From NCBI GenBank assembly GCA_033439255.1, contig CM065884.1:2542001-2606000 (forward strand): 64,000 nt of DNA. Reading direction: 5' to 3'. The notes under the pieces were generated by a model, which did not search any database, was not told where the DNA came from, and saw only the letters and a program-made list of their open reading frames with translations. This DNA is from Hericium rajendrae. Its lineage: Eukaryota > Basidiomycota > Agaricomycetes > Russulales > Hericiaceae. Positions 1-64,000 of the stretch are shown here, one piece after another. The position numbers were made by a program, and so were the translations under genes. Every line of letters starts with the position of its first letter. Within the stretch, counting starts at the first letter, position 1.

Positions 1-307
1 TCTTTTTCAAAACTATTCATTGATCCAGATAATCCATTAGAGTCTCAAGTATTAGGTGGTAGTTATTTGGGAGGTGTGTTTACATTTTTTTGATATAAAA
101 GAGATTCAACTAAATTATCTTTTATATACTAGTAAAGACAAAGGTCTATACAAGATCCAAGCCAGGTATTAATTAACTTATGGTACATTAGCTAAGACCT
201 GATCACTCAACATTTTTTCTTTGTAATAGCAAAACTACGCAAACCTAAGCACTTTTCTGTTGGCAGTTTGAAAACATGTTCCAACATAAACAAGAAAATA
301 TGATCTG
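1..307 (+). pseudogene. Decayed multi-exon gene of unknown function, first part (open at left edge)
   Basis: Two coding-like stretches can be read. The first runs from the left edge and contains the peptide LFIDPDNPLESQVLGGSYLG. It shifts frame in a run of T near 90 and goes on to about 170, followed by an intron-like GTATTAA...TTGTAATAG. A second exon-like stretch (KLRKPKHFSVGSLKT) reaches the left end of element H1 at 307. Skipping H1, its frame continues at 3362 as SVADALISPYKEK, interrupted only by one nearby stop. This shows that H1 landed in this gene without duplicating the target. I do not recognise the family. The gene carries at least four breaks and is certainly dead. Confidence 0.4.
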
Positions 308-483
308 TTACGATTCCTTAGAATCGTTTACTCTATACCGGGTTTTCCTATCGAAAACGACACCCAAATGACCACTACCCCCATTTGGCAGTCAGCTTAT
401 CTAATTGCAAGATCACTGATCTGATGAGTCTGCAGGTTCAACTCCAGGTCTGGCCGGACTTTTAATTACATTTGATTTAATGT

Positions 484-1640
484 AACTTGATTAGTTCTCA
501 ACCAATTCATCTGTTCTTAAATGCATCTGGATCTACTCATTTATTGCTTTCTGGTAGTATTTTTTGCATCCTGATCTGTGCAGAACTCACAGAGTGCAAT
601 AAGTTCCTACATTTCCTCCTGCAATATTTGAACTTAAGCTACCTTAGTCAATTCTCAACCGATTTACTCGTTCTCAAGTGTGTCTTAATCTACTCATTTA
701 TAGCTTTCCAGCCAGTTTTTGTGCGTCTGAATCGGTTAAGAACTCGCAGAATGCAAAGCATTTCTTTGGTTTCCCCTCTAAAATGTTTGAATCTTAGCTA
801 ACTTGGCCAATTCTCCACCAATTTACTCGTTCTCAAGTGCATCTAAATCTACTTATTTATCGCTTTCTAGCCATACCTCATGCGTCTAGAGTGGTCAAGA
901 ACTCGCAGAATGCAAAGCATTTCTTTGTTTTCCCCCCTAAAATGTTTGAATCCTAGCTAACTTGGTCAATTCTCCACCGATTTACTCGTTCTCAAGTGCA
1001 TCTGGATCTATTAGGAAGCCTGTCTTCAAAACAATTTACTACTTACAAAAAGATAGAGCCAGTAAAAAGATATACAGCAAACAAAGTTAGATAATTATGT
1101 GATCTACCTGTGAACAGCCATTAAGAGGTAGGTCACATGGTGTGCGCCTTAACGGCCGTTAAGGTGCACACCATGTGACCTATCTCTTAACACTCATTAG
1201 AGGTTGCAGGTTCAACTCCAGGTCTGGCCGGACTTTTATTTACACTTGATTTAATGTAACTTGATCAGTTCTCAACCAATTCATCTGTTCTCAAATGTGT
1301 CTGGATCTACTCATTTATTGCTTTCTGATTGTATTTTTTGTATCCTGATCCATGCAGAACTCACAGAGTGAAATGAATTCCTACATTTCCCCCTGCAATA
1401 TTTGAACTTGAGCTAACTTAGTCAATTCTCCTCCGATTTACTTGTTCTCAAGTGTGTATAGATCTACTTATTTATAGCTTTCCAGCCATATTTTATGTGT
1501 CTGGATTGGTTAAGAACTCACAGAATGCGAAGCATTTCTTTATTTCCCCCCCTAAAATGTTTGAATTCTAGCTAAACTGGTCAGTTCTCTGCCGATTCAT
1601 CTGTTCTCAAATTTGTCTGGATCTATCAGAAAACCAGTCT
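484..1640. repeat. Degenerate ~160-bp tandem units inside H1
   Basis: Units begin like TCAATTCTCCACCGATTTAC, pass through a conserved CGTTCTCAAGTGCATCTGGA, and continue through GCTTTCCAGCCAT and AACTCGCAGAATGC. They recur at roughly 490, 650, 815 and 975 and, after the 70-bp palindrome, at about 1263, 1425 and 1590. The same unit occurs in every H copy in the window, in differing numbers. Confidence 0.75.
1121..1190. repeat. 70-bp near-perfect palindrome in H1
   Basis: Arms of 35 bp meet at a central GG|CC inside TTAACGGCCGTTAA. Only a few bases fail to pair, one near the centre (GCGCC against GGTGC). The twin sits at 32248-32317 in H5. It would form a long cruciform or hairpin. Confidence 0.85.
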
Positions 1641-2646
1641 CCAATACAGTTTACTGCTTATGGAAAGACAAAGCCAGTAAAGAGATATACAGCAAACAAA
1701 GTTAGATACTGTTTATTACTTAAATGAGCCAAAAATGCAATTTATCAGTAGCACTGGGTTCTGAGACTCTCAGTGATGTGATCCCACAGGACCTTATGCA
1801 GCTGAATGAAGTATAAGCATCTGCTTACATAAGCAAAACATGCATCCAAGAGTTAGCCTACTGTAAACAATGACTGTCTCATAGCTCTGCAACAAATGAA
1901 TCAATCAACAAGCAGTAATCTGGATTGGAACATACTATATAGCAGCTTTGCAAAACAATTTAGAATGCAAAAATCAGATCACAAGAAGTGAAGATATGAT
2001 CCAGTATATCTGCCACATCATCAATCAGTCATACCCCTATATCTTGGTTACCAGTGGTGCTATTATGACTCACAAGATATCATCTAAAAGCAGCTACAAA
2101 TCTGCTTTCAATGAGCCCTTATCCACCTTCATTGGTGCAGTATTGATAGAGCTAAAATGAAATTAGTCTGCCACATCAGCAAGTGAGATACATACAGGAT
2201 GACCACTACAGCCATCGGGTAGACATCCTCTCCACCCACCCACATCGAGGGGAGGAGAAGTAGTCTGAAAGTGTTACAGCCACTGGTAGAGGGACCACTG
2301 GCTTCAACAACTGTCTGAAGAAAAGGCTAGCAGGGAGATGTTGCACTTCAAAACCGAGTTTTGCTTATGTAAGCAATGCCTTAATGGCCGTTCAGGTGTT
2401 TGCTCAGGTTCAATTCCACCTCTGGCTATTTTGTTTTTTCTTGTGTTTTAATTTATAATAAATGTGTTTAATGCTTGATAAGTAAAACTTATGTGTATTG
2501 ATATATTACATGTAGAATCAACTTCTACACTCAAAAACATTGAATTAAATGTTTAAAAAAGTCAATTTTGTATATCCAAAAAATGAGTTTTCTTTGTACT
2601 AAACTTTCAACCAATGATGCTATGACTCTGATAATAGTGTTATATA

Positions 2647-3042
2647 CATCAGGAACCTTGACAATTTTCTGATTGACCTGCAGTGTCTAACAGTGTCTGA
2701 CAGTATCTAATAGAGCTTATAGAGTCTGATCTGTCTGCAGCCACTTTTCAAATGATCACATCTGATTTAGCTTATACATTTAAGAGTGGATATCTATTGT
2801 TCACTATAGAAGTTATCCATCTCTAATTATATATCATAACAGAATTTCTAATATTTGATATTTTCACAAATCTGAGAGCATTCTGAGCAATCTCTACAGT
2901 GTCTGCATGTCCATTTAGCTGAGTCTGATGCTGTCTGATTTAACTAACAGCTATCTGATACTGTCTGATGCATCTGATTTGACTTGCATGAGTACTGTCA
3001 GACACTGTCAGACTCATCAGAAAATTGTCAAGGTTTCTGATG
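2647..3042. mobile_element. CATCAGG-family MITE, copy A1 (in H1)
   Basis: The element starts CATCAGGAACCTTGACAATT and ends with its inverse, AATTGTCAAGGTTTCTGATG. TA is duplicated on both sides. The interior is filled with TCTGA/TCAGA words and is self-complementary overall. Its counterpart A11 occupies the same site in H5, so the insertion predates the spread of this H lineage. Confidence 0.85.
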
Positions 3043-3361
3043 TAGTATATATAACTTACAAGTATAGCAGCATATATGAGCATAGATGTGCAGCCATCTC
3101 AAAAATGTAAAATCTATATAGCTGCTAGCCAATGCTATGCCTAGTTTCATAGTGCTATAGCTGCTACGTAGTTGAGCCACAATTTATAATCAATCTGACC
3201 AGTAAGACTTTACTCATTTATGCACTATTCTAAATATAACTAACAATTGAAAAAAATCATCTTGTTATGTGAAGCATCACCCTTCTTCTTCCAAGTGAAA
3301 TGTAACTAATAAAAAAAAGGAATCGTCTTGCCGTGTGAAGCATCGGCCCATTTTTCCCAAG

Positions 3362-5393
3362 TAGCAGATGCACTTATTTCTCCATACAAGGAAAAAACAT
3401 CAAACAAAAGAAAGAAAAGGACCAGAGAAGATGACAATGAAGAATGAATACAAAGAAGCAAGAGGTTGTGCCACAGGGTGAATTATGCATGTTAGTTTTT
3501 AACAATTACATATAACATATTTATTACATATCAAGCATAGTATGAGATCAGATAAAGATCAAGATCAAGATCAAGAAATGAGAGATGCTTTAGATGAAGA
3601 TCAGTGGCAAGATGAAGATGAATAACATGATGATGAAGAATAGGAAAATAAAGATGAACAGGAAGAGGAGAACAGTGCTGATCAAGTACAAAAAAGCCTT
3701 ACAAATGTGGAGAAGACCCTATCTTGGAGTCAAGAGTGCTTTAAAGATATGCTTTCCTCAAAAGAATCTGATGATAGAGATGGTATTCAGCTTTCTTCTA
3801 TTTTACGATGAAAAGGTATGGAGAATTTTTTTTTTAGTTAACAATATGAGTCTAACATCAAGAGCAGAATACTTTTCAGTAGAATTACTCAAAAATGACT
3901 TGAAAACACTCTCTACTCATAGGAACTTCATTCCTGCATCCTCCTCTAGTTATGTTGTGAGGCCGTCTACACATATCAGCCTCAGCAACATGGCAACAGC
4001 TATTAAAAAATGCACTCCTGGATGTCTAGATCCTTTGTCTTCAGTTCAGAAAGGCCTACAAAACATTTCTGATCTTCTTCATAACAATCAATTTATAGTT
4101 ATGATGTCTCATATGACAGCATGACTATGGATTGATCATATTGCAAGCTACTATGCAGATCAAGTCTTGAATGTCCATGCTGAGGATGAAGAAAACTGGA
4201 TTGTAAAGCTCAGGCGAATATTGTTGGCTGCTGCTAATGCAAATAATTCATGCAATATCACTCTGACACCATCAAATTTTACTTTAAATCTTTCTACTGT
4301 GTCCATGTTATCTGTTTCCCACCTTGTTGCAATGATCTCAGCTCTGTTGACTTTAGCCCTCGAAAATACTTTCTTCACCAACCTTTACAAATGACTTTAG
4401 GAAAATGGTTAAATCCTGATCAAATTATCTCTCCTCATACTGTTGCTCAAGCAGTATTTGTACAGAATCTAGTCTCTATTGCAGGTATGTTTATATATCA
4501 ATAGTAATATTTTATAATATCTCATCATGATAAACAGGGATAGAGATTCTTTACTTGGAAAAGACTTTTGTTCTCTTCTGTGGATTTAGTTCAATGGTGG
4601 CAAAGAAAAAGCTATAGCACTCAGTATCTCAAGATGATTTACAACATTTTTCAACTTGGCTATCTCATCATGCTATTGTCATACCAGACACCGAGGAGCA
4701 TAAACTCATGATGTCCATCAATGATGTTTGTGATCAATATTCTGATTTCAACAAAGATGCTCGTAAACATATTGAGACCTTGCCAATTCTCTCTACTGCT
4801 AGTCAGTCTGAAGAGAGACATTCTCCTTCACCACATCCTCCTCTATTTTCTCACCCTCTACTTGGCCACATAAAATGTTTAAAGTTTCTGCATGTAGCTA
4901 TATTCTTCCTGGATAGATTTTCTTTGAAGAATAAGCTGTCATTTACAAGTGATCTAGAATCTGCACCTCCAGAACATCAGGCCCTCCTTACAAAAATGGC
5001 TACACAACTTGACCATTATCTTCTTTTTTGTCAGCATACACCAAGTCTTGTGAGGATGAGAGAAGATGATACTCCTTTTTCACCAACAAATGTTCACTCT
5101 CAAGCTGGATTTTTCAGTGCTCTGATCTTCTGTGGCATCACTTATGGTTGCCAGTTTGTCTTGGATCAGAAGGCTATGTTTTCAGACCTAGAAGACTAGT
5201 CAGCCTGTTATGACAGCCTTAAATCCAATAAATCCTCAAATTATTTTTGTAACACCACAGCTTATAGTTGTCCAACTCAGCATAGTGTTGAACATGCAGA
5301 AAAATATTGGAGAACAGCAAACATAAAATGGAAGAATTTGGTGAAAAGAATAGCACATTGCTCCTTTACAGCATTCTACAAGTGCATCAAAAA
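3362..5393 (+). pseudogene. Decayed multi-exon gene of unknown function, second part
   Basis: Continues the gene broken by H1. A basic segment (KEKTSNKRKKRTREDDNEE) near 3380-3447 is followed by a probable intron, then an Asp/Glu-rich segment (3545-3690). A longer stretch with RAEYFSVELLKNDLKTLSTH runs from about 3855 to 4390, with one in-frame stop near 4122. A clear short intron (GTATGTTTAT...AAACAG, about 4485-4537) and a final stretch (4708-5393, about 225 codons with one stop at 5197-5199) follow. The frame stays open to 5393, where the next H end begins. The mix of basic and acidic low-complexity segments would suit a nuclear protein, but I recognise no domain. Confidence 0.4.
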
Positions 5394-5842
5394 CTTGGTA
5401 AAAGAGGGCCAATGCTTTGCATAGCAATACAATTCCTTTTTCATTGTTAGTTATATTTAGAAACAGTGCATAAATAATGTCAAGTCTTACTAGTCAGATT
5501 GATTATAACTCTTTATAAATTCTCTAGCTACCTTAAGGTCAAGATCTTAAAAGGAAGATCTCAATTTCGTAATTTTGATTTTTGAGTTCTAGATGGACTA
5601 GGGCCTATGTAGCATGTCTGGAAAGCAATTAATCAGTACATTCAGGCACAATTTAGAATGAGTGAATCAGTGGAGAACTGCTAGACTTATCTCAAGGTCA
5701 AGATCTTGGAGGGGAGATCTCAGTGTTGAGTTTTGATTTTTGATTTTTGAGTTTTGGATAGTATGGGGTCTATGTAGCATGTCTGGAAAGCAATTAATCA
5801 GTACATCCCAGCTCAATTTAGAACGAGTAAATCGGTGGAGCA
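5394..5842 (+). mobile_element. H2: truncated Helitron-like element, 5' end plus two tandem units
   Basis: Begins CTTGGTAAAAGAGGGCCAAT with the family hairpin and CAATTCC, then the conserved GTCTTACTAGTCAGATTGAT. Two copies of the ~160-bp family unit follow (about 5520-5842), in reverse orientation relative to those at 12-13 kb. The matching 3' end is not found nearby. The tandem units stop directly at the helicase fragment at 5843, so the two could belong to one decayed autonomous element. Confidence 0.5.
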
Positions 5843-6324
5843 CTAAATGTTAAGCAATCAAGAGCATTCAAAATTATTGCAAATCATGCTGTGACTCCAC
5901 AGTCTGAGCAGCTCAAGATGTATTTAGGGGGTATGGCTGGCACAGGCAAGTCACAAGTCATCAATGCTACGATCAAGTTTTTTGAGCAGAGACAAGAGTC
6001 TTACAAATTTTTAATCATGGCACCTACAGAAGCTGCAGCAGCTTTGATAGGAGGATCAACAGACCATTCTATGTTAGCTATCAATAAATTTCAACCAGAA
6101 GGAGGCAAAGGTGTATCTACTCTGGCTGATATTCATACTAGGCTTCAACATGTTTAGTACATCTTTTTAGATAAGGTTTCTATGGTAGATTGCAATAGTT
6201 TATACAATATCAGTGCCCAAATGAGCAGTGCACTTAAAGTAGAAGATCAGCCTTTTAGAGGTGTAAACATCATTCTTGCGGGTGACTTTGCTCAACTGCC
6301 TCCTCCTGCTAATAGTGCCTTGTA
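5843..6324 (+). pseudogene. Helitron-type (Pif1-like) helicase fragment
   Basis: About 160 codons of the helicase domain encoded by Helitron transposons. Visible parts are the start LNVKQSRAFKIIANHAV, the Walker A motif GGMAGTGKS, a motif Ia-like APTEAAAALIGG, the Walker B-like FLDKVSMVD and the motif III region LAGDFAQLPP. One in-frame TAG lies before FLDKVSMVD. The Rep nuclease part and the C-terminal helicase motifs are missing. The reading frame is cut at 6324 by a CATCAGTAC-type MITE flanked on this side by TA. This is the only Helitron protein seen in the window. Confidence 0.8.
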
Positions 6325-6850
6325 CATCAGTACTCTTACAAACTTTCTGCTAGATCTTATTCTGTCTGATCTTGTCTGATCACCTTATCTACCTGACAGA
6401 TTGGTCATTTCTGGCTAAAAACAAAATCAGGCAAGTCAGGCAGAGTCAGATTTTATCAGATATGCATTTACACCCAGACCTAGTCAGATTTGAAATATCT
6501 TCTGCTGTCAGACAGCTCAGGCAGGGTATAGTCTCCCAGACACAGTCAGATTTTGAATGTTGTTCAGATTTCAGATATTCTTCAGACTTTAGATGTTGAT
6601 CAGATTTTTTTTTTCTTGTCAGGTCAGCTAGGCAGGGTGTAGTCTCCCAGACACAATCAGATTTTAGGTGTCTTTCAAATTTTTTGCTGTCAGACAGATC
6701 AGGCAGGGTGTAGTCTCTCAGACACAGTCAGATTTTTGATGTTCTCCAGATTTTAAATGTTTATCAGATTTGTTTTCTTGTCAGTTTAGCCAGGCAGGTG
6801 TAATCTCTTAGACATAGTCAGATATCAATTTACATTTAGATTTTAGCTCA
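6325..6850. mobile_element. CATCAGTAC-type MITE relic, first copy
   Basis: Starts CATCAGTACTCTTACAAACT, a variant of the CATCAGG terminus, directly inside the helicase frame. The interior has tandem ~90-bp units containing CAGGCAGGGTGTAGTCTC and CAGACACAGTCAGATTTT. The far inverted end was not found, so the copy is truncated or rearranged. The right boundary is approximate. Confidence 0.6.
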
Positions 6851-7080
6851 ATATCAAATCAAGCAGAATAATTAAAAATTAACAAGTGTAGATGGATAGA
6901 CATGAATATAAGACAGTGCACTAATGTGCATTGAATAAACTTGCAAGTGAAAATGAATGTGAGTTTGAACAGAGGATAGAAATTCAATATATCATTGTTA
7001 CTAGATAAAGGCTATGCAGACCAGGTAGAATATTAGTGTTGTTATATTGTACACTTTAGTTGTAGACCTGCATCATAGAT

Positions 7081-7320
7081 TACTATACCATTTCGGTCGT
7101 AGGCTCGTCAATGTTGGCCATAACCAAATTTTTAAAATCTAATAAATCAAAAAAAAATTATTGGCATTAGAAAACCTTAGGCTCGTAGGCCTCTGTGACC
7201 TATGATCATTGATGCGAGCCTACGACCAAAATGGTACAGTACACTGGCAGATGTTTATAAGTCTAATTAAAAATTTGGTCATGCCCAACATTATCGAGCC
7301 TATAACCAAAACAGATAGTA
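7081..7320. mobile_element. Foldback MITE with TACTAT...ATAGTA ends, 240 bp
   Basis: The left end (TACTATACCATTTCGGTCGT, then AGGCTCG and AATGTTGG) pairs with the right end (ATTATCGAGCCTATAACCAA, then ATAGTA) over about 55 bp. A second internal inverted copy (GCGAGCCTACGACCAAAATG, about 7216-7240) makes a nested hairpin. No coding capacity is seen and the family is unassigned. Confidence 0.6.
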
Positions 7321-7415
7321 GTTTGCAACACATTGTAAAACTGCCTGAAGAGGTTTACAATAGATAATATGAACAACATTGAAACCTTCAAACTTTCTGT
7401 TTGACCTGCAAGGCA

Positions 7416-7890
7416 CATCAGTACTCTTACAAACTTTCTGCTGGATCTTATTCTGTCTGATCTTGTCTGATCACCTTATCTACCTGACAGATTGGTCATT
7501 CCTGGCCACAAACAAAATCAGGCAAGTCAGGTAGAGTCAGATTTTATCAGATATGCATTTACACCCAGACTTAGTCAGATTTGAAATATCTTCTGCTGTC
7601 AGACAGATCAGGCAGGGCGTAGTCTTCCAGACACAGTCAGATTTTGAATTTTCTCTAGATTTTGAATTTTTTCCAGATTTTGAATGTTCTCCAGATTTTG
7701 AATGTCAATCAGATTTTTTTTTCTTGTCAGGTCAGCCAGGCAGGATGTAGTCTCTCAGACATAGTCAGATTTTGGATGTCTTTCAGATTTTTTGCTGTCA
7801 GACAGATCAGGCAGGGTGTAATCTTTCAGATATAATCAGATTTTAGATATTTTCCAGATTTTATGCTGTCAGACAGATCAGGCAGATATA
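7416..7890. mobile_element. CATCAGTAC-type MITE relic, second copy
   Basis: A direct repeat of 6325-6850: same CATCAGTACTCTTACAAACT start, same ATTTACACCCAGA segment and the same ~90-bp internal units. It starts right after a short piece (7376-7415) resembling the end of the 401-bp CATCAGG subfamily, with CA before it. The distal terminus is missing. From 7891 to 8127 I see only AT-rich non-coding sequence. Confidence 0.55.
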
Positions 7891-8127
7891 ATTCTTTGAC
7901 AAAAGAACTACTAACTACAATTTGTACTGTATATAAATTCCATTTCTCATATTCATACTTACTATCATATCTTATTTAATACTATCAAATAAAACAAAAT
8001 AAGTTAACAAGTTACAAATAAACTGACTTACATCAATTTTTTGCAGTCTAAAAACACTAACTTTACTGTCAGACAGAAGCACTAATCAATAGTCTAAAAT
8101 TCTATAATAGTACTAGTACATTAGAGG

Positions 8128-9063
8128 CTAAAAGGCTATTTCAAATGCATGATGATCAGAATATTTGTTAACATAAAAAGAAGCAAAGGCATCAAGAGAA
8201 TAGACATGCTTAAAGCTGATAGGAATAAGTTTTTGTTCAGAAACACCAATCAAATGAGCACCTCTCAGAATACAGTCTGTATGTATCACTGAACACACAA
8301 ATTCTCCATTTTCATCCACTTCTCTTTCTACTATCCACATTCCTGTATCTTCATCAGGTGCATCACTAACAGGAATGAACCATTGGATCAAGGCACATGA
8401 ATAAGTAATTTCCTCATCTTCAAATGAGAAAAAAAGTAGCACTTGTCCAATATAAAGCCCTCTCATTCTAGGTAAGGTTGGATCATTTTTAATAAAGGTC
8501 TTGACGAGGATAGTTTCCATACCATTCACGTGATGATCGAATACGATGTTGATGAACACCCTTTATATCAGATGGATCACTAGGTGCATAGTATGTGGCT
8601 ATTGCAGAGTTATAGATATTGAGTTTATCTGGAGCCATTGGACATTTTGAAATATCAACATTTAATGATGTATAACCAGCAGTAACATTTGTTTGATCAA
8701 ATAAAAATTGTCGAATATAATTAGACAAATTTGGTCTGCCAATTGATTGAGCAATTTGATGAAGTGTTCGAGGATATCCTCGTGCACGTGTTTTTGCCAG
8801 TTTAACACCCATTCTAATATGTTGACCAAAGTTATCACTAAGTACAACTTCATTGATTTCCATTGGAAAATGCAGAGGTTTAATAGTGGACTCAGAGTCT
8901 GAACTTTTATCTTGAGTTAGACCTAAAGGTTGACTCAACATGCCACGCTGTATAAAGTCCACTGTGCATGCCTTAAGCTTATCAAGTCTTTGGTTTGTGA
9001 GCAACATTTGTCCCAAAGCATTATAGCCACTTGATCTCCTCCAAGGCTCCTTAACTGCTTTTA
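8128..9063 (-). pseudogene. Plavaka transposase, C-terminal part (separated by insertion H3)
   Basis: The minus strand from 9063 encodes KAVKEPWRRSSGYNALGQML, then YNSAIATYYAPSDPSDIKGV and, after a frameshift near 8505, LPRMRGLYIGQVLLFFSF. It ends HHAFEIAF, the usual C-terminus of Plavaka (CACTA-like) transposases of basidiomycetes. The N-terminal part lies at 18281-16250 on the same strand. Joining 16250 to 9063 restores the conserved ESKHIKAVKEPW exactly, so H3 inserted between these two bases. The transposase would have cut and pasted a Plavaka DNA transposon. It is inactive. Confidence 0.85.
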
Positions 9064-10843
9064 TTACAATTCCTTAGAATCATTTACTCTATACTGCCTT
9101 TTCATAGTGAAAACGACACCAAAATGATGACTATGCCCATTAGGCAGTTGGCTTATATAATCATACATCTTGAATCTGACAAGTTTGCAGGTTCAACTCC
9201 AGCTCTGGCCAAACTTTGTTGATTTAATGTAACTTGATCAGTTCTCAACCAATTCACCTGTTCTCAAATGCATCTGGATCTGCTCATTTATTGCTTTCTG
9301 ACAGCATTTTTTGCATTCTGATCTGTGCAGAAGTCACAAAGTGCAATGAATTTTCACATTTTCCCCTTATGACACTTGAACTTGAGCTAACTCAGTCCAT
9401 TCTCCACCAATTTACTCGTTCTTAAATGCATCTAAATCTACTCACTTATAGCTTTGTTACCATACTTTATGCGTCCAAATCGGTTAAGAACTCGCAGAAT
9501 GCAAAGTGTTTCTTTTTTTCCTGTTCTAAAATACTTGAACCCTAGCTAACTAGGCCAATTCTCAACCGATTTACTTGTTCTAAAATGCATCAGAATCTAC
9601 TTACTGATAGCTTTCTGATGGTGCCTCAGGCGTTAGGATCGGTGCAAAACTCGTAGAATGCAAATTGTTTCTGCATTTTTCCCCTAGAATGCTTGAACTC
9701 CAGCTAACTTAATCAGTACTCAACTGATTCACTTGTTCTCAAATGCATCCAAATACACCAGAAAGCTGGTCTCCAACACAATTTACTGCTTACAGAAAGA
9801 TACAGCCACTAAAATGATACATAGCAAACAAATGTACATACTGTTTATTGATAAAATGAGCAAAAAATGCAATTTATCGGTAGCAGTGGGTCCTGAAACT
9901 TGGTCATGTGATCCCACAGGACCTTGTGCAGCTGAACAAGGTCTTAGCACCCGCTTACATAAGCATAAGTCACCTAGAGAGCCAATGCACTGTATACAGT
10001 GATTGCTTTATAGCTCTACAACAAAGCAATCAATCAACAAACAGTAAACTGTCTTCAAATACATTGGATTACATCTTTCCAATCCAATTTAGAATATGAA
10101 AATCGAATCACTGCAAGCAGAGATATGTTTCGATTTATGTGCCACATTAGCAAAATAGTATTGTCTCCTATCTCAACAACCAATGGTGCTATAATGTTGT
10201 AAACTATACTATTAGAAAGCTACTGTAAATCTGATTTCAACAAGCCTTTATATATCATGATTGATGCAGTATCAGCAGAGTTATAAAGCAATTAGTCTGC
10301 CATATCATCACGGACATATAGTCCAATAGGTCAGCATTTTGCCATGCTATCTTGCTGTTTATAGCACTATCCTAAAGCTATTCTAAATCTGATTCTAACA
10401 AGCTTTCACTCATTTTGATTCATGTGGTATTGAGAGGGCCATGGTGCAATCTCTATACCACATCATCAGAAGAGATCCAGAAAGTTGATGATGACCCTAC
10501 ACCATCATTGGACACCTCAGCCACAACTTGCTGCAGATGAGGACTGGGCATGTCCAAGCCTTGTAGTCAGTGTGCACTACTAATAGTATCACACTGACTT
10601 CAAAGCTATCTAAAGAAAAGAACTAAGAGCAGAGAGTGCAACATCAACTACTGCTGATATAAGCTAAGCACAGCCACCAGATCTTGTATGGCCGAACAAG
10701 GTCTGCTACTGATCACATGATTGGCTATTAGCTTTCTTCAACTGTACAGTATCTGACATTGATGCTACAAGTATTTATTATACAAGTATATCTTATGATT
10801 TCTTAGAATCATTTACTCTATACCACCATTTTATAGTGAAAAC

Positions 10844-11033
10844 TATCAGGAACCCTTTCAGTCTTCTTAGTCACCTTGTTGGTCTGGTTTGGATCCGGTG
10901 GATCTGATTTTTGTCTAATTTGTCTGATTTTTGTCAAATCAGATAAAAACCAGACAAACCAGATAAAAACCAGATCCATCAGATCCAAACCAGACCAACA
11001 AGGTGACTAAAAAGACTGAAAGGGTTCCTGATG
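10844..11033. mobile_element. CATCAGG-family MITE, copy A2 (190-bp near-perfect palindrome)
   Basis: The ends TATCAGGAACCCTTTCAGTC and GACTGAAAGGGTTCCTGATG pair almost perfectly to the centre near 10940. AC is duplicated on both sides. The site is the conserved GAAAACGACAC of the H family, seen uninterrupted at about 9110-9121, so the 2-bp duplication is proved against an empty site. Confidence 0.9.
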
Positions 11034-11379
11034 ACGACACGCAAATGATGACTATGTCCATTAAACAGTTGGCTTATATAATTATGCATCTTCAATCTGA
11101 CAAGTTTGCAAGTTCAATTCCAGTTCAAGCCTGATTCTCTTTACACTTTATTCCATATCTAATAGTACTATAGTTGTTGCATGACAAAGGCACTCTGAGA
11201 CTTGATTAAATGATTAAAAACTCAGTGTTGTGATCTATATTGCTCAATCATTTTTCGTATACATTGAGCACATACAATAAGTATATATACTATATAGCAA
11301 TATACTATGTGAGCAAATCATTTAATGACTGTTGAAAGATTCAGTCTTAATATGAGCTCCAATGTAGCAGCACTTCATC

Positions 11380-11460
11380 ATGGTACAGCTGTACCATAGT
11401 TGTGATCACATGAGCACTTCACCATGGTATGGCCGTACCATGGTGGTGATCATGTGATGA
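11380..11460. repeat. Inverted-repeat cluster in H4
   Basis: Contains ACCATGGTATGGCCGTACCATGGT (11421-11444) and a looser hairpin around CATGGTACAGCTGTACCATA (11389-11408), each able to fold on itself. The two are similar to each other. They occupy the position in H4 equivalent to the 70-bp palindrome of H1. Confidence 0.6.
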
Positions 11461-12021
11461 TTACATAATCAAAACTCGGTGGTGAAGTGTGAGTTCTCTT
11501 GAGTTTGCAAGTTCAATTCCAGTTCATGCCAGATGTTTTTGATATTTTGTAATACTAAAAATAATATAATCAATGAGCAATGAGCATTAGTACAATGTCT
11601 ACTCTTATGGTATATTATAAGTACAGAAATGTCTATAAATCTATATGTTAAAGACTGATTACATAATCAAAACTCGGTGGTGAAGTGTGAGAGCAGTAAA
11701 GTCTTGCTTCCTTATGAGCTTTACATCCTGCATACTTGTGATGTTGGCTGCAAGGCTTGATGGGTATCTTCAAGTCATCCGCTGAGTGGTTGACGGTTTG
11801 GAACCAGGAGGTACTCAACCTGATGGCTCACCTTGGTCGTCTTGTATGTATCTCACTTGCTGAGCTGGCAGGCTAATTTATTCATAGGTCTCTAAATTTA
11901 ATACCAACCAGGGTGTATTATACCTTTTCAAAACCATATTGACAGCTGCTTTTAGACAATGCCTTCTGAGCTATGCTAGCTTATCTGTCTAGTTGAAAAT
12001 TAACCAATCATCATTATTCAA

Positions 12022-13136
12022 ATGATCTTGAGGTAAGTCCCTCAATTCTCCACCAATTTACTTGTTCTCAAATGTATTGACATGTGCTGATTAGTGGCTT
12101 TCCAGATATCCTACATAGGTCCAGATCTGTGCAGAACTCGAAAATCAAGACTCGAAATTGAGATTACCCCCTCAAGATCTTGACCTTGAGGTAGATCCTT
12201 GAATTCTCCACCGATTCTCTCGTTCTAAAATGCATTCGACTCTACTGATTAATCACTTTCCAGCCATGCTACATAGCCCCCACACCATCCAGAACTCGAA
12301 AATCAAGACTCAAAATTGAGATTACCCCTTCAAGATCTTGACCTTAAGGTAGATCCTTGAATTCTCCACCGATTCACTTGTTCTCAAATGCGTCAGAATG
12401 TGCTAATTAATCACTTTCCAGCTATGCTACATAGCCCCCACATCATCCAAAACTCAAAAATCAAGACTCGAAATTGAGATTACCCTCCAGAAACCTTGAC
12501 CTTGAGGTAAGGTAAGTCCATCAATTCTCCACTAATTCACTTGTTCTCAAATGCATCAGAATGTGCTGATTAATTGCTTTTCAGCCATGCTACATAGCCC
12601 TCACATCATCCAGAACTCGAAAATCAAGACTTGAAATTGAGATTACTCCCTCAAGATCTTGACCTTGAGATATGTCCTTCAGTTCTTTGCCAATTCTCTC
12701 GTTCTAAAATGCATTCGACTCTACTGATTAATTGCTTTCAAGCCATACTATATATCTCCCACACCATCCAGAACTCGAAAATCAAGACTCAAAATTGAGA
12801 TCTCCCCCTCAAAATCTTGACCTTGAGGTATGTCCTTCAGTTCTTTGCCGATTCACTTGTTCTAAAATGCCCTGAAATGTACTAATCAATTGCTTTGCAG
12901 TCATGCTACATAATGCATAGCCCTCAGACTGTTCAGAGCTCAAAAACCAAGACTCAAAATTGGAATTATCCCCTCTAGAAATCTTGACCTTGAGGTAAGT
13001 CCATCAATTCTTTACCAATTCTCTTGTTCTCAAATGCTTCAAATTTTACTAATGAACTGCTTCTCAGCCATGCTATACAGGTCTTGTATTGTCTAGAACT
13101 CAAAAATCAAGACTCAAAATTGAGATTTGTCCTCCA
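12022..13136. repeat. Tandem array of about seven ~160-bp units in H4
   Basis: The phrase AAGATCTTGACCTTGAGGTA recurs near 12174, 12332, 12489, 12653, 12811 and 12978, spaced 157-167 bp. Each is followed by CTCCACCGATTC, GTTCTCAAATGC and TTTCCAGCCATGCTACATAG. The array resumes after MITE A3, at 13347-13400. Two units of the same family lie in reverse at 5520-5842. Confidence 0.85.
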
Positions 13137-13346
13137 CATCAGGAAGGTTGACAACTTTCTGCTAGACCTGTGAGCAATCTGAGAGCATCTGAGAGCATCT
13201 GATTGATCTGCAGATTTTCTGATCTTATCTGAGAGTGTCTGATTTATTTGTCAGACAAGATTAGAAAATCTGCAGATCAATCAAATGCTCTCAAATGCTC
13301 TCAGATTGCTCACAGGTCTAGCAAAAAGTTGTCAACCTTCCTGATG
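13137..13346. mobile_element. CATCAGG-family MITE, copy A3
   Basis: 210 bp, from CATCAGGAAGGTTGACAACT to its inverse AGTTGTCAACCTTCCTGATG, nearly self-complementary throughout. Flanked by CA on both sides. It cuts a unit of the ~160-bp array. Confidence 0.9.
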
Positions 13347-13416
13347 CAGGCTCTTGATCTTAAGGTAAGTCTGACAGGTCTCCACTGATCATACTTTAAT
13401 TAAGTACCAACAATTT

Positions 13417-13997
13417 CATCAGGAAGGTTAACAACTTTCTGATTGATCTGACAATTTCTAACCCTACTGACAGCTCCTGATTGACCTGATCCACCTGAAA
13501 GTAATCTTAACAGGCAAATATCTGATCAAACTTTTACATTTAAGTAAAAACATTTATTGTCAGATATATAAGTTTTTAATCTCTAACTAATAGATATATC
13601 AAAATCTCTAATATTTAAAATTTTCTAAATCTGAGAGTGTCTGATCTGAGAATTTTTTCAAATCTGGAGGTCAAATATCTGAAAATTATCTGCAACTGTC
13701 TGAGAGCATCTGATGGTGTCTGACACTGTCTGATCCATCTGACTGATATTTGACCTCCAGATTTAAAATCAGACACTCTCAGATTTTCAAAAATTTCAGA
13801 TATCAAAGATTTTGATATATCTATTAGTTAGAGATTAAAAACTTATATATCTGACAATAAATGTCTTTTCTTGAATGTAAAAGTCTGATCAGATATTTGC
13901 TTCTCAAGATTGCTTTCAGGTGGATCAGGTCAATCAGAAGCTGTCAGTAGGGTTAGAAATTGTCAGGTCAATCAGAAAGTTGTCAACCTTCCTGATG
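13417..13997. mobile_element. CATCAGG-family MITE, copy A4 (581 bp)
   Basis: Same subfamily as A3 (GGAAGGTT ends), with a longer foldback. The two halves mirror each other around about 13707. TT is duplicated on both sides. Open reading frames inside are by-products of the palindrome. Confidence 0.9.
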
Positions 13998-14320
13998 TTG
14001 TACCTAATGTTTTTATAGACTATTTGCTATAAATTTCATAGAGATTTATTATTAATCTGACTAGTAAGACTTTACTCATTTATACACTGTTATTAAATAT
14101 AACTAATAGTGAAAAAAAATCATCTTGCTATGCAAAGCATTCTTTCTCTTCTCTCAAGTACATCAAGTACATATTGTATAACTGAAGATGTTTACAATCT
14201 TGTATTACATATTGCTAGCTTATCTGCAGAGTCAAATATAGTTAGTAAGCTTAAAAAAATATGAATGAGATCAGTATAAATGTCCTCAGCATAATAGTCC
14301 AATTCATGTCACTAGTACTG

Positions 14321-16064
14321 TAGAGTTCAACATAAGTGCATTTGCAGATGACCTGAATACAAACCCATGGGTATTTAACATGCTGTAAGGGCTGACCTGG
14401 ATTTACGTGAGTTTCAGCCACTAGGTGATCTGGAGCTGTGGATCAGGTACCTGTGACATCATAAATCACTTGCAGGTCAGTTCATCTTGTCTTCACTTAT
14501 GACTACTACTATGACACACCAAGTATGCTTTTCACTGCACCATTTTCTTCAATGCAATGGCAGAAATGGGTTTGAATCAGCTTGAGGGGCTTAAGGTGAG
14601 TCTAATCACTGTTAATTCTGTCATACATTGCTGATCTTAGGAGTCTCACTCATTATTGAGTGAGACTTGTTTTCAATATTCTTTGATAGCACACTGTTCT
14701 ACTATCTTTTGACATTATGCCTCACCTAGCATGTTGTTTGTGCCTCTCTCCATTACCTATGTGTTCAATAATGCCCTCAGTACTGATAATACCTGCAAAC
14801 TTTGCTCTCACATGTGCAAGTGTTCCAGCTCTTATTCACATTCTGAAAAGTATGCATGGTGCCAGTATAACATCAGAAACCTTCAAAACTTTCTGATTTA
14901 CCCTGCAGACATCTGATAGTGTCTGACTGTATCTGCATGATCTGCAGCAATTGCATCAGACACATCAGATACTCTCAGACAATATTAGCTACTCTCAGCT
15001 AGTTGCAGAATCAAAAAAGTGTCGATGCAAAATGCTTGCAGACTGATCAGATGTCTGCAGGGTAAATCAGAAAGTTTTGAAGGTTCCTGATGAACATCAG
15101 CAACAATGCACTGTACAGCAATGAGACTTGATTTCTGTTTGTTGATGAATCATGTAGGTTGCATCTGCAGACTCCAGCATCAGACTTATGCTTGCATCAC
15201 TCTCATCCCTCTGCACTGCAGTAAGTGCAGTCATTTGTATGTCTAGTTGACTCTTTCTCACAGATGCCTTATGCAAGAACATCATTGGCTCTCGATGTGC
15301 ATTGTGATGGACTGTGTCTTCAATCGGGCAGAATGATCAGTCAAAGGACAATAAGATGCAGATCTTCATGATCAAGGGTGACTGGAAGAGGATCAGGAGT
15401 GAGCTCAAGCTTGTCAATACCTGTGAGGACATTCTTGACTTCATCAACAAGCATGTCATCCCCTCAGCTATCTCTGGTGAGTGGCACCCCATTTTGTGCA
15501 ACTTCTGCTTGCACCTGACAGTGTGCAATTGCCTTTGTATGCTTTGAATAGCATACACCACAGCAGTGCATGCATGCACATGTACCTGCACCTGCTATGA
15601 CTGCAATTCTTGAACTGCATGTCCATGCATGGCACAGATGGTGCATGTGCTACCACGTGCCCTTGTATTTATCTGCACACAACTCCTCATTGCATGTGTG
15701 TCTGCTCATACATGGCCTCTGCAAGTCCTGTGGCAATCTGTGCTGTTGAATCATATCGCTTATGGAGTGCGATAGGTAGCAGCAGAGGGTGTAGACAGTA
15801 GTATTAGCTCTACAATTATGTGTAGTTACTACCATAAATTAGAGCTCATATCCTGAATAATTATAACACTTTGGCAATTGAAGTTCAAGTTACAAGTTAC
15901 CATGGGTTACCTGTGGGTCAATGAAGTTGAGCAAAGTCTTGACCTAGATCTGGACAGGTTTTAGCCACTAGGTGATCTGGATCTGCAGGTCAGGAACTTG
16001 TGAGTAAATTTTACAGGTTTATCCATGTTGATGCACAGGTGACTCTGAATCATGTTGAACCCTA
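14321..16064. mobile_element. X3: hAT-like non-autonomous element with captured exon-like sequence
   Basis: The left end TAGAGTTCAACATAAGTGCA and right end ATGTTGAACCCTA are decayed versions of the X-family terminal repeat. Both arms contain the family core TTTCAGCCACTAGGTGATCT or its variant. The 8-bp flanks (TAGTACTG, TGATGGAG) do not match, so this copy is old or recombined. The interior (about 14480-15870) holds exon-like pieces, including MAEMGLNQLEGLK followed by GTGAGTCT (14557-14600) and a 77-codon open stretch with IFMIKGDWKRIRSELK (15314-15547). No transposase is seen. Confidence 0.55.
14871..15092. mobile_element. CATCAGG-family MITE, copy A5 (in X3)
   Basis: 222 bp, CATCAGAAACCTTCAAAACT to AGTTTTGAAGGTTCCTGATG with one terminal mismatch. 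AA is duplicated on both sides. Confidence 0.88.
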
Positions 16065-16249
16065 TGATGGAGCAACCACTGATAGACAATGTGAGTTTGA
16101 AGGTACTATGCTATCAGATTTTGGCAATTTGCATTATGCAAAAAAACAAAAAGCAAGTTTACTTATTTATGCACCTTCATAAAAAATACTAGCTAACAAT
16201 AAAAAAGGAATCATATTGCCATGCGAAGCATCGGCCCTCTTCCACCAAG

Positions 16250-18281
16250 TATGCTTTGATTCTGTAATAGAAGTGCAAAGTTCATTTGGCACTGCAAACT
16301 CCTCAATCAAGGGACAATGATGTTTCAATGAATGCTGTCTAGGAAGAGATATTCCTTTAAGACGAACACCAGCAGTTTCAAAAACTGCACGTTCTCTGTG
16401 AAATGTTTCAAGAGCAACATCCATAGCATCCAAAGTGTCTTCATCAATAATATCTCTTCGAGCAAAGTAGCAAAAATCTAAAAATGCACGAATTGCTCTA
16501 ACCATTTGTGAAGGTACATGACCATCAATAGCAGGCAAAAATACTTTCATCAAAGCTTTGGAATCATCTCCTGTCCATTGTTTAAAGCTACGACCCTCAG
16601 GAAATCGACGAAGTCCTGGAAATGCAGGTGCAACAGCAATTCTTCGATCAATATCTGCCATAATCACAGATGCTCTAGTTGGTCCATGTACAAGTTCAAG
16701 ATATTCAAAAACCCAAGATACCAAGTGATCTTTGAATGTTCCCTTGATAAGTTGATGAAGCAAGTCCAAAGAGATAAGTTCATGAATATCTGCACGAGGA
16801 AAAGAATGTGTAAATGGCTATAAAAAGAGTTAAATTAGACTCAAATACTAATACTAGACATTTCAAAGAATGTTACATACCATAATATCTGCCACAATAC
16901 CATATTCATATCACAATTGTTTTTCATCAAGCTCTTCCATTAATATACCAGTATATTCATGTGATCTTAGAAAACCATCACCACCATCTAAATCCTTAGG
17001 TAGACATGTACAGTGTGGACACCAGCCTTGAACAATGCCACACATTAGACACTGTTCAGGATAATCTGCAATATAAGGACCAATTCCATAGATCACTCTT
17101 CGAAAATGTCTATCAGGACAACGAACTATTTCTGGTGTAGTCATTCCTGGTCGTAAATGTTCCAAAATAACTTTCAATGACTCATGCATGAGATGCCTTC
17201 TGAATTTTTGAAAAGGAATGCTACCTTGATATTGCTTATCTGTTTTTCCAATTGCTAGAAATCCAAGAATGCTAACAGCTTCACGATGAGCATGATGAAC
17301 ATTATTATGCACATTTCCAATAGATGCATATAGAGGATAGTATTCTGTATGACCTGTAGCAACAGTGACAATAGTTTTATCACTACCCAAAACAACAGGT
17401 ACAAACATAGATCCATGAGTTTTAGGATCTTCAGCAATTTTATCTGCTTGGCGCCATGACCAGTTACCAGTCATAAAATCTGACCATTCTCTTTTGCCTT
17501 TGACATTATAGTCCTTTCGTGGAGCATAATCAATTTCATCTTTGAAATCAGGATTGGACAATTGATTCTGAATGATATGTTTTGGATTCCGATACCACAC
17601 ATCATAATCAGCAAACATCCATGCAGGTGGATCTTGTTCAGGTATAAGACCTGTATATTTTACAGTGAAATATAACCAGGAAACATCCCCAAGTGAGATA
17701 GCATCAAGAGTCTTCAGCATATCCTTATGATTTGCAAATGGTGGAGGTTTGCCATCATGATCTGCAGCCCATGCATCCATTAAATCATTTGTAAAAGTCT
17801 CTGAATTTTGTCCTCATCGAAACAGTAAATCTGCAACTGTATATTCAACACAGTCTCGAAATGGTGACCAGTCTTCAGCAGACTTAGTAGTACTCTCTGC
17901 AAAATTAGAAGGCAATGTGCCTGAAGGCAAATCAGCACCATGTGTATCACAAGGTCGACCATCAAGATCAGGATGCATGTAATGTCCAGGACCATCAGAG
18001 TTTCTAGAGCTAGAAGCATCAGAACCACTAGTACTATGATCACCAAGAAAGAAATCTCCAGTATCTTGAAAAGCAGTAGCAAAAGGCTCATGAGATTCAT
18101 AAGGCAATGTCTCCACAGATGTCTGTGCAATATTCAGCAATGGATGAACAGATTCAATATGCTGTATTAATCCTCTATGAGTAATAAAGCCTCAACGACA
18201 ATGCCAAGATATTGGTGTCGGGCAAGCAAAAATGCGAGGTCTATGAGATGCCCGACTATGAGACCTTGAGCCTGATGGCAT
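16250..18281 (-). pseudogene. Plavaka transposase, N-terminal and catalytic part
   Basis: The start ATG is at 18281. A C2H2-like finger (C...C...LIQHIESVH) follows, then the linker DGRPCDTHGADLPSG, then the Plavaka core with DPPAWMFADYDVWYRNP, DFMTGNWSWRQADKIAEDP, FVPVVLGSDKTIVTVATG and YYPLYASIGNVHNNVHHAHR. A 62-nt intron (16819-16880, GTATGT...TATAG) is spliced before PFTHSFPRADIHE. The second exon carries IDRRIAVAPAFPGLRRFPEG and ends at ESKH, where H3 begins. Together with 9063-8128 the gene would encode about 970 residues, normal for the family. Three in-frame TGA codons, some consistent with CGA-to-TGA change, and the downstream frameshift make it dead. Confidence 0.87.
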
Positions 18282-18334
18282 GATACTAGATATATCCAGG
18301 ATTCAATAATGTCCACAAGAGCTTTACTATTTGT

Positions 18335-18560
18335 TGAGCACAGAGAAGTGCATAAGATACTCCAAAAGCACAAGAGATTCCAACTTCAAGCACAAGAGAC
18401 TCTTGACTTTCGAGTCAAGTACAACACAATATGATTTCGAGCACAAGAGGCTCCAACTTTTGAGTTGAGCACAAGAGGCTCCAACTTTTGAGTCGAGCAC
18501 AAGACAATACAATTTCTAGCACAAGAGGCTTCAACTTTCGAGTTGAGCACAAGAGAATCT
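18335..18560. repeat. Short tandem repeats upstream of the Plavaka gene
   Basis: The phrase GAGCACAAGAGGCTCCAACT recurs imperfectly about six times, alternating with ACAATATGATTTC-like segments and with TTTTGAGT(T/C)GAGCACAAG. This may be a subterminal repeat region of the Plavaka transposon. I could not identify its terminal inverted repeats. Confidence 0.6.
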
Positions 18561-19353
18561 GGCCGTCAAGCAAAGAGCAAGTGTCTGCAGTCTCACAGTC
18601 CACTGGGAATGGCTCGGCTTCAAACAACACTAGATAGATTTATATCAAAGTTCCGAGATTACGCAGTAAGCAAACGGGCTGCCGTTGGTTAAGCGCGGAC
18701 TCGGGAGTAGTAAGCAGTCGACTCGGCTGGGCACAGACTTGGTGCCACATGCGACAGTGTGACTCAGCTGTCAGTCTCGTCGCACCGTACGACTTTGTCT
18801 TCCGAGTTGCTACTAGTCTGCCCACCTCCACCTGGCCTTTTACTATCCTGCAAGTCATTTGTCAGGACTCATGGAGACCCGTTCGAAAACACAAAACAAA
18901 CCTTATGCTTCGGACATTGGCACAGGACTCTCACAACCCCCTTCGAAGAAACCCAGGACCACCAAGAAGGCTGCGACGGCTGAGCAAAGACGGGCGTGGA
19001 ACGAGGCCGAAGAACAAGCGACTCATCAAGCTGCTGCCCGAATCTTGCAGTTCGAGACAACAAGGGGCGCCGCTGACGCTGCTGCCACTGAGAGAGCAAG
19101 TCAGTGCCCGGGCAGAAAGCGCCCGAGCAACGTCATGTCGGAGGTGGTGATCGAGGTCGAACAGGGTCGAGGGAGCAAGTTCGGAAAGGATTCGGTGAAG
19201 GAGAAAGGTCAGTACAGTCTCGAATGATAGTATAAACATATTGACTTACCAAGAAAAACTTAGAAACTCCAGCAGCTTTGCCCTCAAAGGCAAAGCAACC
19301 GGCGAAGACGGTGTGGCCCATGCGTGCCGGTGGTGCGGACTCGGACAGTGACA

Positions 19354-19754
19354 CATCAGGAACCTTCAAAACTTTCTGATGGATCCTGCAGAGTCTGATC
19401 AACTGCAAGACCTGATTCAGCTGCAGGCTCTAATTAGAGGACAATTTCTGATCAGAGATTTTATATTTTGAAGTTAATAACTATTGGCAGATATAGTAGT
19501 CATCCAACTCTAATCATTAGATGCAACAAAGTTTTCAATATCTAAAATTTATATGAATCTGATCAGTTCTGATCAGTCTGCAAGCATTCTGCATTGATAC
19601 TTTTTTGAATCTTGAGGTCAAATATTCTGCAGCTAGCTGAGAGTAGCTGATGCTGTCTGAGAGTGTCTGATGTGTCTGATGCAACTGCTGCAGATCATGC
19701 AGACACTGTCAGATGCCTCGCAGGTCAAACAGAAAGTTTTGAAGGTTCCTGATG
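19354..19754 (+). mobile_element. CATCAGG-family MITE, 401-bp subfamily, copy A6
   Basis: Ends CATCAGGAACCTTCAAAACT and AGTTTTGAAGGTTCCTGATG. CA is duplicated. It splits exon 2 of the DUF6532-like gene: removing it and one CA gives ...DSDTMAVDN directly before a GTAAGT donor. I see no difference from A12 at 37477-37877. Confidence 0.93.
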
Positions 19755-21227
19755 CACTATGGCAGTGGACAATGGTAAGTCTTAACACAGTCATTTCGAA
19801 TAACGAAAGGGACTCACCAAGAAAACAAAACAGAAGGAGCACTCACGAAGAAAGTGCCGGCGAACGGGGTACGAGATAGAGCAAATAGCGAGGATCGTAT
19901 GGACGTGGAGGTGAGTCGAATCGATTTGCGAAGATCGTGCAAGACGGTGGTGTTGATCGAGCACCGTGCAGGATAACGAGGGAGGGAGGGAGCCGGCAGT
20001 TGTGAGAGATGTTGACGAGGGTCCCACAATGTATGGAATGCGGAGGCACGAGAAAGCTCGAGGATTGAAGGCGTTAGAAACACAGATGGGTCTGGAAAAA
20101 CGTAAGAGGTCTGTTATAGAACAAGGTGAGTCAATTCATTCAACACTTGAGGACATTAATTACTCACCTAAAGCCCGAAACAACCAGATTCTGGTGACGA
20201 TTCCTGCGTAGACCCCAGCTATGAACCCGAAACACCCGGCGCCATCGAGGGATCCGATATCGAGATGGACGAGCTGAGCGAGAGCGAGGAGTTGAAGCTG
20301 AAGAAGAGCGAGAGACAATGGCAAAAGGCCGTGATATCGAAGGGGAAGGGCAAGGCTAACAGCAGCAAGGACAAGTCGTCGAAGAAAGGGGGTAGAGGAT
20401 GAAAGCAAAAGGTAAAGATGAGGGACTTAGTGCGAGAGCAGTGCGCTCAGCATGAGGCTGCCCTTATCTTATCTCATCAGTGAGTTTTCCTTGTCGTTGA
20501 TACGAGCGAGCATCTACTTACTGCTGCTTTCCTTCCTGCTCATTAACTCTATGATCACCTTTTGTCCACTGTTTCGACCGGATTACGATCCCTCTACCGT
20601 TCATATCTCTCGGCGCGCCATTCGTAGGATCGAAACAGCGACTTCTGCGATGAAATCTGCCAAGGCTGGATTCCTTGGAACCTGGCAAACTGGCAAGACC
20701 GGCACTTCCACCTCCACGAACACTTACGACGAACCTCCCATCGAATGAGGCTACGCGGGAGCTGCGTTCAAGTTCTTGGATGATTTTGAGGTGCCTGAGG
20801 GAGCAGATGAGGGAGATGAGGCTCAGGAGGAGTACGAGCAGCCTGTTGCGGCTGGCACGGTACGTCCTCGCTTTCATACTTTCAGGTTTGCTACTAATAC
20901 AGACTACATCATAGAGTTATGCTAGGATCGAATTCGACGATGATGAGTCATCCCCTGTACCCACGCGCGAAGACTCGCGCCGTACCTCCCTTCCATCTGC
21001 CCCATCTACTGGTTGTGCTGTCTCCGGACAGCACGATTTCGACTCTTGAACCCCCCCGCCTCGCCTGTCCGGATCTTCAGCACCACCAATGCATCAGGAA
21101 ACCTCGACACAGCAAGATAATTCATTCGTGGATCATGCTGCCTCCGAGCCACAGGATTGCGACTCCTGGAGCCCTCCACCTCGTGCTCCCAGCTCTCGCC
21201 CGTCCGCCTCTGTCTCTCGCTCTCACC

Positions 21228-21345
21228 ATCCCACCTCCGCACCTCATCCTGCCACCTCCGCACCTCGTCCTGCCACCTCCGCATCTCGCCCTGCCATCTC
21301 TGCACCTCGCTCTGCCGCCTCCGCATCTCGCCCTGCTGCCTTTGC
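21228..21345 (+). repeat. 21-bp coding minisatellite
   Basis: About five units of CCACCTCCGCACCTCGTCCTG with small changes, encoding a heptad such as TSAPRPA in the frame of the surrounding pseudogene. It creates long false open frames on both strands. Confidence 0.8.
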
Positions 21346-23159
21346 CTCCACCTCCGCGCCATCTCGCAGCACCAGACCAGCACAAGGCTTCGATTTGCAA
21401 GGCCCTCCGAGTCAAGGTTCCACCTCGAAATCTCGGCCCTCCCCACCCATCTCGATCTCACCGTGTACATTGCAAGCTGTACACCGTCTTTTGCTGGTGA
21501 GCAGGGCATTGTGACACCCGGTCCTCGCACTGTCGTCGGGCAAGTTTCGCGAGCGACACAGACACCCGGCGCTGGTGCTCGCTCGCTCAAGACTCCGGGC
21601 AAGCAGTCTTACAGTAAAAAAGTACGTCCAGCTTTGGTTTTCTGTGTATAATGATTCTGACTTATAGCTTTTTCGCATTTAGACTGTGCACATTGACTCG
21701 ATAGTCTATGACGAGCCCATCCGCGTCGCCCCGCCGATGACTCTGGGCCCGTCGTGCAGCGACACAATACACACTACGGTATGTACATGTACGATTTGTT
21801 ATGTACGATTTATCTCTTAATGTTGTGCTCATTACTGACTGTCGCTTTTCTTTACAGCATGCACGTGCTTCGAGTACTGCTGCACAGTCTGCTGTCCCAC
21901 CTACGCTGAAGCCATCAGGCCCTCCCGCTCTAATTGAATATGTATAAGGGGGCTCAGACATTGACGATGATGATGACGACGAGCTTAGTGAATGCAGGAC
22001 TCGACGAACGACTTACAGCAATACCGACTTGCCACTGGAATGCCTCGTCAAGTGGAACGAGTATTATTTACCTATGTGGAGAGAGTATTTTGGTACACGT
22101 AGTGATCCTTGGGTGACACAAGATCTCCTCGATCCTGCGCAACAGCTTTGGGACAAGATATTCCCTCATATTCCTCACAAGCTTGAGGTCAAACATGAGG
22201 CCATTTTTGCTGTGGTAAGTTGCTTCCATTTTTCTCAATGTCTTACTGACACCTTTATAGACTTTACAAAGGACTTACGAGTGGCGGAGTGGCTTTGCAA
22301 CGGAGGCTACTAACGCTGTGTCTGACTTCATGCAACGGTTTTCCTCAACACACGATGATCCAGATGGTATTGCGAAGGATGGCATTGCTCGCACTGCTCT
22401 CGGTTTGAGAAACTTGGAGGCAGATCAGCATGTCCCCTTCTTGTATGACCAGATTGATAGTAGATCTGATGGTAGTGACCTCGTAAGTTTAACTTTGCTC
22501 TGAATTCATAAGCTAATTTTTCTTCAGGAATTTCATGGTGCATTCCTCTCCAATGTTGTTGTCCAGGCTTTTGCAAAAGCCCATGTCGGTATGACTATTC
22601 TTCCCAAGCATCTTCATCGAAAGGAGTTTCCTATTGGTGCTATGGCTCTGACCATGTCTGCAGTAAGTTTTTTCTTATCTAATTGATTAATTGTTGACTT
22701 TGTCTTAGCTTCAGCGTGCCTTATCCCGTCACTTGCTATTTGAGCCTGATGATCACCCGAAGCTTAAGTGGCGATCCGAGGGGTGGTTTTCAACAAAGTG
22801 CTAGCACACGCCAACAAAGCAATGGGCTGATATCTGCAAAGGTATTGATATGACTAAGTGGCGTTTGATTTATACCAAGGCTGCAGATTTCTTGCCTGAT
22901 GCAGAGGAGCCTGCTCATAGTGTAGGAGACTCACCAGGATCTCGTCAGCGTCATTTATTGCAGAGTGGCAACCTTAGTGATTGAGGTTGGCCTGGCTTTT
23001 TTTCTTATCTTCAGTTCAGTTTGTGACCTCTACTATGCTTTTTCTATCTTCTCATGCCCATCTTTTGATCTTTTATCACACTGTTTAGTTTACTACTTCT
23101 TCTAATCTGCTGAATTTAGAGTTGCAGTTATTCTCATTCTGGTGTGATTTAAGTGTGAT

Positions 23160-23632
23160 AAGCTAATAATCAGAATAAATTTCTTGTATCAGATTTCAGA
23201 CTGATATCAGACTTGAAACTGATGTCAGACTTGAAACTGATGTCAGATTTGAAACTGATGTCAGACTTGAAGCTACACTAGAATTATATTTGTAGTCAGA
23301 CTTGAAGCTGCACTTAGAACTAAATCTGCAGTCAGACTTGAATCTGTGCTTAGAATTAAATCTGAAATCAGACCTAAACCTGTGTTCAGATATAATTCTA
23401 AATTCAGATAGAAAATCTGATGTCAGATAAGAAATCTGACATCAGATTAAAATCTGGAGTCAGATAAGAAATCTGACATCAGATTAAAATCTGGAGTCAA
23501 AAATGATGTCTGATCTCAGATATTTTTCTGATTGTATCTGTGGTACTATACCCTGCATGATTATCTGATATGTCTGAATCTTGCTCTCAGGTGCAATCAG
23601 ACATGGCCAGAAAGTTTGTAAAAGTACTGATG
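23160..23632. mobile_element. CATCAGTAC-type MITE relic, right end present
   Basis: Ends CAGAAAGTTTGTAAAAGTACTGATG, the inverse of the start at 6325 and 7416. The interior is a run of TCAGACTTGAAACTGATG-like repeats. No matching left terminus is found, so the left limit is approximate. From 23640 to 23710 follows a broken piece of the 401-bp subfamily (CTGCAGATCATGCAG, TGTCAGATGCCTC). Confidence 0.55.
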
Positions 23633-23724
23633 CATGTTAGTGTCTGATGCAACTGCTGCAGATCATGCAGAGATACAATCAGACACTGTCAGATGCCTCA
23701 TAGGTCAAACAGAAGCCAGCTTCG

Positions 23725-23900
23725 CTCGGGATTCCTATATAAAGCTCGTGCGTCGTGCATTGCCTCTTGCTCTTTAACCCCCACTATCTCTTGCCACGTC
23801 GACGCCTTCGTTGACGTCCTTTGCTCGCTCATCATTGTTTTTTGCTCACTCGTCGTTATTTCTTGCTCGTTGTTGCTGTCTCTTAGGTAATCTTTTGATT
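23725..23900 (+). promoter_or_regulatory. Promoter-like segment: TATA box plus pyrimidine-rich leader
   Basis: CTATATAAAG at about 23737-23746 is followed by GCTCGTGCGTCGTGCATTGC and a CT-rich leader ending near CTCTTAGGTAATC. A similar arrangement occurs at 33950-34110 (CTACATAAGGTGCACAAGAT, then CT-rich, then TTTAGTAAG). No open frame follows. These may be remnants of one element's promoter and leader, for example of an LTR. Confidence 0.35.
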
Positions 23901-24560
23901 GTTGGTCTCTGATTGCTTATACTAATACTAATATCTATAAGTTAGTTTTTTAGATTTCACTTTTTGTTACTTTGGTAAGTTCTTATGCATTATCTTCATC
24001 TTCTAAGACTAATGTTTTCTTATCTTTTCTTACTTAGTTTCTTATATTCTTTTATCTTATATTCTTTTACTTATCTTATCTTATCTTCTTTTACTTACCT
24101 TATCTTATCATATTCTTATCTTATCTTTTTATTTTCTGTCTTATATTTTTGCTTTTTAGTTAGTAGTAGTGTTTGTGATATCAATATAATTTTGATGCCT
24201 TGAAATACTTTATATCTGTGTGATCTTATGTTATTATTTTGACATAATTGTAGAAAAGATTTAAAGTTCTAATAAATTTTAATGCTTTAATTTATATATC
24301 AGGTCTACATGTTAAATGTAAGATATATAAGACACATATTGAATATAAGATATGTGAGACATATATTATACATAGATTATGTGAGACACATATTGAATAT
24401 AGGATATGTAAGACACATAAGCCTTATAGCTCTCATAGCTATGATAGTGCTCCATAGCACTCCATAGCATCCCCTTTGAGCCTCATAGCACTACATAGCA
24501 TCACCCTTTAGCTATATGGGCTATACAATAAAGGGCGATACTATGAAGCTAGGAGATCTA
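23901..24560. other. AT- and CT-rich stretch without a gene
   Basis: 23985-24165 is a TCTTATCTTA-like pyrimidine run. 24300-24540 holds degenerate repeats of CATAGCACTCCATAGCATC and GATATGTGAGACACATATTG. Similar TAGCTATGATAGC-type repeats recur at 42115-42400. I see no coding sequence. Confidence 0.6.
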
Positions 24561-24680
24561 CAGTGGCATGCGAAAAGAATGCACACTCTACCACTTTGAC
24601 ATAAAAATGTAAATTCAAGTAGATCGAGCGAGTATTATAGAAACTTTAGTAAATAGATCTTGTAGCTAGACCTCTAAAGA

Positions 24681-25462
24681 TTAAGTAGCAAAAAAATGGA
24701 GGAAAAGCGCCAAGAAATGGCCGAGATATCGATGAATATGTGCTGCACAACCATGTGATGCCATGCTCGACGCATCACTGTGTCGCAGTTTGAGGGTATT
24801 AAACAATTTCAGAAAAATGGAGAGAAATGGCTTGCTCCAGTGTACACGGCCATAGAGCCCCCTGTGAATGAACATTCTGTGAATTGTCATGGGATGAAGG
24901 TAAGGGAAAAGCTGGCGCTGAGCATCTGTTGCATCAACCACCTGGCCGGTGGCAATAGCTTGGGCTGCACAACGTTCTGAATGGGGGCTCACAGCATGGG
25001 GACGGCCTGGGATTGGAACCCGATAGTATGGATCAGGATTTTGCAGCAACTGCTGATAGTTGTGTTTCGCTGTAGTGCGATCAATTCCGAGTTGATCACC
25101 AATTTTGGACCAGGTGAAACCTTGAGCCCAATAATCAACAATCCGTGCATCAGGAACCCTACAAACTATCTTATAAAATCTTATAAAATCTGATCAAAAT
25201 TTGGAGAAACTGGTAGCAACATTTAGATTCATCAGGTAGTTAGACACCTAAGACAGGTGTCATCTGTCAGAAATAATCAGAAATAAATTATAAGATTTCA
25301 GATTTATAAGAACAATCAGATACAATCAGATACAATCAGATACATCAGACACAAGAGAAAGTTTGTAGGGTTCCTGATGTGCACGTTTAGTGGGTGTGCA
25401 GACCACCATGAGTAAGAGAAGATCAGAATGAGTGTGTATGCAAAAAGATCGGAGGGGTATAA
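24681..25462 (-). pseudogene. Tc1/mariner transposase, N-terminal DNA-binding part only
   Basis: The minus strand reads PTKRARIVDYWAQGFTWSKI, then LGIDRTTAKHNYQQLLQNPD, GRPHAVSPHSERCAAQAIAT and DAQRQLFPYLHPMTIHRMFI. These match the paired helix-turn-helix region of Tc1 transposases, which binds the terminal repeats. The DDE catalytic domain is absent: the frame runs into the terminal repeat. MITE A7 interrupts the frame between TKRA and RIVDY; removing it and one CA restores KRARIVDYW. The exact start is uncertain. Confidence 0.75.
25148..25379. mobile_element. CATCAGG-family MITE, copy A7 (in the Tc1 element)
   Basis: 232 bp, CATCAGGAACCCTACAAACT to AGTTTGTAGGGTTCCTGATG-type ends. TG is duplicated on both sides. 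The interrupted transposase frame gives an independent empty-site check of the 2-bp duplication. Confidence 0.9.
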
Positions 25463-27257
25463 TATGGAAATGAGTGTGATGTGCTGGCAAAAACTGCCAT
25501 GTCGTGTTGTGTCAAACACGGCATCACGTGGTCGTGCAGGACATGCTCATCAATATCACGACCGTTTCTTGGTGCTTTTCCTCCATTTTTTTGCTACTTC
25601 ATCTTTACATGTCTAGCTACGAGATCTGTTTACTGAAGTTTCTATAATACTTGCTCAATCTACTTGAATTTACAGTTTTTTGTTGAAGTGGCAGAGTGTG
25701 CATTCTTTTCACACGCCACTGTATGTAGACTATGTACCACTGGCAAATTTTTCAGATGTTGTAGCAGGGTTGGGAGGATGAGGCATCACTGGTAGGGTTT
25801 TCGACGGGGTGTGTGACAGATGTTGCCACAGACACTGAGCCTGGATCCCTGAGTGACAGCAGTGTGGAGAGTGATGCTGAGGATGAGGAGGTTGAGAGCA
25901 TAGCTGAGGATGATGCTGGGTCACGCAGGAAGAGAGCGAGACATAGCGAGAGTGAGGGAGGGCAGCAGTCTGAGTATCGAGTGAACTGAATAGGCAGTGA
26001 GCTATCTTCCTGGCTGCTTCCCATTGGGGTCATTGGACAAATGGTAGTGTATCCATGTTATTGACTCGGACTGGTCCATTGGTTACATGGCACTTGTGTT
26101 GGTATCATTCTAGTACAAGCTGGTCTTGTTCCCAATTGATGTTGGGGTTGTGTTCTCACAGCCAGTCAGTTCCTAAGATCATGTGATCTTGTCCTAAATC
26201 TGTGATGTAAAATCTTGTCCTCTCTGTGTGTGTTGCATTGCTGGGTCCTTTGATTCCAATGCATAAGACACAGTAATGGATAATTTGACCAAGGGCATTT
26301 TCCGAGTCATCAACATTTTTGACTGAGATAGGTTTCACGAGGGGAATTGTCTTGATGTGATACTGGTTGACAATCCTCCAGTTGATAAGAATGCCTGTGG
26401 CTCCACTGTCCACCAGGCCTTTAACAGCAAAGTTTTGTTGTTTTCCTAAAATCATGATGATAATGCAGATGGATGGAGAACCATTATATTTCAATGAGGA
26501 TATGTGTAAATTGGCTGGCCAATTTGGTAAATAAGAGTCCATTGAAACATCATCATCTGGCATCGAGAGTATATCAAAATGATTTGGAGAAGCAATTTGC
26601 AGACCTTTCGTCCTTCATAATGTTGTGGCATGAGGACACTCTAAAAACCCTCCTGGTCTTCAGGTACTTCAAGGTTGAGAGCAGCTTGCATGAGGGTCTG
26701 AGCTTCTTACAGGTCAGACTCACTCATCTGTTGCATGGCTCGAGCCATTGTGAAGAGGAAAGTAGGGGTTTCTATCTCAGTGTTCCTGGCATTGACTGAC
26801 CCTCCTGCTGTAGCTCTGGTAGAGGAGGGTTGTCCATTCTGATTGCGACAGAACATTGCAACATGACCTGTTCCTCTACATTTGTAGCAGAGATTGTTGG
26901 TGCGATGATGTTCACACTCTTCTGGAGACAAATGAGGGCCTTGGTATTTGCCGGGGTGACATTGGAATGCTCCAACCAAGACTTTGGCTGAGTCTATGTC
27001 TGAGTAGCATTATGAGTCCTTGGAGAGTGTTTCCAACAGCTGGTTGGGATATAAGAAACTTCTCCTTCCCTTGGTCTAGTCTTGGTCAGAGCGACTCTCT
27101 CAAAGGTGCATGTCCAGCATGGTGGCTCTATCCTGTCAATCAAGAAGGGTCTTTGGAGGATTCTCTGCAATGGTTATCTGCTTTGAGATCTCACTGTTGA
27201 GGCCTTTCTTGTAAGTACTGATGAGTCCCACACCATTAAGGAGAGAGAGGTCAGCCA

Positions 27258-27658
27258 CATCAGGAACCTTCAAAACTTTCTGTTTGACCTGCAAGGCATC
27301 TGACAGTGTCTGCATGACCTGCAGCAGTTACATCAGACACATCAGATACTCTCAGATAACATCAGCTACTCTCAGCTAGCTGCAGAATATTTGACCTTAA
27401 GATTCAAAAAAGTATCAATGCAGAATGCTCACAGACTGATCAGAACTGCTCAGATTTATGTAAATTTTAGATATTGAAAACTTTGTTGCATCTAATGATT
27501 AGAGTTGGATGACTACTATATCTGCCAATAGTTATTGACTTCAAAATATAAAATCTCTGATCAGAAATTGACCTCTATTTAGAGCCTGCAGCTGGATCAG
27601 GTCTTGCAGTTGATCAGACTCTGCAGGATCCATCAGAAAGTTTTGAAGGTTCCTGATG
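27258..27658 (-). mobile_element. CATCAGG-family MITE, 401-bp subfamily, copy A8
   Basis: Same subfamily as A6, A12 and A13 but in opposite orientation, inserted in the gypsy fossil. CA is duplicated on both sides. Ends as in A6. Confidence 0.92.
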
Positions 27659-28073
27659 CAGCATGTTAAAAGTGGTGATGTATTCATCGACACTCCTGTT
27701 TCCTTGTCTGAGACACTGGATGTCAAAGAGGGCTGATTCTGCATCATGGATCTCTCTGAACTGCTTGTGGAGGTCTGCTTTGAACTTGGCTCATGTGAGG
27801 GCTTCTTTCCCATCTTCCTTGAGTTCATCAAGTTGGTTGAAGTACTTGGCTGCTCAGGGTCCTGCAGTGCCTCCCTGAATGTAGGAAAGGGTGAAGTAGA
27901 TCTGTGTGACTGCATCAGGAAATTGATCAGCTTTAAGTTTGAAATGGAGTTTGCATTGGCTGATGAACTCCTTGAGCTTGGTGCAAACACCCATGAAAGG
28001 TGTCGGCTTATTGACATCTGGACCCTTTGTCATCTCGTCTTCTTCGTCATTGTCACTCTCTGCTGGGTCAATG

Positions 28074-28484
28074 TATCAGGAAGCTCCTAAACTTTCTGAG
28101 ATAGTCTGGCACTTTTACAATAATTGCAGCTACTGCAGAGTCTGATACACCTGTTACAAATTCTCATATGTTAATATCTCATTGAATATTTAGCTTAAAC
28201 AGTAAAAACCTCTTGTCAGATATAGTAGTTATCTATCTTTAATTATAAAATATAATACAATTTCTCTAATCTAAAATTTACAAAAATCTTTTGTTGTCTG
28301 AGATCATTTCTGACTGAATCTGGTAGTCAAATAATCTGACACTGTCTGATACTGTCTGATTCTATCTTAACCTAACTAATAGCTCTCTGACATCATCTGA
28401 TATATCTGACTTGACTCGCACGATGTCCTGCAGATCCTACAGATTTTCACAGGTCAAATCAGAAAGTTTAGAGGCTTCCTGATG
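28074..28484. mobile_element. CATCAGG-family MITE, copy A9
   Basis: 411 bp, TATCAGGAAGCTCCTAAACT to AGTTTAGAGGCTTCCTGATG. TG is duplicated on both sides. Inserted in the Gag part of the gypsy fossil. Confidence 0.9.
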
Positions 28485-29584
28485 TGGTTCTTTGGAGATC
28501 TCCAAGTCCCAAGAGGTCATGGGTTGGGTCTGTGGTAAAGGGTAATGGGCAGAGTGCTGGGTCTGGTGTTGGATTGAAGGGCTCAAGAACAGGTCTTCTA
28601 ATGGTTCTTGCTGTGAGGAGAGAGCTATTGGAGGGTTCCGAGTTGCTGTCTGAGTTTTCTTTAGGATTGGATGTCCTGGGTAGAGCAACCGGTGTTTTGG
28701 TGATGGGGTCTGAGATGGAAGGTAGGGAGATAGAGGGGTTGATGAGAGATGCTGCTCTAGAACTCTGGAGTTCCTCAAGTTTACCGGCTGGGGTTTTACT
28801 GATCCTAGGATCGGCATAGGAAAAGGTGGTGTGGGAGTCATAATAGATGACAGGTCTGACAAGGTTGATCTGTTCTTCTTGGATTGAGACATCTCTAGTT
28901 GTTCCATATAGGATATAGAATTGGTACGTCTTGTAGTCAAACTGGTAGTGGATTTTATTGATATCATCATAGAGGTAGCTAGACGATTTAGTCCTAGGAA
29001 ATGTCAGAGTAGAGAGGAGTACATGCTCAGATTGTTGGACTATTTGCCTGTGTCATTCTCCTTTGAGTAGATAGTTTGTTCTGTAGAATTCTGCTGGGGC
29101 ATTTTCCTTGATAGAAGTGACTTTCTTTCCTTTTCTCCAGATCCTTATGAGTTTGCTGTCTTCATCATGGTATGTCAATTCTTTGTTGTAGTAAAGGAGG
29201 TCTGCTGCTTTGTCATAGGTGTAGAGTTTTGGCCACGCCTTGATTTTACAAATTCAGTAAGGGGTTGCTTGATCCTCCTCTAGGTAGCGATGATGTGCCC
29301 TTTGTTTGTCTGTTAATTAGTTTTCTGATGCCTTGAGGGGGAAGTATAGGGGAACGAGGGGAGCAATGGTGGTGTTTGGTGAGGGGGGTGACTCTGGTAT
29401 GTGGAATAGACCCTAAAGATCTTCACAGAAGATTCTTGATGGTGGATGGAATGGTGGCAGTCTGTTGTCAAGACTGTAGACCAGTTTGTGTAGGATGAGC
29501 GGTAGGAGAGCTTAACCAAGTGCTAAGGACCGACGTCCTGTAGTGACCAAGTAGGGGCTCAGGCTACACACAAACAACAAAGGC

Positions 29585-29835
29585 CATCAGGAACCTTTAC
29601 AACTTTTTGATGCATCTGATTTTGTCTGACTCAATCTGATTTCAATCTGATTGATCTGAAAAATGTTTTAAAGAACTTCTGAGCTTTGTGTTATATATAT
29701 AAAAGATAAAATATTATAACTGTTTATATTTCAACTCTCAAATATCTATTTTTTGAAAAATTAGATCAATCAGATTGAAATCAGATTGAATCAGACAGAA
29801 TCAGATGCATCAGAAAGTTGTAAGGGTTCCTGATG
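29585..29835. mobile_element. CATCAGG-family MITE, copy A10
   Basis: 251 bp, CATCAGGAACCTTTACAACT to AGTTGTAAGGGTTCCTGATG, GC duplicated on both sides. The inner arms (TTGTCTGACTCAATCTGATT) also pair with the other half. The following 29836-30062 holds no recognisable gene. Confidence 0.9.
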
Positions 29836-30381
29836 GCTGCTGATCTGCGCAAGAGGCGATCGACGATGAAGAGAGTCGAGAGCGATTGAGAGAGAGAAGC
29901 GCAAGGCAGAGGGACTTAAAGGACACTGGCAATTGACAGGAGGTAAATCCTATAGAGTTGCAAAGTGGTTAAGCTGAGGTCTAAGGGACTCAGCTCAACC
30001 AGTTAAATACAGGAGGATACACAGCTACGAGTCATATCTAAGGTGATGGTAGTAACTGTGCACTTGGGAAAAATGGGCCGATGCTTCACACGGCAAGACG
30101 ATTCCTTTTTTTTATTAGTTACATTTAACTTGAAAGAAGAAGGGTGATGCTTCACATAACAAGATGATTTTTTTCAATTGTTAGTTATATTTAGAATAGT
30201 GCATAAATGAGTAAAGTCTTACTGGTTAGATTGATTATAAATTGTGGCTCAACTACATAGCAGCTATAGCACTATGAAACTAGGCATAGCATTGGCTAGC
30301 AGCTATATAGATTTTACATTTTTGAGATGGCTGCACATCTATGCTCATATATGCTGCTACACTGTTAAGTTATATATACTA

Positions 30382-30791
30382 CATCAGGAACCTTGACAAT
30401 TTTTTGATAGGTCTGACAGTGTCTGACAGTACTCGTGCAAGTCAAATCAGATGCATCAGACAGTATCAGATAGCTGTTAGTTAAATCAGACAGCATCAGA
30501 CTCTATCAGACACTATCAGTTAAATGGACATGCAGACACTGTAGAGATTGCTCAGAATGCTCTCAGATTTGTGAAAATATCAAATATTAGAAATTCTGTT
30601 ATGATATATAATTAGAGATGGATAACTCCTATAGTGAACAATAGATATCCACTCTTAAATGTATAAGCTAAATCAGATGTGATCATTTGAAAAGTGGCTG
30701 CAGACAGATCAGACTCTATGAGCTCTATTAGATACTGTCAGACACTGTTAGACACTGCAGGTCAATCAGAAAATTGTCAAGGTTCCTGATG
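30382..30791. mobile_element. CATCAGG-family MITE, copy A11 (in H5)
   Basis: 410 bp, CATCAGGAACCTTGACAATT to AATTGTCAAGGTTCCTGATG. TA flanks. It sits at the same H position as A1, so both descend from one insertion. Confidence 0.88.
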
Positions 30792-32247
30792 TATATAACA
30801 CTATTATCAGAGTCATAGCATCATTGGTTGAAAGTTTAGTACAAAGAAAACTCATTTTTTGGACATACAAAATTGACTTTTTTAAACATTTAATTCAATG
30901 TTTTTGAGTGTAAAAGTTGATTCTACATGTAATATATCAATACACATAAGTTTTACTTGTCAAGCATTAAACACATTTATTATAAATTAAAACACAAGAA
31001 AAAACAAAATAGCCAGAGGTGGAATTGAACCTGAGCAAACACCTTAATGGCCGTTAAGGCATTGCTTACATAAGCAAAACTCGGTTTTGAAGTGCAACAT
31101 CTCCCTGCTAGCCTTTTCTTCAGACAGTTGTTGAAGCCAGTGGTCCCTCTACCAGTGGCTGTAACACTTTCAGACTACTTCTCCTCCCCTCGATGTGGGT
31201 GGGTGGAGAGGATGTCTACCCGATGGCTGTAGTGGTCATCCTGTATGTATCTCACTTGCTGATGTGGCAGACTAATTTCATTTCAGCTCTATCAATACTG
31301 CACCAATGAAGGTGGATAAGGGCTCATTGAAAGCAGATTTGTAGCTGCTTTTAGATGATATCTTGTGAGTCATAATAGCACCACTGGTAACCAAGATATA
31401 GGGGTATGACTGATTGATGATGTGGCAGATATACTGGATCATATCTTCACTTCCTGTGATCTGATTTTTGCATTCTAAATTGTTTTGCAAAGCTGCTATA
31501 TAGTATGTTCCAATCCAGATTACTGCTTGTTGATTGATTCATTTGTTGCAGAGATATGAGACAGTCATTGTTTACAGTAGGCTAACTCTTGGATGCATGT
31601 TTTGCTTATGTAAGCAGATGCTTATACTTCATTCAGCTGCATAAGGTCCTGTGGGATCACATCACTGAGAGTCTCAGAACCCAGTGCTACTGATAAATTG
31701 CATTTTTGGCTCATTTAAGTAATAAACAGTATCTAACTTTGTTTGCTGTATATCTCTTTACTGGCTTTGTCTTTCTATAAGCAGTAAACTGTATTGGAGA
31801 CTGGTTTTCTGATAGATCCAGACAAACTTGAGAACAGATGAATCGGCAGAGAACTGACCAGTTTAGCTAGAATTCAAACATTTTAGAGGAGAAACCAAAG
31901 AAATGCTTCGCATTCTGTGAGTTCTAAACTGATTCAGACACACAAAAAATGGCTGGAAAGCTATAAATGAGTAGATTTAGACGCACTTGAGAATGAGTAA
32001 ATCGGAGGAGAATTGACTAAGTTAGCTCAAGTTCAAATATTGCAGGGGGAAAATGTAGGAATTCATTTCACTCTGTGAGTTCTGCATGGATCAGGATACA
32101 AAAATACAATCAGAAAGCAATAAATGAGTAGATCCAGACACATTTGAGAACAGGTGAATTGGTTGAGAACTGATCAAGTTACATTAAATCAAGTGTAAAT
32201 AAAAGTCCGGCCAGACCTGGAGTTGAACCTGCAACCTCTAATGAGTG

Positions 32248-32317
32248 TTAAGAGATAGGTCACATGGTGTGCGCCTTAACGGCCGTTAAGGCACACACCA
32301 TGTGACCTACCTCTTAA
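32248..32317. repeat. 70-bp palindrome in H5
   Basis: Twin of 1121-1190, centred on GGCC at 32281-32284. It is slightly more symmetrical near its centre. Confidence 0.85.
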
Positions 32318-33130
32318 TGGCTGTTCACAGGTAGATCACATAATTATCTAACTTTGTTTGCTGTATATCTTTTTACTGGCTCTATCTTTTTGTAAGTAGT
32401 AAATTGTTTTGAAGACAGTCTTCCTAATAGATCCAGATGCACTTGAGAACGAGTAAATCGGTGGAGAATTGACCAAGTTAGCTAGGATTCAAACATTTTA
32501 GGGGGGAAAACAAAGAAATGCTTCGCATTCTGCGAGTTCTTGACCACTCTAGACGCATGAGGTATGGCTAGAAAGCGATAAATAAGTAGATTTAGATGCA
32601 CTTGAGAACGAGTAAATTGGTGGAGAATTGGCCAAGTTAGCTAAGATTCAAACATTTTAGAGGGGAAACCAAAGACATGCTTCGCATTCTGCGAGTTCTT
32701 AACCGATTCAGACGCATGAGGTATGGCTAGAAAGCGATAAATGAGTAGATTTAGACGCACTTGAGAACGAGTAAATCGGTTGAGAATTGACTAAGGTAGC
32801 TTAAGTTCAAATATTGCAGGGGGAAATGTAGGAACTTATTGCACTCTGTGAGTTCTCCACAGATCAGGATGCAAAAAATACTACCAGAAAGCGATAAATG
32901 AGTAGATCCAGATGCATTTGAGAATAGGTGAATTGGTTGAGAACTGATCAAGTTACATTAAATCAAATGTAATTAAAAGTCCGGCCAGACCTGGAGTTGA
33001 ACCTGCAAACTCATCAGATCAGTGATCTTGCAATTAGATAAGCTGACTGCCAAATGGGGGTAGTGGTCGTTTAGATGTCGTTTTCGATAGGAAAACCCGG
33101 TATAGAGTAAACGATTCTAAGGAATCGTAA

Positions 33131-34174
33131 TTGTGCAGCATCGTACTGCGCATGATGGAGATGAAACATGATGGAGGGGTAGATAGGGTAGCACTGCAAC
33201 GATCATGATGGAAATGGATAGTGGATCAAGGCAGTGCAATAATGTTCATGCATACATGTAGATATGGTTAAATAAAGAGAATAGAGCAACGGGACATTGG
33301 CTATGGTGAAGATGTTGAAGGGAGTGATGTCAAGTTAAGAAATGAAATGTATAGTTCTTAACATGCATTGGCATGTTGTCAATGAAGGTGGACACTGGTG
33401 ACATGACAGCGAGGTGATGTAATGGCGAAGTGGTGAGGTGGCGAGGTCAGAGAGGAGATGGGGTGATGGTGGAGGGACGAGGATGGGCACAAAAGGATGA
33501 AGTTGTCGAGAGTATTGCTCAAATTTGAGCAATACTCTCTGCATTAGCAAACATACAAAATAAAAGGGTTTTGATTTACTTACCTATGTTCCTCAACTTC
33601 CTACACATCTCTCTCCAGTGTTTGGTTCGACGATAAGAGAGAGAGGAGGAGGAGAGAAGAGGGAGGAGGAAGGGAGAGGAGTGAGAAGTGGTAGAGTCGA
33701 GATGAAGTTTGATGCATGTTTCAGTACAGCAGCCACTAAACACATGTGCTCGAACATTTTCAAGCTTCATAAATCAAATAAAATAGAATAAATTATGAAA
33801 AAAAGAAAAACACTCTTATATACTCATAAGATACAATTGAATACTAATTATGGTACTACGAGCTACTCGACAGCAAGATGAAGTTAGTGAAATCTGCAAC
33901 TAAGCTTCTGATGCAGTGTCTGGCAGTGTCCGAGCCAAGTCACAGCAGTCACATTTTGAGCTTCACTTGCTACATCTACATAAGGTGCACAAGATGCACG
34001 ACCTCTCTTTCCTCTCAACCACTACCATCTCTTGTCTTTGAGACTTCTTCCTTTGCTTTTTTGATGTTTTGTTATCTTTAGTAAGTTCTCTATGTTCTTA
34101 TGTTCTTAATACCACTAATATAATTATGTTCTCAAGATATTTTCACTTTTTTATATGTTTGTTTGTAAGTCTAT
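33131..34174 (-). other. Spacer between H5 and H6 with exon-like fragments
   Basis: On the minus strand near 33615-33580 a short ATG segment (MCRKLRNI) runs into a GTAAGTAAATC donor-like site. After an intron-like gap ending in GCAG (about 33543) comes an exon-like piece with VLLKFEQYSRQLHPFVPIL (about 33537-33340). The same two-part layout recurs in X1 near 37270-37420. The right part (33950-34110) resembles the promoter-like segment at 23725. Nothing intact is seen. Confidence 0.35.
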
Positions 34175-36426
34175 TTACGATTCCTTAGAATCGTTTACTC
34201 TATACTGCCTTTTCATAGTGAAAACGACATGCAAACGATGACTATGCCCATTAGGCAGTTGGCTTATATAATCACACATCTTCAATCTAACGAGTTTGCA
34301 GGTTCAACTCCAGCTCTGGCCAAACTTTCTTGATTTAATGTAACTTAATCAATTTTTGACCAATTCACCTGTTCTCAAATGCATCTGGATCTGCTCATTT
34401 ATTGCTTTCTGACAGTTTTTTTGCATCCTAATCTGTGCAGAAGTCACAGAGTGCAATGAATTTCCACATTTCCCCTCTATAACATTTGAATTTGAGCTAA
34501 CTCAGTCCATTCTTCACCGATTTACTCGTTCTCAAGTGTGTCTAAATCCACTCACTTATAGCTTTGCTACCATACTTCATGCATCCAAATTGGTTAAGAA
34601 CTCGCAGAATGCAAAGTGTTTCTTTTTTTCCTCTTCTAAAATGCTTGAACCCTAGCTAACTAGACCAATTCTCAACGGATTTACTTGTTCTAAAATGCAT
34701 CAGAATCCACTTATTGATAGCTTTCTGAAGGTACCTCAGGTGTCAGGATTGGTGCAAAACTCGCAGAATGTGAATTGTTTCTGCATTTTCCCCCTAGAAT
34801 GCTTGAACTCTAGCTAACTTAATCAATACTCAACTGATTCACTTGTTCTTAAATGCATCTGAGTATACCAGAAAGCTGGTATTCAACACAATTTACTGCT
34901 CACAGAAAGATAAAGCCACTAAAATGATACACAGCAAACAAATGTACATACTGTTTATTGATAAATGAGCAAAAAATGCAATTTATCGGTAGCAGTGGGT
35001 CCTGAGACTCAGTCATGTGATCTTACAAGACCTTGTGTGGCCGAACAAGGTCTGGGCACCTGCTTACATAAGCATAAGTCACCTAGAGAGCCAATACACT
35101 GTATACAGTGATTGCTTTATAGCTCTGCAACAATGCAATCAATCGACAAACGGTAAATTGTGTTCAAATACCTTGGATTACATCTTTCTAACCCAATTTA
35201 GAATATGAAAATTGGATCACTGGAAGCAGAGATATTCTTCGATTTATATGTCATATCAGCAAACCAATATTGTCTCCTATCTCAACAACCAATGGTGCTA
35301 TGATGTTGTACACTGTATTGTTAAAAAGCTATTGTAAATCTGAGTTCAACAAGCCCTCATAAATCATGATTGATGCAGTATCAGCAGAGCTATAAAGCAA
35401 ACAGTCTGCCACATCATCACAGACATATATATAGTCCAATAGGTCAGCATTTTGTCATGCTATTTTGTTGTTTGTGGCACTATTCTAGAGCTATTGTAAA
35501 TCTGATTCTAACAAGCTTTAACTCATTCTGATTGATGTGGTATTGAGAGTGCTATGGTGCAATCTCTATGCCACATCATCAGAAAAGATCCAGAAAGTTG
35601 GTGATGGCCCCACACCATCATTGGACACCTCAGCTGCAACTCGCTGCAGATGGGAACTGGGCGTGTCCAAGCCTTGTAGTTAGTGTGCACTACTGGTAGT
35701 ATCACACTGACTTCAAAGCTATCTGAAGAAAAGAAGAGAGAGCAGAGAGCGCAACATCAACTACTGCTGATATAAGCTAAGCACAGCCACCAGACCTTGT
35801 GTGGCCGAACAAGGTCTGCTATTGATCACGTGATTGGCCATTAGCTTTGTTCAACAATACAATGTTTGACATTGATCATATATTCAATCTTGAATCTTGT
35901 TTGATTAGACATACAACTAGACTACTACTATAATTGTAGATATTACAAGTATCTATAGTATAAGCATATATAATAGTGTATATCATATATTGAGCTGAGT
36001 ATAATAAGATATGACAAGTGTGTACTGTATAACATACAAGATTATATATAAAATAAGGTGCTAAGATATTAGGGTTCGACACGAGTCAGAGTCACCCACA
36101 GGTCAATCCAGATAAACCTGCGAAATTTACCCGCAGGTCTCTGACCTGCAGATCCAGATCACCTGGTGGCTGAAACCCGTCCAGATCCAGGTCAAGATCT
36201 TACTAAAAGGCATTGACCCATGAGTGACCCACGAGTAACCTACAATAATATTAACCTGATGTCTAGTGTTTCGTTGATTGAAGGTATCTCATTGGTCTAC
36301 AGTGTATATACATGAATTTCTTGATCTACATAGCATGTTCACTAGCTAGCAGTGAGCACAACTACATTGCAAGCAACATCATGAGCCTGTTGTAGAACGC
36401 CAGGCATCAGCCACATTACGTTCTTC

Positions 36427-36822
36427 GTGCGCCCCAATGTGCTCGGCTCTATCCTCAGGCATTTTCTGCCTGCATTGCCCACACTGCACGAGCTCAAGCT
36501 GGAAGTGTGGGACCCAGATGCTGATGCGTCCTCCCTGAATCTTGTACCAACCCTATACCAAGCGAGGATCACCTTCGGCATGTTGAGCATCACACACAAC
36601 GTGCTCCCCGTGCTGATGACCCTCTCAAGTCCTCTGCCGCGTAAGTCTTGTTCCCTGCAAATCTCAAACCGTGTGTCCGACGTGCTGCACCACAGCAGCC
36701 CAACATGTGTGCCTGTCCTTGTGGACATGCGTGACAGCCCACATCATCAGACGAATGCAAGGCTGGACGATGTGTGGCGTCGTACGTCATGCACTGTCCG
36801 TGCTCATGATGTTGGGGTGTAA
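36427..36822 (+). pseudogene. Captured exon fragment with leucine-rich-repeat-like pattern
   Basis: The open stretch contains NVLGSILRHFLPALPTLHEL and LKLEVWDPDADASSLNL, the spacing seen in F-box/LRR-type fungal proteins. A GTAAGTC donor follows PLPR at about 36643. It lies within X1 and is richer in GC than its surroundings. It is probably a piece of a host gene carried by the transposon; the family call is tentative. Confidence 0.35.
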
Positions 36823-37476
36823 GCGATAGACGCACTCTATCCCAGGTATGTAAGGGCATGTCAGGGGCATGTGGGAGGTAAGAGGGATGCTAGTGCGAGT
36901 GCAATGTTGACACCTGTGCGTATGGCCCCAGGGAAAGCAAATCTCGCTCGATAACAAATGAGATTCCAAGATTAGTATAGTGCAATGGAAATAAGTCTCT
37001 TTTGGACTCACCTTGAGCCCCTCAAATCCCTACAAATCCCTTCCTGCCATTGAGTTGAGGACATGACGAAGATGGGATGTTGTGAATGCTTGAAAATGTT
37101 CAAATTCATGCCTGCTCGGCTAGGCTGAGGCTCGGCTGTGGCTGCATCAAACGTTCAAGGCACGTCGTTACTATTAGTTGAACATTGCTTCCTACTCACT
37201 AATCACTGTCATCCTCATTCCACTTCCCTTTTTATCCTTTTGTTGCCATGATCAAGATCAGGAGAAATCTCATGGAATAGAGAGGGTCTTCAAGTAAGTA
37301 AATCAAGTAATATTCTCATTTTTATCATGTTAACTCAGGAGTATCGCTCGAAACTGAGCGATACTTCCCGTTTTCTCCTTTACCTCAATGCCCACACAGG
37401 CCCACACTCCTGCTTCCGATCCTCACTCTTTGTCAGCCATCCTGCTAATCTATATTGCTATCGCCACCTTCACATT

Positions 37477-37877
37477 CATCAGGAACCTTCAAAACTTTCT
37501 GATGGATCCTGCAGAGTCTGATCAACTGCAAGACCTGATTCAGCTGCAGGCTCTAATTAGAGGACAATTTCTGATCAGAGATTTTATATTTTGAAGTTAA
37601 TAACTATTGGCAGATATAGTAGTCATCCAACTCTAATCATTAGATGCAACAAAGTTTTCAATATCTAAAATTTATATGAATCTGATCAGTTCTGATCAGT
37701 CTGCAAGCATTCTGCATTGATACTTTTTTGAATCTTGAGGTCAAATATTCTGCAGCTAGCTGAGAGTAGCTGATGCTGTCTGAGAGTGTCTGATGTGTCT
37801 GATGCAACTGCTGCAGATCATGCAGACACTGTCAGATGCCTCGCAGGTCAAACAGAAAGTTTTGAAGGTTCCTGATG
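37477..37877 (+). mobile_element. CATCAGG-family MITE, 401-bp subfamily, copy A12 (in X1)
   Basis: No base difference from A6 was found by eye. TT is duplicated on both sides. Confidence 0.93.
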
Positions 37878-38821
37878 TTGTCACCATGCCATTTGGATGT
37901 CCCCAACACCACTACAGGACACTCTCGTCTCTATGCACCCCTCCTCCGGCACCATGCTGCCTCTACATCGGCACCATGCAGTCTGCTCTCTTCAGGACGT
38001 CCAAGTACATTCTCGTGCCTGCACACCCCTCTGCTGGCTCTGCGCCTCTTCACAACCCATGTGTGTTCATCATTTCTCAGCTGAATGTCGACCAGATCCC
38101 TGCTGTGCTTATCAAAAAATTCACCTCACCAAGAGCATGCGCTCCCATACAGAAGGCTACATCAGCAAGATGATCAATCAATCATGAACACTGACATCGG
38201 TGGGAGCGACCTAGTCATTCAGAATCCCAGCGTGTGCGTCCTGCCTCTGACTGCTTTCCTGGCGACTGTCTTCCTGTTTACAGCTCATCTGCCATGGCAA
38301 ACACAAATGGGCAGCATTTGTTTGCTCATTCTGACAGCAGCTGTATCAGGGCATGAAGCCCATCCAGTCTGATTTTCTCGCACCTGTGGTGAGTCGGTGC
38401 AGAAGTACGATATGGAGGTAAGGACTGACTGGATCACTAAGGGCAGACAGAGGTCATAATACTGCACTAGCCAGTTAGGGCTTGGAGGATTATTCTCGTA
38501 GCTTGTTCATAGTATACTGAGTACATAAATTGAATTGCAATGGCATTAGAGTGACGATATTTGATTGACCCATGGGTGACCTGCTGCTGCACGAGTACCT
38601 GACCTGTGAGTCCGGATCACTCAGTGGCTGAAACCTGTGCAGATCCAGGTCAGCCCTTGTGCTGACTTGAAAACCCGTGAGTTCGGATCCGGGTCACCCG
38701 CAAGTGCACTCGTGTCGAACCCTATAAGATATATAACATAGCAGAAAATGTAGAGTTATCAGAGGTAGGAGCTGAACTACTCATGATTAGATTAGATTAA
38801 ATAGTGTTTTTTTATATGCTT

Positions 38822-40371
38822 TAGGGTTCAACACGAGTCAGAGTCACCTGTAGGTCAACACGGGTATACCCACAAAATTGACCTGCAGATTTTTCACTCG
38901 TAGATCCAGATCATCTGGTGGCTAAGACCTGTACAAATCCAGATCAAGGTTGTGCTCAAACTCATTGACCTGTGAGTGACTTGCGGGTAACCTGCTATCC
39001 AAACTTTATTTTGGTTAACATATTATATTGCAAAGTTCAAATCTATATGTCATGATTCCTAACTAACTACATACTATATGCCATCTGCCAACACTAACTT
39101 ACAGCCCCAATCACATATGTCCATTACTAATCACTATATCTTGCCATACCCATGAATTGTATGAAGTCTACAAGCAAGGCATGGATTCAAAAGGCTGCAT
39201 GCAACATACTTGTGGCATCGACATGCGCATGCGCATGCCGGTGGAGCAGCTTTGAGTATGTGTGTGCACATGGGCTGGCACATGTACAAGGAGAGCATGT
39301 GTGAGTGCTGATGTACTGGCATAGCTGTGGGCATACACACACAAATGACATCACCAGCTTGGATGGGAATTGGGAATGAGACCGGGGAGGGTGCATTTTG
39401 GTTGTTGAATAGCACTGATGGCATATAAAACTTGCCTCACATTGGGCTTCTGCCAGACGAATGATATAACAGCATGCATAGTAGCATGTGTGATGTCCAT
39501 GGGCACGAATGCACACATGTAGTTTGAGCAATGGACTATGGGATGGTGAGGGCATGCAGTCAAAAATATGTATGCTGGCAGGATATGTATTGGTAGATGC
39601 ACACTGTCTCAGACATACAAGGATATGCAAAGCTGTTTGCGGACAACTGCGCATTGTCAAGGCATGCTAGGCACTGCTCAGATGATCAGCAAAAAGATGT
39701 CAAGCCTTGCTGTTGTAGCAACAACACTGTAGCAACAAGACCTGATAGACATTGTGGGCCTTGTGATTGTAGCACTAGACTGGCACTGTGCATGCTCTTA
39801 CCATTGTGAGTGGGAATTAAATCTCTGGTACACATGAGTGCTAGTTGTCGAAGATGGGTGAGGGCCGGTTGGCCAGTTGACCTGTTGATGAGGATGATGG
39901 GAGAAGGCAGATGGTGCATGAGATATGGTGGATGATGTCAAAAAATGGTGGGACGTTGTAAAACCCATCGAACATCATGAAACCTGTCAAAGAACAGTGA
40001 AAAATGAGAGCCTTGCTTGTTATTGAGTGAAACTCCTGAGATCAGTACAGTACAATGAAATAAAAGGCTTTTGGACTCACCTAGAAGCCTCTCAAATCTC
40101 CACAACACCTCTCCTGCCATTGAATTGAGGAGATATGGTGAAAAGGAGAGGATTAAGATGAAGAAACAAAGAGGAGGGCATCGTAAAAGTGAGACACAAC
40201 TTCAAGACCAACTGACCTGCAGGTGACCTGTGATGTCACAGATACCTGACCCTCAGCTCCAGATCACCCAGTGGTGCAAATCTGCATAGATCTAGATCAG
40301 CACCTTGGACAGATAAAATACCTGCAAGTTCAGATCCAGGTCACCCATGAGTGCACTTGTGTTAAACCCTA
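38822..40371. mobile_element. X2: hAT-like non-autonomous element, 1550 bp
   Basis: Ends TAGGGTTCAACACGAGT and ACTTGTGTTAAACCCTA. The 8-bp flanks ATATGCTT and ATATACTT differ at one base. The arms are homologous to X1. Interior 39130-39930 is rich in GCATGTGCA-like words. 40120-39950 on the minus strand carries an exon-intron module shared with X1 and X3. Confidence 0.7.
39938..40120 (-). pseudogene. Recurring exon-intron module in X2
   Basis: MAGEVLWRFERLLG is followed directly by a GTGAGTCC donor near 40078 and, after an intron ending TTTGACAG (about 39992), by FHDVRWVLQRPTIF. X1 has the equivalent MAGRDL...FEGLK before GTGAGTCC (about 37055-37010, minus strand), and X3 has MAEMGLNQLEGLK before GTGAGTCT (14557-14600, plus strand). 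The shared first exon suggests a gene carried by the X family itself, or captured once before it diversified. No family recognised. Confidence 0.4.
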
Positions 40372-41795
40372 ATATACTTAAAGTGATGTTTGCACAATTG
40401 ATGCTCTCATGCATTTGTATAAGTTTTTTGTTACTCTGGACCTTCATGCTAATCGACAGACAATTTTACCAGAAAGTAGTTGCCATATTTGGTCACTAAT
40501 TTCTGCCAGTATACAAAATATAGTTTGAAGGTGAGAATTCAATTTTAATAGTATTTTATGCATGTAAAATAGAAAAATACTGACTAGATTATACATTGAA
40601 GAAATATAAGCTCTATTAAAAAAAAACTGGTATGATTTATGTTATTTTTTGTAAAAGTCAGAAAAAAAATCCAAATATAGAAATTAAATTCTGCCTTTGG
40701 TGCTAGCAGCAATGCATACAAATCAATAGAAGGTGCACAGGCTAACAAAAAATGTATTCTGAAGGATAGCTGTAGTTGTTGTACAAATCATATAAATTCA
40801 AAGGCTTGCTCTGATCTATATGGTCCCTACTATGATCTCTGCTATTAGTACTGTCTCAGATCAATCAGGTACAAGAGATATAAAGCCAAAATCAATTATA
40901 TTTCATACAGCTACTAGTACAATCAAGTATATTACAAGTTCAAACAGTGCACACATGCACAATGGTGCACATCATGTACAGGTAGAGCTATGTGCAGGTA
41001 TGTGTGCACTGGTAAGGCACAACAAAAGTACATATATACATAAAACACTAAGTTCATGCACAAGGCATGATAAGTGTCATAGCTGTGCAGGAGGTCCAGT
41101 GGCCATGCTCATCAATGTTAAGCTGTAGTGGGCCTATATGTAAGATGCAATGTGCAGTGAGGATGTGTGAGATATTGAGAGCCATGCATGAGGCATAGAG
41201 GGTGAGCAGAAGGCATACAGGCCCATATGTAGGGCTGCTACTAGCTTGTACAGGAGATCAACAGGGTGTGGTGGCCATGCACAGGGTGCTGCAAGCATGT
41301 GCAGAGTGTCAAGATGCTGTGGGCCTGTACATGAAGTACAGTAAGCATTTATGGAATGGTTACTTGTATGCAAGATGTAGTGTAGCATGATGAGCATGCA
41401 TAAAGCACTAAGCCTATGCATGGCTTGGTATGTCTGTGTATGAGGCATGAGGCACAAGGTACAGGCAGGTGACACACCTGCACATAGCAACACACAATGC
41501 ATGTATATGCCAGTTGTGCTGGCTGACATGTTCACATTCAGCTATAGTTATCTCTAAGCTGTCACTGGCCCATCCACAAGGTACATTGAGATGTGATAGA
41601 CCAGCCTGAGCATAGGGTGTGACCAGTGAACATGAGGCATAGTGGGCTGGCATGAGGTGTAGCAGGTATGCATGAGGCACTGGCCCCAGCACAATGCTAC
41701 ATGCCAAGTATAAGACATGAGGTACAGGCCTGCATGCAAGATGTCAGTGTACCTGTACATGGCCATACATGATGGTAATTTATATACCTTCATTG
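40372..41795. repeat. H6 interior without genes; TG/CA-rich degenerate repeats
   Basis: 40372-40900 is AT-rich with no signal. From about 41100 to 41780 words such as GCATGAGGCATAG, GGTACAGGC and TGTGCAG recur every 30-60 bp on the plus strand, a decayed low-complexity array. Open frames here are artefacts. Confidence 0.5.
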
Positions 41796-42114
41796 ATGAT
41801 TAAAAAAAAGGAATCATTTTGCCATGCACAGCATTGGCCCTCTTCCACCAAGTATGTTTCTTCACTGTGACTCATACTAATCTTTTTATTGTAGAGTTAT
41901 ATTTTTGCTTTTTATAGACTTTGTATTATCTTTATTATTATCTCTTCTAATAAAAAGTCTTATAAGGCCCATTAGAGTAGATTTTGTATAGTAGTACTTT
42001 CCAAATAATAATTTTCGATGTTTTTGTTTATTTCAAGACTAAGAATTCTTATAGTTTATTGTGTCTATAAAATGCTTTATAATATTAGAGTGCTTATATA
42101 AGCTATCTAATACA

Positions 42115-42400
42115 TATATCAAGAAAAGAAGATGTAGTATATATAGTTGACATAGCTTTGATAGCTCAATATAATAGGATAGCATATATATAGCTCATAG
42201 CTAACATAGCTATTCTTTTATGCTATGATAGCTATGATTGCTACACCTTTGAACTATGGTAGCTATGGCAGCTATGATAGCTCTATATAAATGATCTTTA
42301 ATCTATGGCTAGGCTATATATAAAAGAACACTGCTATGGACCTATCAGAGCTATATAGCTGATATAACTCTATATAACAGTGATAATTTTTTCAGATGTA
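42115..42400. repeat. TAGCTATGATAGC-type degenerate repeat tract
   Basis: Many imperfect copies of ATAGCTATGATAGCT and TATATAGCTCATAGC. The same type of tract occurs at 24430-24540. 41853-42114 is AT-rich without a gene. Confidence 0.7.
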
Positions 42401-42417
42401 TAAAAAGATAGTATAAA

Positions 42418-42441
42418 GTAAATGATTCTAAGAAATCATAA
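42418..42441 (+). other. Orphan 3' terminus of the Helitron-like family
   Basis: GTAAATGATTCTAAGAAATC followed by ATAA matches the H-family 3' palindrome in plus orientation, with CpG sites changed to TpG/CpA. No corresponding plus-strand start precedes it after 41852, so it is a severed end. From 42442 to 43057 no gene is seen. Confidence 0.5.
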
Positions 42442-43057
42442 CTTAAGATAAAACTCCACATGCATATAGGGAATCCATTGCCTCCCAACCACCTCTATGA
42501 CATTACAGCATGAGCAATGGATAACCACATATCTGCAGGTCAATATACTTGTCATAGACATAGTGAATAGTTGACAGTGCAGTGCCTTTGTGTATCCTAC
42601 AATGCAGCCTACAAATGATTATACAAGAATGTACCAAAGCATCATCAACTATGATACAGTGAATTTACCACTATCAGAAAGTGCTATAAATAAAAGTGAA
42701 CTTACAGAGAACATTATATTAAGGCTTAGACATAGAGCTCTCTATACTTGTCAAACTCATCTCAGATCTCTTGCTTAGAATTTGCTCTGTAACTGCAAAT
42801 ATATGTGTCTATATGTGAACATCAAAGTCTGCATACAGTCAAGATATACCTTGTAATATTTAATATTATGCTCTCTCAAATAGATAAGTACTAAGCTTAC
42901 CTAAGGGTAGTAAAAAAATTTTGAGAGAGTCCTGTCACTAAAAGTGAAGCCTACAGTCTCATGGTCCACACATCACCAGTCTCTGCTCAGATACAATGCA
43001 AAAGATTAATACACTCATTGTGATTGACAAAATGGATGTGATGTGCCAAGGTAGATG

Positions 43058-43458
43058 CATCAGGAACCTTCAAAACTTTCTGATGGATCCTGCAGAGTCT
43101 GATCAACTGCAAGACCTGATCCAGCTGTAGGCTCTAATTAGAGGTCAATTTTTGATCAGAGATTTTATATTTTGAAGTCAATAACTATTGGCAGATATAG
43201 TAGTCATCCAACTCTAATCATTAGATGCAACAAAGTTTTCAATATCTAAAATTTACATAAATCTGAGCAATTCTGATCAGTCTGTGAGCATTCTGCATTG
43301 ATACTTTTTTAAATCTTGAGGTCAAAGATTCTGCAGCTAGCTGAGAGTAGCTGATGTTGTCTGAGAGTATCTGATGTGTCTGATGCAACTGCTGCAGGTC
43401 ATGCAGACACTGTCAGATGCCTTGCAGGTCAAACAGAAAGTTTTGAAGGTTCCTGATG
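43058..43458 (+). mobile_element. CATCAGG-family MITE, 401-bp subfamily, copy A13
   Basis: The same length as A6 and A12, with a few substitutions. TG is duplicated on both sides. It is the copy nearest the host genes, about 550 bp beyond the myosin stop. 43459-44007 shows no other feature and includes the myosin 3' flank. Confidence 0.93.
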
Positions 43459-44007
43459 TGGCAATAGTGCAAATGAATGATGATAGGCTGCAGGCAACAG
43501 GTGACTGCAGATAATGGTGCAGGTATATGGTAGTCGAGAGAAAAGCTAGAGTCAAGAATTCCAAGCTCAAGAAGTGAGCAGAACCCTAATCTTCAGCTTG
43601 ACTTAGAGAAAATTGATGTGCATTGATGTCTTATTAAAGTATTTGCTAATCACTGAGTATGAGTGAACATTCACTCATCATTTCAGGATATTCTAATAAC
43701 TTGTAACTTTCTTGCTTCAGCATTGAGAATAAATACACAGTGTAATGTATCTGAATGTTGCTATTAGTTTTTGCAGATTTTAGTTAGACACGTTTGAATA
43801 GTTTGTAGAGTTTCTGATAATTTCTGAAATTACTTACTAGGCTATCCCTTGTATCAATTGTCATTCTATCAATGAAATTATTAGCTTGCTAGCATAAAGC
43901 AACAGTGTTTTAAAATCACCGGCAGTACTTACAAGATGTCCTAGCTATTTATTGAAAGTACATAATAGAGTGATAGGGTGCACATATATATCTCAACACT
44001 GTATTAT

Positions 44008-47000
44008 TTAGGCAACCAATGCAGCTAAGCGACGGAGATGCGAAACATTGAGATATGCTGGAACATATGTTTCCAACCCCGATACCTCGCGTGGAAGAGG
44101 CAATTCGTATGGTCCGACCTCTTCTGCTTCAGGAAGAAGTAAGTGATCGTTGCGATCATTTGCGACCACTCGAGATGCTACAATTCGCAAGATTTCGGGA
44201 GATATGGGGTTCTTCGAACAAGTTAGCTTTGATATGTGGATATTTCAAGATGTCGCACCTCATAATCAGCAACATAGTAGTTTGTACACATGCGTTGAAT
44301 TTGCATTGGGCTCAGCATCCAGCACACATCGTAAATGATCTCGATGTCAGCAGCTGTTGCCTATTGCCGTAGAGTTAGCTGCGATACCTATTCAGCCTAT
44401 GAAAGTTGAAATACCTTTTTGAGTTGCAGCAACTTCGTGGCCTGCATTAAATGTTCCAGCTGCAAGGTTCCCTCTGGCATATCATGGGATTTACACCATT
44501 CCTCAACTCGGGTGATGTTGTACTGAATCTGCATAGCTATGATGAGAAGTAGCAATGTCGAAAGTTACACCTGAGTATGATGACGACATAAAGGATGAGA
44601 AATCACGAACCACGCTTCCACGAGGAAAAGTTTCGCCTCATTAGGAGATCATTGAAGCTGGTTACTCCAATCAACTTCAACAGTTCCGTTACGACCTGCT
44701 GTACAACACTCTCCTCCACATAATAACTCTTGAGGCTTTTCCAAACCTTGTTTAGCAGATTGAGTATGTCGTCCATACTGAAAGCGGGCTGAGTGTTCGA
44801 ATTGAAGACGCGATTGAATAAACGACCTCCACCATCGCTAGCTATGAATCCAGGAAGCGATTGACTTTCTATAAGAGCAGGAATCACCATCTTCGAAAGT
44901 TTCTTCTTGGTCTCGGTCATCCACGTATGGTAAATGTTGTACTCCAAGCTGTCGAGATCGTGCTTCACGACAGAGACCAGACGCTCGTAATCTGCCCAGT
45001 CAAAGGGCCGGACTGCATTTTCTTCTCCAGGTCCGATCCCCTGCAGCATGTCCGACTCCGCGACACAGATGAACGAGAGCATTTCATGCACATTGGATAG
45101 CCAAAAAATACCGGGGATTATTGCATCTTCGCCAGCAAAGGTCTATGCCATAGGTCAACGATCTTTCGATTGTGATTGACAAGTTGCTACATTACCATAA
45201 CATGTGCTTGGATAGTTTGCATCACATTGGCCAGGAAGCGTTCGCTTTCCGGAATAAGTCCATATTTCCACATTTCGTTGGTAACGAGGCTGATGAGATT
45301 TGCCGGGAATAGAATCTCCTTGACAGCCGATGGATTGGTGAGACTCGGGAGAGGAATTTTGAGACCTTTCACTAGTCCTTCCAAGACATCCACGTCCAGA
45401 TACTTGATGTCTTGCAATAGGCGAATTTTCTCCTCAGCCGGGTCATCGCAGATATCGGCCAATCCATTGAGGCCACGAATCCGCGGCATTCCATCTTCGC
45501 CGTTGTATGCAACAGACACCGCCCGAGGATTTGAGCCTTGCCTATGTTTCGCCATGGTCATGAGCTCATCGGCTGACGTACGATGATCTGCAGGAGCCAA
45601 GGAATAGATGCCTGCAGAGCTGTGCCTCCTCTGATGCCGCTGAGATGCTGGCGTCTCATTTGTGGCCGTGGGACGTGGATGGACGGATCGCAGAGTGGGC
45701 GCAAAAGTAGGAGAAACTGGGGGTTCTCGAGAACTTTTTGTAAGGGTATTCAAAGCATACGCACGGTTGAGTTGCTCCCGTAGACTGCTGACCTCGTTCT
45801 TGAGTGTCCCGATGACGGAACTGTCTTGGGCGGTACGCAATGGGAGATCCTCTAGCTGTTTGTGCTGGGTGTCAAGATCTGCAGCTTGTCGTGCAATTTC
45901 GTTCTCAAGCTCCTCAATAGACTTGTCCCTTTCCGCGACAATAGCAATCACGTCCTCAAGACGCCTTTCCACGCTCTTCTTCTCCCGCAGTAGCCCATCA
46001 CGACGAGAAACTTCTGCTTGGCTGGCAACCAGTTCCGCATGAGCTTGCTTAGCACGCGAATCCACTTCATCGTGTCGCGACATCCACATTTGAAGTTGTT
46101 GTTCGACCTCGTTGAGTCTTGTCTGTAGTTCCTTCTTCTCTTCCGTTCGCTTTTGTAGAGTCTGCGTAAGTTCAACAACTTTGTTTTCCAGTCGATACGA
46201 AATTTCCTTGAACTTTGATACAGAGCGAGCCTCTGCTTTCAGCACCTTAAGCTGCTTTCGAGCTAATCTTCGCCGAATGCAGGATTGAATGTATACGACT
46301 CGCTTAACATCGGATCGCAGTGTTCTGCGCGTGAGACTGCGATAGAGATTTGGTCAGCACAGATCACCGCGATGTCAATCTCTACACCCACATGCCACGG
46401 AACAAACTCTGCAAATGGACAGTGGCCTGGGTCAGTTTATTCTTTTTGAATCGTAAACGCGACTGGACGCCCCGTGTACCTTGCATGACAACAATAACAA
46501 TCAATAATGTTTGTTAGATAAGATCATATCATAAAGTGTACGAACGACTTTGGACATTTACGACACTTGATTTGACCTCGAAGAACCGCTTCCTTTGAAT
46601 AAATCCCCGGACAGACTTTTGTAGTAATGTCGCAGCAGTTTCACGTCGAACCATCACGACGAAACGTTGTGCTATGATACCGCGCCACCAGGTCTGAATA
46701 CGAATCGTTGCATGGCGAAGTTCTTGGTATCGCTTCATGGCCATGTGTCGCCGCATGTTCTTCTGTACAACAGTGACCATGCCGTTCAAACGATCAGACC
46801 GAAGCGTTTCTAACGCAGCAAGCATCCCAGCCCTGAAAAATATCTTCGTTTTCCCACTTTGGTATTTGTCCGGGTCGTTGATTGTTTCCTCCAAAATGAG
46901 GGAACATAGCGCTTTGAGTTGCAGCTGCTGAATCATATGGCCCCATTGCGCTGACGAAACCAGCATGTAGTATCTGTCCTTATTCTGTCAGGTGATGTAC

Positions 47001-49662
47001 ATCAAGAATAGGAAGCAGACAAACCGCTCTGCGAATTCTTCATATGTCCACCGAGTAGGATAACCTGCACAGCTGATGCGAATAGTCTCAAGCACACCAC
47101 AAGCTCGCAACTGGCTTAGAACTTGTTGAGGGGTGAATCGCCATGCTTCCTTCTGTTCGTTGGGCTTGATGCAACGAATGTAATGTACATTGGTGATGCT
47201 GAGTGTATCCATCAAATTACTAAGTGAAGCCTTGAAAATGGACGCTTGCGTGGGCTTTTTGGCCATAGCGCCTGGACGTTTGGGACCAGATGAAGCTGAA
47301 TTAACGAGAGAAGTACGGCCAGGATCCGGAATCAAAGATGACCGACGAGAACCACCACTCCCAGAGTCGGAATAGGCCGGAGATACAGCATTTGGGCTAT
47401 CCGGAGGCTTAGAAGAGGCCAGAGCTGCATCCAAAACTTCGCGCAGAAACGCATTCTTAGTTACAGCTAGTAAGTTCATATGTTCGTCAGGTACGGTATC
47501 GCGATTTTTCTCCAGGAAGCCATCCACTTCATAAGTCACGTCCAAGGCGTAGTGGGCTATAGTGAAGGCTGAATTTCCGAAGCGAGGCTTCTTGAATACC
47601 GCTCGAGTCTCTGCTTTTAGTAATTGAGTTTGAAGTTTTTGCAGAAAGGAGCTATCAGTGCCCGAAGGCAAACGGGCTTCCTCATCCAGAAGAGCGAGTA
47701 CTCCAAGCCTGCCCTCAATGATATCAATGCATGGCTGATTATCTGAAAAATCGATGAAAGTCCAGTTGATTTCTTCTTTCACATACTCTTCTTGTTCCAA
47801 TTTAAAAACGTGGGCATTGAACTTGCTCGAAATTAGTTGGTAAATATTTGTTCTTAACACGGCTAAGCACGTACCTCCTGTTGCAATTTCTCATTGGCGT
47901 AGTTGATGCTGAATTGTTCGAAGGAATTCTGAATAAAAAAAAGATCAAAATTTCAAAATTCTGCCTGTAGGACAAAATCCGACCTTCTGAAAGTGCTCGA
48001 AGCCATAGATGTCTAACACGCCAATAAACATCTCTGCACGCTTTTCAGCTTCTCCGTTTTCCCCAGCAAGACTCTCGTTGACAACGGCGACAAGCCATTC
48101 AAATAAGCAAACGTAAACAAACTTCGCCACACTGTCTCGAACGACGGTTGCCTGAGAAGCGTTGAGAGCTGTTACTATCTTCTCCGATCGTGTTGTGATT
48201 TGTTTTTTGATGGTCCATCGTTTGAAATCGGCCTTGTCTATACCCAGAAAGCGCGATGAAAGCGATAATGCAAAGTCTTCGTCGTTAATTGTCGACTCAT
48301 TCCGCACCGCAGTAATCTTGACATTTCCTAGATGAAGCAACGCAGAGAGTAGCCTAAAAACCGCCCACTGTTTTTCAACACTTATGCCAATCGTGGATAA
48401 GGCATGTTGCGTGGTCCGAAAGTCTTCAGCATCATCGACGCCAGGAATTGGTGTCGACTGAGGGCCGCCTTGCTTCAGATAATGGAATCTTGTAGTATCC
48501 GTATCAAGGCCAAGATCCTTTCGTTCCTTGAGAGGGGCGCCAGCACAGAGTTGATAGAATATATGATAATTTCTTTCTGTCAGGGGCTGGAAAACTATGC
48601 GCGAACGCTCCAGAAGGTACGTTCGAATGCGAGCGCCAACGATTTCCTGCTTTCCATCAAAAAGAATCTACGGGTATATTTTAAGAAAGCAGCTTGGGAA
48701 AAAATCGAACAAGGAAACAACGTACTTGTATATATTTGCCGAATCGCGATGAATTATCATTTCGTGTTGTTTTTGCGTTCCCAAAAGCTTCAAGGACTGG
48801 ATTCGTGGCGAGTATTTGACGCTCCACTTCGCTAGATTCATCCAGAGATCCTTTGGTTTTCGTCTTGGCAGTGGATTCAGGTGGGTTCACAGAAGCAAGA
48901 TACCGCATAATGAACTTTGCCTGGCACAAAATTCGATGGTATAACAGTTACTAGGTACAGACAACTTACAGACTCGGTCTTCCCAGCGCCACTGCACACC
49001 GAAGCTGATAAGCACGTGAAATAGGTGAGATTCGTTGCGTGCGTACCTTTCTCCGGACACGATGATTGTTTGGCCCATGCTTTCTTTTCGCATTGCCGTA
49101 TAGGCGTCTTCGGCAATTGCGAATAGATGAGGCTCCAGTTCTCCTCTTCTCCTTCCACTGTATGCTTGTATGATCTCAGGGCCATAAAGGGTAACACGTT
49201 GAAATGGGTTGACGGCGATTAATACAATACCACTGTAGGTATAGATGCTGTGCTGAGCGTAACGATTCCGAATAGTGTGCAATACTGTGGGACTAATGAG
49301 TCAAGCGACAGTTAAGCAGAGAGCAGACTTACCAGATGGTTCGTTCAGATGCGACAAGGTTGCCAAGTCGTCAGCCGTTTCTAGCAAGGGAGGGTTTCGC
49401 AAAGGTGGAAGTTCTTCATCGCCATCCTTGATGTCCCTACCAGTGGTATCGATGTGGATTTCCTGGTACGCATGATAGTTTATATGAAAGGAGAAATCAA
49501 CTGAAACTGATAGAGACCAACCTTGCCGCGCTCGTCAACAAAATGCAACTCGATCCTATCTTCCGCGCTCTTCACGACATTGATTACCTCGGCCGAGATC
49601 CATCCCTGTTCCTTGTCAGAGAACCAGACTCTTGTCCCTTTACTGTAGATATTCTCAGCCAT
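44008..49662 (-). CDS. MYO2: Class V myosin heavy chain (cargo-transport motor), multi-exon
   Basis: Actin-based motor that carries secretory vesicles and organelles to growth sites. The start ATG at 49662 gives [20 protein letters not shown], the SH3-like N-terminus. The motor follows: P-loop [11 protein letters not shown], whose codons span an intron (about 49050-48990); switch [11 protein letters not shown]; switch [11 protein letters not shown]; and the actin-site region [21 protein letters not shown] motifs bind calmodulin or light chains ([46 protein letters not shown]). A coiled coil (46245-45780) and a C-terminal DIL cargo-binding domain follow, with [13 protein letters not shown]-type sequence, [20 protein letters not shown] and [20 protein letters not shown]. 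It ends [19 protein letters not shown]. At least ten short introns break the frame. Total length of about 1,600 residues is normal. It appears intact. Confidence 0.93.
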
Positions 49663-50016
49663 CTGCTGAGGTAGAGCGCCGCCGGATTCTGGTCGTCGGT
49701 GACGGAGAAAAGAGCGAAGCCTGAACTTGTGTACTGGTGATGAATATGCTTCGAGGACTCGGCCAGCTAAAAGCCAACGCCTGAGCAATATTTACGTAGT
49801 CACTAGTGTATGTAAGCTCGCTGGTTGGACACGGCAACTGCCGGCATTACACAAGCCGCTCCGCACAGGCAACCTACAGACAGATCTAGGAGACAGTGGA
49901 CAGCTCGTCAATCCGTGGCTTTGCCTGCCTGAGTTTCCTGCGACCTTCGAATTTACTCGACTCCCGTCGTCTTTACAAACTTGTCGACTCCTCTATTTTT
50001 TGGCCGTTGTGACTAG
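49663..50016. promoter_or_regulatory. Shared divergent promoter region of myosin V and the chitin synthase activator
   Basis: 354 bp separate the two start codons, which point away from each other. Both 5' leaders and any promoter elements must lie here or overlap. I see no clear TATA box. CT-rich stretches lie before the plus-strand start (49940-50000). Confidence 0.55.
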
Positions 50017-52062
50017 ATGCATTCGCCTACGCGGCAACAAAATCGGGGGGCGGCCGTGGATTCAGTATCAGATTCCCTCTCCAATAATTCCACTTCAGCG
50101 CTCGATGCTCTCCATGCGCTTCAGATCAACGACACAAAGTATCTCCAAAGCCAATCCCAGGATTTCACGCCTCCCACCAATGTATCAGTAGCTATACACC
50201 CGCTACACACAGGCTGTCTAGATACCAGCAAGCGCTCTCCCCCCAAATCTCACCATTCCTCCGAATCAGTCCCGATAAGCTACGCGATTCCTCAGCAGTC
50301 GACTCTACCCGTCGCTGCTTCTTCAGGTGCGACACCTCCTGATCACTTCCCACATAGAATGATGATATAGATTTATAGGTGGCGACTGTTCCGCTGCTAT
50401 TGACGACTGCCTGCAGTATTATTCGGAGGGATCTGTGCATCTCCCGACCGATCATGACTCCATCCATATCCCATACGACTCTGTTGCACCGGAGCAAGGC
50501 AACCGTTATGAAAATGCGTCAGCTGGCACTGCCTTATCGGGGACCGTACAGTACAACCCCCTGCATGCAGCTGCCTCAGATGTTCTGGGAATGGGCTCGC
50601 TTCGTACTGGAGTTGCAGATGGGACTCCCTCATCCGAGCATGTGTACCTAGGTGATTCCACTGATCGCACCGCAATATTCCTGTCCAGTCAATCCGTACC
50701 CGATCTTCCACGTCTCTCACATGATTCCACGTATGGGTCTACCCTTTACTCCCAACAACACCTTCCCCTTTCTGAGGCCTTCAAGCCACGTTCGGCTGAG
50801 GAACCCGAATTTGAGCGAAGGCCCCAACTCGCGCGATCTGGGACGAATGTTTCTGTTACTCTAAGGACTCAGAAGACAAAAGCAGTCGACCTACGAGCAC
50901 CTCCGTATACGAAAGAGTACATTGACGATTATCGCCAACGCATCAAAGCGGATCCTGATCCCGAAGCTCACTTCGCATATGCGAAATATCTCATCGACGC
51001 GGCCAAGAAATTTGGTGCGGATACTAAGGACCAGCGAGCTGTGCGCAAATATCGAGATGCCCTTGTTCAGGAGTCGTTAAAGGTTATACGGCGATTGGCA
51101 ACACAAGGACAACCTCATGATGAAGCACAATTTTTCCTTGCCAATTGCTACGGGACAGGAACACTTGGTCTTCAAGTGGATCACGAGAAGGCGTACCATC
51201 TTTATTTGCAGGCTGCCAAGCAGAATCATGCAGCTGCTACATATCGCGTTGCAGTTTGCAACGAGATAGGTGCTGGTACAAGGAAAGAGCCACCCAGAGC
51301 AGCTGCATTCTATCGAAAAGCGGCCTCGCTGGGTGATACAGCCGCAATGTATAAGCTTGGGATGATTTTATTACAGGGAGCTCTTGGAGAGGCAAAGAAT
51401 CCTCGTGAGGCGATTGGTTGGCTGCGGAGAGCCGCTGAACAAGCAGATGAAGAAAATCCACACGCATTACATGAGTTAGCCCTTCTCCACGAAACTCTGG
51501 GTGGGGAGTTTTTGCTTTATGATCCCTTCAAGGCTAAAGAACTCTATACTCGGGCGGCCTACCTTGGCTACACGCAATCCCAGTACAAGCTTGGTCAATG
51601 TTATGAATATGGCGCCCTTGGAAGTCCAGTGGACCCTCGACGATCTATTGCCTGGTATACCAAGGCCGCGGAGAAAGGAAATTCGGAAGCGGAGCTGGCA
51701 TTGAGTGGGTGGTATCTAACAGGGAGCGAGGGTGTCCTGAAGCAAAGTGACTCTGAGGCATATCTCTGGGCAAGGCGCGCTGCAAATAAGGGACTCAGCA
51801 AGGCTGAATACGCGGTCGGGTATTATGCGGAAGTCGGAATCGGTATTAAGCAAGACATCGAATTTGCAAAAAGATGGTACATGCGTGCTGCAGGTACACC
51901 CTGAATATTCTGAGTTCCGACTGTTTACTGACTCCTAATCAAGCTCAAGGCAACAAACGTGCGATGAACCGATTGACCGAATTGAAGCGTCAGGGAGGTA
52001 AAAGGGCAAATATAGGGCGACCAACACGGCAGCAGGCGAAGGATGAGTGTGTTGTGACATGA
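50017..52062 (+). CDS. SEL1-repeat protein, Skt5/Chs4-type chitin synthase regulator
   Basis: Members of this family activate and localise class IV-type chitin synthase (Chs3 in yeast) at the plasma membrane. Three exons: 50017-50326, 50379-51893 and 51944-52062, with introns of 52 and 50 nt (GTGCGA...TTATAG; GTACAC...ATCAAG). The first third is Ser/Pro/Gln-rich and disordered. From about residue 260 come SEL1 repeats, for example AHFAYAKYLIDAAKKFGADT, AQFFLANCYGTGTLG, AATYRVAVCNEIGAGTRKEP, AAMYKLGMILLQGALGEAKN, SQYKLGQCYEYGALGSPVDP and AEYAVGYYAEVGIGIKQD. The last four residues, CVVT, form a CaaX box, as the prenylated yeast protein has. It is head to head with myosin V. It appears intact, about 640 residues. 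The internal ATG at 50017 is chosen because no upstream in-frame ATG is open. Confidence 0.88.
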
Positions 52063-54196
52063 GGTGTGGACTCTAAAGCACTGGCAGTGCTGATTTGAGT
52101 GCATTGTTTATTAGGCTTATGTCTTCGTCATGCATAACACGGACTCGGATAATATTATTGCCATTTGCGCTATACAAAAATATTTCTGAACGGGCCCGCG
52201 GCGCACACTTTCGACGCGGCGCGGCTGTGGCAAACACTTCTGCAAATGGCAATAAAGGGATATGAGATGACGCATACCACTGGAGGTCGGCAACCGCGGT
52301 TCCAAAACCGTCCAGGTCACATGACCAGATTTGGCTGGAGAGCAGGCACGGAAGGTGGTAGCGCAGCGAGATAAGACTTTATAGGCAGAAGACAATTTCG
52401 ATAAATCTAGAGAATAATGATCTGGGCTTCTGTACATCGAATAATGGCGTGTGCGAAGTATGAAAGTAATGCTGCACGTACCAGTAGAATTATGGCACAG
52501 GTAAATTACCCTTCCTCATCACTGACTGAAGAGTCTTCCCCATCCGAAGGTTATTGAGTTATAGGTTAGGAAACCTCTCTCAAAGAGCTGGAAATAGTCC
52601 TACCATATAGCACCTTCACTTTCGCTTCATCCAAACCCTCCAAGAGCATCATCAAACCTGTCAAAAGGTCGGCCCTCTTACCTCCTGAGAGTCTGGCTGA
52701 TACTGTGACCAGGTGCTTCCTAGACGGCGCACGAAGCCCATTTTACCATTTACTCACGACCTCGCTACCATGAGCACCTTCGCTATGGCAATTCGTCGGG
52801 GAACAGTCGCACACGGCACGAAAACGCGAATACGCAACGCGGCAATTGAACGCGACGCGCTCGACGCGTTCGATGCGTGTTACGTAACACGCGTTTTGCT
52901 TGCGTTTTGCTCTTGCCGAGCGTTGCCGGCTCTCATACGAATGGGAAATGGATAAAATCACTCGCTTGCCTGACGGTTGAGAGAAGACCACCATAAATTG
53001 TCTAAAATCGGTGCGAGTAAAACGGTGGATGTGATTTGAGACCAAGCTTGCTGCAAAGTAGCCAGTGACGTCAATTTTACAGGGTATATTAGTGTAGAGA
53101 GCACCATTTCGACCATGCTTTGCAAGTCTTCACTAAGAATGATTTTACAAGATTTACTATGTAGGTCTCTTAATATTTGGAGGCTTGTGCGATGTCCTGC
53201 ATTTACCTACCACCTCCCGTTTGCGAAACAGCTGAAGTGGCGCGGACGGGTTCGGAGTTTAAACCCCTATGCGTTGCCGACCTCCAATACCACGGCCCTC
53301 CGGGCACCCCCTGGTTCCGCTCCGCCTTTTGCTTGTGTGAGGACACTCGGATATGTATTAATATGTGTTGTTCATTTTACATACTGGTACAGAACTTCGG
53401 ATGCCAGTTGTGATGAGTAGAATACCAGGGCAGGGAAGGCATAATATTTTTAAGTAGGTGCTGCAGAATACAACCACCGAAACGTGCAAAGGTATTAAGT
53501 ACTTATTGCCAGTAGCTACACCTCCATGAACATTCTCTGGATCGTAAAATCATGATCGTCTAAGATAGGTTGAGCAATAAGTGAAGCCGGATTATTGTCC
53601 TCAAGATCAGGCTTTATCTGTGGACATGCATTGCCTTCCATTTCTTCTGTCATTGCTGGCATGGTTTTCTCGTCTTTCAACATATAACATTGAATAAAAT
53701 TGATGCTGCGTACAGGAGAGAAACTTTGAATACCTAGGATAGTTGAATGCAAATGCGGTGAACGTTGAATATTTGAATATTGAATGCGGGCTTGCAACTA
53801 CTTATTGCACGCCTAGCACTGCCCCGTGTCCGAATGCGATAGAAAAGTTTGCATTACCGAAAAAGGAAAACTGATACTTTGAAGACCTGGTCCTATAGCA
53901 CGGCCCTCTGGGCACCACCTGGTCCCATACTATCAGGCAAATCTGAGGTGCACTACGTTTGCAAGAATATATGGCAAGAAGCAATATAGTGTAGATGAAC
54001 AGCACGAACACCCACCAGTGATGCACAACCAAGACGACAAACAGCGCCACAAATTGCCTGTTATGGGTTCAAGATGAAAGATTTCCCAATAAGGAAAAAA
54101 GTTGAGAGGGAAGACCTGCTCCCTGTCGGGACCAGGAATCGGAACCAGGAATTTGCGTGCTTGTGCTTGTGCCTGCCCAATGCCTGCCTGTCATAC
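52063..54196. other. Intergenic sequence, no supported gene
   Basis: Only short frames without recognisable domains. An imperfect GC-rich inverted repeat (GCGTTCGATGCGTGTTACGTAACACGCG, 52867-52894) and two similar phrases, CACGGCCCTCCGGGCACC (53291) and CACGGCCCTCTGGGCACC (53899), are visible. The latter pair may belong to a dispersed repeat. A CDS call would not be justified. Confidence 0.5.
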
Positions 54197-54198
54197 TA

Positions 54199-54457
54199 GA
54201 GAGTTTTTGCAGCCCTTTGACTCGAACCTAGCCAGTTGGACTCGGCGCTCCACTAGTTGAGTCCGAGTCTAAGTCGGTCAGTTGCAAAAACTCTCTTAAT
54301 AGAGAGTTTTCGCAACTGACCGACTCCGACTCGATTAGTGGAGCACCAAGTCCAACTGGGATGAAACTGTAAGTGGCTGTGGATGGCAGGGTGGAGTGAC
54401 CAATGGAGCATAGGGTTCGACTAGCTAGGTCCGAGTCGGAGGGCTGTGAAAACTCTC
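54199..54457. mobile_element. TA-flanked MITE pair with GAGAGTTTT termini
   Basis: Begins GAGAGTTTTTGCAGCCCTTT and ends AAAGTTTTC-type inverse (GGGCTGTGAAAACTCTC), with TA on both sides. In the middle, GCAAAAACTCTC (54282-54293) and GAGAGTTTTCGC (54302-54313) form another pair of ends, so two related elements abut. TCCGAGTC/GACTCGGA words fill the arms. A TA target suggests a Tc1/mariner-type MITE. Confidence 0.6.
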
Positions 54458-54699
54458 TAATACTTATGTAGAACGAGTGCAGAGGCCACCACGGGCACCC
54501 AGTGGTCATGCACGCTACTGCAGGCCGCTGGCCGGGTGACACTCCCATGGTCACTATGGCTCTGGCGGTAGGATACCGTGTACTGTAGCACCCTAACAAG
54601 GAAACCCTTGCCCATTTCGTCTTGCACTCTCGCTGCGTCACTTGACTCGTATGCAGTCTGCTTGTTGACAGTCCTCCCAGTCTAATCTTTCACTTTATC

Positions 54700-55660
54700 T
54701 GCTCTTTCTCTTGCTGTGTCCTCTTTCCTCTTTCTGCATTAATCTGACCCAATGCCAATCTACTGCAGCAAGGGTCATCTTGCACTCATCTGCTCTCTCT
54801 GTGCTCCCAAGCATCTATGCTCCCCTTCATCTCACCACTCCGCACTTCCTCAATGCATGGCATGGCCTGTCACACCTCAGCCTTGATATTTGGACAATGA
54901 GAAAAGTAAGTATTGACTGTTGACTGCATCCACTAATCTACGCCCTCTCCCATTTGTCTCACTGATGCAGACATCAAAACGTGTGGTGAAGGGCACCACG
55001 CATGAGCTGCTGTGCCTCATTTTTCATGCGCTGCCCATGATCAAGCTCGCCCCCGTGTGGCTGGAATGGCATGACACATGCACATGCCGGTCCTCCAATT
55101 GGAACATACCCCACCACAAGGACATGCAGGCCAGAGCACAGCCCAACTAGCAATGCTATTGGAGACACAATGCGACACAACGTGGATGCCACCACCACCG
55201 CCAAATGCGGATGGCACACAGCTGCACACCCTCCACATTGACCTGTGCAACATGCACCTCCCCATCCTCGCTGCACCCTTTGAGCACGTGCTGCTCACGG
55301 GGTGGTGCCTGCAGCTCACGATGCTGCACCTTGCTGTGTGCCAGGTCGCAGATCTGCACACCATGCCCGAGCTCCCTCCCATGCTCCCTCCCATGCTCCC
55401 TCTGTGCTCCCGCATCTCTCATTACACATCTCCATGCTCGAAGGGGATGGCACGGCCGCATACATGCTCGCAACAGCCACGGCACTCGCCCCGCCCATGC
55501 TCAAGGTGCTGCACTTCATGAACGCGGACCTCACACATGCTGCAGGCGCATGTGCAGAGCTGCTCTGTGCAGGAGTTCTTGCCATTTGTGGGGGTGGCAC
55601 GTGCAGTTGGAGGACCATCGGGAGCATGATTTATTCCTTCCGGGGTAGTGGTGGTGCTGC
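54700..55660 (+). pseudogene. Decayed leucine-rich-repeat-like (possibly F-box/LRR) gene
   Basis: An exon ends HGLSHLSLDIWTMRK at a GTAAGTATTG donor (about 54906). The intron ends TGATGCAG (about 54970) and the next exon has HALPMIKLAPVWLEWHDTCT. Further LRR-like stretches are QLHTLHIDLCNMHLPILAAP (55220-55280) and LQLTMLHLAVCQVADLHTMP. A run of repeated CTCCCATGCTCC follows at 55375-55400. Frames break repeatedly after 55150. Antisense frames here are shadows of the GC-rich sequence. Family call tentative. Confidence 0.4.
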
Positions 55661-55843
55661 ACATGTAGTAGATAGATAAGCAATTGCATCGAGTTATACA
55701 AAAAGGAGACTGGACAATACAGACTGAAAGAAAGCAGACAACAAAAACAAGACTCAAAGAATACAATTGTACATTATGAGGAAGTAAATAAAGCTATGAC
55801 GAAAGAGAGAGAGGGTGCCGGGCCTAGAGCAGACAAATATCGG

Positions 55844-56612
55844 TCAAACATGCAGCAAGGAGACCTTTTCCGGAGACACCACTACTGTGCGGTAGGCTCC
55901 CGACGCTGAAGCGCACATGTGCGTGCTGTCCAGGATGACACTGGTCAAGCAGGTCCGGGACAGAAGCTGGCTGCAGCCGCACAGCCCAAGCATCAAACAC
56001 AGGCAGGGCATTGCAGTGCTAAGGGAGTGATGTGAGCCGGCAGGACAGCGGGACATGCGGAAACTATTCAGACTCACCGAGCAGTCATGCAGAGGCCATC
56101 GTACCATGACAGAGAGCACGGGCCCAAACATGTGCAAGTCCAGAGAACGATCTCTGGTGTACAGTGCTGCAGTGGAGCATTCTTCATGGGAAAGCCAACC
56201 GATGTCCATGAGTTCACTGGTGGTCTGCTTCCACAGGCCAAAGTCTGCGCTCTCTGTGGGTGGTGCTGCAACGCAGATGTTTGTGATGCAAACTCCGAGT
56301 TGTTCGCACTCGGCATGATCACACTTCGTCATGTGAGAAGAGTTGGGAGCAGTTGGCCTGCTTCAATGAGCATAGGCCACTGTCTTCGAGCTTGCCGACC
56401 ACCTCCAGCTGGACTGGCTGGTGATAAACAGCATGGGGTGGGCCCGAAGTGATTAGGCAGCTGCAATAGACACAAGGGCGAGCTGATCCAGGAAATCGGA
56501 CCAAGGCAGGGTGGAGAGGCAAGCCCTCAACCTTGTTCTGAGCTCCAACGGTGGCAGAATGCATGCCGTTCTTGTTCGACAATGGCTGCACGCAGGAAGG
56601 AGCTTGTTTCAA
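55844..56612 (-). pseudogene. Possible decayed gene of unknown function
   Basis: A 162-codon minus-strand frame (56332-55844) contains CITNICVAAPPTESADFGLW and MDIGWLSHEECSTAAL. An upstream overlapping frame (56612-56319) carries QLEVVGKLEDSGLCSLKQ. Codon use looks coding, and the region matches its left neighbour in GC content. Fragments could be linked by introns, but no clear splice pair was confirmed. No domain recognised. Confidence 0.25.
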
Positions 56613-56772
56613 ATCTGCAGGGGCTCTTTCCGTCTTGTGAAGTGGACCAATATTTCAGTTTTGCATCCGTCATGTGACACACAGTGCACATGAAGCTCCT
56701 TCAGTTTTTGAACAGGAAAGAAAAAACAATTAGCATTGATTATACATGCTACAATTAGTTCGACTCGTACGG

Positions 56773-57792
56773 TGATGTGTGGACCCTGGGAATGGAGGCG
56801 GCAGCCAAAACCAAAACCAACAGAGTACCGGGGGGTGCGAGGGGACCAAGTATCTCAAGAGGGGAGCGCCGAGACGTGTAGCTGACGGGTGATCGTACTA
56901 CGGGTAGGGGAGCAAGGCCGCGGAGGGCGAGCTTGCTGCGCGCGGGCGACTTCCGACGCGGCTCTGCTAGGGACGATGACGGTACGACAAGACTCACGGG
57001 TCTTAGGTGATACGGCTTGTAGATAACGGCGCGGCGACGAGTACGACGAATACGATGAGCGACACGAGAAAGTGAGAAGAGCTACGTCTGAGATGTGCTT
57101 AGAGGCTGGGGTGAGAACGTCAAACGGCGGGCTTTGTGAGATCTGAGCTCTGAGGGGAAAAAGGCAGATTCCGTTCTGATTCTCTAAGTCAGTAGCTACG
57201 GTACAAATGGGCAAGGCTGCCTCAGGCGGCCTGGCGCGACTTCCTACGACAACCTCCCGCCGACTGACCCAATCTCCAATTCCTTCCTGATCCTGCCTGC
57301 TCCGGGTCCCTTGGCGAGTGGAGTTGTTGCGGCTCGGCCCGTGCAGGGCAGAGGGCGTGCGCATGGTACGAACGAATCAAAGGCACTGCCTTACAACGTT
57401 GCCCGGGGCGTGCGTCGGGAACGGCGGGCACGTCGAGCTGGAATAGCTGGGATGACGTCAGTAGCGCACTGTCGTGGGCGCCGCTCTTGATCTGGGGGTG
57501 TGTGGGCATTCGAGGGCGCGTTGATTGAGCCGGCTGGTTCTCCGGGCGCGCTTCTGTTCCTGTGCCGCTGACTCGTCCGGCCAGTTGATCTCCGGCCCGT
57601 TTGGTGCATCGGACCACGGGACACCGGCTTTAGTCCGACCTGGTCGGTCCCGAACCCGTGGGAGCGCTTGTCCTGTGCGGGGAGCAACGTCGCGGTGGGC
57701 GGACTTGGTGCGGCTGAGGTGAAGTGAAGCGGGACGGGCAAGGAAGCGGGGAGTGGGCAATGCCGTTACAAGGCGCGCTAAAGGGTGCATCA
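56773..57792 (-). repeat. Candidate LTR of the gypsy-type element
   Basis: About 1.02 kb starting TGATGTGTGG and ending GGTGCATCA, so TGATG/CATCA form the short inverted ends. On the minus strand a purine-rich AGTTAGGGGGAG lies 2 bases before its start, as expected for a polypurine tract next to a 3' LTR. The other LTR would lie beyond the right edge, so identity cannot be tested here. Confidence 0.45.
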
Positions 57793-57989
57793 TTCTCCCC
57801 CTAACTGAAAATTTAGACTCTCCATAGTCTAATCTGGAGCCCCACGAGGGATTCGGGCGCGGGCATGCGTGAAGCTGATTGTGCGACGGCGCCCTGGGTG
57901 GGTGTGCTGCAGTGACCCTATAAAAGGCATCTACGCCCCGGGAGGGCACTCAACTCCAAGCCATCTTCGCGCCCGGCAGTCTTGTCCTG

Positions 57990-58741
57990 ATGAACACCTT
58001 CCTCGATCAAGTCTTCCGCTAGAAAGTGACCTGGCTCCTTGCGGAGCGCTCGTGGACCCCCCTCGACGCGTCCACGCTGTCCAAGCGCGACACGGTCATC
58101 CGGGAACACGAGATCTGGGGTCGAGACCTCATGGTCGCCGTAGTACGTCCAAGCTCACTTGCGGCGTTGTTGCGTACCTGCTAATCTCGAGACTCCAGAA
58201 GGACTACCAGCGTTACACTGGCGCCATCGACGTGGGTCTGCAGGATGACATCACGCAGATGTTGGACCACTTCCTGTCCGAGGCCGCCCGCGCGTCCGGG
58301 AAAGTCCGCCGTTGGCTCGACTGGGGTTGGTACCTCATGCCGTCGCTGAAGCGCGAGTGGCTCGATTCCCTGGAGCACCATCAGGTAGATGCCGCGGACC
58401 GCCTGTCCGTGGCCGAGTCCGAGCTGTGGGAGACGCGCCGCGCGGTGGCCCTGGAGGAAATCGATATCACCTGCCGCAAGTACCAGTATGACGTCATAGA
58501 CGCGGAGGCCTGCAAGCGGGCTCTGGAGCCATTGTTCGCCAGGCTGCATCAAGCGGTCTCCGCGCCGGAGTTGCCGTGGGAAGACGCCGGGGGAGAGGTG
58601 AGCGAGGATCCGCATGAGCTAGAGACGATGCACCGCCTAGTGGCGGAGGCACTTGACCTGGCCAAGCTGCTGCAGCTTCCGCCCTACCGAGCAGACGAGG
58701 AGGGAGCCCGCGACAGGGTCGCGGGAGGGGCCGCGGATTAG
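57990..58741 (+). CDS. Antisense cassette gene 1 of the gypsy-type element
   Basis: Lies between pol and the candidate LTR, opposite to pol. A short first exon (NTFLDQVF...HEIWGRDLMVAV) is followed by an intron-like GTACGTCC...CTCCAG (about 58143-58197) and a helical, charged segment with QRYTGAIDVGLQDDITQMLD, WLDWGWYLMPSLKREWLDSL and DITCRKYQYDVIDAEACKRA. A TATAAAAG box stands just before it (57918-57925). I recognise no domain. The frame is long and codon use is strongly biased to GC, so it was probably coding. Confidence 0.45.
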
Positions 58742-59046
58742 TATAGTACGATGTACGCCGATGGCGAGTATGCCTCGCCGCTCAATTGAACTATTCTGGT
58801 GCAAAAGCGCACTATGCTGTCCGTGTGACCTGCCCGTCGCCGAATAGGCTTCCTGTTCACGAGACGCGGCTGAAATGACAAATGGGCGCCAATCGGGGCC
58901 TGAGATCCTGATTGAGTCCGAAGCGACAACTGTTTTGGCCGGGTGCCCGTGTCGCGGGCTTCTGCGCGAAGCTGCGAAGCTACCTGTACGCGGGGACTTC
59001 TCCGGAGGCAATTCGCCAGGCGCTTCCGTCTTGTCGCGGAGTCCTT

Positions 59047-60832
59047 ATGAATACTGAGTCGCGAGGCGACTCGCTCCTCAGCACCTCGTCTCTCATGGCT
59101 CGCGCGTACGTCGACAACTGCCCCAAGGGTATCCAGGCTCTCGAACGCCTCTTCGGGTCAGGCCACCCGCGCGAAGGTGACCCCGGCAATGTCTGGGCAG
59201 AGTGGATCACCCAGGTTGCCACTTGCTTGGTGAGTCTGCCGGTGCACGTTTTGCTTCCGTCCCCACTGACCACCACTCCTGACAGGGCCCTCTCTTGAGG
59301 TCGAATTCGACCCACCTTGACAACGATTTCTTCTGTCGCGGGATCGCCGACACCCGTGTAGTCTTCAGCCGCCTTGAGCTGAAGTCCGACCGCAAGTGGG
59401 GTGCCAAGGTGCTCGACGTCTTCGAGCCGCCCGAAGACCCGACCGAGACAGAGGACCGGGAGACTGACGAGCTCGAGGAGAGCGACGACGACACCCCGCT
59501 CGCGGCCACGACACCCAAGGGCAAGGGGCCCGCGCAGGTCGCGCCCGTTTCAACGCGCAAGACAGGGCCCCTAAGGGCAAAAAGGTGGCCGCGCCAACCA
59601 ACGAGACCCCGCAGGCCTCGTCTTCCATGCGCACCAGGGCTCCGTCACCGCCCCGCTCGCAGACCGGTGAGCAAGACCGCCTCGAAGTCGCCGCCCTGTT
59701 GACCGCCACCGGTGTCGTAGACGCGTCCGCCGAGCGGGACGTAGACCCAGCTCTGGACGCTCCAGTGTCCGCCGCGACTCGCACGGCCAAGCGCAAGGCC
59801 GTAGCACCTGTCGAGGAGGAGGAGGCGGGGGACGAGATTGTCGAGGTGCCCCCGCCGGCGAAGAGGGCGCGTACGGGGCCGGCTGGCACCGTCGCTGCGA
59901 ACGAGGGGAAAGGGAAGGCCAAGGCCAAGGAGCCCGATGAGAAGTGGGGTCCGGTAAGTACCCATCCCCTCCACCTGTGCTTGACGCTAATTTTCTGTTT
60001 GCATAGTGCTTGCCCGAGCAGTGGTGCACTGCGTGCATCAACGAGGGCAAGGAGTGCCTCCGCCAGGTCCTTCCTGTGAAGAATGTCGGGCGCGCGAAGC
60101 ACGAGCGGTGCTGCGAGTGCAGCGAGAAGCGCACTTCCTGCCTCGCCTGCGTCGACCTCAACGCGCATCTGACGCGGATGGGTGTGCCCGTCGTGGATCC
60201 CGTTGCCGCGCGTGCCGCTGCAGCTTCTTCTGGTCGCAACCAGGTGGTCGACTCCCCCGTGGTCTTGCCGGGGATACCAGACTCTGCGGGCGTGCTCCGT
60301 AAGTCGCTACCCCACTGTTGCTACGCGTTTGCTGACCGGGTGACCGTCCTACAGCCCCGTTCGAGGCGCTCGCATCTCGCCTTCTGTTCCCGGTCTCCGA
60401 CGGCTTCCGTCCAGGGGCCTGGGACTACGTCGACCCCTACGCGTGCATTCCACGCAATTCGTCGCTCCGCCGCACCCTGCTCGCGGAGACCGAGCGGCAG
60501 CTCGTCGGTTTGTACCTCCAACGCATGTCGAACCACGGCCAGATCCTCGCCGTCGAGAGGCTCGTCACGGCCCTCTATACGGGCACGCGCGGCGAGTATA
60601 TCACGGTGGAGGCGGATGAAGAGGGCAAGGTCGCCAAGGACGAGCCTGCGGACGCCGCTAGTGACGCAGAGGAGGAGGCCGCGGCGAGTCCCACCGCGGG
60701 TCCGTCTTCGTGCCCGCTTGCGAGGGAGTCCCCCGTTCCTTCGGTCGAGGGTCCTGGTGAGCCGTTGGAGCCAACGGCGGCTCCTGTCGCTGAGGTGGCC
60801 GCGTCAGAGGAAGTCGTGCCGGCTGACTCCTG
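59047..60832 (+). CDS. Antisense cassette gene 2: Cys-rich protein with acidic/basic low-complexity linker
   Basis: An N-terminal stretch with ARAYVDNCPKGIQALERLFG and WAEWITQVATCL is followed by an intron (about 59229-59286), then LDNDFFCRGIADTRVVFSRL and an acidic segment (DRETDELEESDDDTP). A Lys-rich linker, a second intron (about 59953-60007) and a cysteine cluster (CTACINEGKEC, then CCECSEKRTSCLAC) follow. The cluster resembles the zinc-binding Cys-rich motif seen in many basidiomycete element-linked proteins. An Ala/Glu/Pro-rich tail ends at 60832. A DNA- or RNA-binding accessory role is possible. Exon limits are approximate. Confidence 0.45.
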
Positions 60833-60839
60833 ACGAGCA

Positions 60840-61261
60840 GGGCTGTCGCTTTGCGCGGGGAGGGAAAGATCCTCCCCTTTTAAATTTGCTATCTTGTTTT
60901 GTCGTCGTAGAAGTTGTCGCATACGTTTTGTGTTGCCCGGGCCTTAGGCCCGGCTTTTTACTATAGGTCGCTCGTAATCAGGACGCCGAGTCCTACTGTA
61001 TCGTTGCTCCTGCCGAATGGGAGCCCATCTTGAAGTCTGAACCTGTGTGAATCTAAAGGGGAAAACCAGAAAGAAACAAAGTTGCCCCAGGCGATCTTGT
61101 CAGGGCCTATATGATTGGTGAAGGTAAAATCTGAGTGGTGGATGGTATGAAGATCGCCCAAGGCGAGTTTGTCGCAATGCAAGTAACAATAGATTTATTT
61201 CGTGCGTGTGGGTATTGGTGGGGCGTCCAAGGTCGTCGACACGCTTGACTGACGGCCTCTA
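60840..61261. other. Spacer between antisense cassette and pol, no gene
   Basis: Two similar phrases, GCCCCAGGCGATCTTGTCAG (61083) and GCCCAAGGCGAGTTTGTCGC (61156), form a short local repeat. CCCGGGCCTTAGGCCCGGCTTTT (60936-60958) is a perfect-stem hairpin followed by a T run just after gene 2. No open frame is convincing. Confidence 0.45.
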
Positions 61262-61289
61262 CTCCCCCTAACTGAAAAATGGACTGCCC

Positions 61290-61550
61290 TCAGTCCTCCT
61301 CGCTAGTCGAGTGGGCAGAGGATGCCGCGGGCGAACTTGGTCGGGGCCTGTCGAATTCGCCGAGGTCGCTGCCAGCGGTTTCGTCATCCGGGTCTGTGAC
61401 GGTGGAGGCGAGTAAGCGTTCAAACTGCTCGATGCCAACATCGAGGAAACCTTTCAATGGCGGGTGATCGAGGATGGTACGGGCGAAATACGGGACAACG
61501 CGGTAGGCTGCGGTGGGACGGTCGAATAACGTACCGTCGAGCTCACACAA
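61290..61550 (-). CDS. Pol C-terminal-like frame of the gypsy-type element
   Basis: Contains ELDGTLFDRPTAAYRVVPYF, the sort of sequence that ends basidiomycete gypsy Pol proteins after integrase, then an acidic Ser-rich tail. It lies directly downstream of the integrase frame on the same strand and before the purine-rich tract at 61262-61278. Confidence 0.5.
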   Translation of the reverse strand: MCELDGTLFDRPTAAYRVVPYFARTILDHPPLKGFLDVGIEQFERLLASTVTDPDDETAGSDLGEFDRPRPSSPAASSAHSTSEED

Positions 61551-61718
61551 GAGGTAAGCACGTCCCTTGTTGTGGCCGAGGACGAGGTACGGGCCTAGGT
61601 AGCGCGGTTTGGTCTTTCGGGAATGGCTGGTGCTGTACGCGGAATTGCGGACAAGTACCAGTTCGCCATGGTGAAAGTCAAAGTCGCGGATCGTGCGTTC
61701 ATGTTCCAGTTCGAATTT

Positions 61719-63992
61719 TCATGCTGCCTGGAGGCGGGCCTCGTAGACACAGCTGTGAAGTCGCTGAAGGTCCTTTTGACGCTTCTGCAGGGCAAGAGCG
61801 TGGGAGGCGATCAGGTCGGTAGAGGACAAGATCGCCTCGGGCGGCGGCAGCAGGTAGGTGGCTTCAGCGATATCGAGCGGCATCAGGGGGTGCGTACCGG
61901 TTACCACGAAGTATGGGGAACAGCCCATGCGCCGGCGGATGGTGATACGTTCCGACCAGAACACGGAGTGGGCTGAGTAGCTCCAATTCTTCTCCACGCC
62001 GTCAGCGGCCTTGATCAGGGCTTGGCGTACGTCAAAGTGTGCACGCTCAGCGATGCCGTTGGCTCTCGAGTTATAGCCCGAGATGCGGATATGCCGGACG
62101 TGGTACTTCTTTTCCAGCTGCGTCAAGGCTTTAACGAACGGGCCGCCGTTGTCGGACACGATTTCGGTGAGCATACCCCAGCGGCACAAGATGTCTTGGT
62201 AAATCCAATCAGCAATGTGCTCGCTGCGTTCTTTGCACAGCATGCGCCATTCGGGAAAGTGGGACACAGAGCAGCGCCCTTGGACCAGGTATTGCATAAT
62301 GTTGGATTTCGGCAGGTGCATGGTATCCATGTACATTTTCGCAAATAAAGGCGCGGGCACCGCAACCATTGGCGGGATAAGAACTTTGCGGATCTGGAAT
62401 GCTTGGCAAATATGGCACGAACGGACGAACCAAGCGACATCCGAGCCCATAAAAGGCCACCAGAAACGGACCGCGAGCAGGAGGGCGGTTGCGGCGACGC
62501 CACGGTGTCCCGCGGACTCGTGAGTCTCAACGAGAGCAGCCCAGCGGCCGGTCGGCGGGAGCACTAGTTTGTGCGCATTTGTCTTGTCGCGCTTCCAGAG
62601 GCGGCCACCTTTCATGAAGAAGTCGCGGCAATAACGCAGGAAGCGAGCGTACTCCCGGTCCGTCAATCCGTCAGGGCGGACCGGATGGAGCAGGAAGTCG
62701 GTGACGGCGCGCAGTCGGGCATCCGTGAGGAGGGATTTTTCGGACCTTGGAACGTCTGCGTAGGATGCCAAGTGGTCTTGCAGAGGAGGCGCGACAAAAT
62801 CGCCGGCGGCGACATTGGTCGAGATGAGCTGTTGGGCCAGCTGAGGGCGGTCGTGGCCGATCCGAGGCACATTTATTATGTGTACAAAGCCATAAGCACG
62901 GTCGACCCAGTCATCGAAGTCGTCGTCGGGTTCGGGCGCATCATCGTCCTGGGGGCGGCACCGGGAGAGGCCATCCGGCCCATGCTTCTCGCCAGGGACG
63001 TGAACCAGGGTAAATTGAAACATGAGGATGCCGACAATCCACCGGTTCATGGACGCACTAGGGGCGAGATCGGGATTATTCAGCATGCTGGATATATAAC
63101 AGGCGTCGACTTCGATAATCAGGTTGCGAACGCCAATGAGCCAGAGTTTGAGTGCGCGAAGGCTCCGGTATAGGCCATATAATTCCAGCTTTGGTTGGGA
63201 GAAGCGCGCCTCACGGTCATTCAGGGCGATAGAGCCGAAGCGGGCATACCGGCGAACTTTGGGGTCGTCCACATCTTGTTGACAGAGTAGGTAACCGATG
63301 GCAATATAGGAGGTGTCGACGCCCAGGATCACTGAGGCGGGAGACTCGTAATCTATCGCGCGCAGGGCGGGTGATGCGAGTAGCGCTTGCTTAAGGTCTT
63401 CCTGCGCAGCCAACTGGTCTGGGCCGAACTCGAATGGGGTGTCCTTGTGCGTAAGCCGTACCAGATGATGAGCACGCTTTGCAAAGTTCTTGATGAAGAT
63501 GCGGGCCACGCCAATGGTCCCGAGAAAAGCGCGAACGTCCGAGAGGTCGGTACAAGGTTGCCAGTTGCTGACCTTGGTGAGGTTGCTGAGTTCTGGCAAA
63601 CGGCCCGCCGGCGTGCATCTATGGCCGACGACGATGATCTCCGGCACGCAAAGGACAGTCTTTTTCCCTGAGAAGGTACCACCGCAATATTTCATGCGTT
63701 GGACGACACGGTTCGCGCCCTGGAAGTGTTCCCAGACAAAGCGACGAATACCTGGGTTCCAGGGGATAGTTTCAAAATTTCCACCGGGCAACTCGTAACG
63801 GGTAGCTGGGCCTTTAATGGAGACATCATCGATATAGGGCATGGTGACAGCTGGGATTTCTGGCCGGAGGATTTCGGTAACGTCGTCGTGGAAGATAGGC
63901 ACGGAGTTCGTCCACCCCATGGGCAGCGTAACGAGCCGTTTGGGCCCGAACGGGGTTTGGAACGTGGTCATGTCGCGGGACTCCTCTGCCAA
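61719..63992 (-). CDS. Ty3/gypsy pol: reverse transcriptase, RNase H, integrase (open at right edge)
   Basis: 757 codons visible. In order on the minus strand: reverse transcriptase with LPMGWTNSVPIFHDDV and the catalytic PYIDDV; the connection and RNase H region (DYESPASVILGVDTSYIAIG, LELYGLYRSLRALKLWL); an integrase H2C2 zinc finger (HESAGHRG...CHICQAF); an integrase core with MYMDTMHLP, VSDNGGPF and RANGIAERAHFDVRQAL; then a C-terminal region. The N-terminal part (Gag, protease, first half of reverse transcriptase) must lie beyond 64000. It looks whole in the part seen. Confidence 0.9.
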   Translation of the reverse strand: MAEESRDMTTFQTPFGPKRLVTLPMGWTNSVPIFHDDVTEILRPEIPAVTMPYIDDVSIKGPATRYELPGGNFETIPWNPGIRRFVWEHFQGANRVVQRMKYCGGTFSGKKTVLCVPEIIVVGHRCTPAGRLPELSNLTKVSNWQPCTDLSDVRAFLGTIGVARIFIKNFAKRAHHLVRLTHKDTPFEFGPDQLAAQEDLKQALLASPALRAIDYESPASVILGVDTSYIAIGYLLCQQDVDDPKVRRYARFGSIALNDREARFSQPKLELYGLYRSLRALKLWLIGVRNLIIEVDACYISSMLNNPDLAPSASMNRWIVGILMFQFTLVHVPGEKHGPDGLSRCRPQDDDAPEPDDDFDDWVDRAYGFVHIINVPRIGHDRPQLAQQLISTNVAAGDFVAPPLQDHLASYADVPRSEKSLLTDARLRAVTDFLLHPVRPDGLTDREYARFLRYCRDFFMKGGRLWKRDKTNAHKLVLPPTGRWAALVETHESAGHRGVAATALLLAVRFWWPFMGSDVAWFVRSCHICQAFQIRKVLIPPMVAVPAPLFAKMYMDTMHLPKSNIMQYLVQGRCSVSHFPEWRMLCKERSEHIADWIYQDILCRWGMLTEIVSDNGGPFVKALTQLEKKYHVRHIRISGYNSRANGIAERAHFDVRQALIKAADGVEKNWSYSAHSVFWSERITIRRRMGCSPYFVVTGTHPLMPLDIAEATYLLPPPEAILSSTDLIASHALALQKRQKDLQRLHSCVYEARLQAA

Positions 63993-64000
63993 GAGTCGCT

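Follow-up and report, generated by a model that had tools for sequence, protein, structure and literature searches.

The window, i.e. the whole stretch of 64,000 nt that was analysed, contains thirteen fold-back copies of a MITE family (A1 to A13), which range from 190 to 581 bp and total 4,507 bp, or 7% of its length. In order, with the flanking target duplication, these are A1 (2647-3042, 396 bp, TA), A2 (10844-11033, 190 bp, AC), A3 (13137-13346, 210 bp, CA), A4 (13417-13997, 581 bp, TT), A5 (14871-15092, 222 bp, AA), A6 (19354-19754, 401 bp, CA), A7 (25148-25379, 232 bp, TG), A8 (27258-27658, 401 bp, CA), A9 (28074-28484, 411 bp, TG), A10 (29585-29835, 251 bp, GC), A11 (30382-30791, 410 bp, TA), A12 (37477-37877, 401 bp, TT) and A13 (43058-43458, 401 bp, TG). 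A12 is identical to A6. The termini are CATCA..TGATG, and the terminal repeat approximates CATCAGGAASSTTNNNAACTTTCTGA; the right end of A1 and the left end of A5 read CATCAGAAACC, and decay of the first base has turned the left ends of A2 and A9 into TATCAGG. The 9-mer CATCAGGAA at 27913 was considered as the start of A9 and rejected, the inner repeat starting at 28074; the TG that precedes this 9-mer is a chance occurrence.

Scanning both strands of the window with a 27-base end matrix recovered all 26 ends of the thirteen copies. The matrix was derived from nine window copies, one A9 end and copies elsewhere, and drew on none of A1, A2 and A5 nor on the A9 left end; recovery of the copies used is by construction, because the matrix was built from those ends. 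The same scan returned three ends of a sister type and six weak matches (12.1-14.5 bits), and one shuffled window gave none. Genome-wide, CATCAGGAAS occurs 592 and 564 times on the two strands, compared with 120 and 112 for its reversed control. The existence of one MITE family with common ends, proposed in a preliminary description of this DNA, is thus borne out.

Strong self-complementarity had initially been noticed, and every copy folds better than its shuffles (z from -4.4 to -31.4, 20 shuffles each), with 59-91% of bases paired; the arms of A4 extend over 213 nt and are 92% complementary. The words TCTGA/TCAGA occur 131 times in 4,106 bp (A12 being excluded as identical to A6), against a mean of 18.0 and a maximum of 30 in 200 shuffles. 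The interior is therefore enriched in these words, although its description as built almost wholly from them was overstated. Unexpectedly, they form an array with a 10-bp phase, to which 120 of 144 spacings conform. In the sister families, the TCTGA word recurs at 18-19-bp steps.

A 2-bp direct repeat flanks all thirteen copies, and the dinucleotides are those listed beforehand, in the same order. When the nearest facing ends were paired blind to their flanks, A2 falling below the threshold, 26 of 27 pairs showed a 2-bp repeat, the sole exception being L078 720-970. In a list of 30 pairs, partly picked by the presence of the repeat, 29 had a 2-bp repeat and none a 3-bp repeat. Copies of the A2 empty site are found in the window at 9069-9171, without gap, and at 34167-34283, with one gap; the A6 empty site in L073 aligns over 118 of 118 positions without gap (93% identity). 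The duplication length of 2 bp is confirmed since the empty sites of A2 and A6 align gap-free. Three empty sites had been announced; that of A7 was not found in the sequence examined. The duplication is thus a true one and of variable sequence, but the target is not entirely free as had been proposed: CA/TG was used at 14 of 39 sites (chosen for having a repeat), against a frequency of 15.4% in the window (p=0.0014).

The preliminary description stated that the window contained no transposase for the family. This is contradicted by a Plavaka gene carried on the minus strand by a PlavakaB-type element at 7416-23632. This element, in which A6 lies, spans 16.2 kb with nested insertions, has the ends CATCAGTACTYTTACAAACTTTCTG and is flanked by CA on both sides; its pieces are 95-98% identical to pieces of C4:1771016-1779410. 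Remnants of A-type MITEs adjoin it at 7383-7415 and lie on its opposite side at 23640-23714. The Plavaka domain (Pfam PF18759) is found, also on the minus strand, as an N-terminal part at 16911-17813 (E 9.5e-100) and a C-terminal part at 16167-16817 (E 5.6e-15), the latter cut off at 16250. A later insertion of 7.2 kb (9065-16249), which contains A2 to A5, splits both the element and its Plavaka gene; it is bounded by the match to L073, which stops at 16250 and restarts at 9064. CLMC and HSLKHH, seen by eye in open reading frames of the window, are candidates for the C(2)C and H(3-4)H motifs that the PlavakaB transposase has in common with the CMCT clade. The sequence TTCCTGATG lies at a constant distance past the domain in many Plavaka loci and was tried as an element end; it proved to be coding sequence (conserved ...RFPDGR...). 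A second end of the CATCAGTAC type is located at 6325-6823 on the plus strand, and its own partner was not found within the window.

Sister ends of this CATCAGTAC type form 18 pairs, 10 of which are flanked by a 2-bp repeat where about one would be expected; two of these 10 are related by segmental duplication. Plavaka is enclosed by four of the 18 pairs, and a 2-bp repeat flanks three of those four. The eight pairs devoid of repeat include the Plavaka-enclosing C4:1771016-1779410 (TG/TA). Three long elements have ends of the MITE type and likewise enclose the Pfam Plavaka domain: C12:1371880-1381143 (flanks TT/TT), C9:1681679-1691546 (CG/CG) and C9:1775279-1785221 (CA/CA). Over both groups, PF18759 lies within seven elements, three of which have ends of the MITE type and four of the sister type, all as domain-level matches. 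The two C9 elements have unlike flanks and a like layout, the domain lying 6.2 kb from one end and 2.6-2.7 kb from the other.

Both ends of 10 of the 13 window copies differ by at most 3 of 25 bases from the ends of the C12 or C9 elements; A2, A7 and A9 are 4-8 bases away from them. Two MITE ends, C1:62094 and C1:84277, reproduce the C12 end exactly; those of A1 and A11 depart from it by 1-2 bases (1 and 2 for A11). A10 has at its right end, over 25 nt, the same sequence as the two C9 elements that carry Plavaka, and its left end is 2 bases off. The resemblance continues past the terminal repeat: over 53-73 bp between the C12 left end and A1/A11, and over 82-86 bp, at 79-81% identity, between the C12 right end and A6, A8, A12 and A13. 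The genome-wide check suggested in the preliminary description thus returned both 2-bp duplications elsewhere and longer same-ended relatives with a predicted Plavaka transposase domain.

Plavaka domains are enclosed by the end types CATCAGGAASSTT, CATCAGTAC and CATCAGGAGTC. GGTTRAC (359 places) and CCTTCAAAA (250 places) are the two end types that the MITEs carry most often; for each, no Plavaka-enclosing pair was found among consecutive facing places of the 100 listed. This check covered pairs of like end types, and facing pairs with unlike end types also exist. Two pairs of the CCTTCAAAA type on C5, 9.6-9.8 kb long, showed no Plavaka among the matches listed. C4:1714553-1722838 has MITE-type ends and was rejected as a transposase carrier, its flanks being unlike (AG/TA) and no Plavaka appearing among the matches listed. 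Three long pairs, L009 (5.9 kb), L010 (6.3 kb) and L011 (3.8 kb), at first suggested autonomous copies, a reading that was dropped; four of the larger open reading frames that they contain (two in L009, one each in L010 and L011) gave no Pfam match at an E cut-off of 0.01. Because its empty site also occurs within it, L009 appears to be a MITE swollen by another repeat; L010 and L011 might, at a guess, be of the same kind.

PlavakaB, a group of cut-and-paste DNA transposons, belongs to the CMCT clade and is kin to EnSpm/CACTA and Transib. Its signature was described very recently and consists of the termini CATCA..TGATG and duplications of 2 or 3 bp (Kojima 2025, PMC12730594). The window copies and the long elements have these termini, the duplication is of 2 bp, and Plavaka transposases are found, at the domain level, within same-ended elements of the same genome. 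The MITEs are placed in PlavakaB because ends, 2-bp duplication and enclosed Plavaka domains match the published signature, the assignment of the transposase itself to PlavakaB resting on ends and Pfam. The TGT..ACA termini of PlavakaA do not correspond to the CATCA..TGATG ends. The thirteen copies are, very probably, non-autonomous, MITE-sized PlavakaB members served by the transposase of longer relatives with matching ends. Contrary to the earlier statement that they fit no nameable fungal superfamily, ends and duplication fit PlavakaB as characterized in PMC12730594; judged by sequence, the family is a new member of this already known group. It differs from the published PlavakaB elements (PMC12730594) by copies of 190-581 bp within which no transposase match was found. 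In the main text of PMC12730594, the terms 'MITE' and 'subterminal' each occur 0 times. Among the literature matches listed, nothing concerned Plavaka MITEs.

Other known systems agree less well with the window copies. Tc1/mariner elements are not known to duplicate targets other than TA, and TA flanks 2 of the 13 copies; MULE/Foldback elements generate duplications of 8-11 bp, which the window copies do not show. In non-autonomous CACTA/EnSpm elements, a short terminal inverted repeat is succeeded by a subterminal region where a short motif recurs many times, in either orientation. The window copies resemble them in this arrangement and in ends starting with CA, but these ends are CATCAGGAA and not CAC, and the duplication is of 2 bp and not 3. 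Fungal EnSpm elements have CAC..GTG ends and 3-bp duplications (PMC12730594). The MarorhAT-4, -11 and -12 families of Marasmius oreades are likewise non-autonomous mushroom families sharing terminal repeats with an autonomous relative (PMC9674265), although they belong to hAT and not to Plavaka.

Could the MITEs be moved by another transposase of the genome whose ends are similar by chance, such as a KDZ enzyme (Zisupton, Kyakuja, Dileera)? KDZ domains are abundant in the genome (172 matches), yet the duplication is of 8 bp for Zisupton (PMC12730594) against 2 bp in the window copies, and Plavaka domains occupy elements whose ends are of the MITE type and whose target duplications are of 2 bp. 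CATCAGGAA ends were found at none of 30 KDZ loci over about 1.5 kb on each side, a reach too short to exclude KDZ. Mobilization by such another enzyme is very improbable. A new superfamily with variable 2-bp duplications, which the preliminary description implied, would be in line with ends and duplication that fit none of the older superfamilies compared, and with the two commonest MITE end types, which are so far devoid of a proven transposase-bearing partner. However, the signature is already published for PlavakaB (PMC12730594) and transposase-bearing elements have the same ends, which leaves this proposal just as improbable. Strong self-complementarity and internal repeats could also evoke fold-back repeats that multiplied through recombination or through slippage during replication, in which case the 2-bp repeats would be fortuitous. 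This is the least credible possibility of all, as dinucleotides match in 13 of 13 copies and 26 of 27 flank-blind pairs and the gap-free empty sites contradict it.

Shared ends and 2-bp duplications are observed in small and transposase-carrying elements alike, and empty sites are observed as well; mobilization in trans, the part played by the TCTGA array and the chemistry of cutting are inferred. The Plavaka transposase of the longer relatives would recognize the terminal repeat of the MITEs and would probably also bind the TCTGA array behind it. It would then excise the element and join it into a target whose two strands are cut 2 bp apart, from which the 2-bp duplication would result. The TCTGA words had been put forward as putative transposase-binding sites, and their 10-bp phasing agrees with such a function. 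More tentatively, these words, repeated at 9-10-bp steps on one helix face, might offer the Plavaka transposase or its helper protein a landing platform with multiple sites, the MITEs being essentially two platforms folded together. If true, this two-platform structure would account for the MITEs outnumbering their transposase-bearing relatives.

In the literature examined, no test of in-trans mobilization by a Plavaka transposase was found; the link to transposase-carrying elements makes it directly testable. The phased TCTGA array offers a concrete hypothesis on end recognition by the transposase. Overall, an apparently orphan MITE family can now be named and tied to transposase-carrying elements of the same genome with matching ends, and the PlavakaB signature is extended to a numerous non-autonomous population.

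The MITE copies A1-A13 of the window can now be explained as probable members of the PlavakaB transposon group, from their ends, their target duplication and the Plavaka domain (Pfam PF18759) of their long relatives. Kojima 2025 describes PlavakaB families with 2 or 3-bp duplications and CATCA..TGATG termini, and places the group in a CMCT clade that also includes EnSpm, Mirage, Chapaev and Transib (PMC12730594). The window family shares the ends and the duplication, and long relatives with matching ends in the same genome carry the Plavaka transposase domain; the family thus appears to fit a published group, where the preliminary description had found no fungal superfamily to name with certainty.

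All 26 ends of the 13 copies were recovered by scanning both window strands with a matrix of 27-base ends. For the sources of the matrix (nine window copies, one A9 end and copies elsewhere) this recovery is by construction; neither A1, A2 and A5 nor A9 at its left end had contributed to it. Four ends show one-base decay: A2 and A9 at the left (TATCAGG), A1 at the right and A5 at the left (both CATCAGAAA). The same scan gave 0 matches in one shuffled window. A9 does not start at the CATCAGGAA at 27913; its inner repeat begins at 28074. Together the copies span 4,507 bp (7% of the window), and each folds better than its 20 dinucleotide shuffles (z -4.4 to -31.4), with 89-91% of bases paired in A2, A3 and A4 and 59% in A9. 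Past 43458 the matrix scan found no MITE end; a Myosin gene lies in this part on the minus strand (47945-48667, Myosin_head, E 2.4e-69). A Sel1-repeat protein gene is located at 50366-51904 (E 1.8e-49).

Matching 2-bp flanks are present in 13/13 pairs, with the dinucleotides and their order as in the preliminary description. When ends in the window and further genomic loci were each paired with the nearest facing end irrespective of flanks, 26 of the 27 pairs carried a 2-bp repeat, the sole miss being L078 720-970 (CG/AC). A second list of 30 pairs, part of it preselected by the 2-bp repeat, contained this repeat 29 times and a 3-bp repeat never. Flanks joined with a single copy of the dinucleotide were then aligned to uninterrupted relatives. 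Two of the three empty sites previously proposed were retrieved without gaps, that of A2 at 88% (window 9069-9171, with a second relative at 34167 showing 1 gap) and that of A6 at 93% in L073; for A7 none was found in the window or the genomic loci compared. Gap-free empty sites were also obtained for elements in L014, L011, L009, L010, L051 and L052, and the alignment for L056 contained 2 gap positions. Window 40126-41116 is matched at 95-97% by the joined flanks of insertions with MITE ends in L009, L010 and L014, and this segment may therefore be a frequent MITE target. Among sites selected for carrying the repeat, and against the window as background, a mild preference was detected for CA/TG (14/39 sites versus 15.4%, p = 0.0014; 13/29 for the CATCAGGAA class alone, p = 0.00016).

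Across the genome, 132 Pfam matches to Plavaka and 172 to KDZ were counted, an abundance that would point to a mushroom-forming fungus or a relative of one. Three elements recovered by exact 25-nt end searches enclose Plavaka domains between MITE-type ends and matching 2-bp flanks. The 9,264-bp element C12:1371880-1381143 (TT/TT) has a 25-nt end found exactly at MITE ends C1:62094 and C1:84277; A1 and A11 differ from it by 1-2 bases. Inward of the TIR, the left side of the C12 element is similar to A1 and A11 over 53-73 bp, and its right side to A6, A8, A12 and A13 over 82-86 bp (79-81%). The elements C9:1681679-1691546 (CG/CG) and C9:1775279-1785221 (CA/CA) share an end exact at the right of A10 and a common layout, with 6.2 kb between the domain and one end and 2.6-2.7 kb on its opposite side; their surrounding flanks differ. 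In 10/13 window copies both ends are within 3/25 bases of a C12 or C9 end, those of A2, A7 and A9 being 4-8 bases off. An A10-type end at C5:1672696 lies 2.8 kb behind the Plavaka domain C5:1668965-1669861, a spacing as in both C9 elements, and its partner end was not found. For the two commonest MITE end types (359 and 250 places), no pair enclosing a listed Plavaka match occurred among consecutive facing places in the first 100 listed of each. TTCCTGATG, at constant distance behind Plavaka domains, was rejected as an element end, being coding sequence.

The window's own sister-type ends, related to those of the MITEs and distinct from them, provided a lead toward the transposase. Three such ends (CATCAGTACTYTTACAAACTTTCTG) lie at 6325, 7416 and 23632, and the sister end occurs at 54 places genome-wide with at most 2 mismatches (reversed control, 0). 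Eighteen pairs, picked by position alone, covering 36 of these 54 places and exclusive of the window pair 7416-23632, were studied. A perfect 2-bp repeat flanks ten of them, two of which represent one segmental duplication, where about one was expected. Four enclose Plavaka domains, three of these with the repeat and one, C4:1771016-1779410, without (TG/TA). The CATCAGTAC pairs C12:1709109-1712401 and C12:1738023-1741318, about 29 kb apart with identical 12-base flanks, likely form a segmental duplication. Ten CATCAGTAC pairs spaced 3.2-3.5 kb on C3, C5, C7, C10, C11 and C12 have no overlap with the listed Plavaka matches and are therefore probably a second non-autonomous family. At 6241-6324, a helicase-like coding sequence read by eye (...LAGDFAQLPPPANSALY) is interrupted by the CATCAGTAC end at 6325; its motif resembles that of a Pif1/Helitron helicase.

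The sister-ended element 7416-23632 (CA/CA) matches C4:1771016-1779410 in pieces at 95-98%. It contains minus-strand Plavaka matches at 16911-17813 (Pfam, E 9.5e-100) and 16167-16817 (E 5.6e-15), so the statement that the window lacks a transposase needs correcting, though the ends of this host element are of the sister type. A6 is nested inside it, and a 7.2-kb insertion (9065-16249) holding A2-A5, with a target overlap of at most 1 base, splits it within a stretch continuous in L073. The edge of this insertion is related to window repeats 34175-35876 and 308-1612. Since A-type remnants lie immediately outside both element ends (7383-7415 and 23640-23714), 7416-23632 was probably inserted into an A-type copy already present.

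As judged from this anatomy, the Plavaka transposase of the long relatives likely moves the MITEs in trans by cut-and-paste, and insertion would likely involve a 2-bp stagger at the target cut. Inside the copies, counted without A12 (identical to A6), TCTGA words on either strand number 131 in 4,106 bp versus 18.0 in shuffles. Of their same-strand spacings of 5-45 bp, 120/144 equal 10, 20, 30 or 40 bp to within one base, the copies being related and the spacings thus not independent events; random word placement gave 29% in phase, with a maximum of 48% over 2,000 trials. The C12 element shows like phasing in its left-hand 600 bp (27/34). The CATCAGTAC ends lack it (34/108, 18 ends kept of 36); their words are set at steps of 18-19 bp. 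Four CATCAGGAGTC/CATCAGGAATC-type ends are mixed (47/128). The 10-bp phasing of TCTGA words would suit a putative protein array along one face of the helix.
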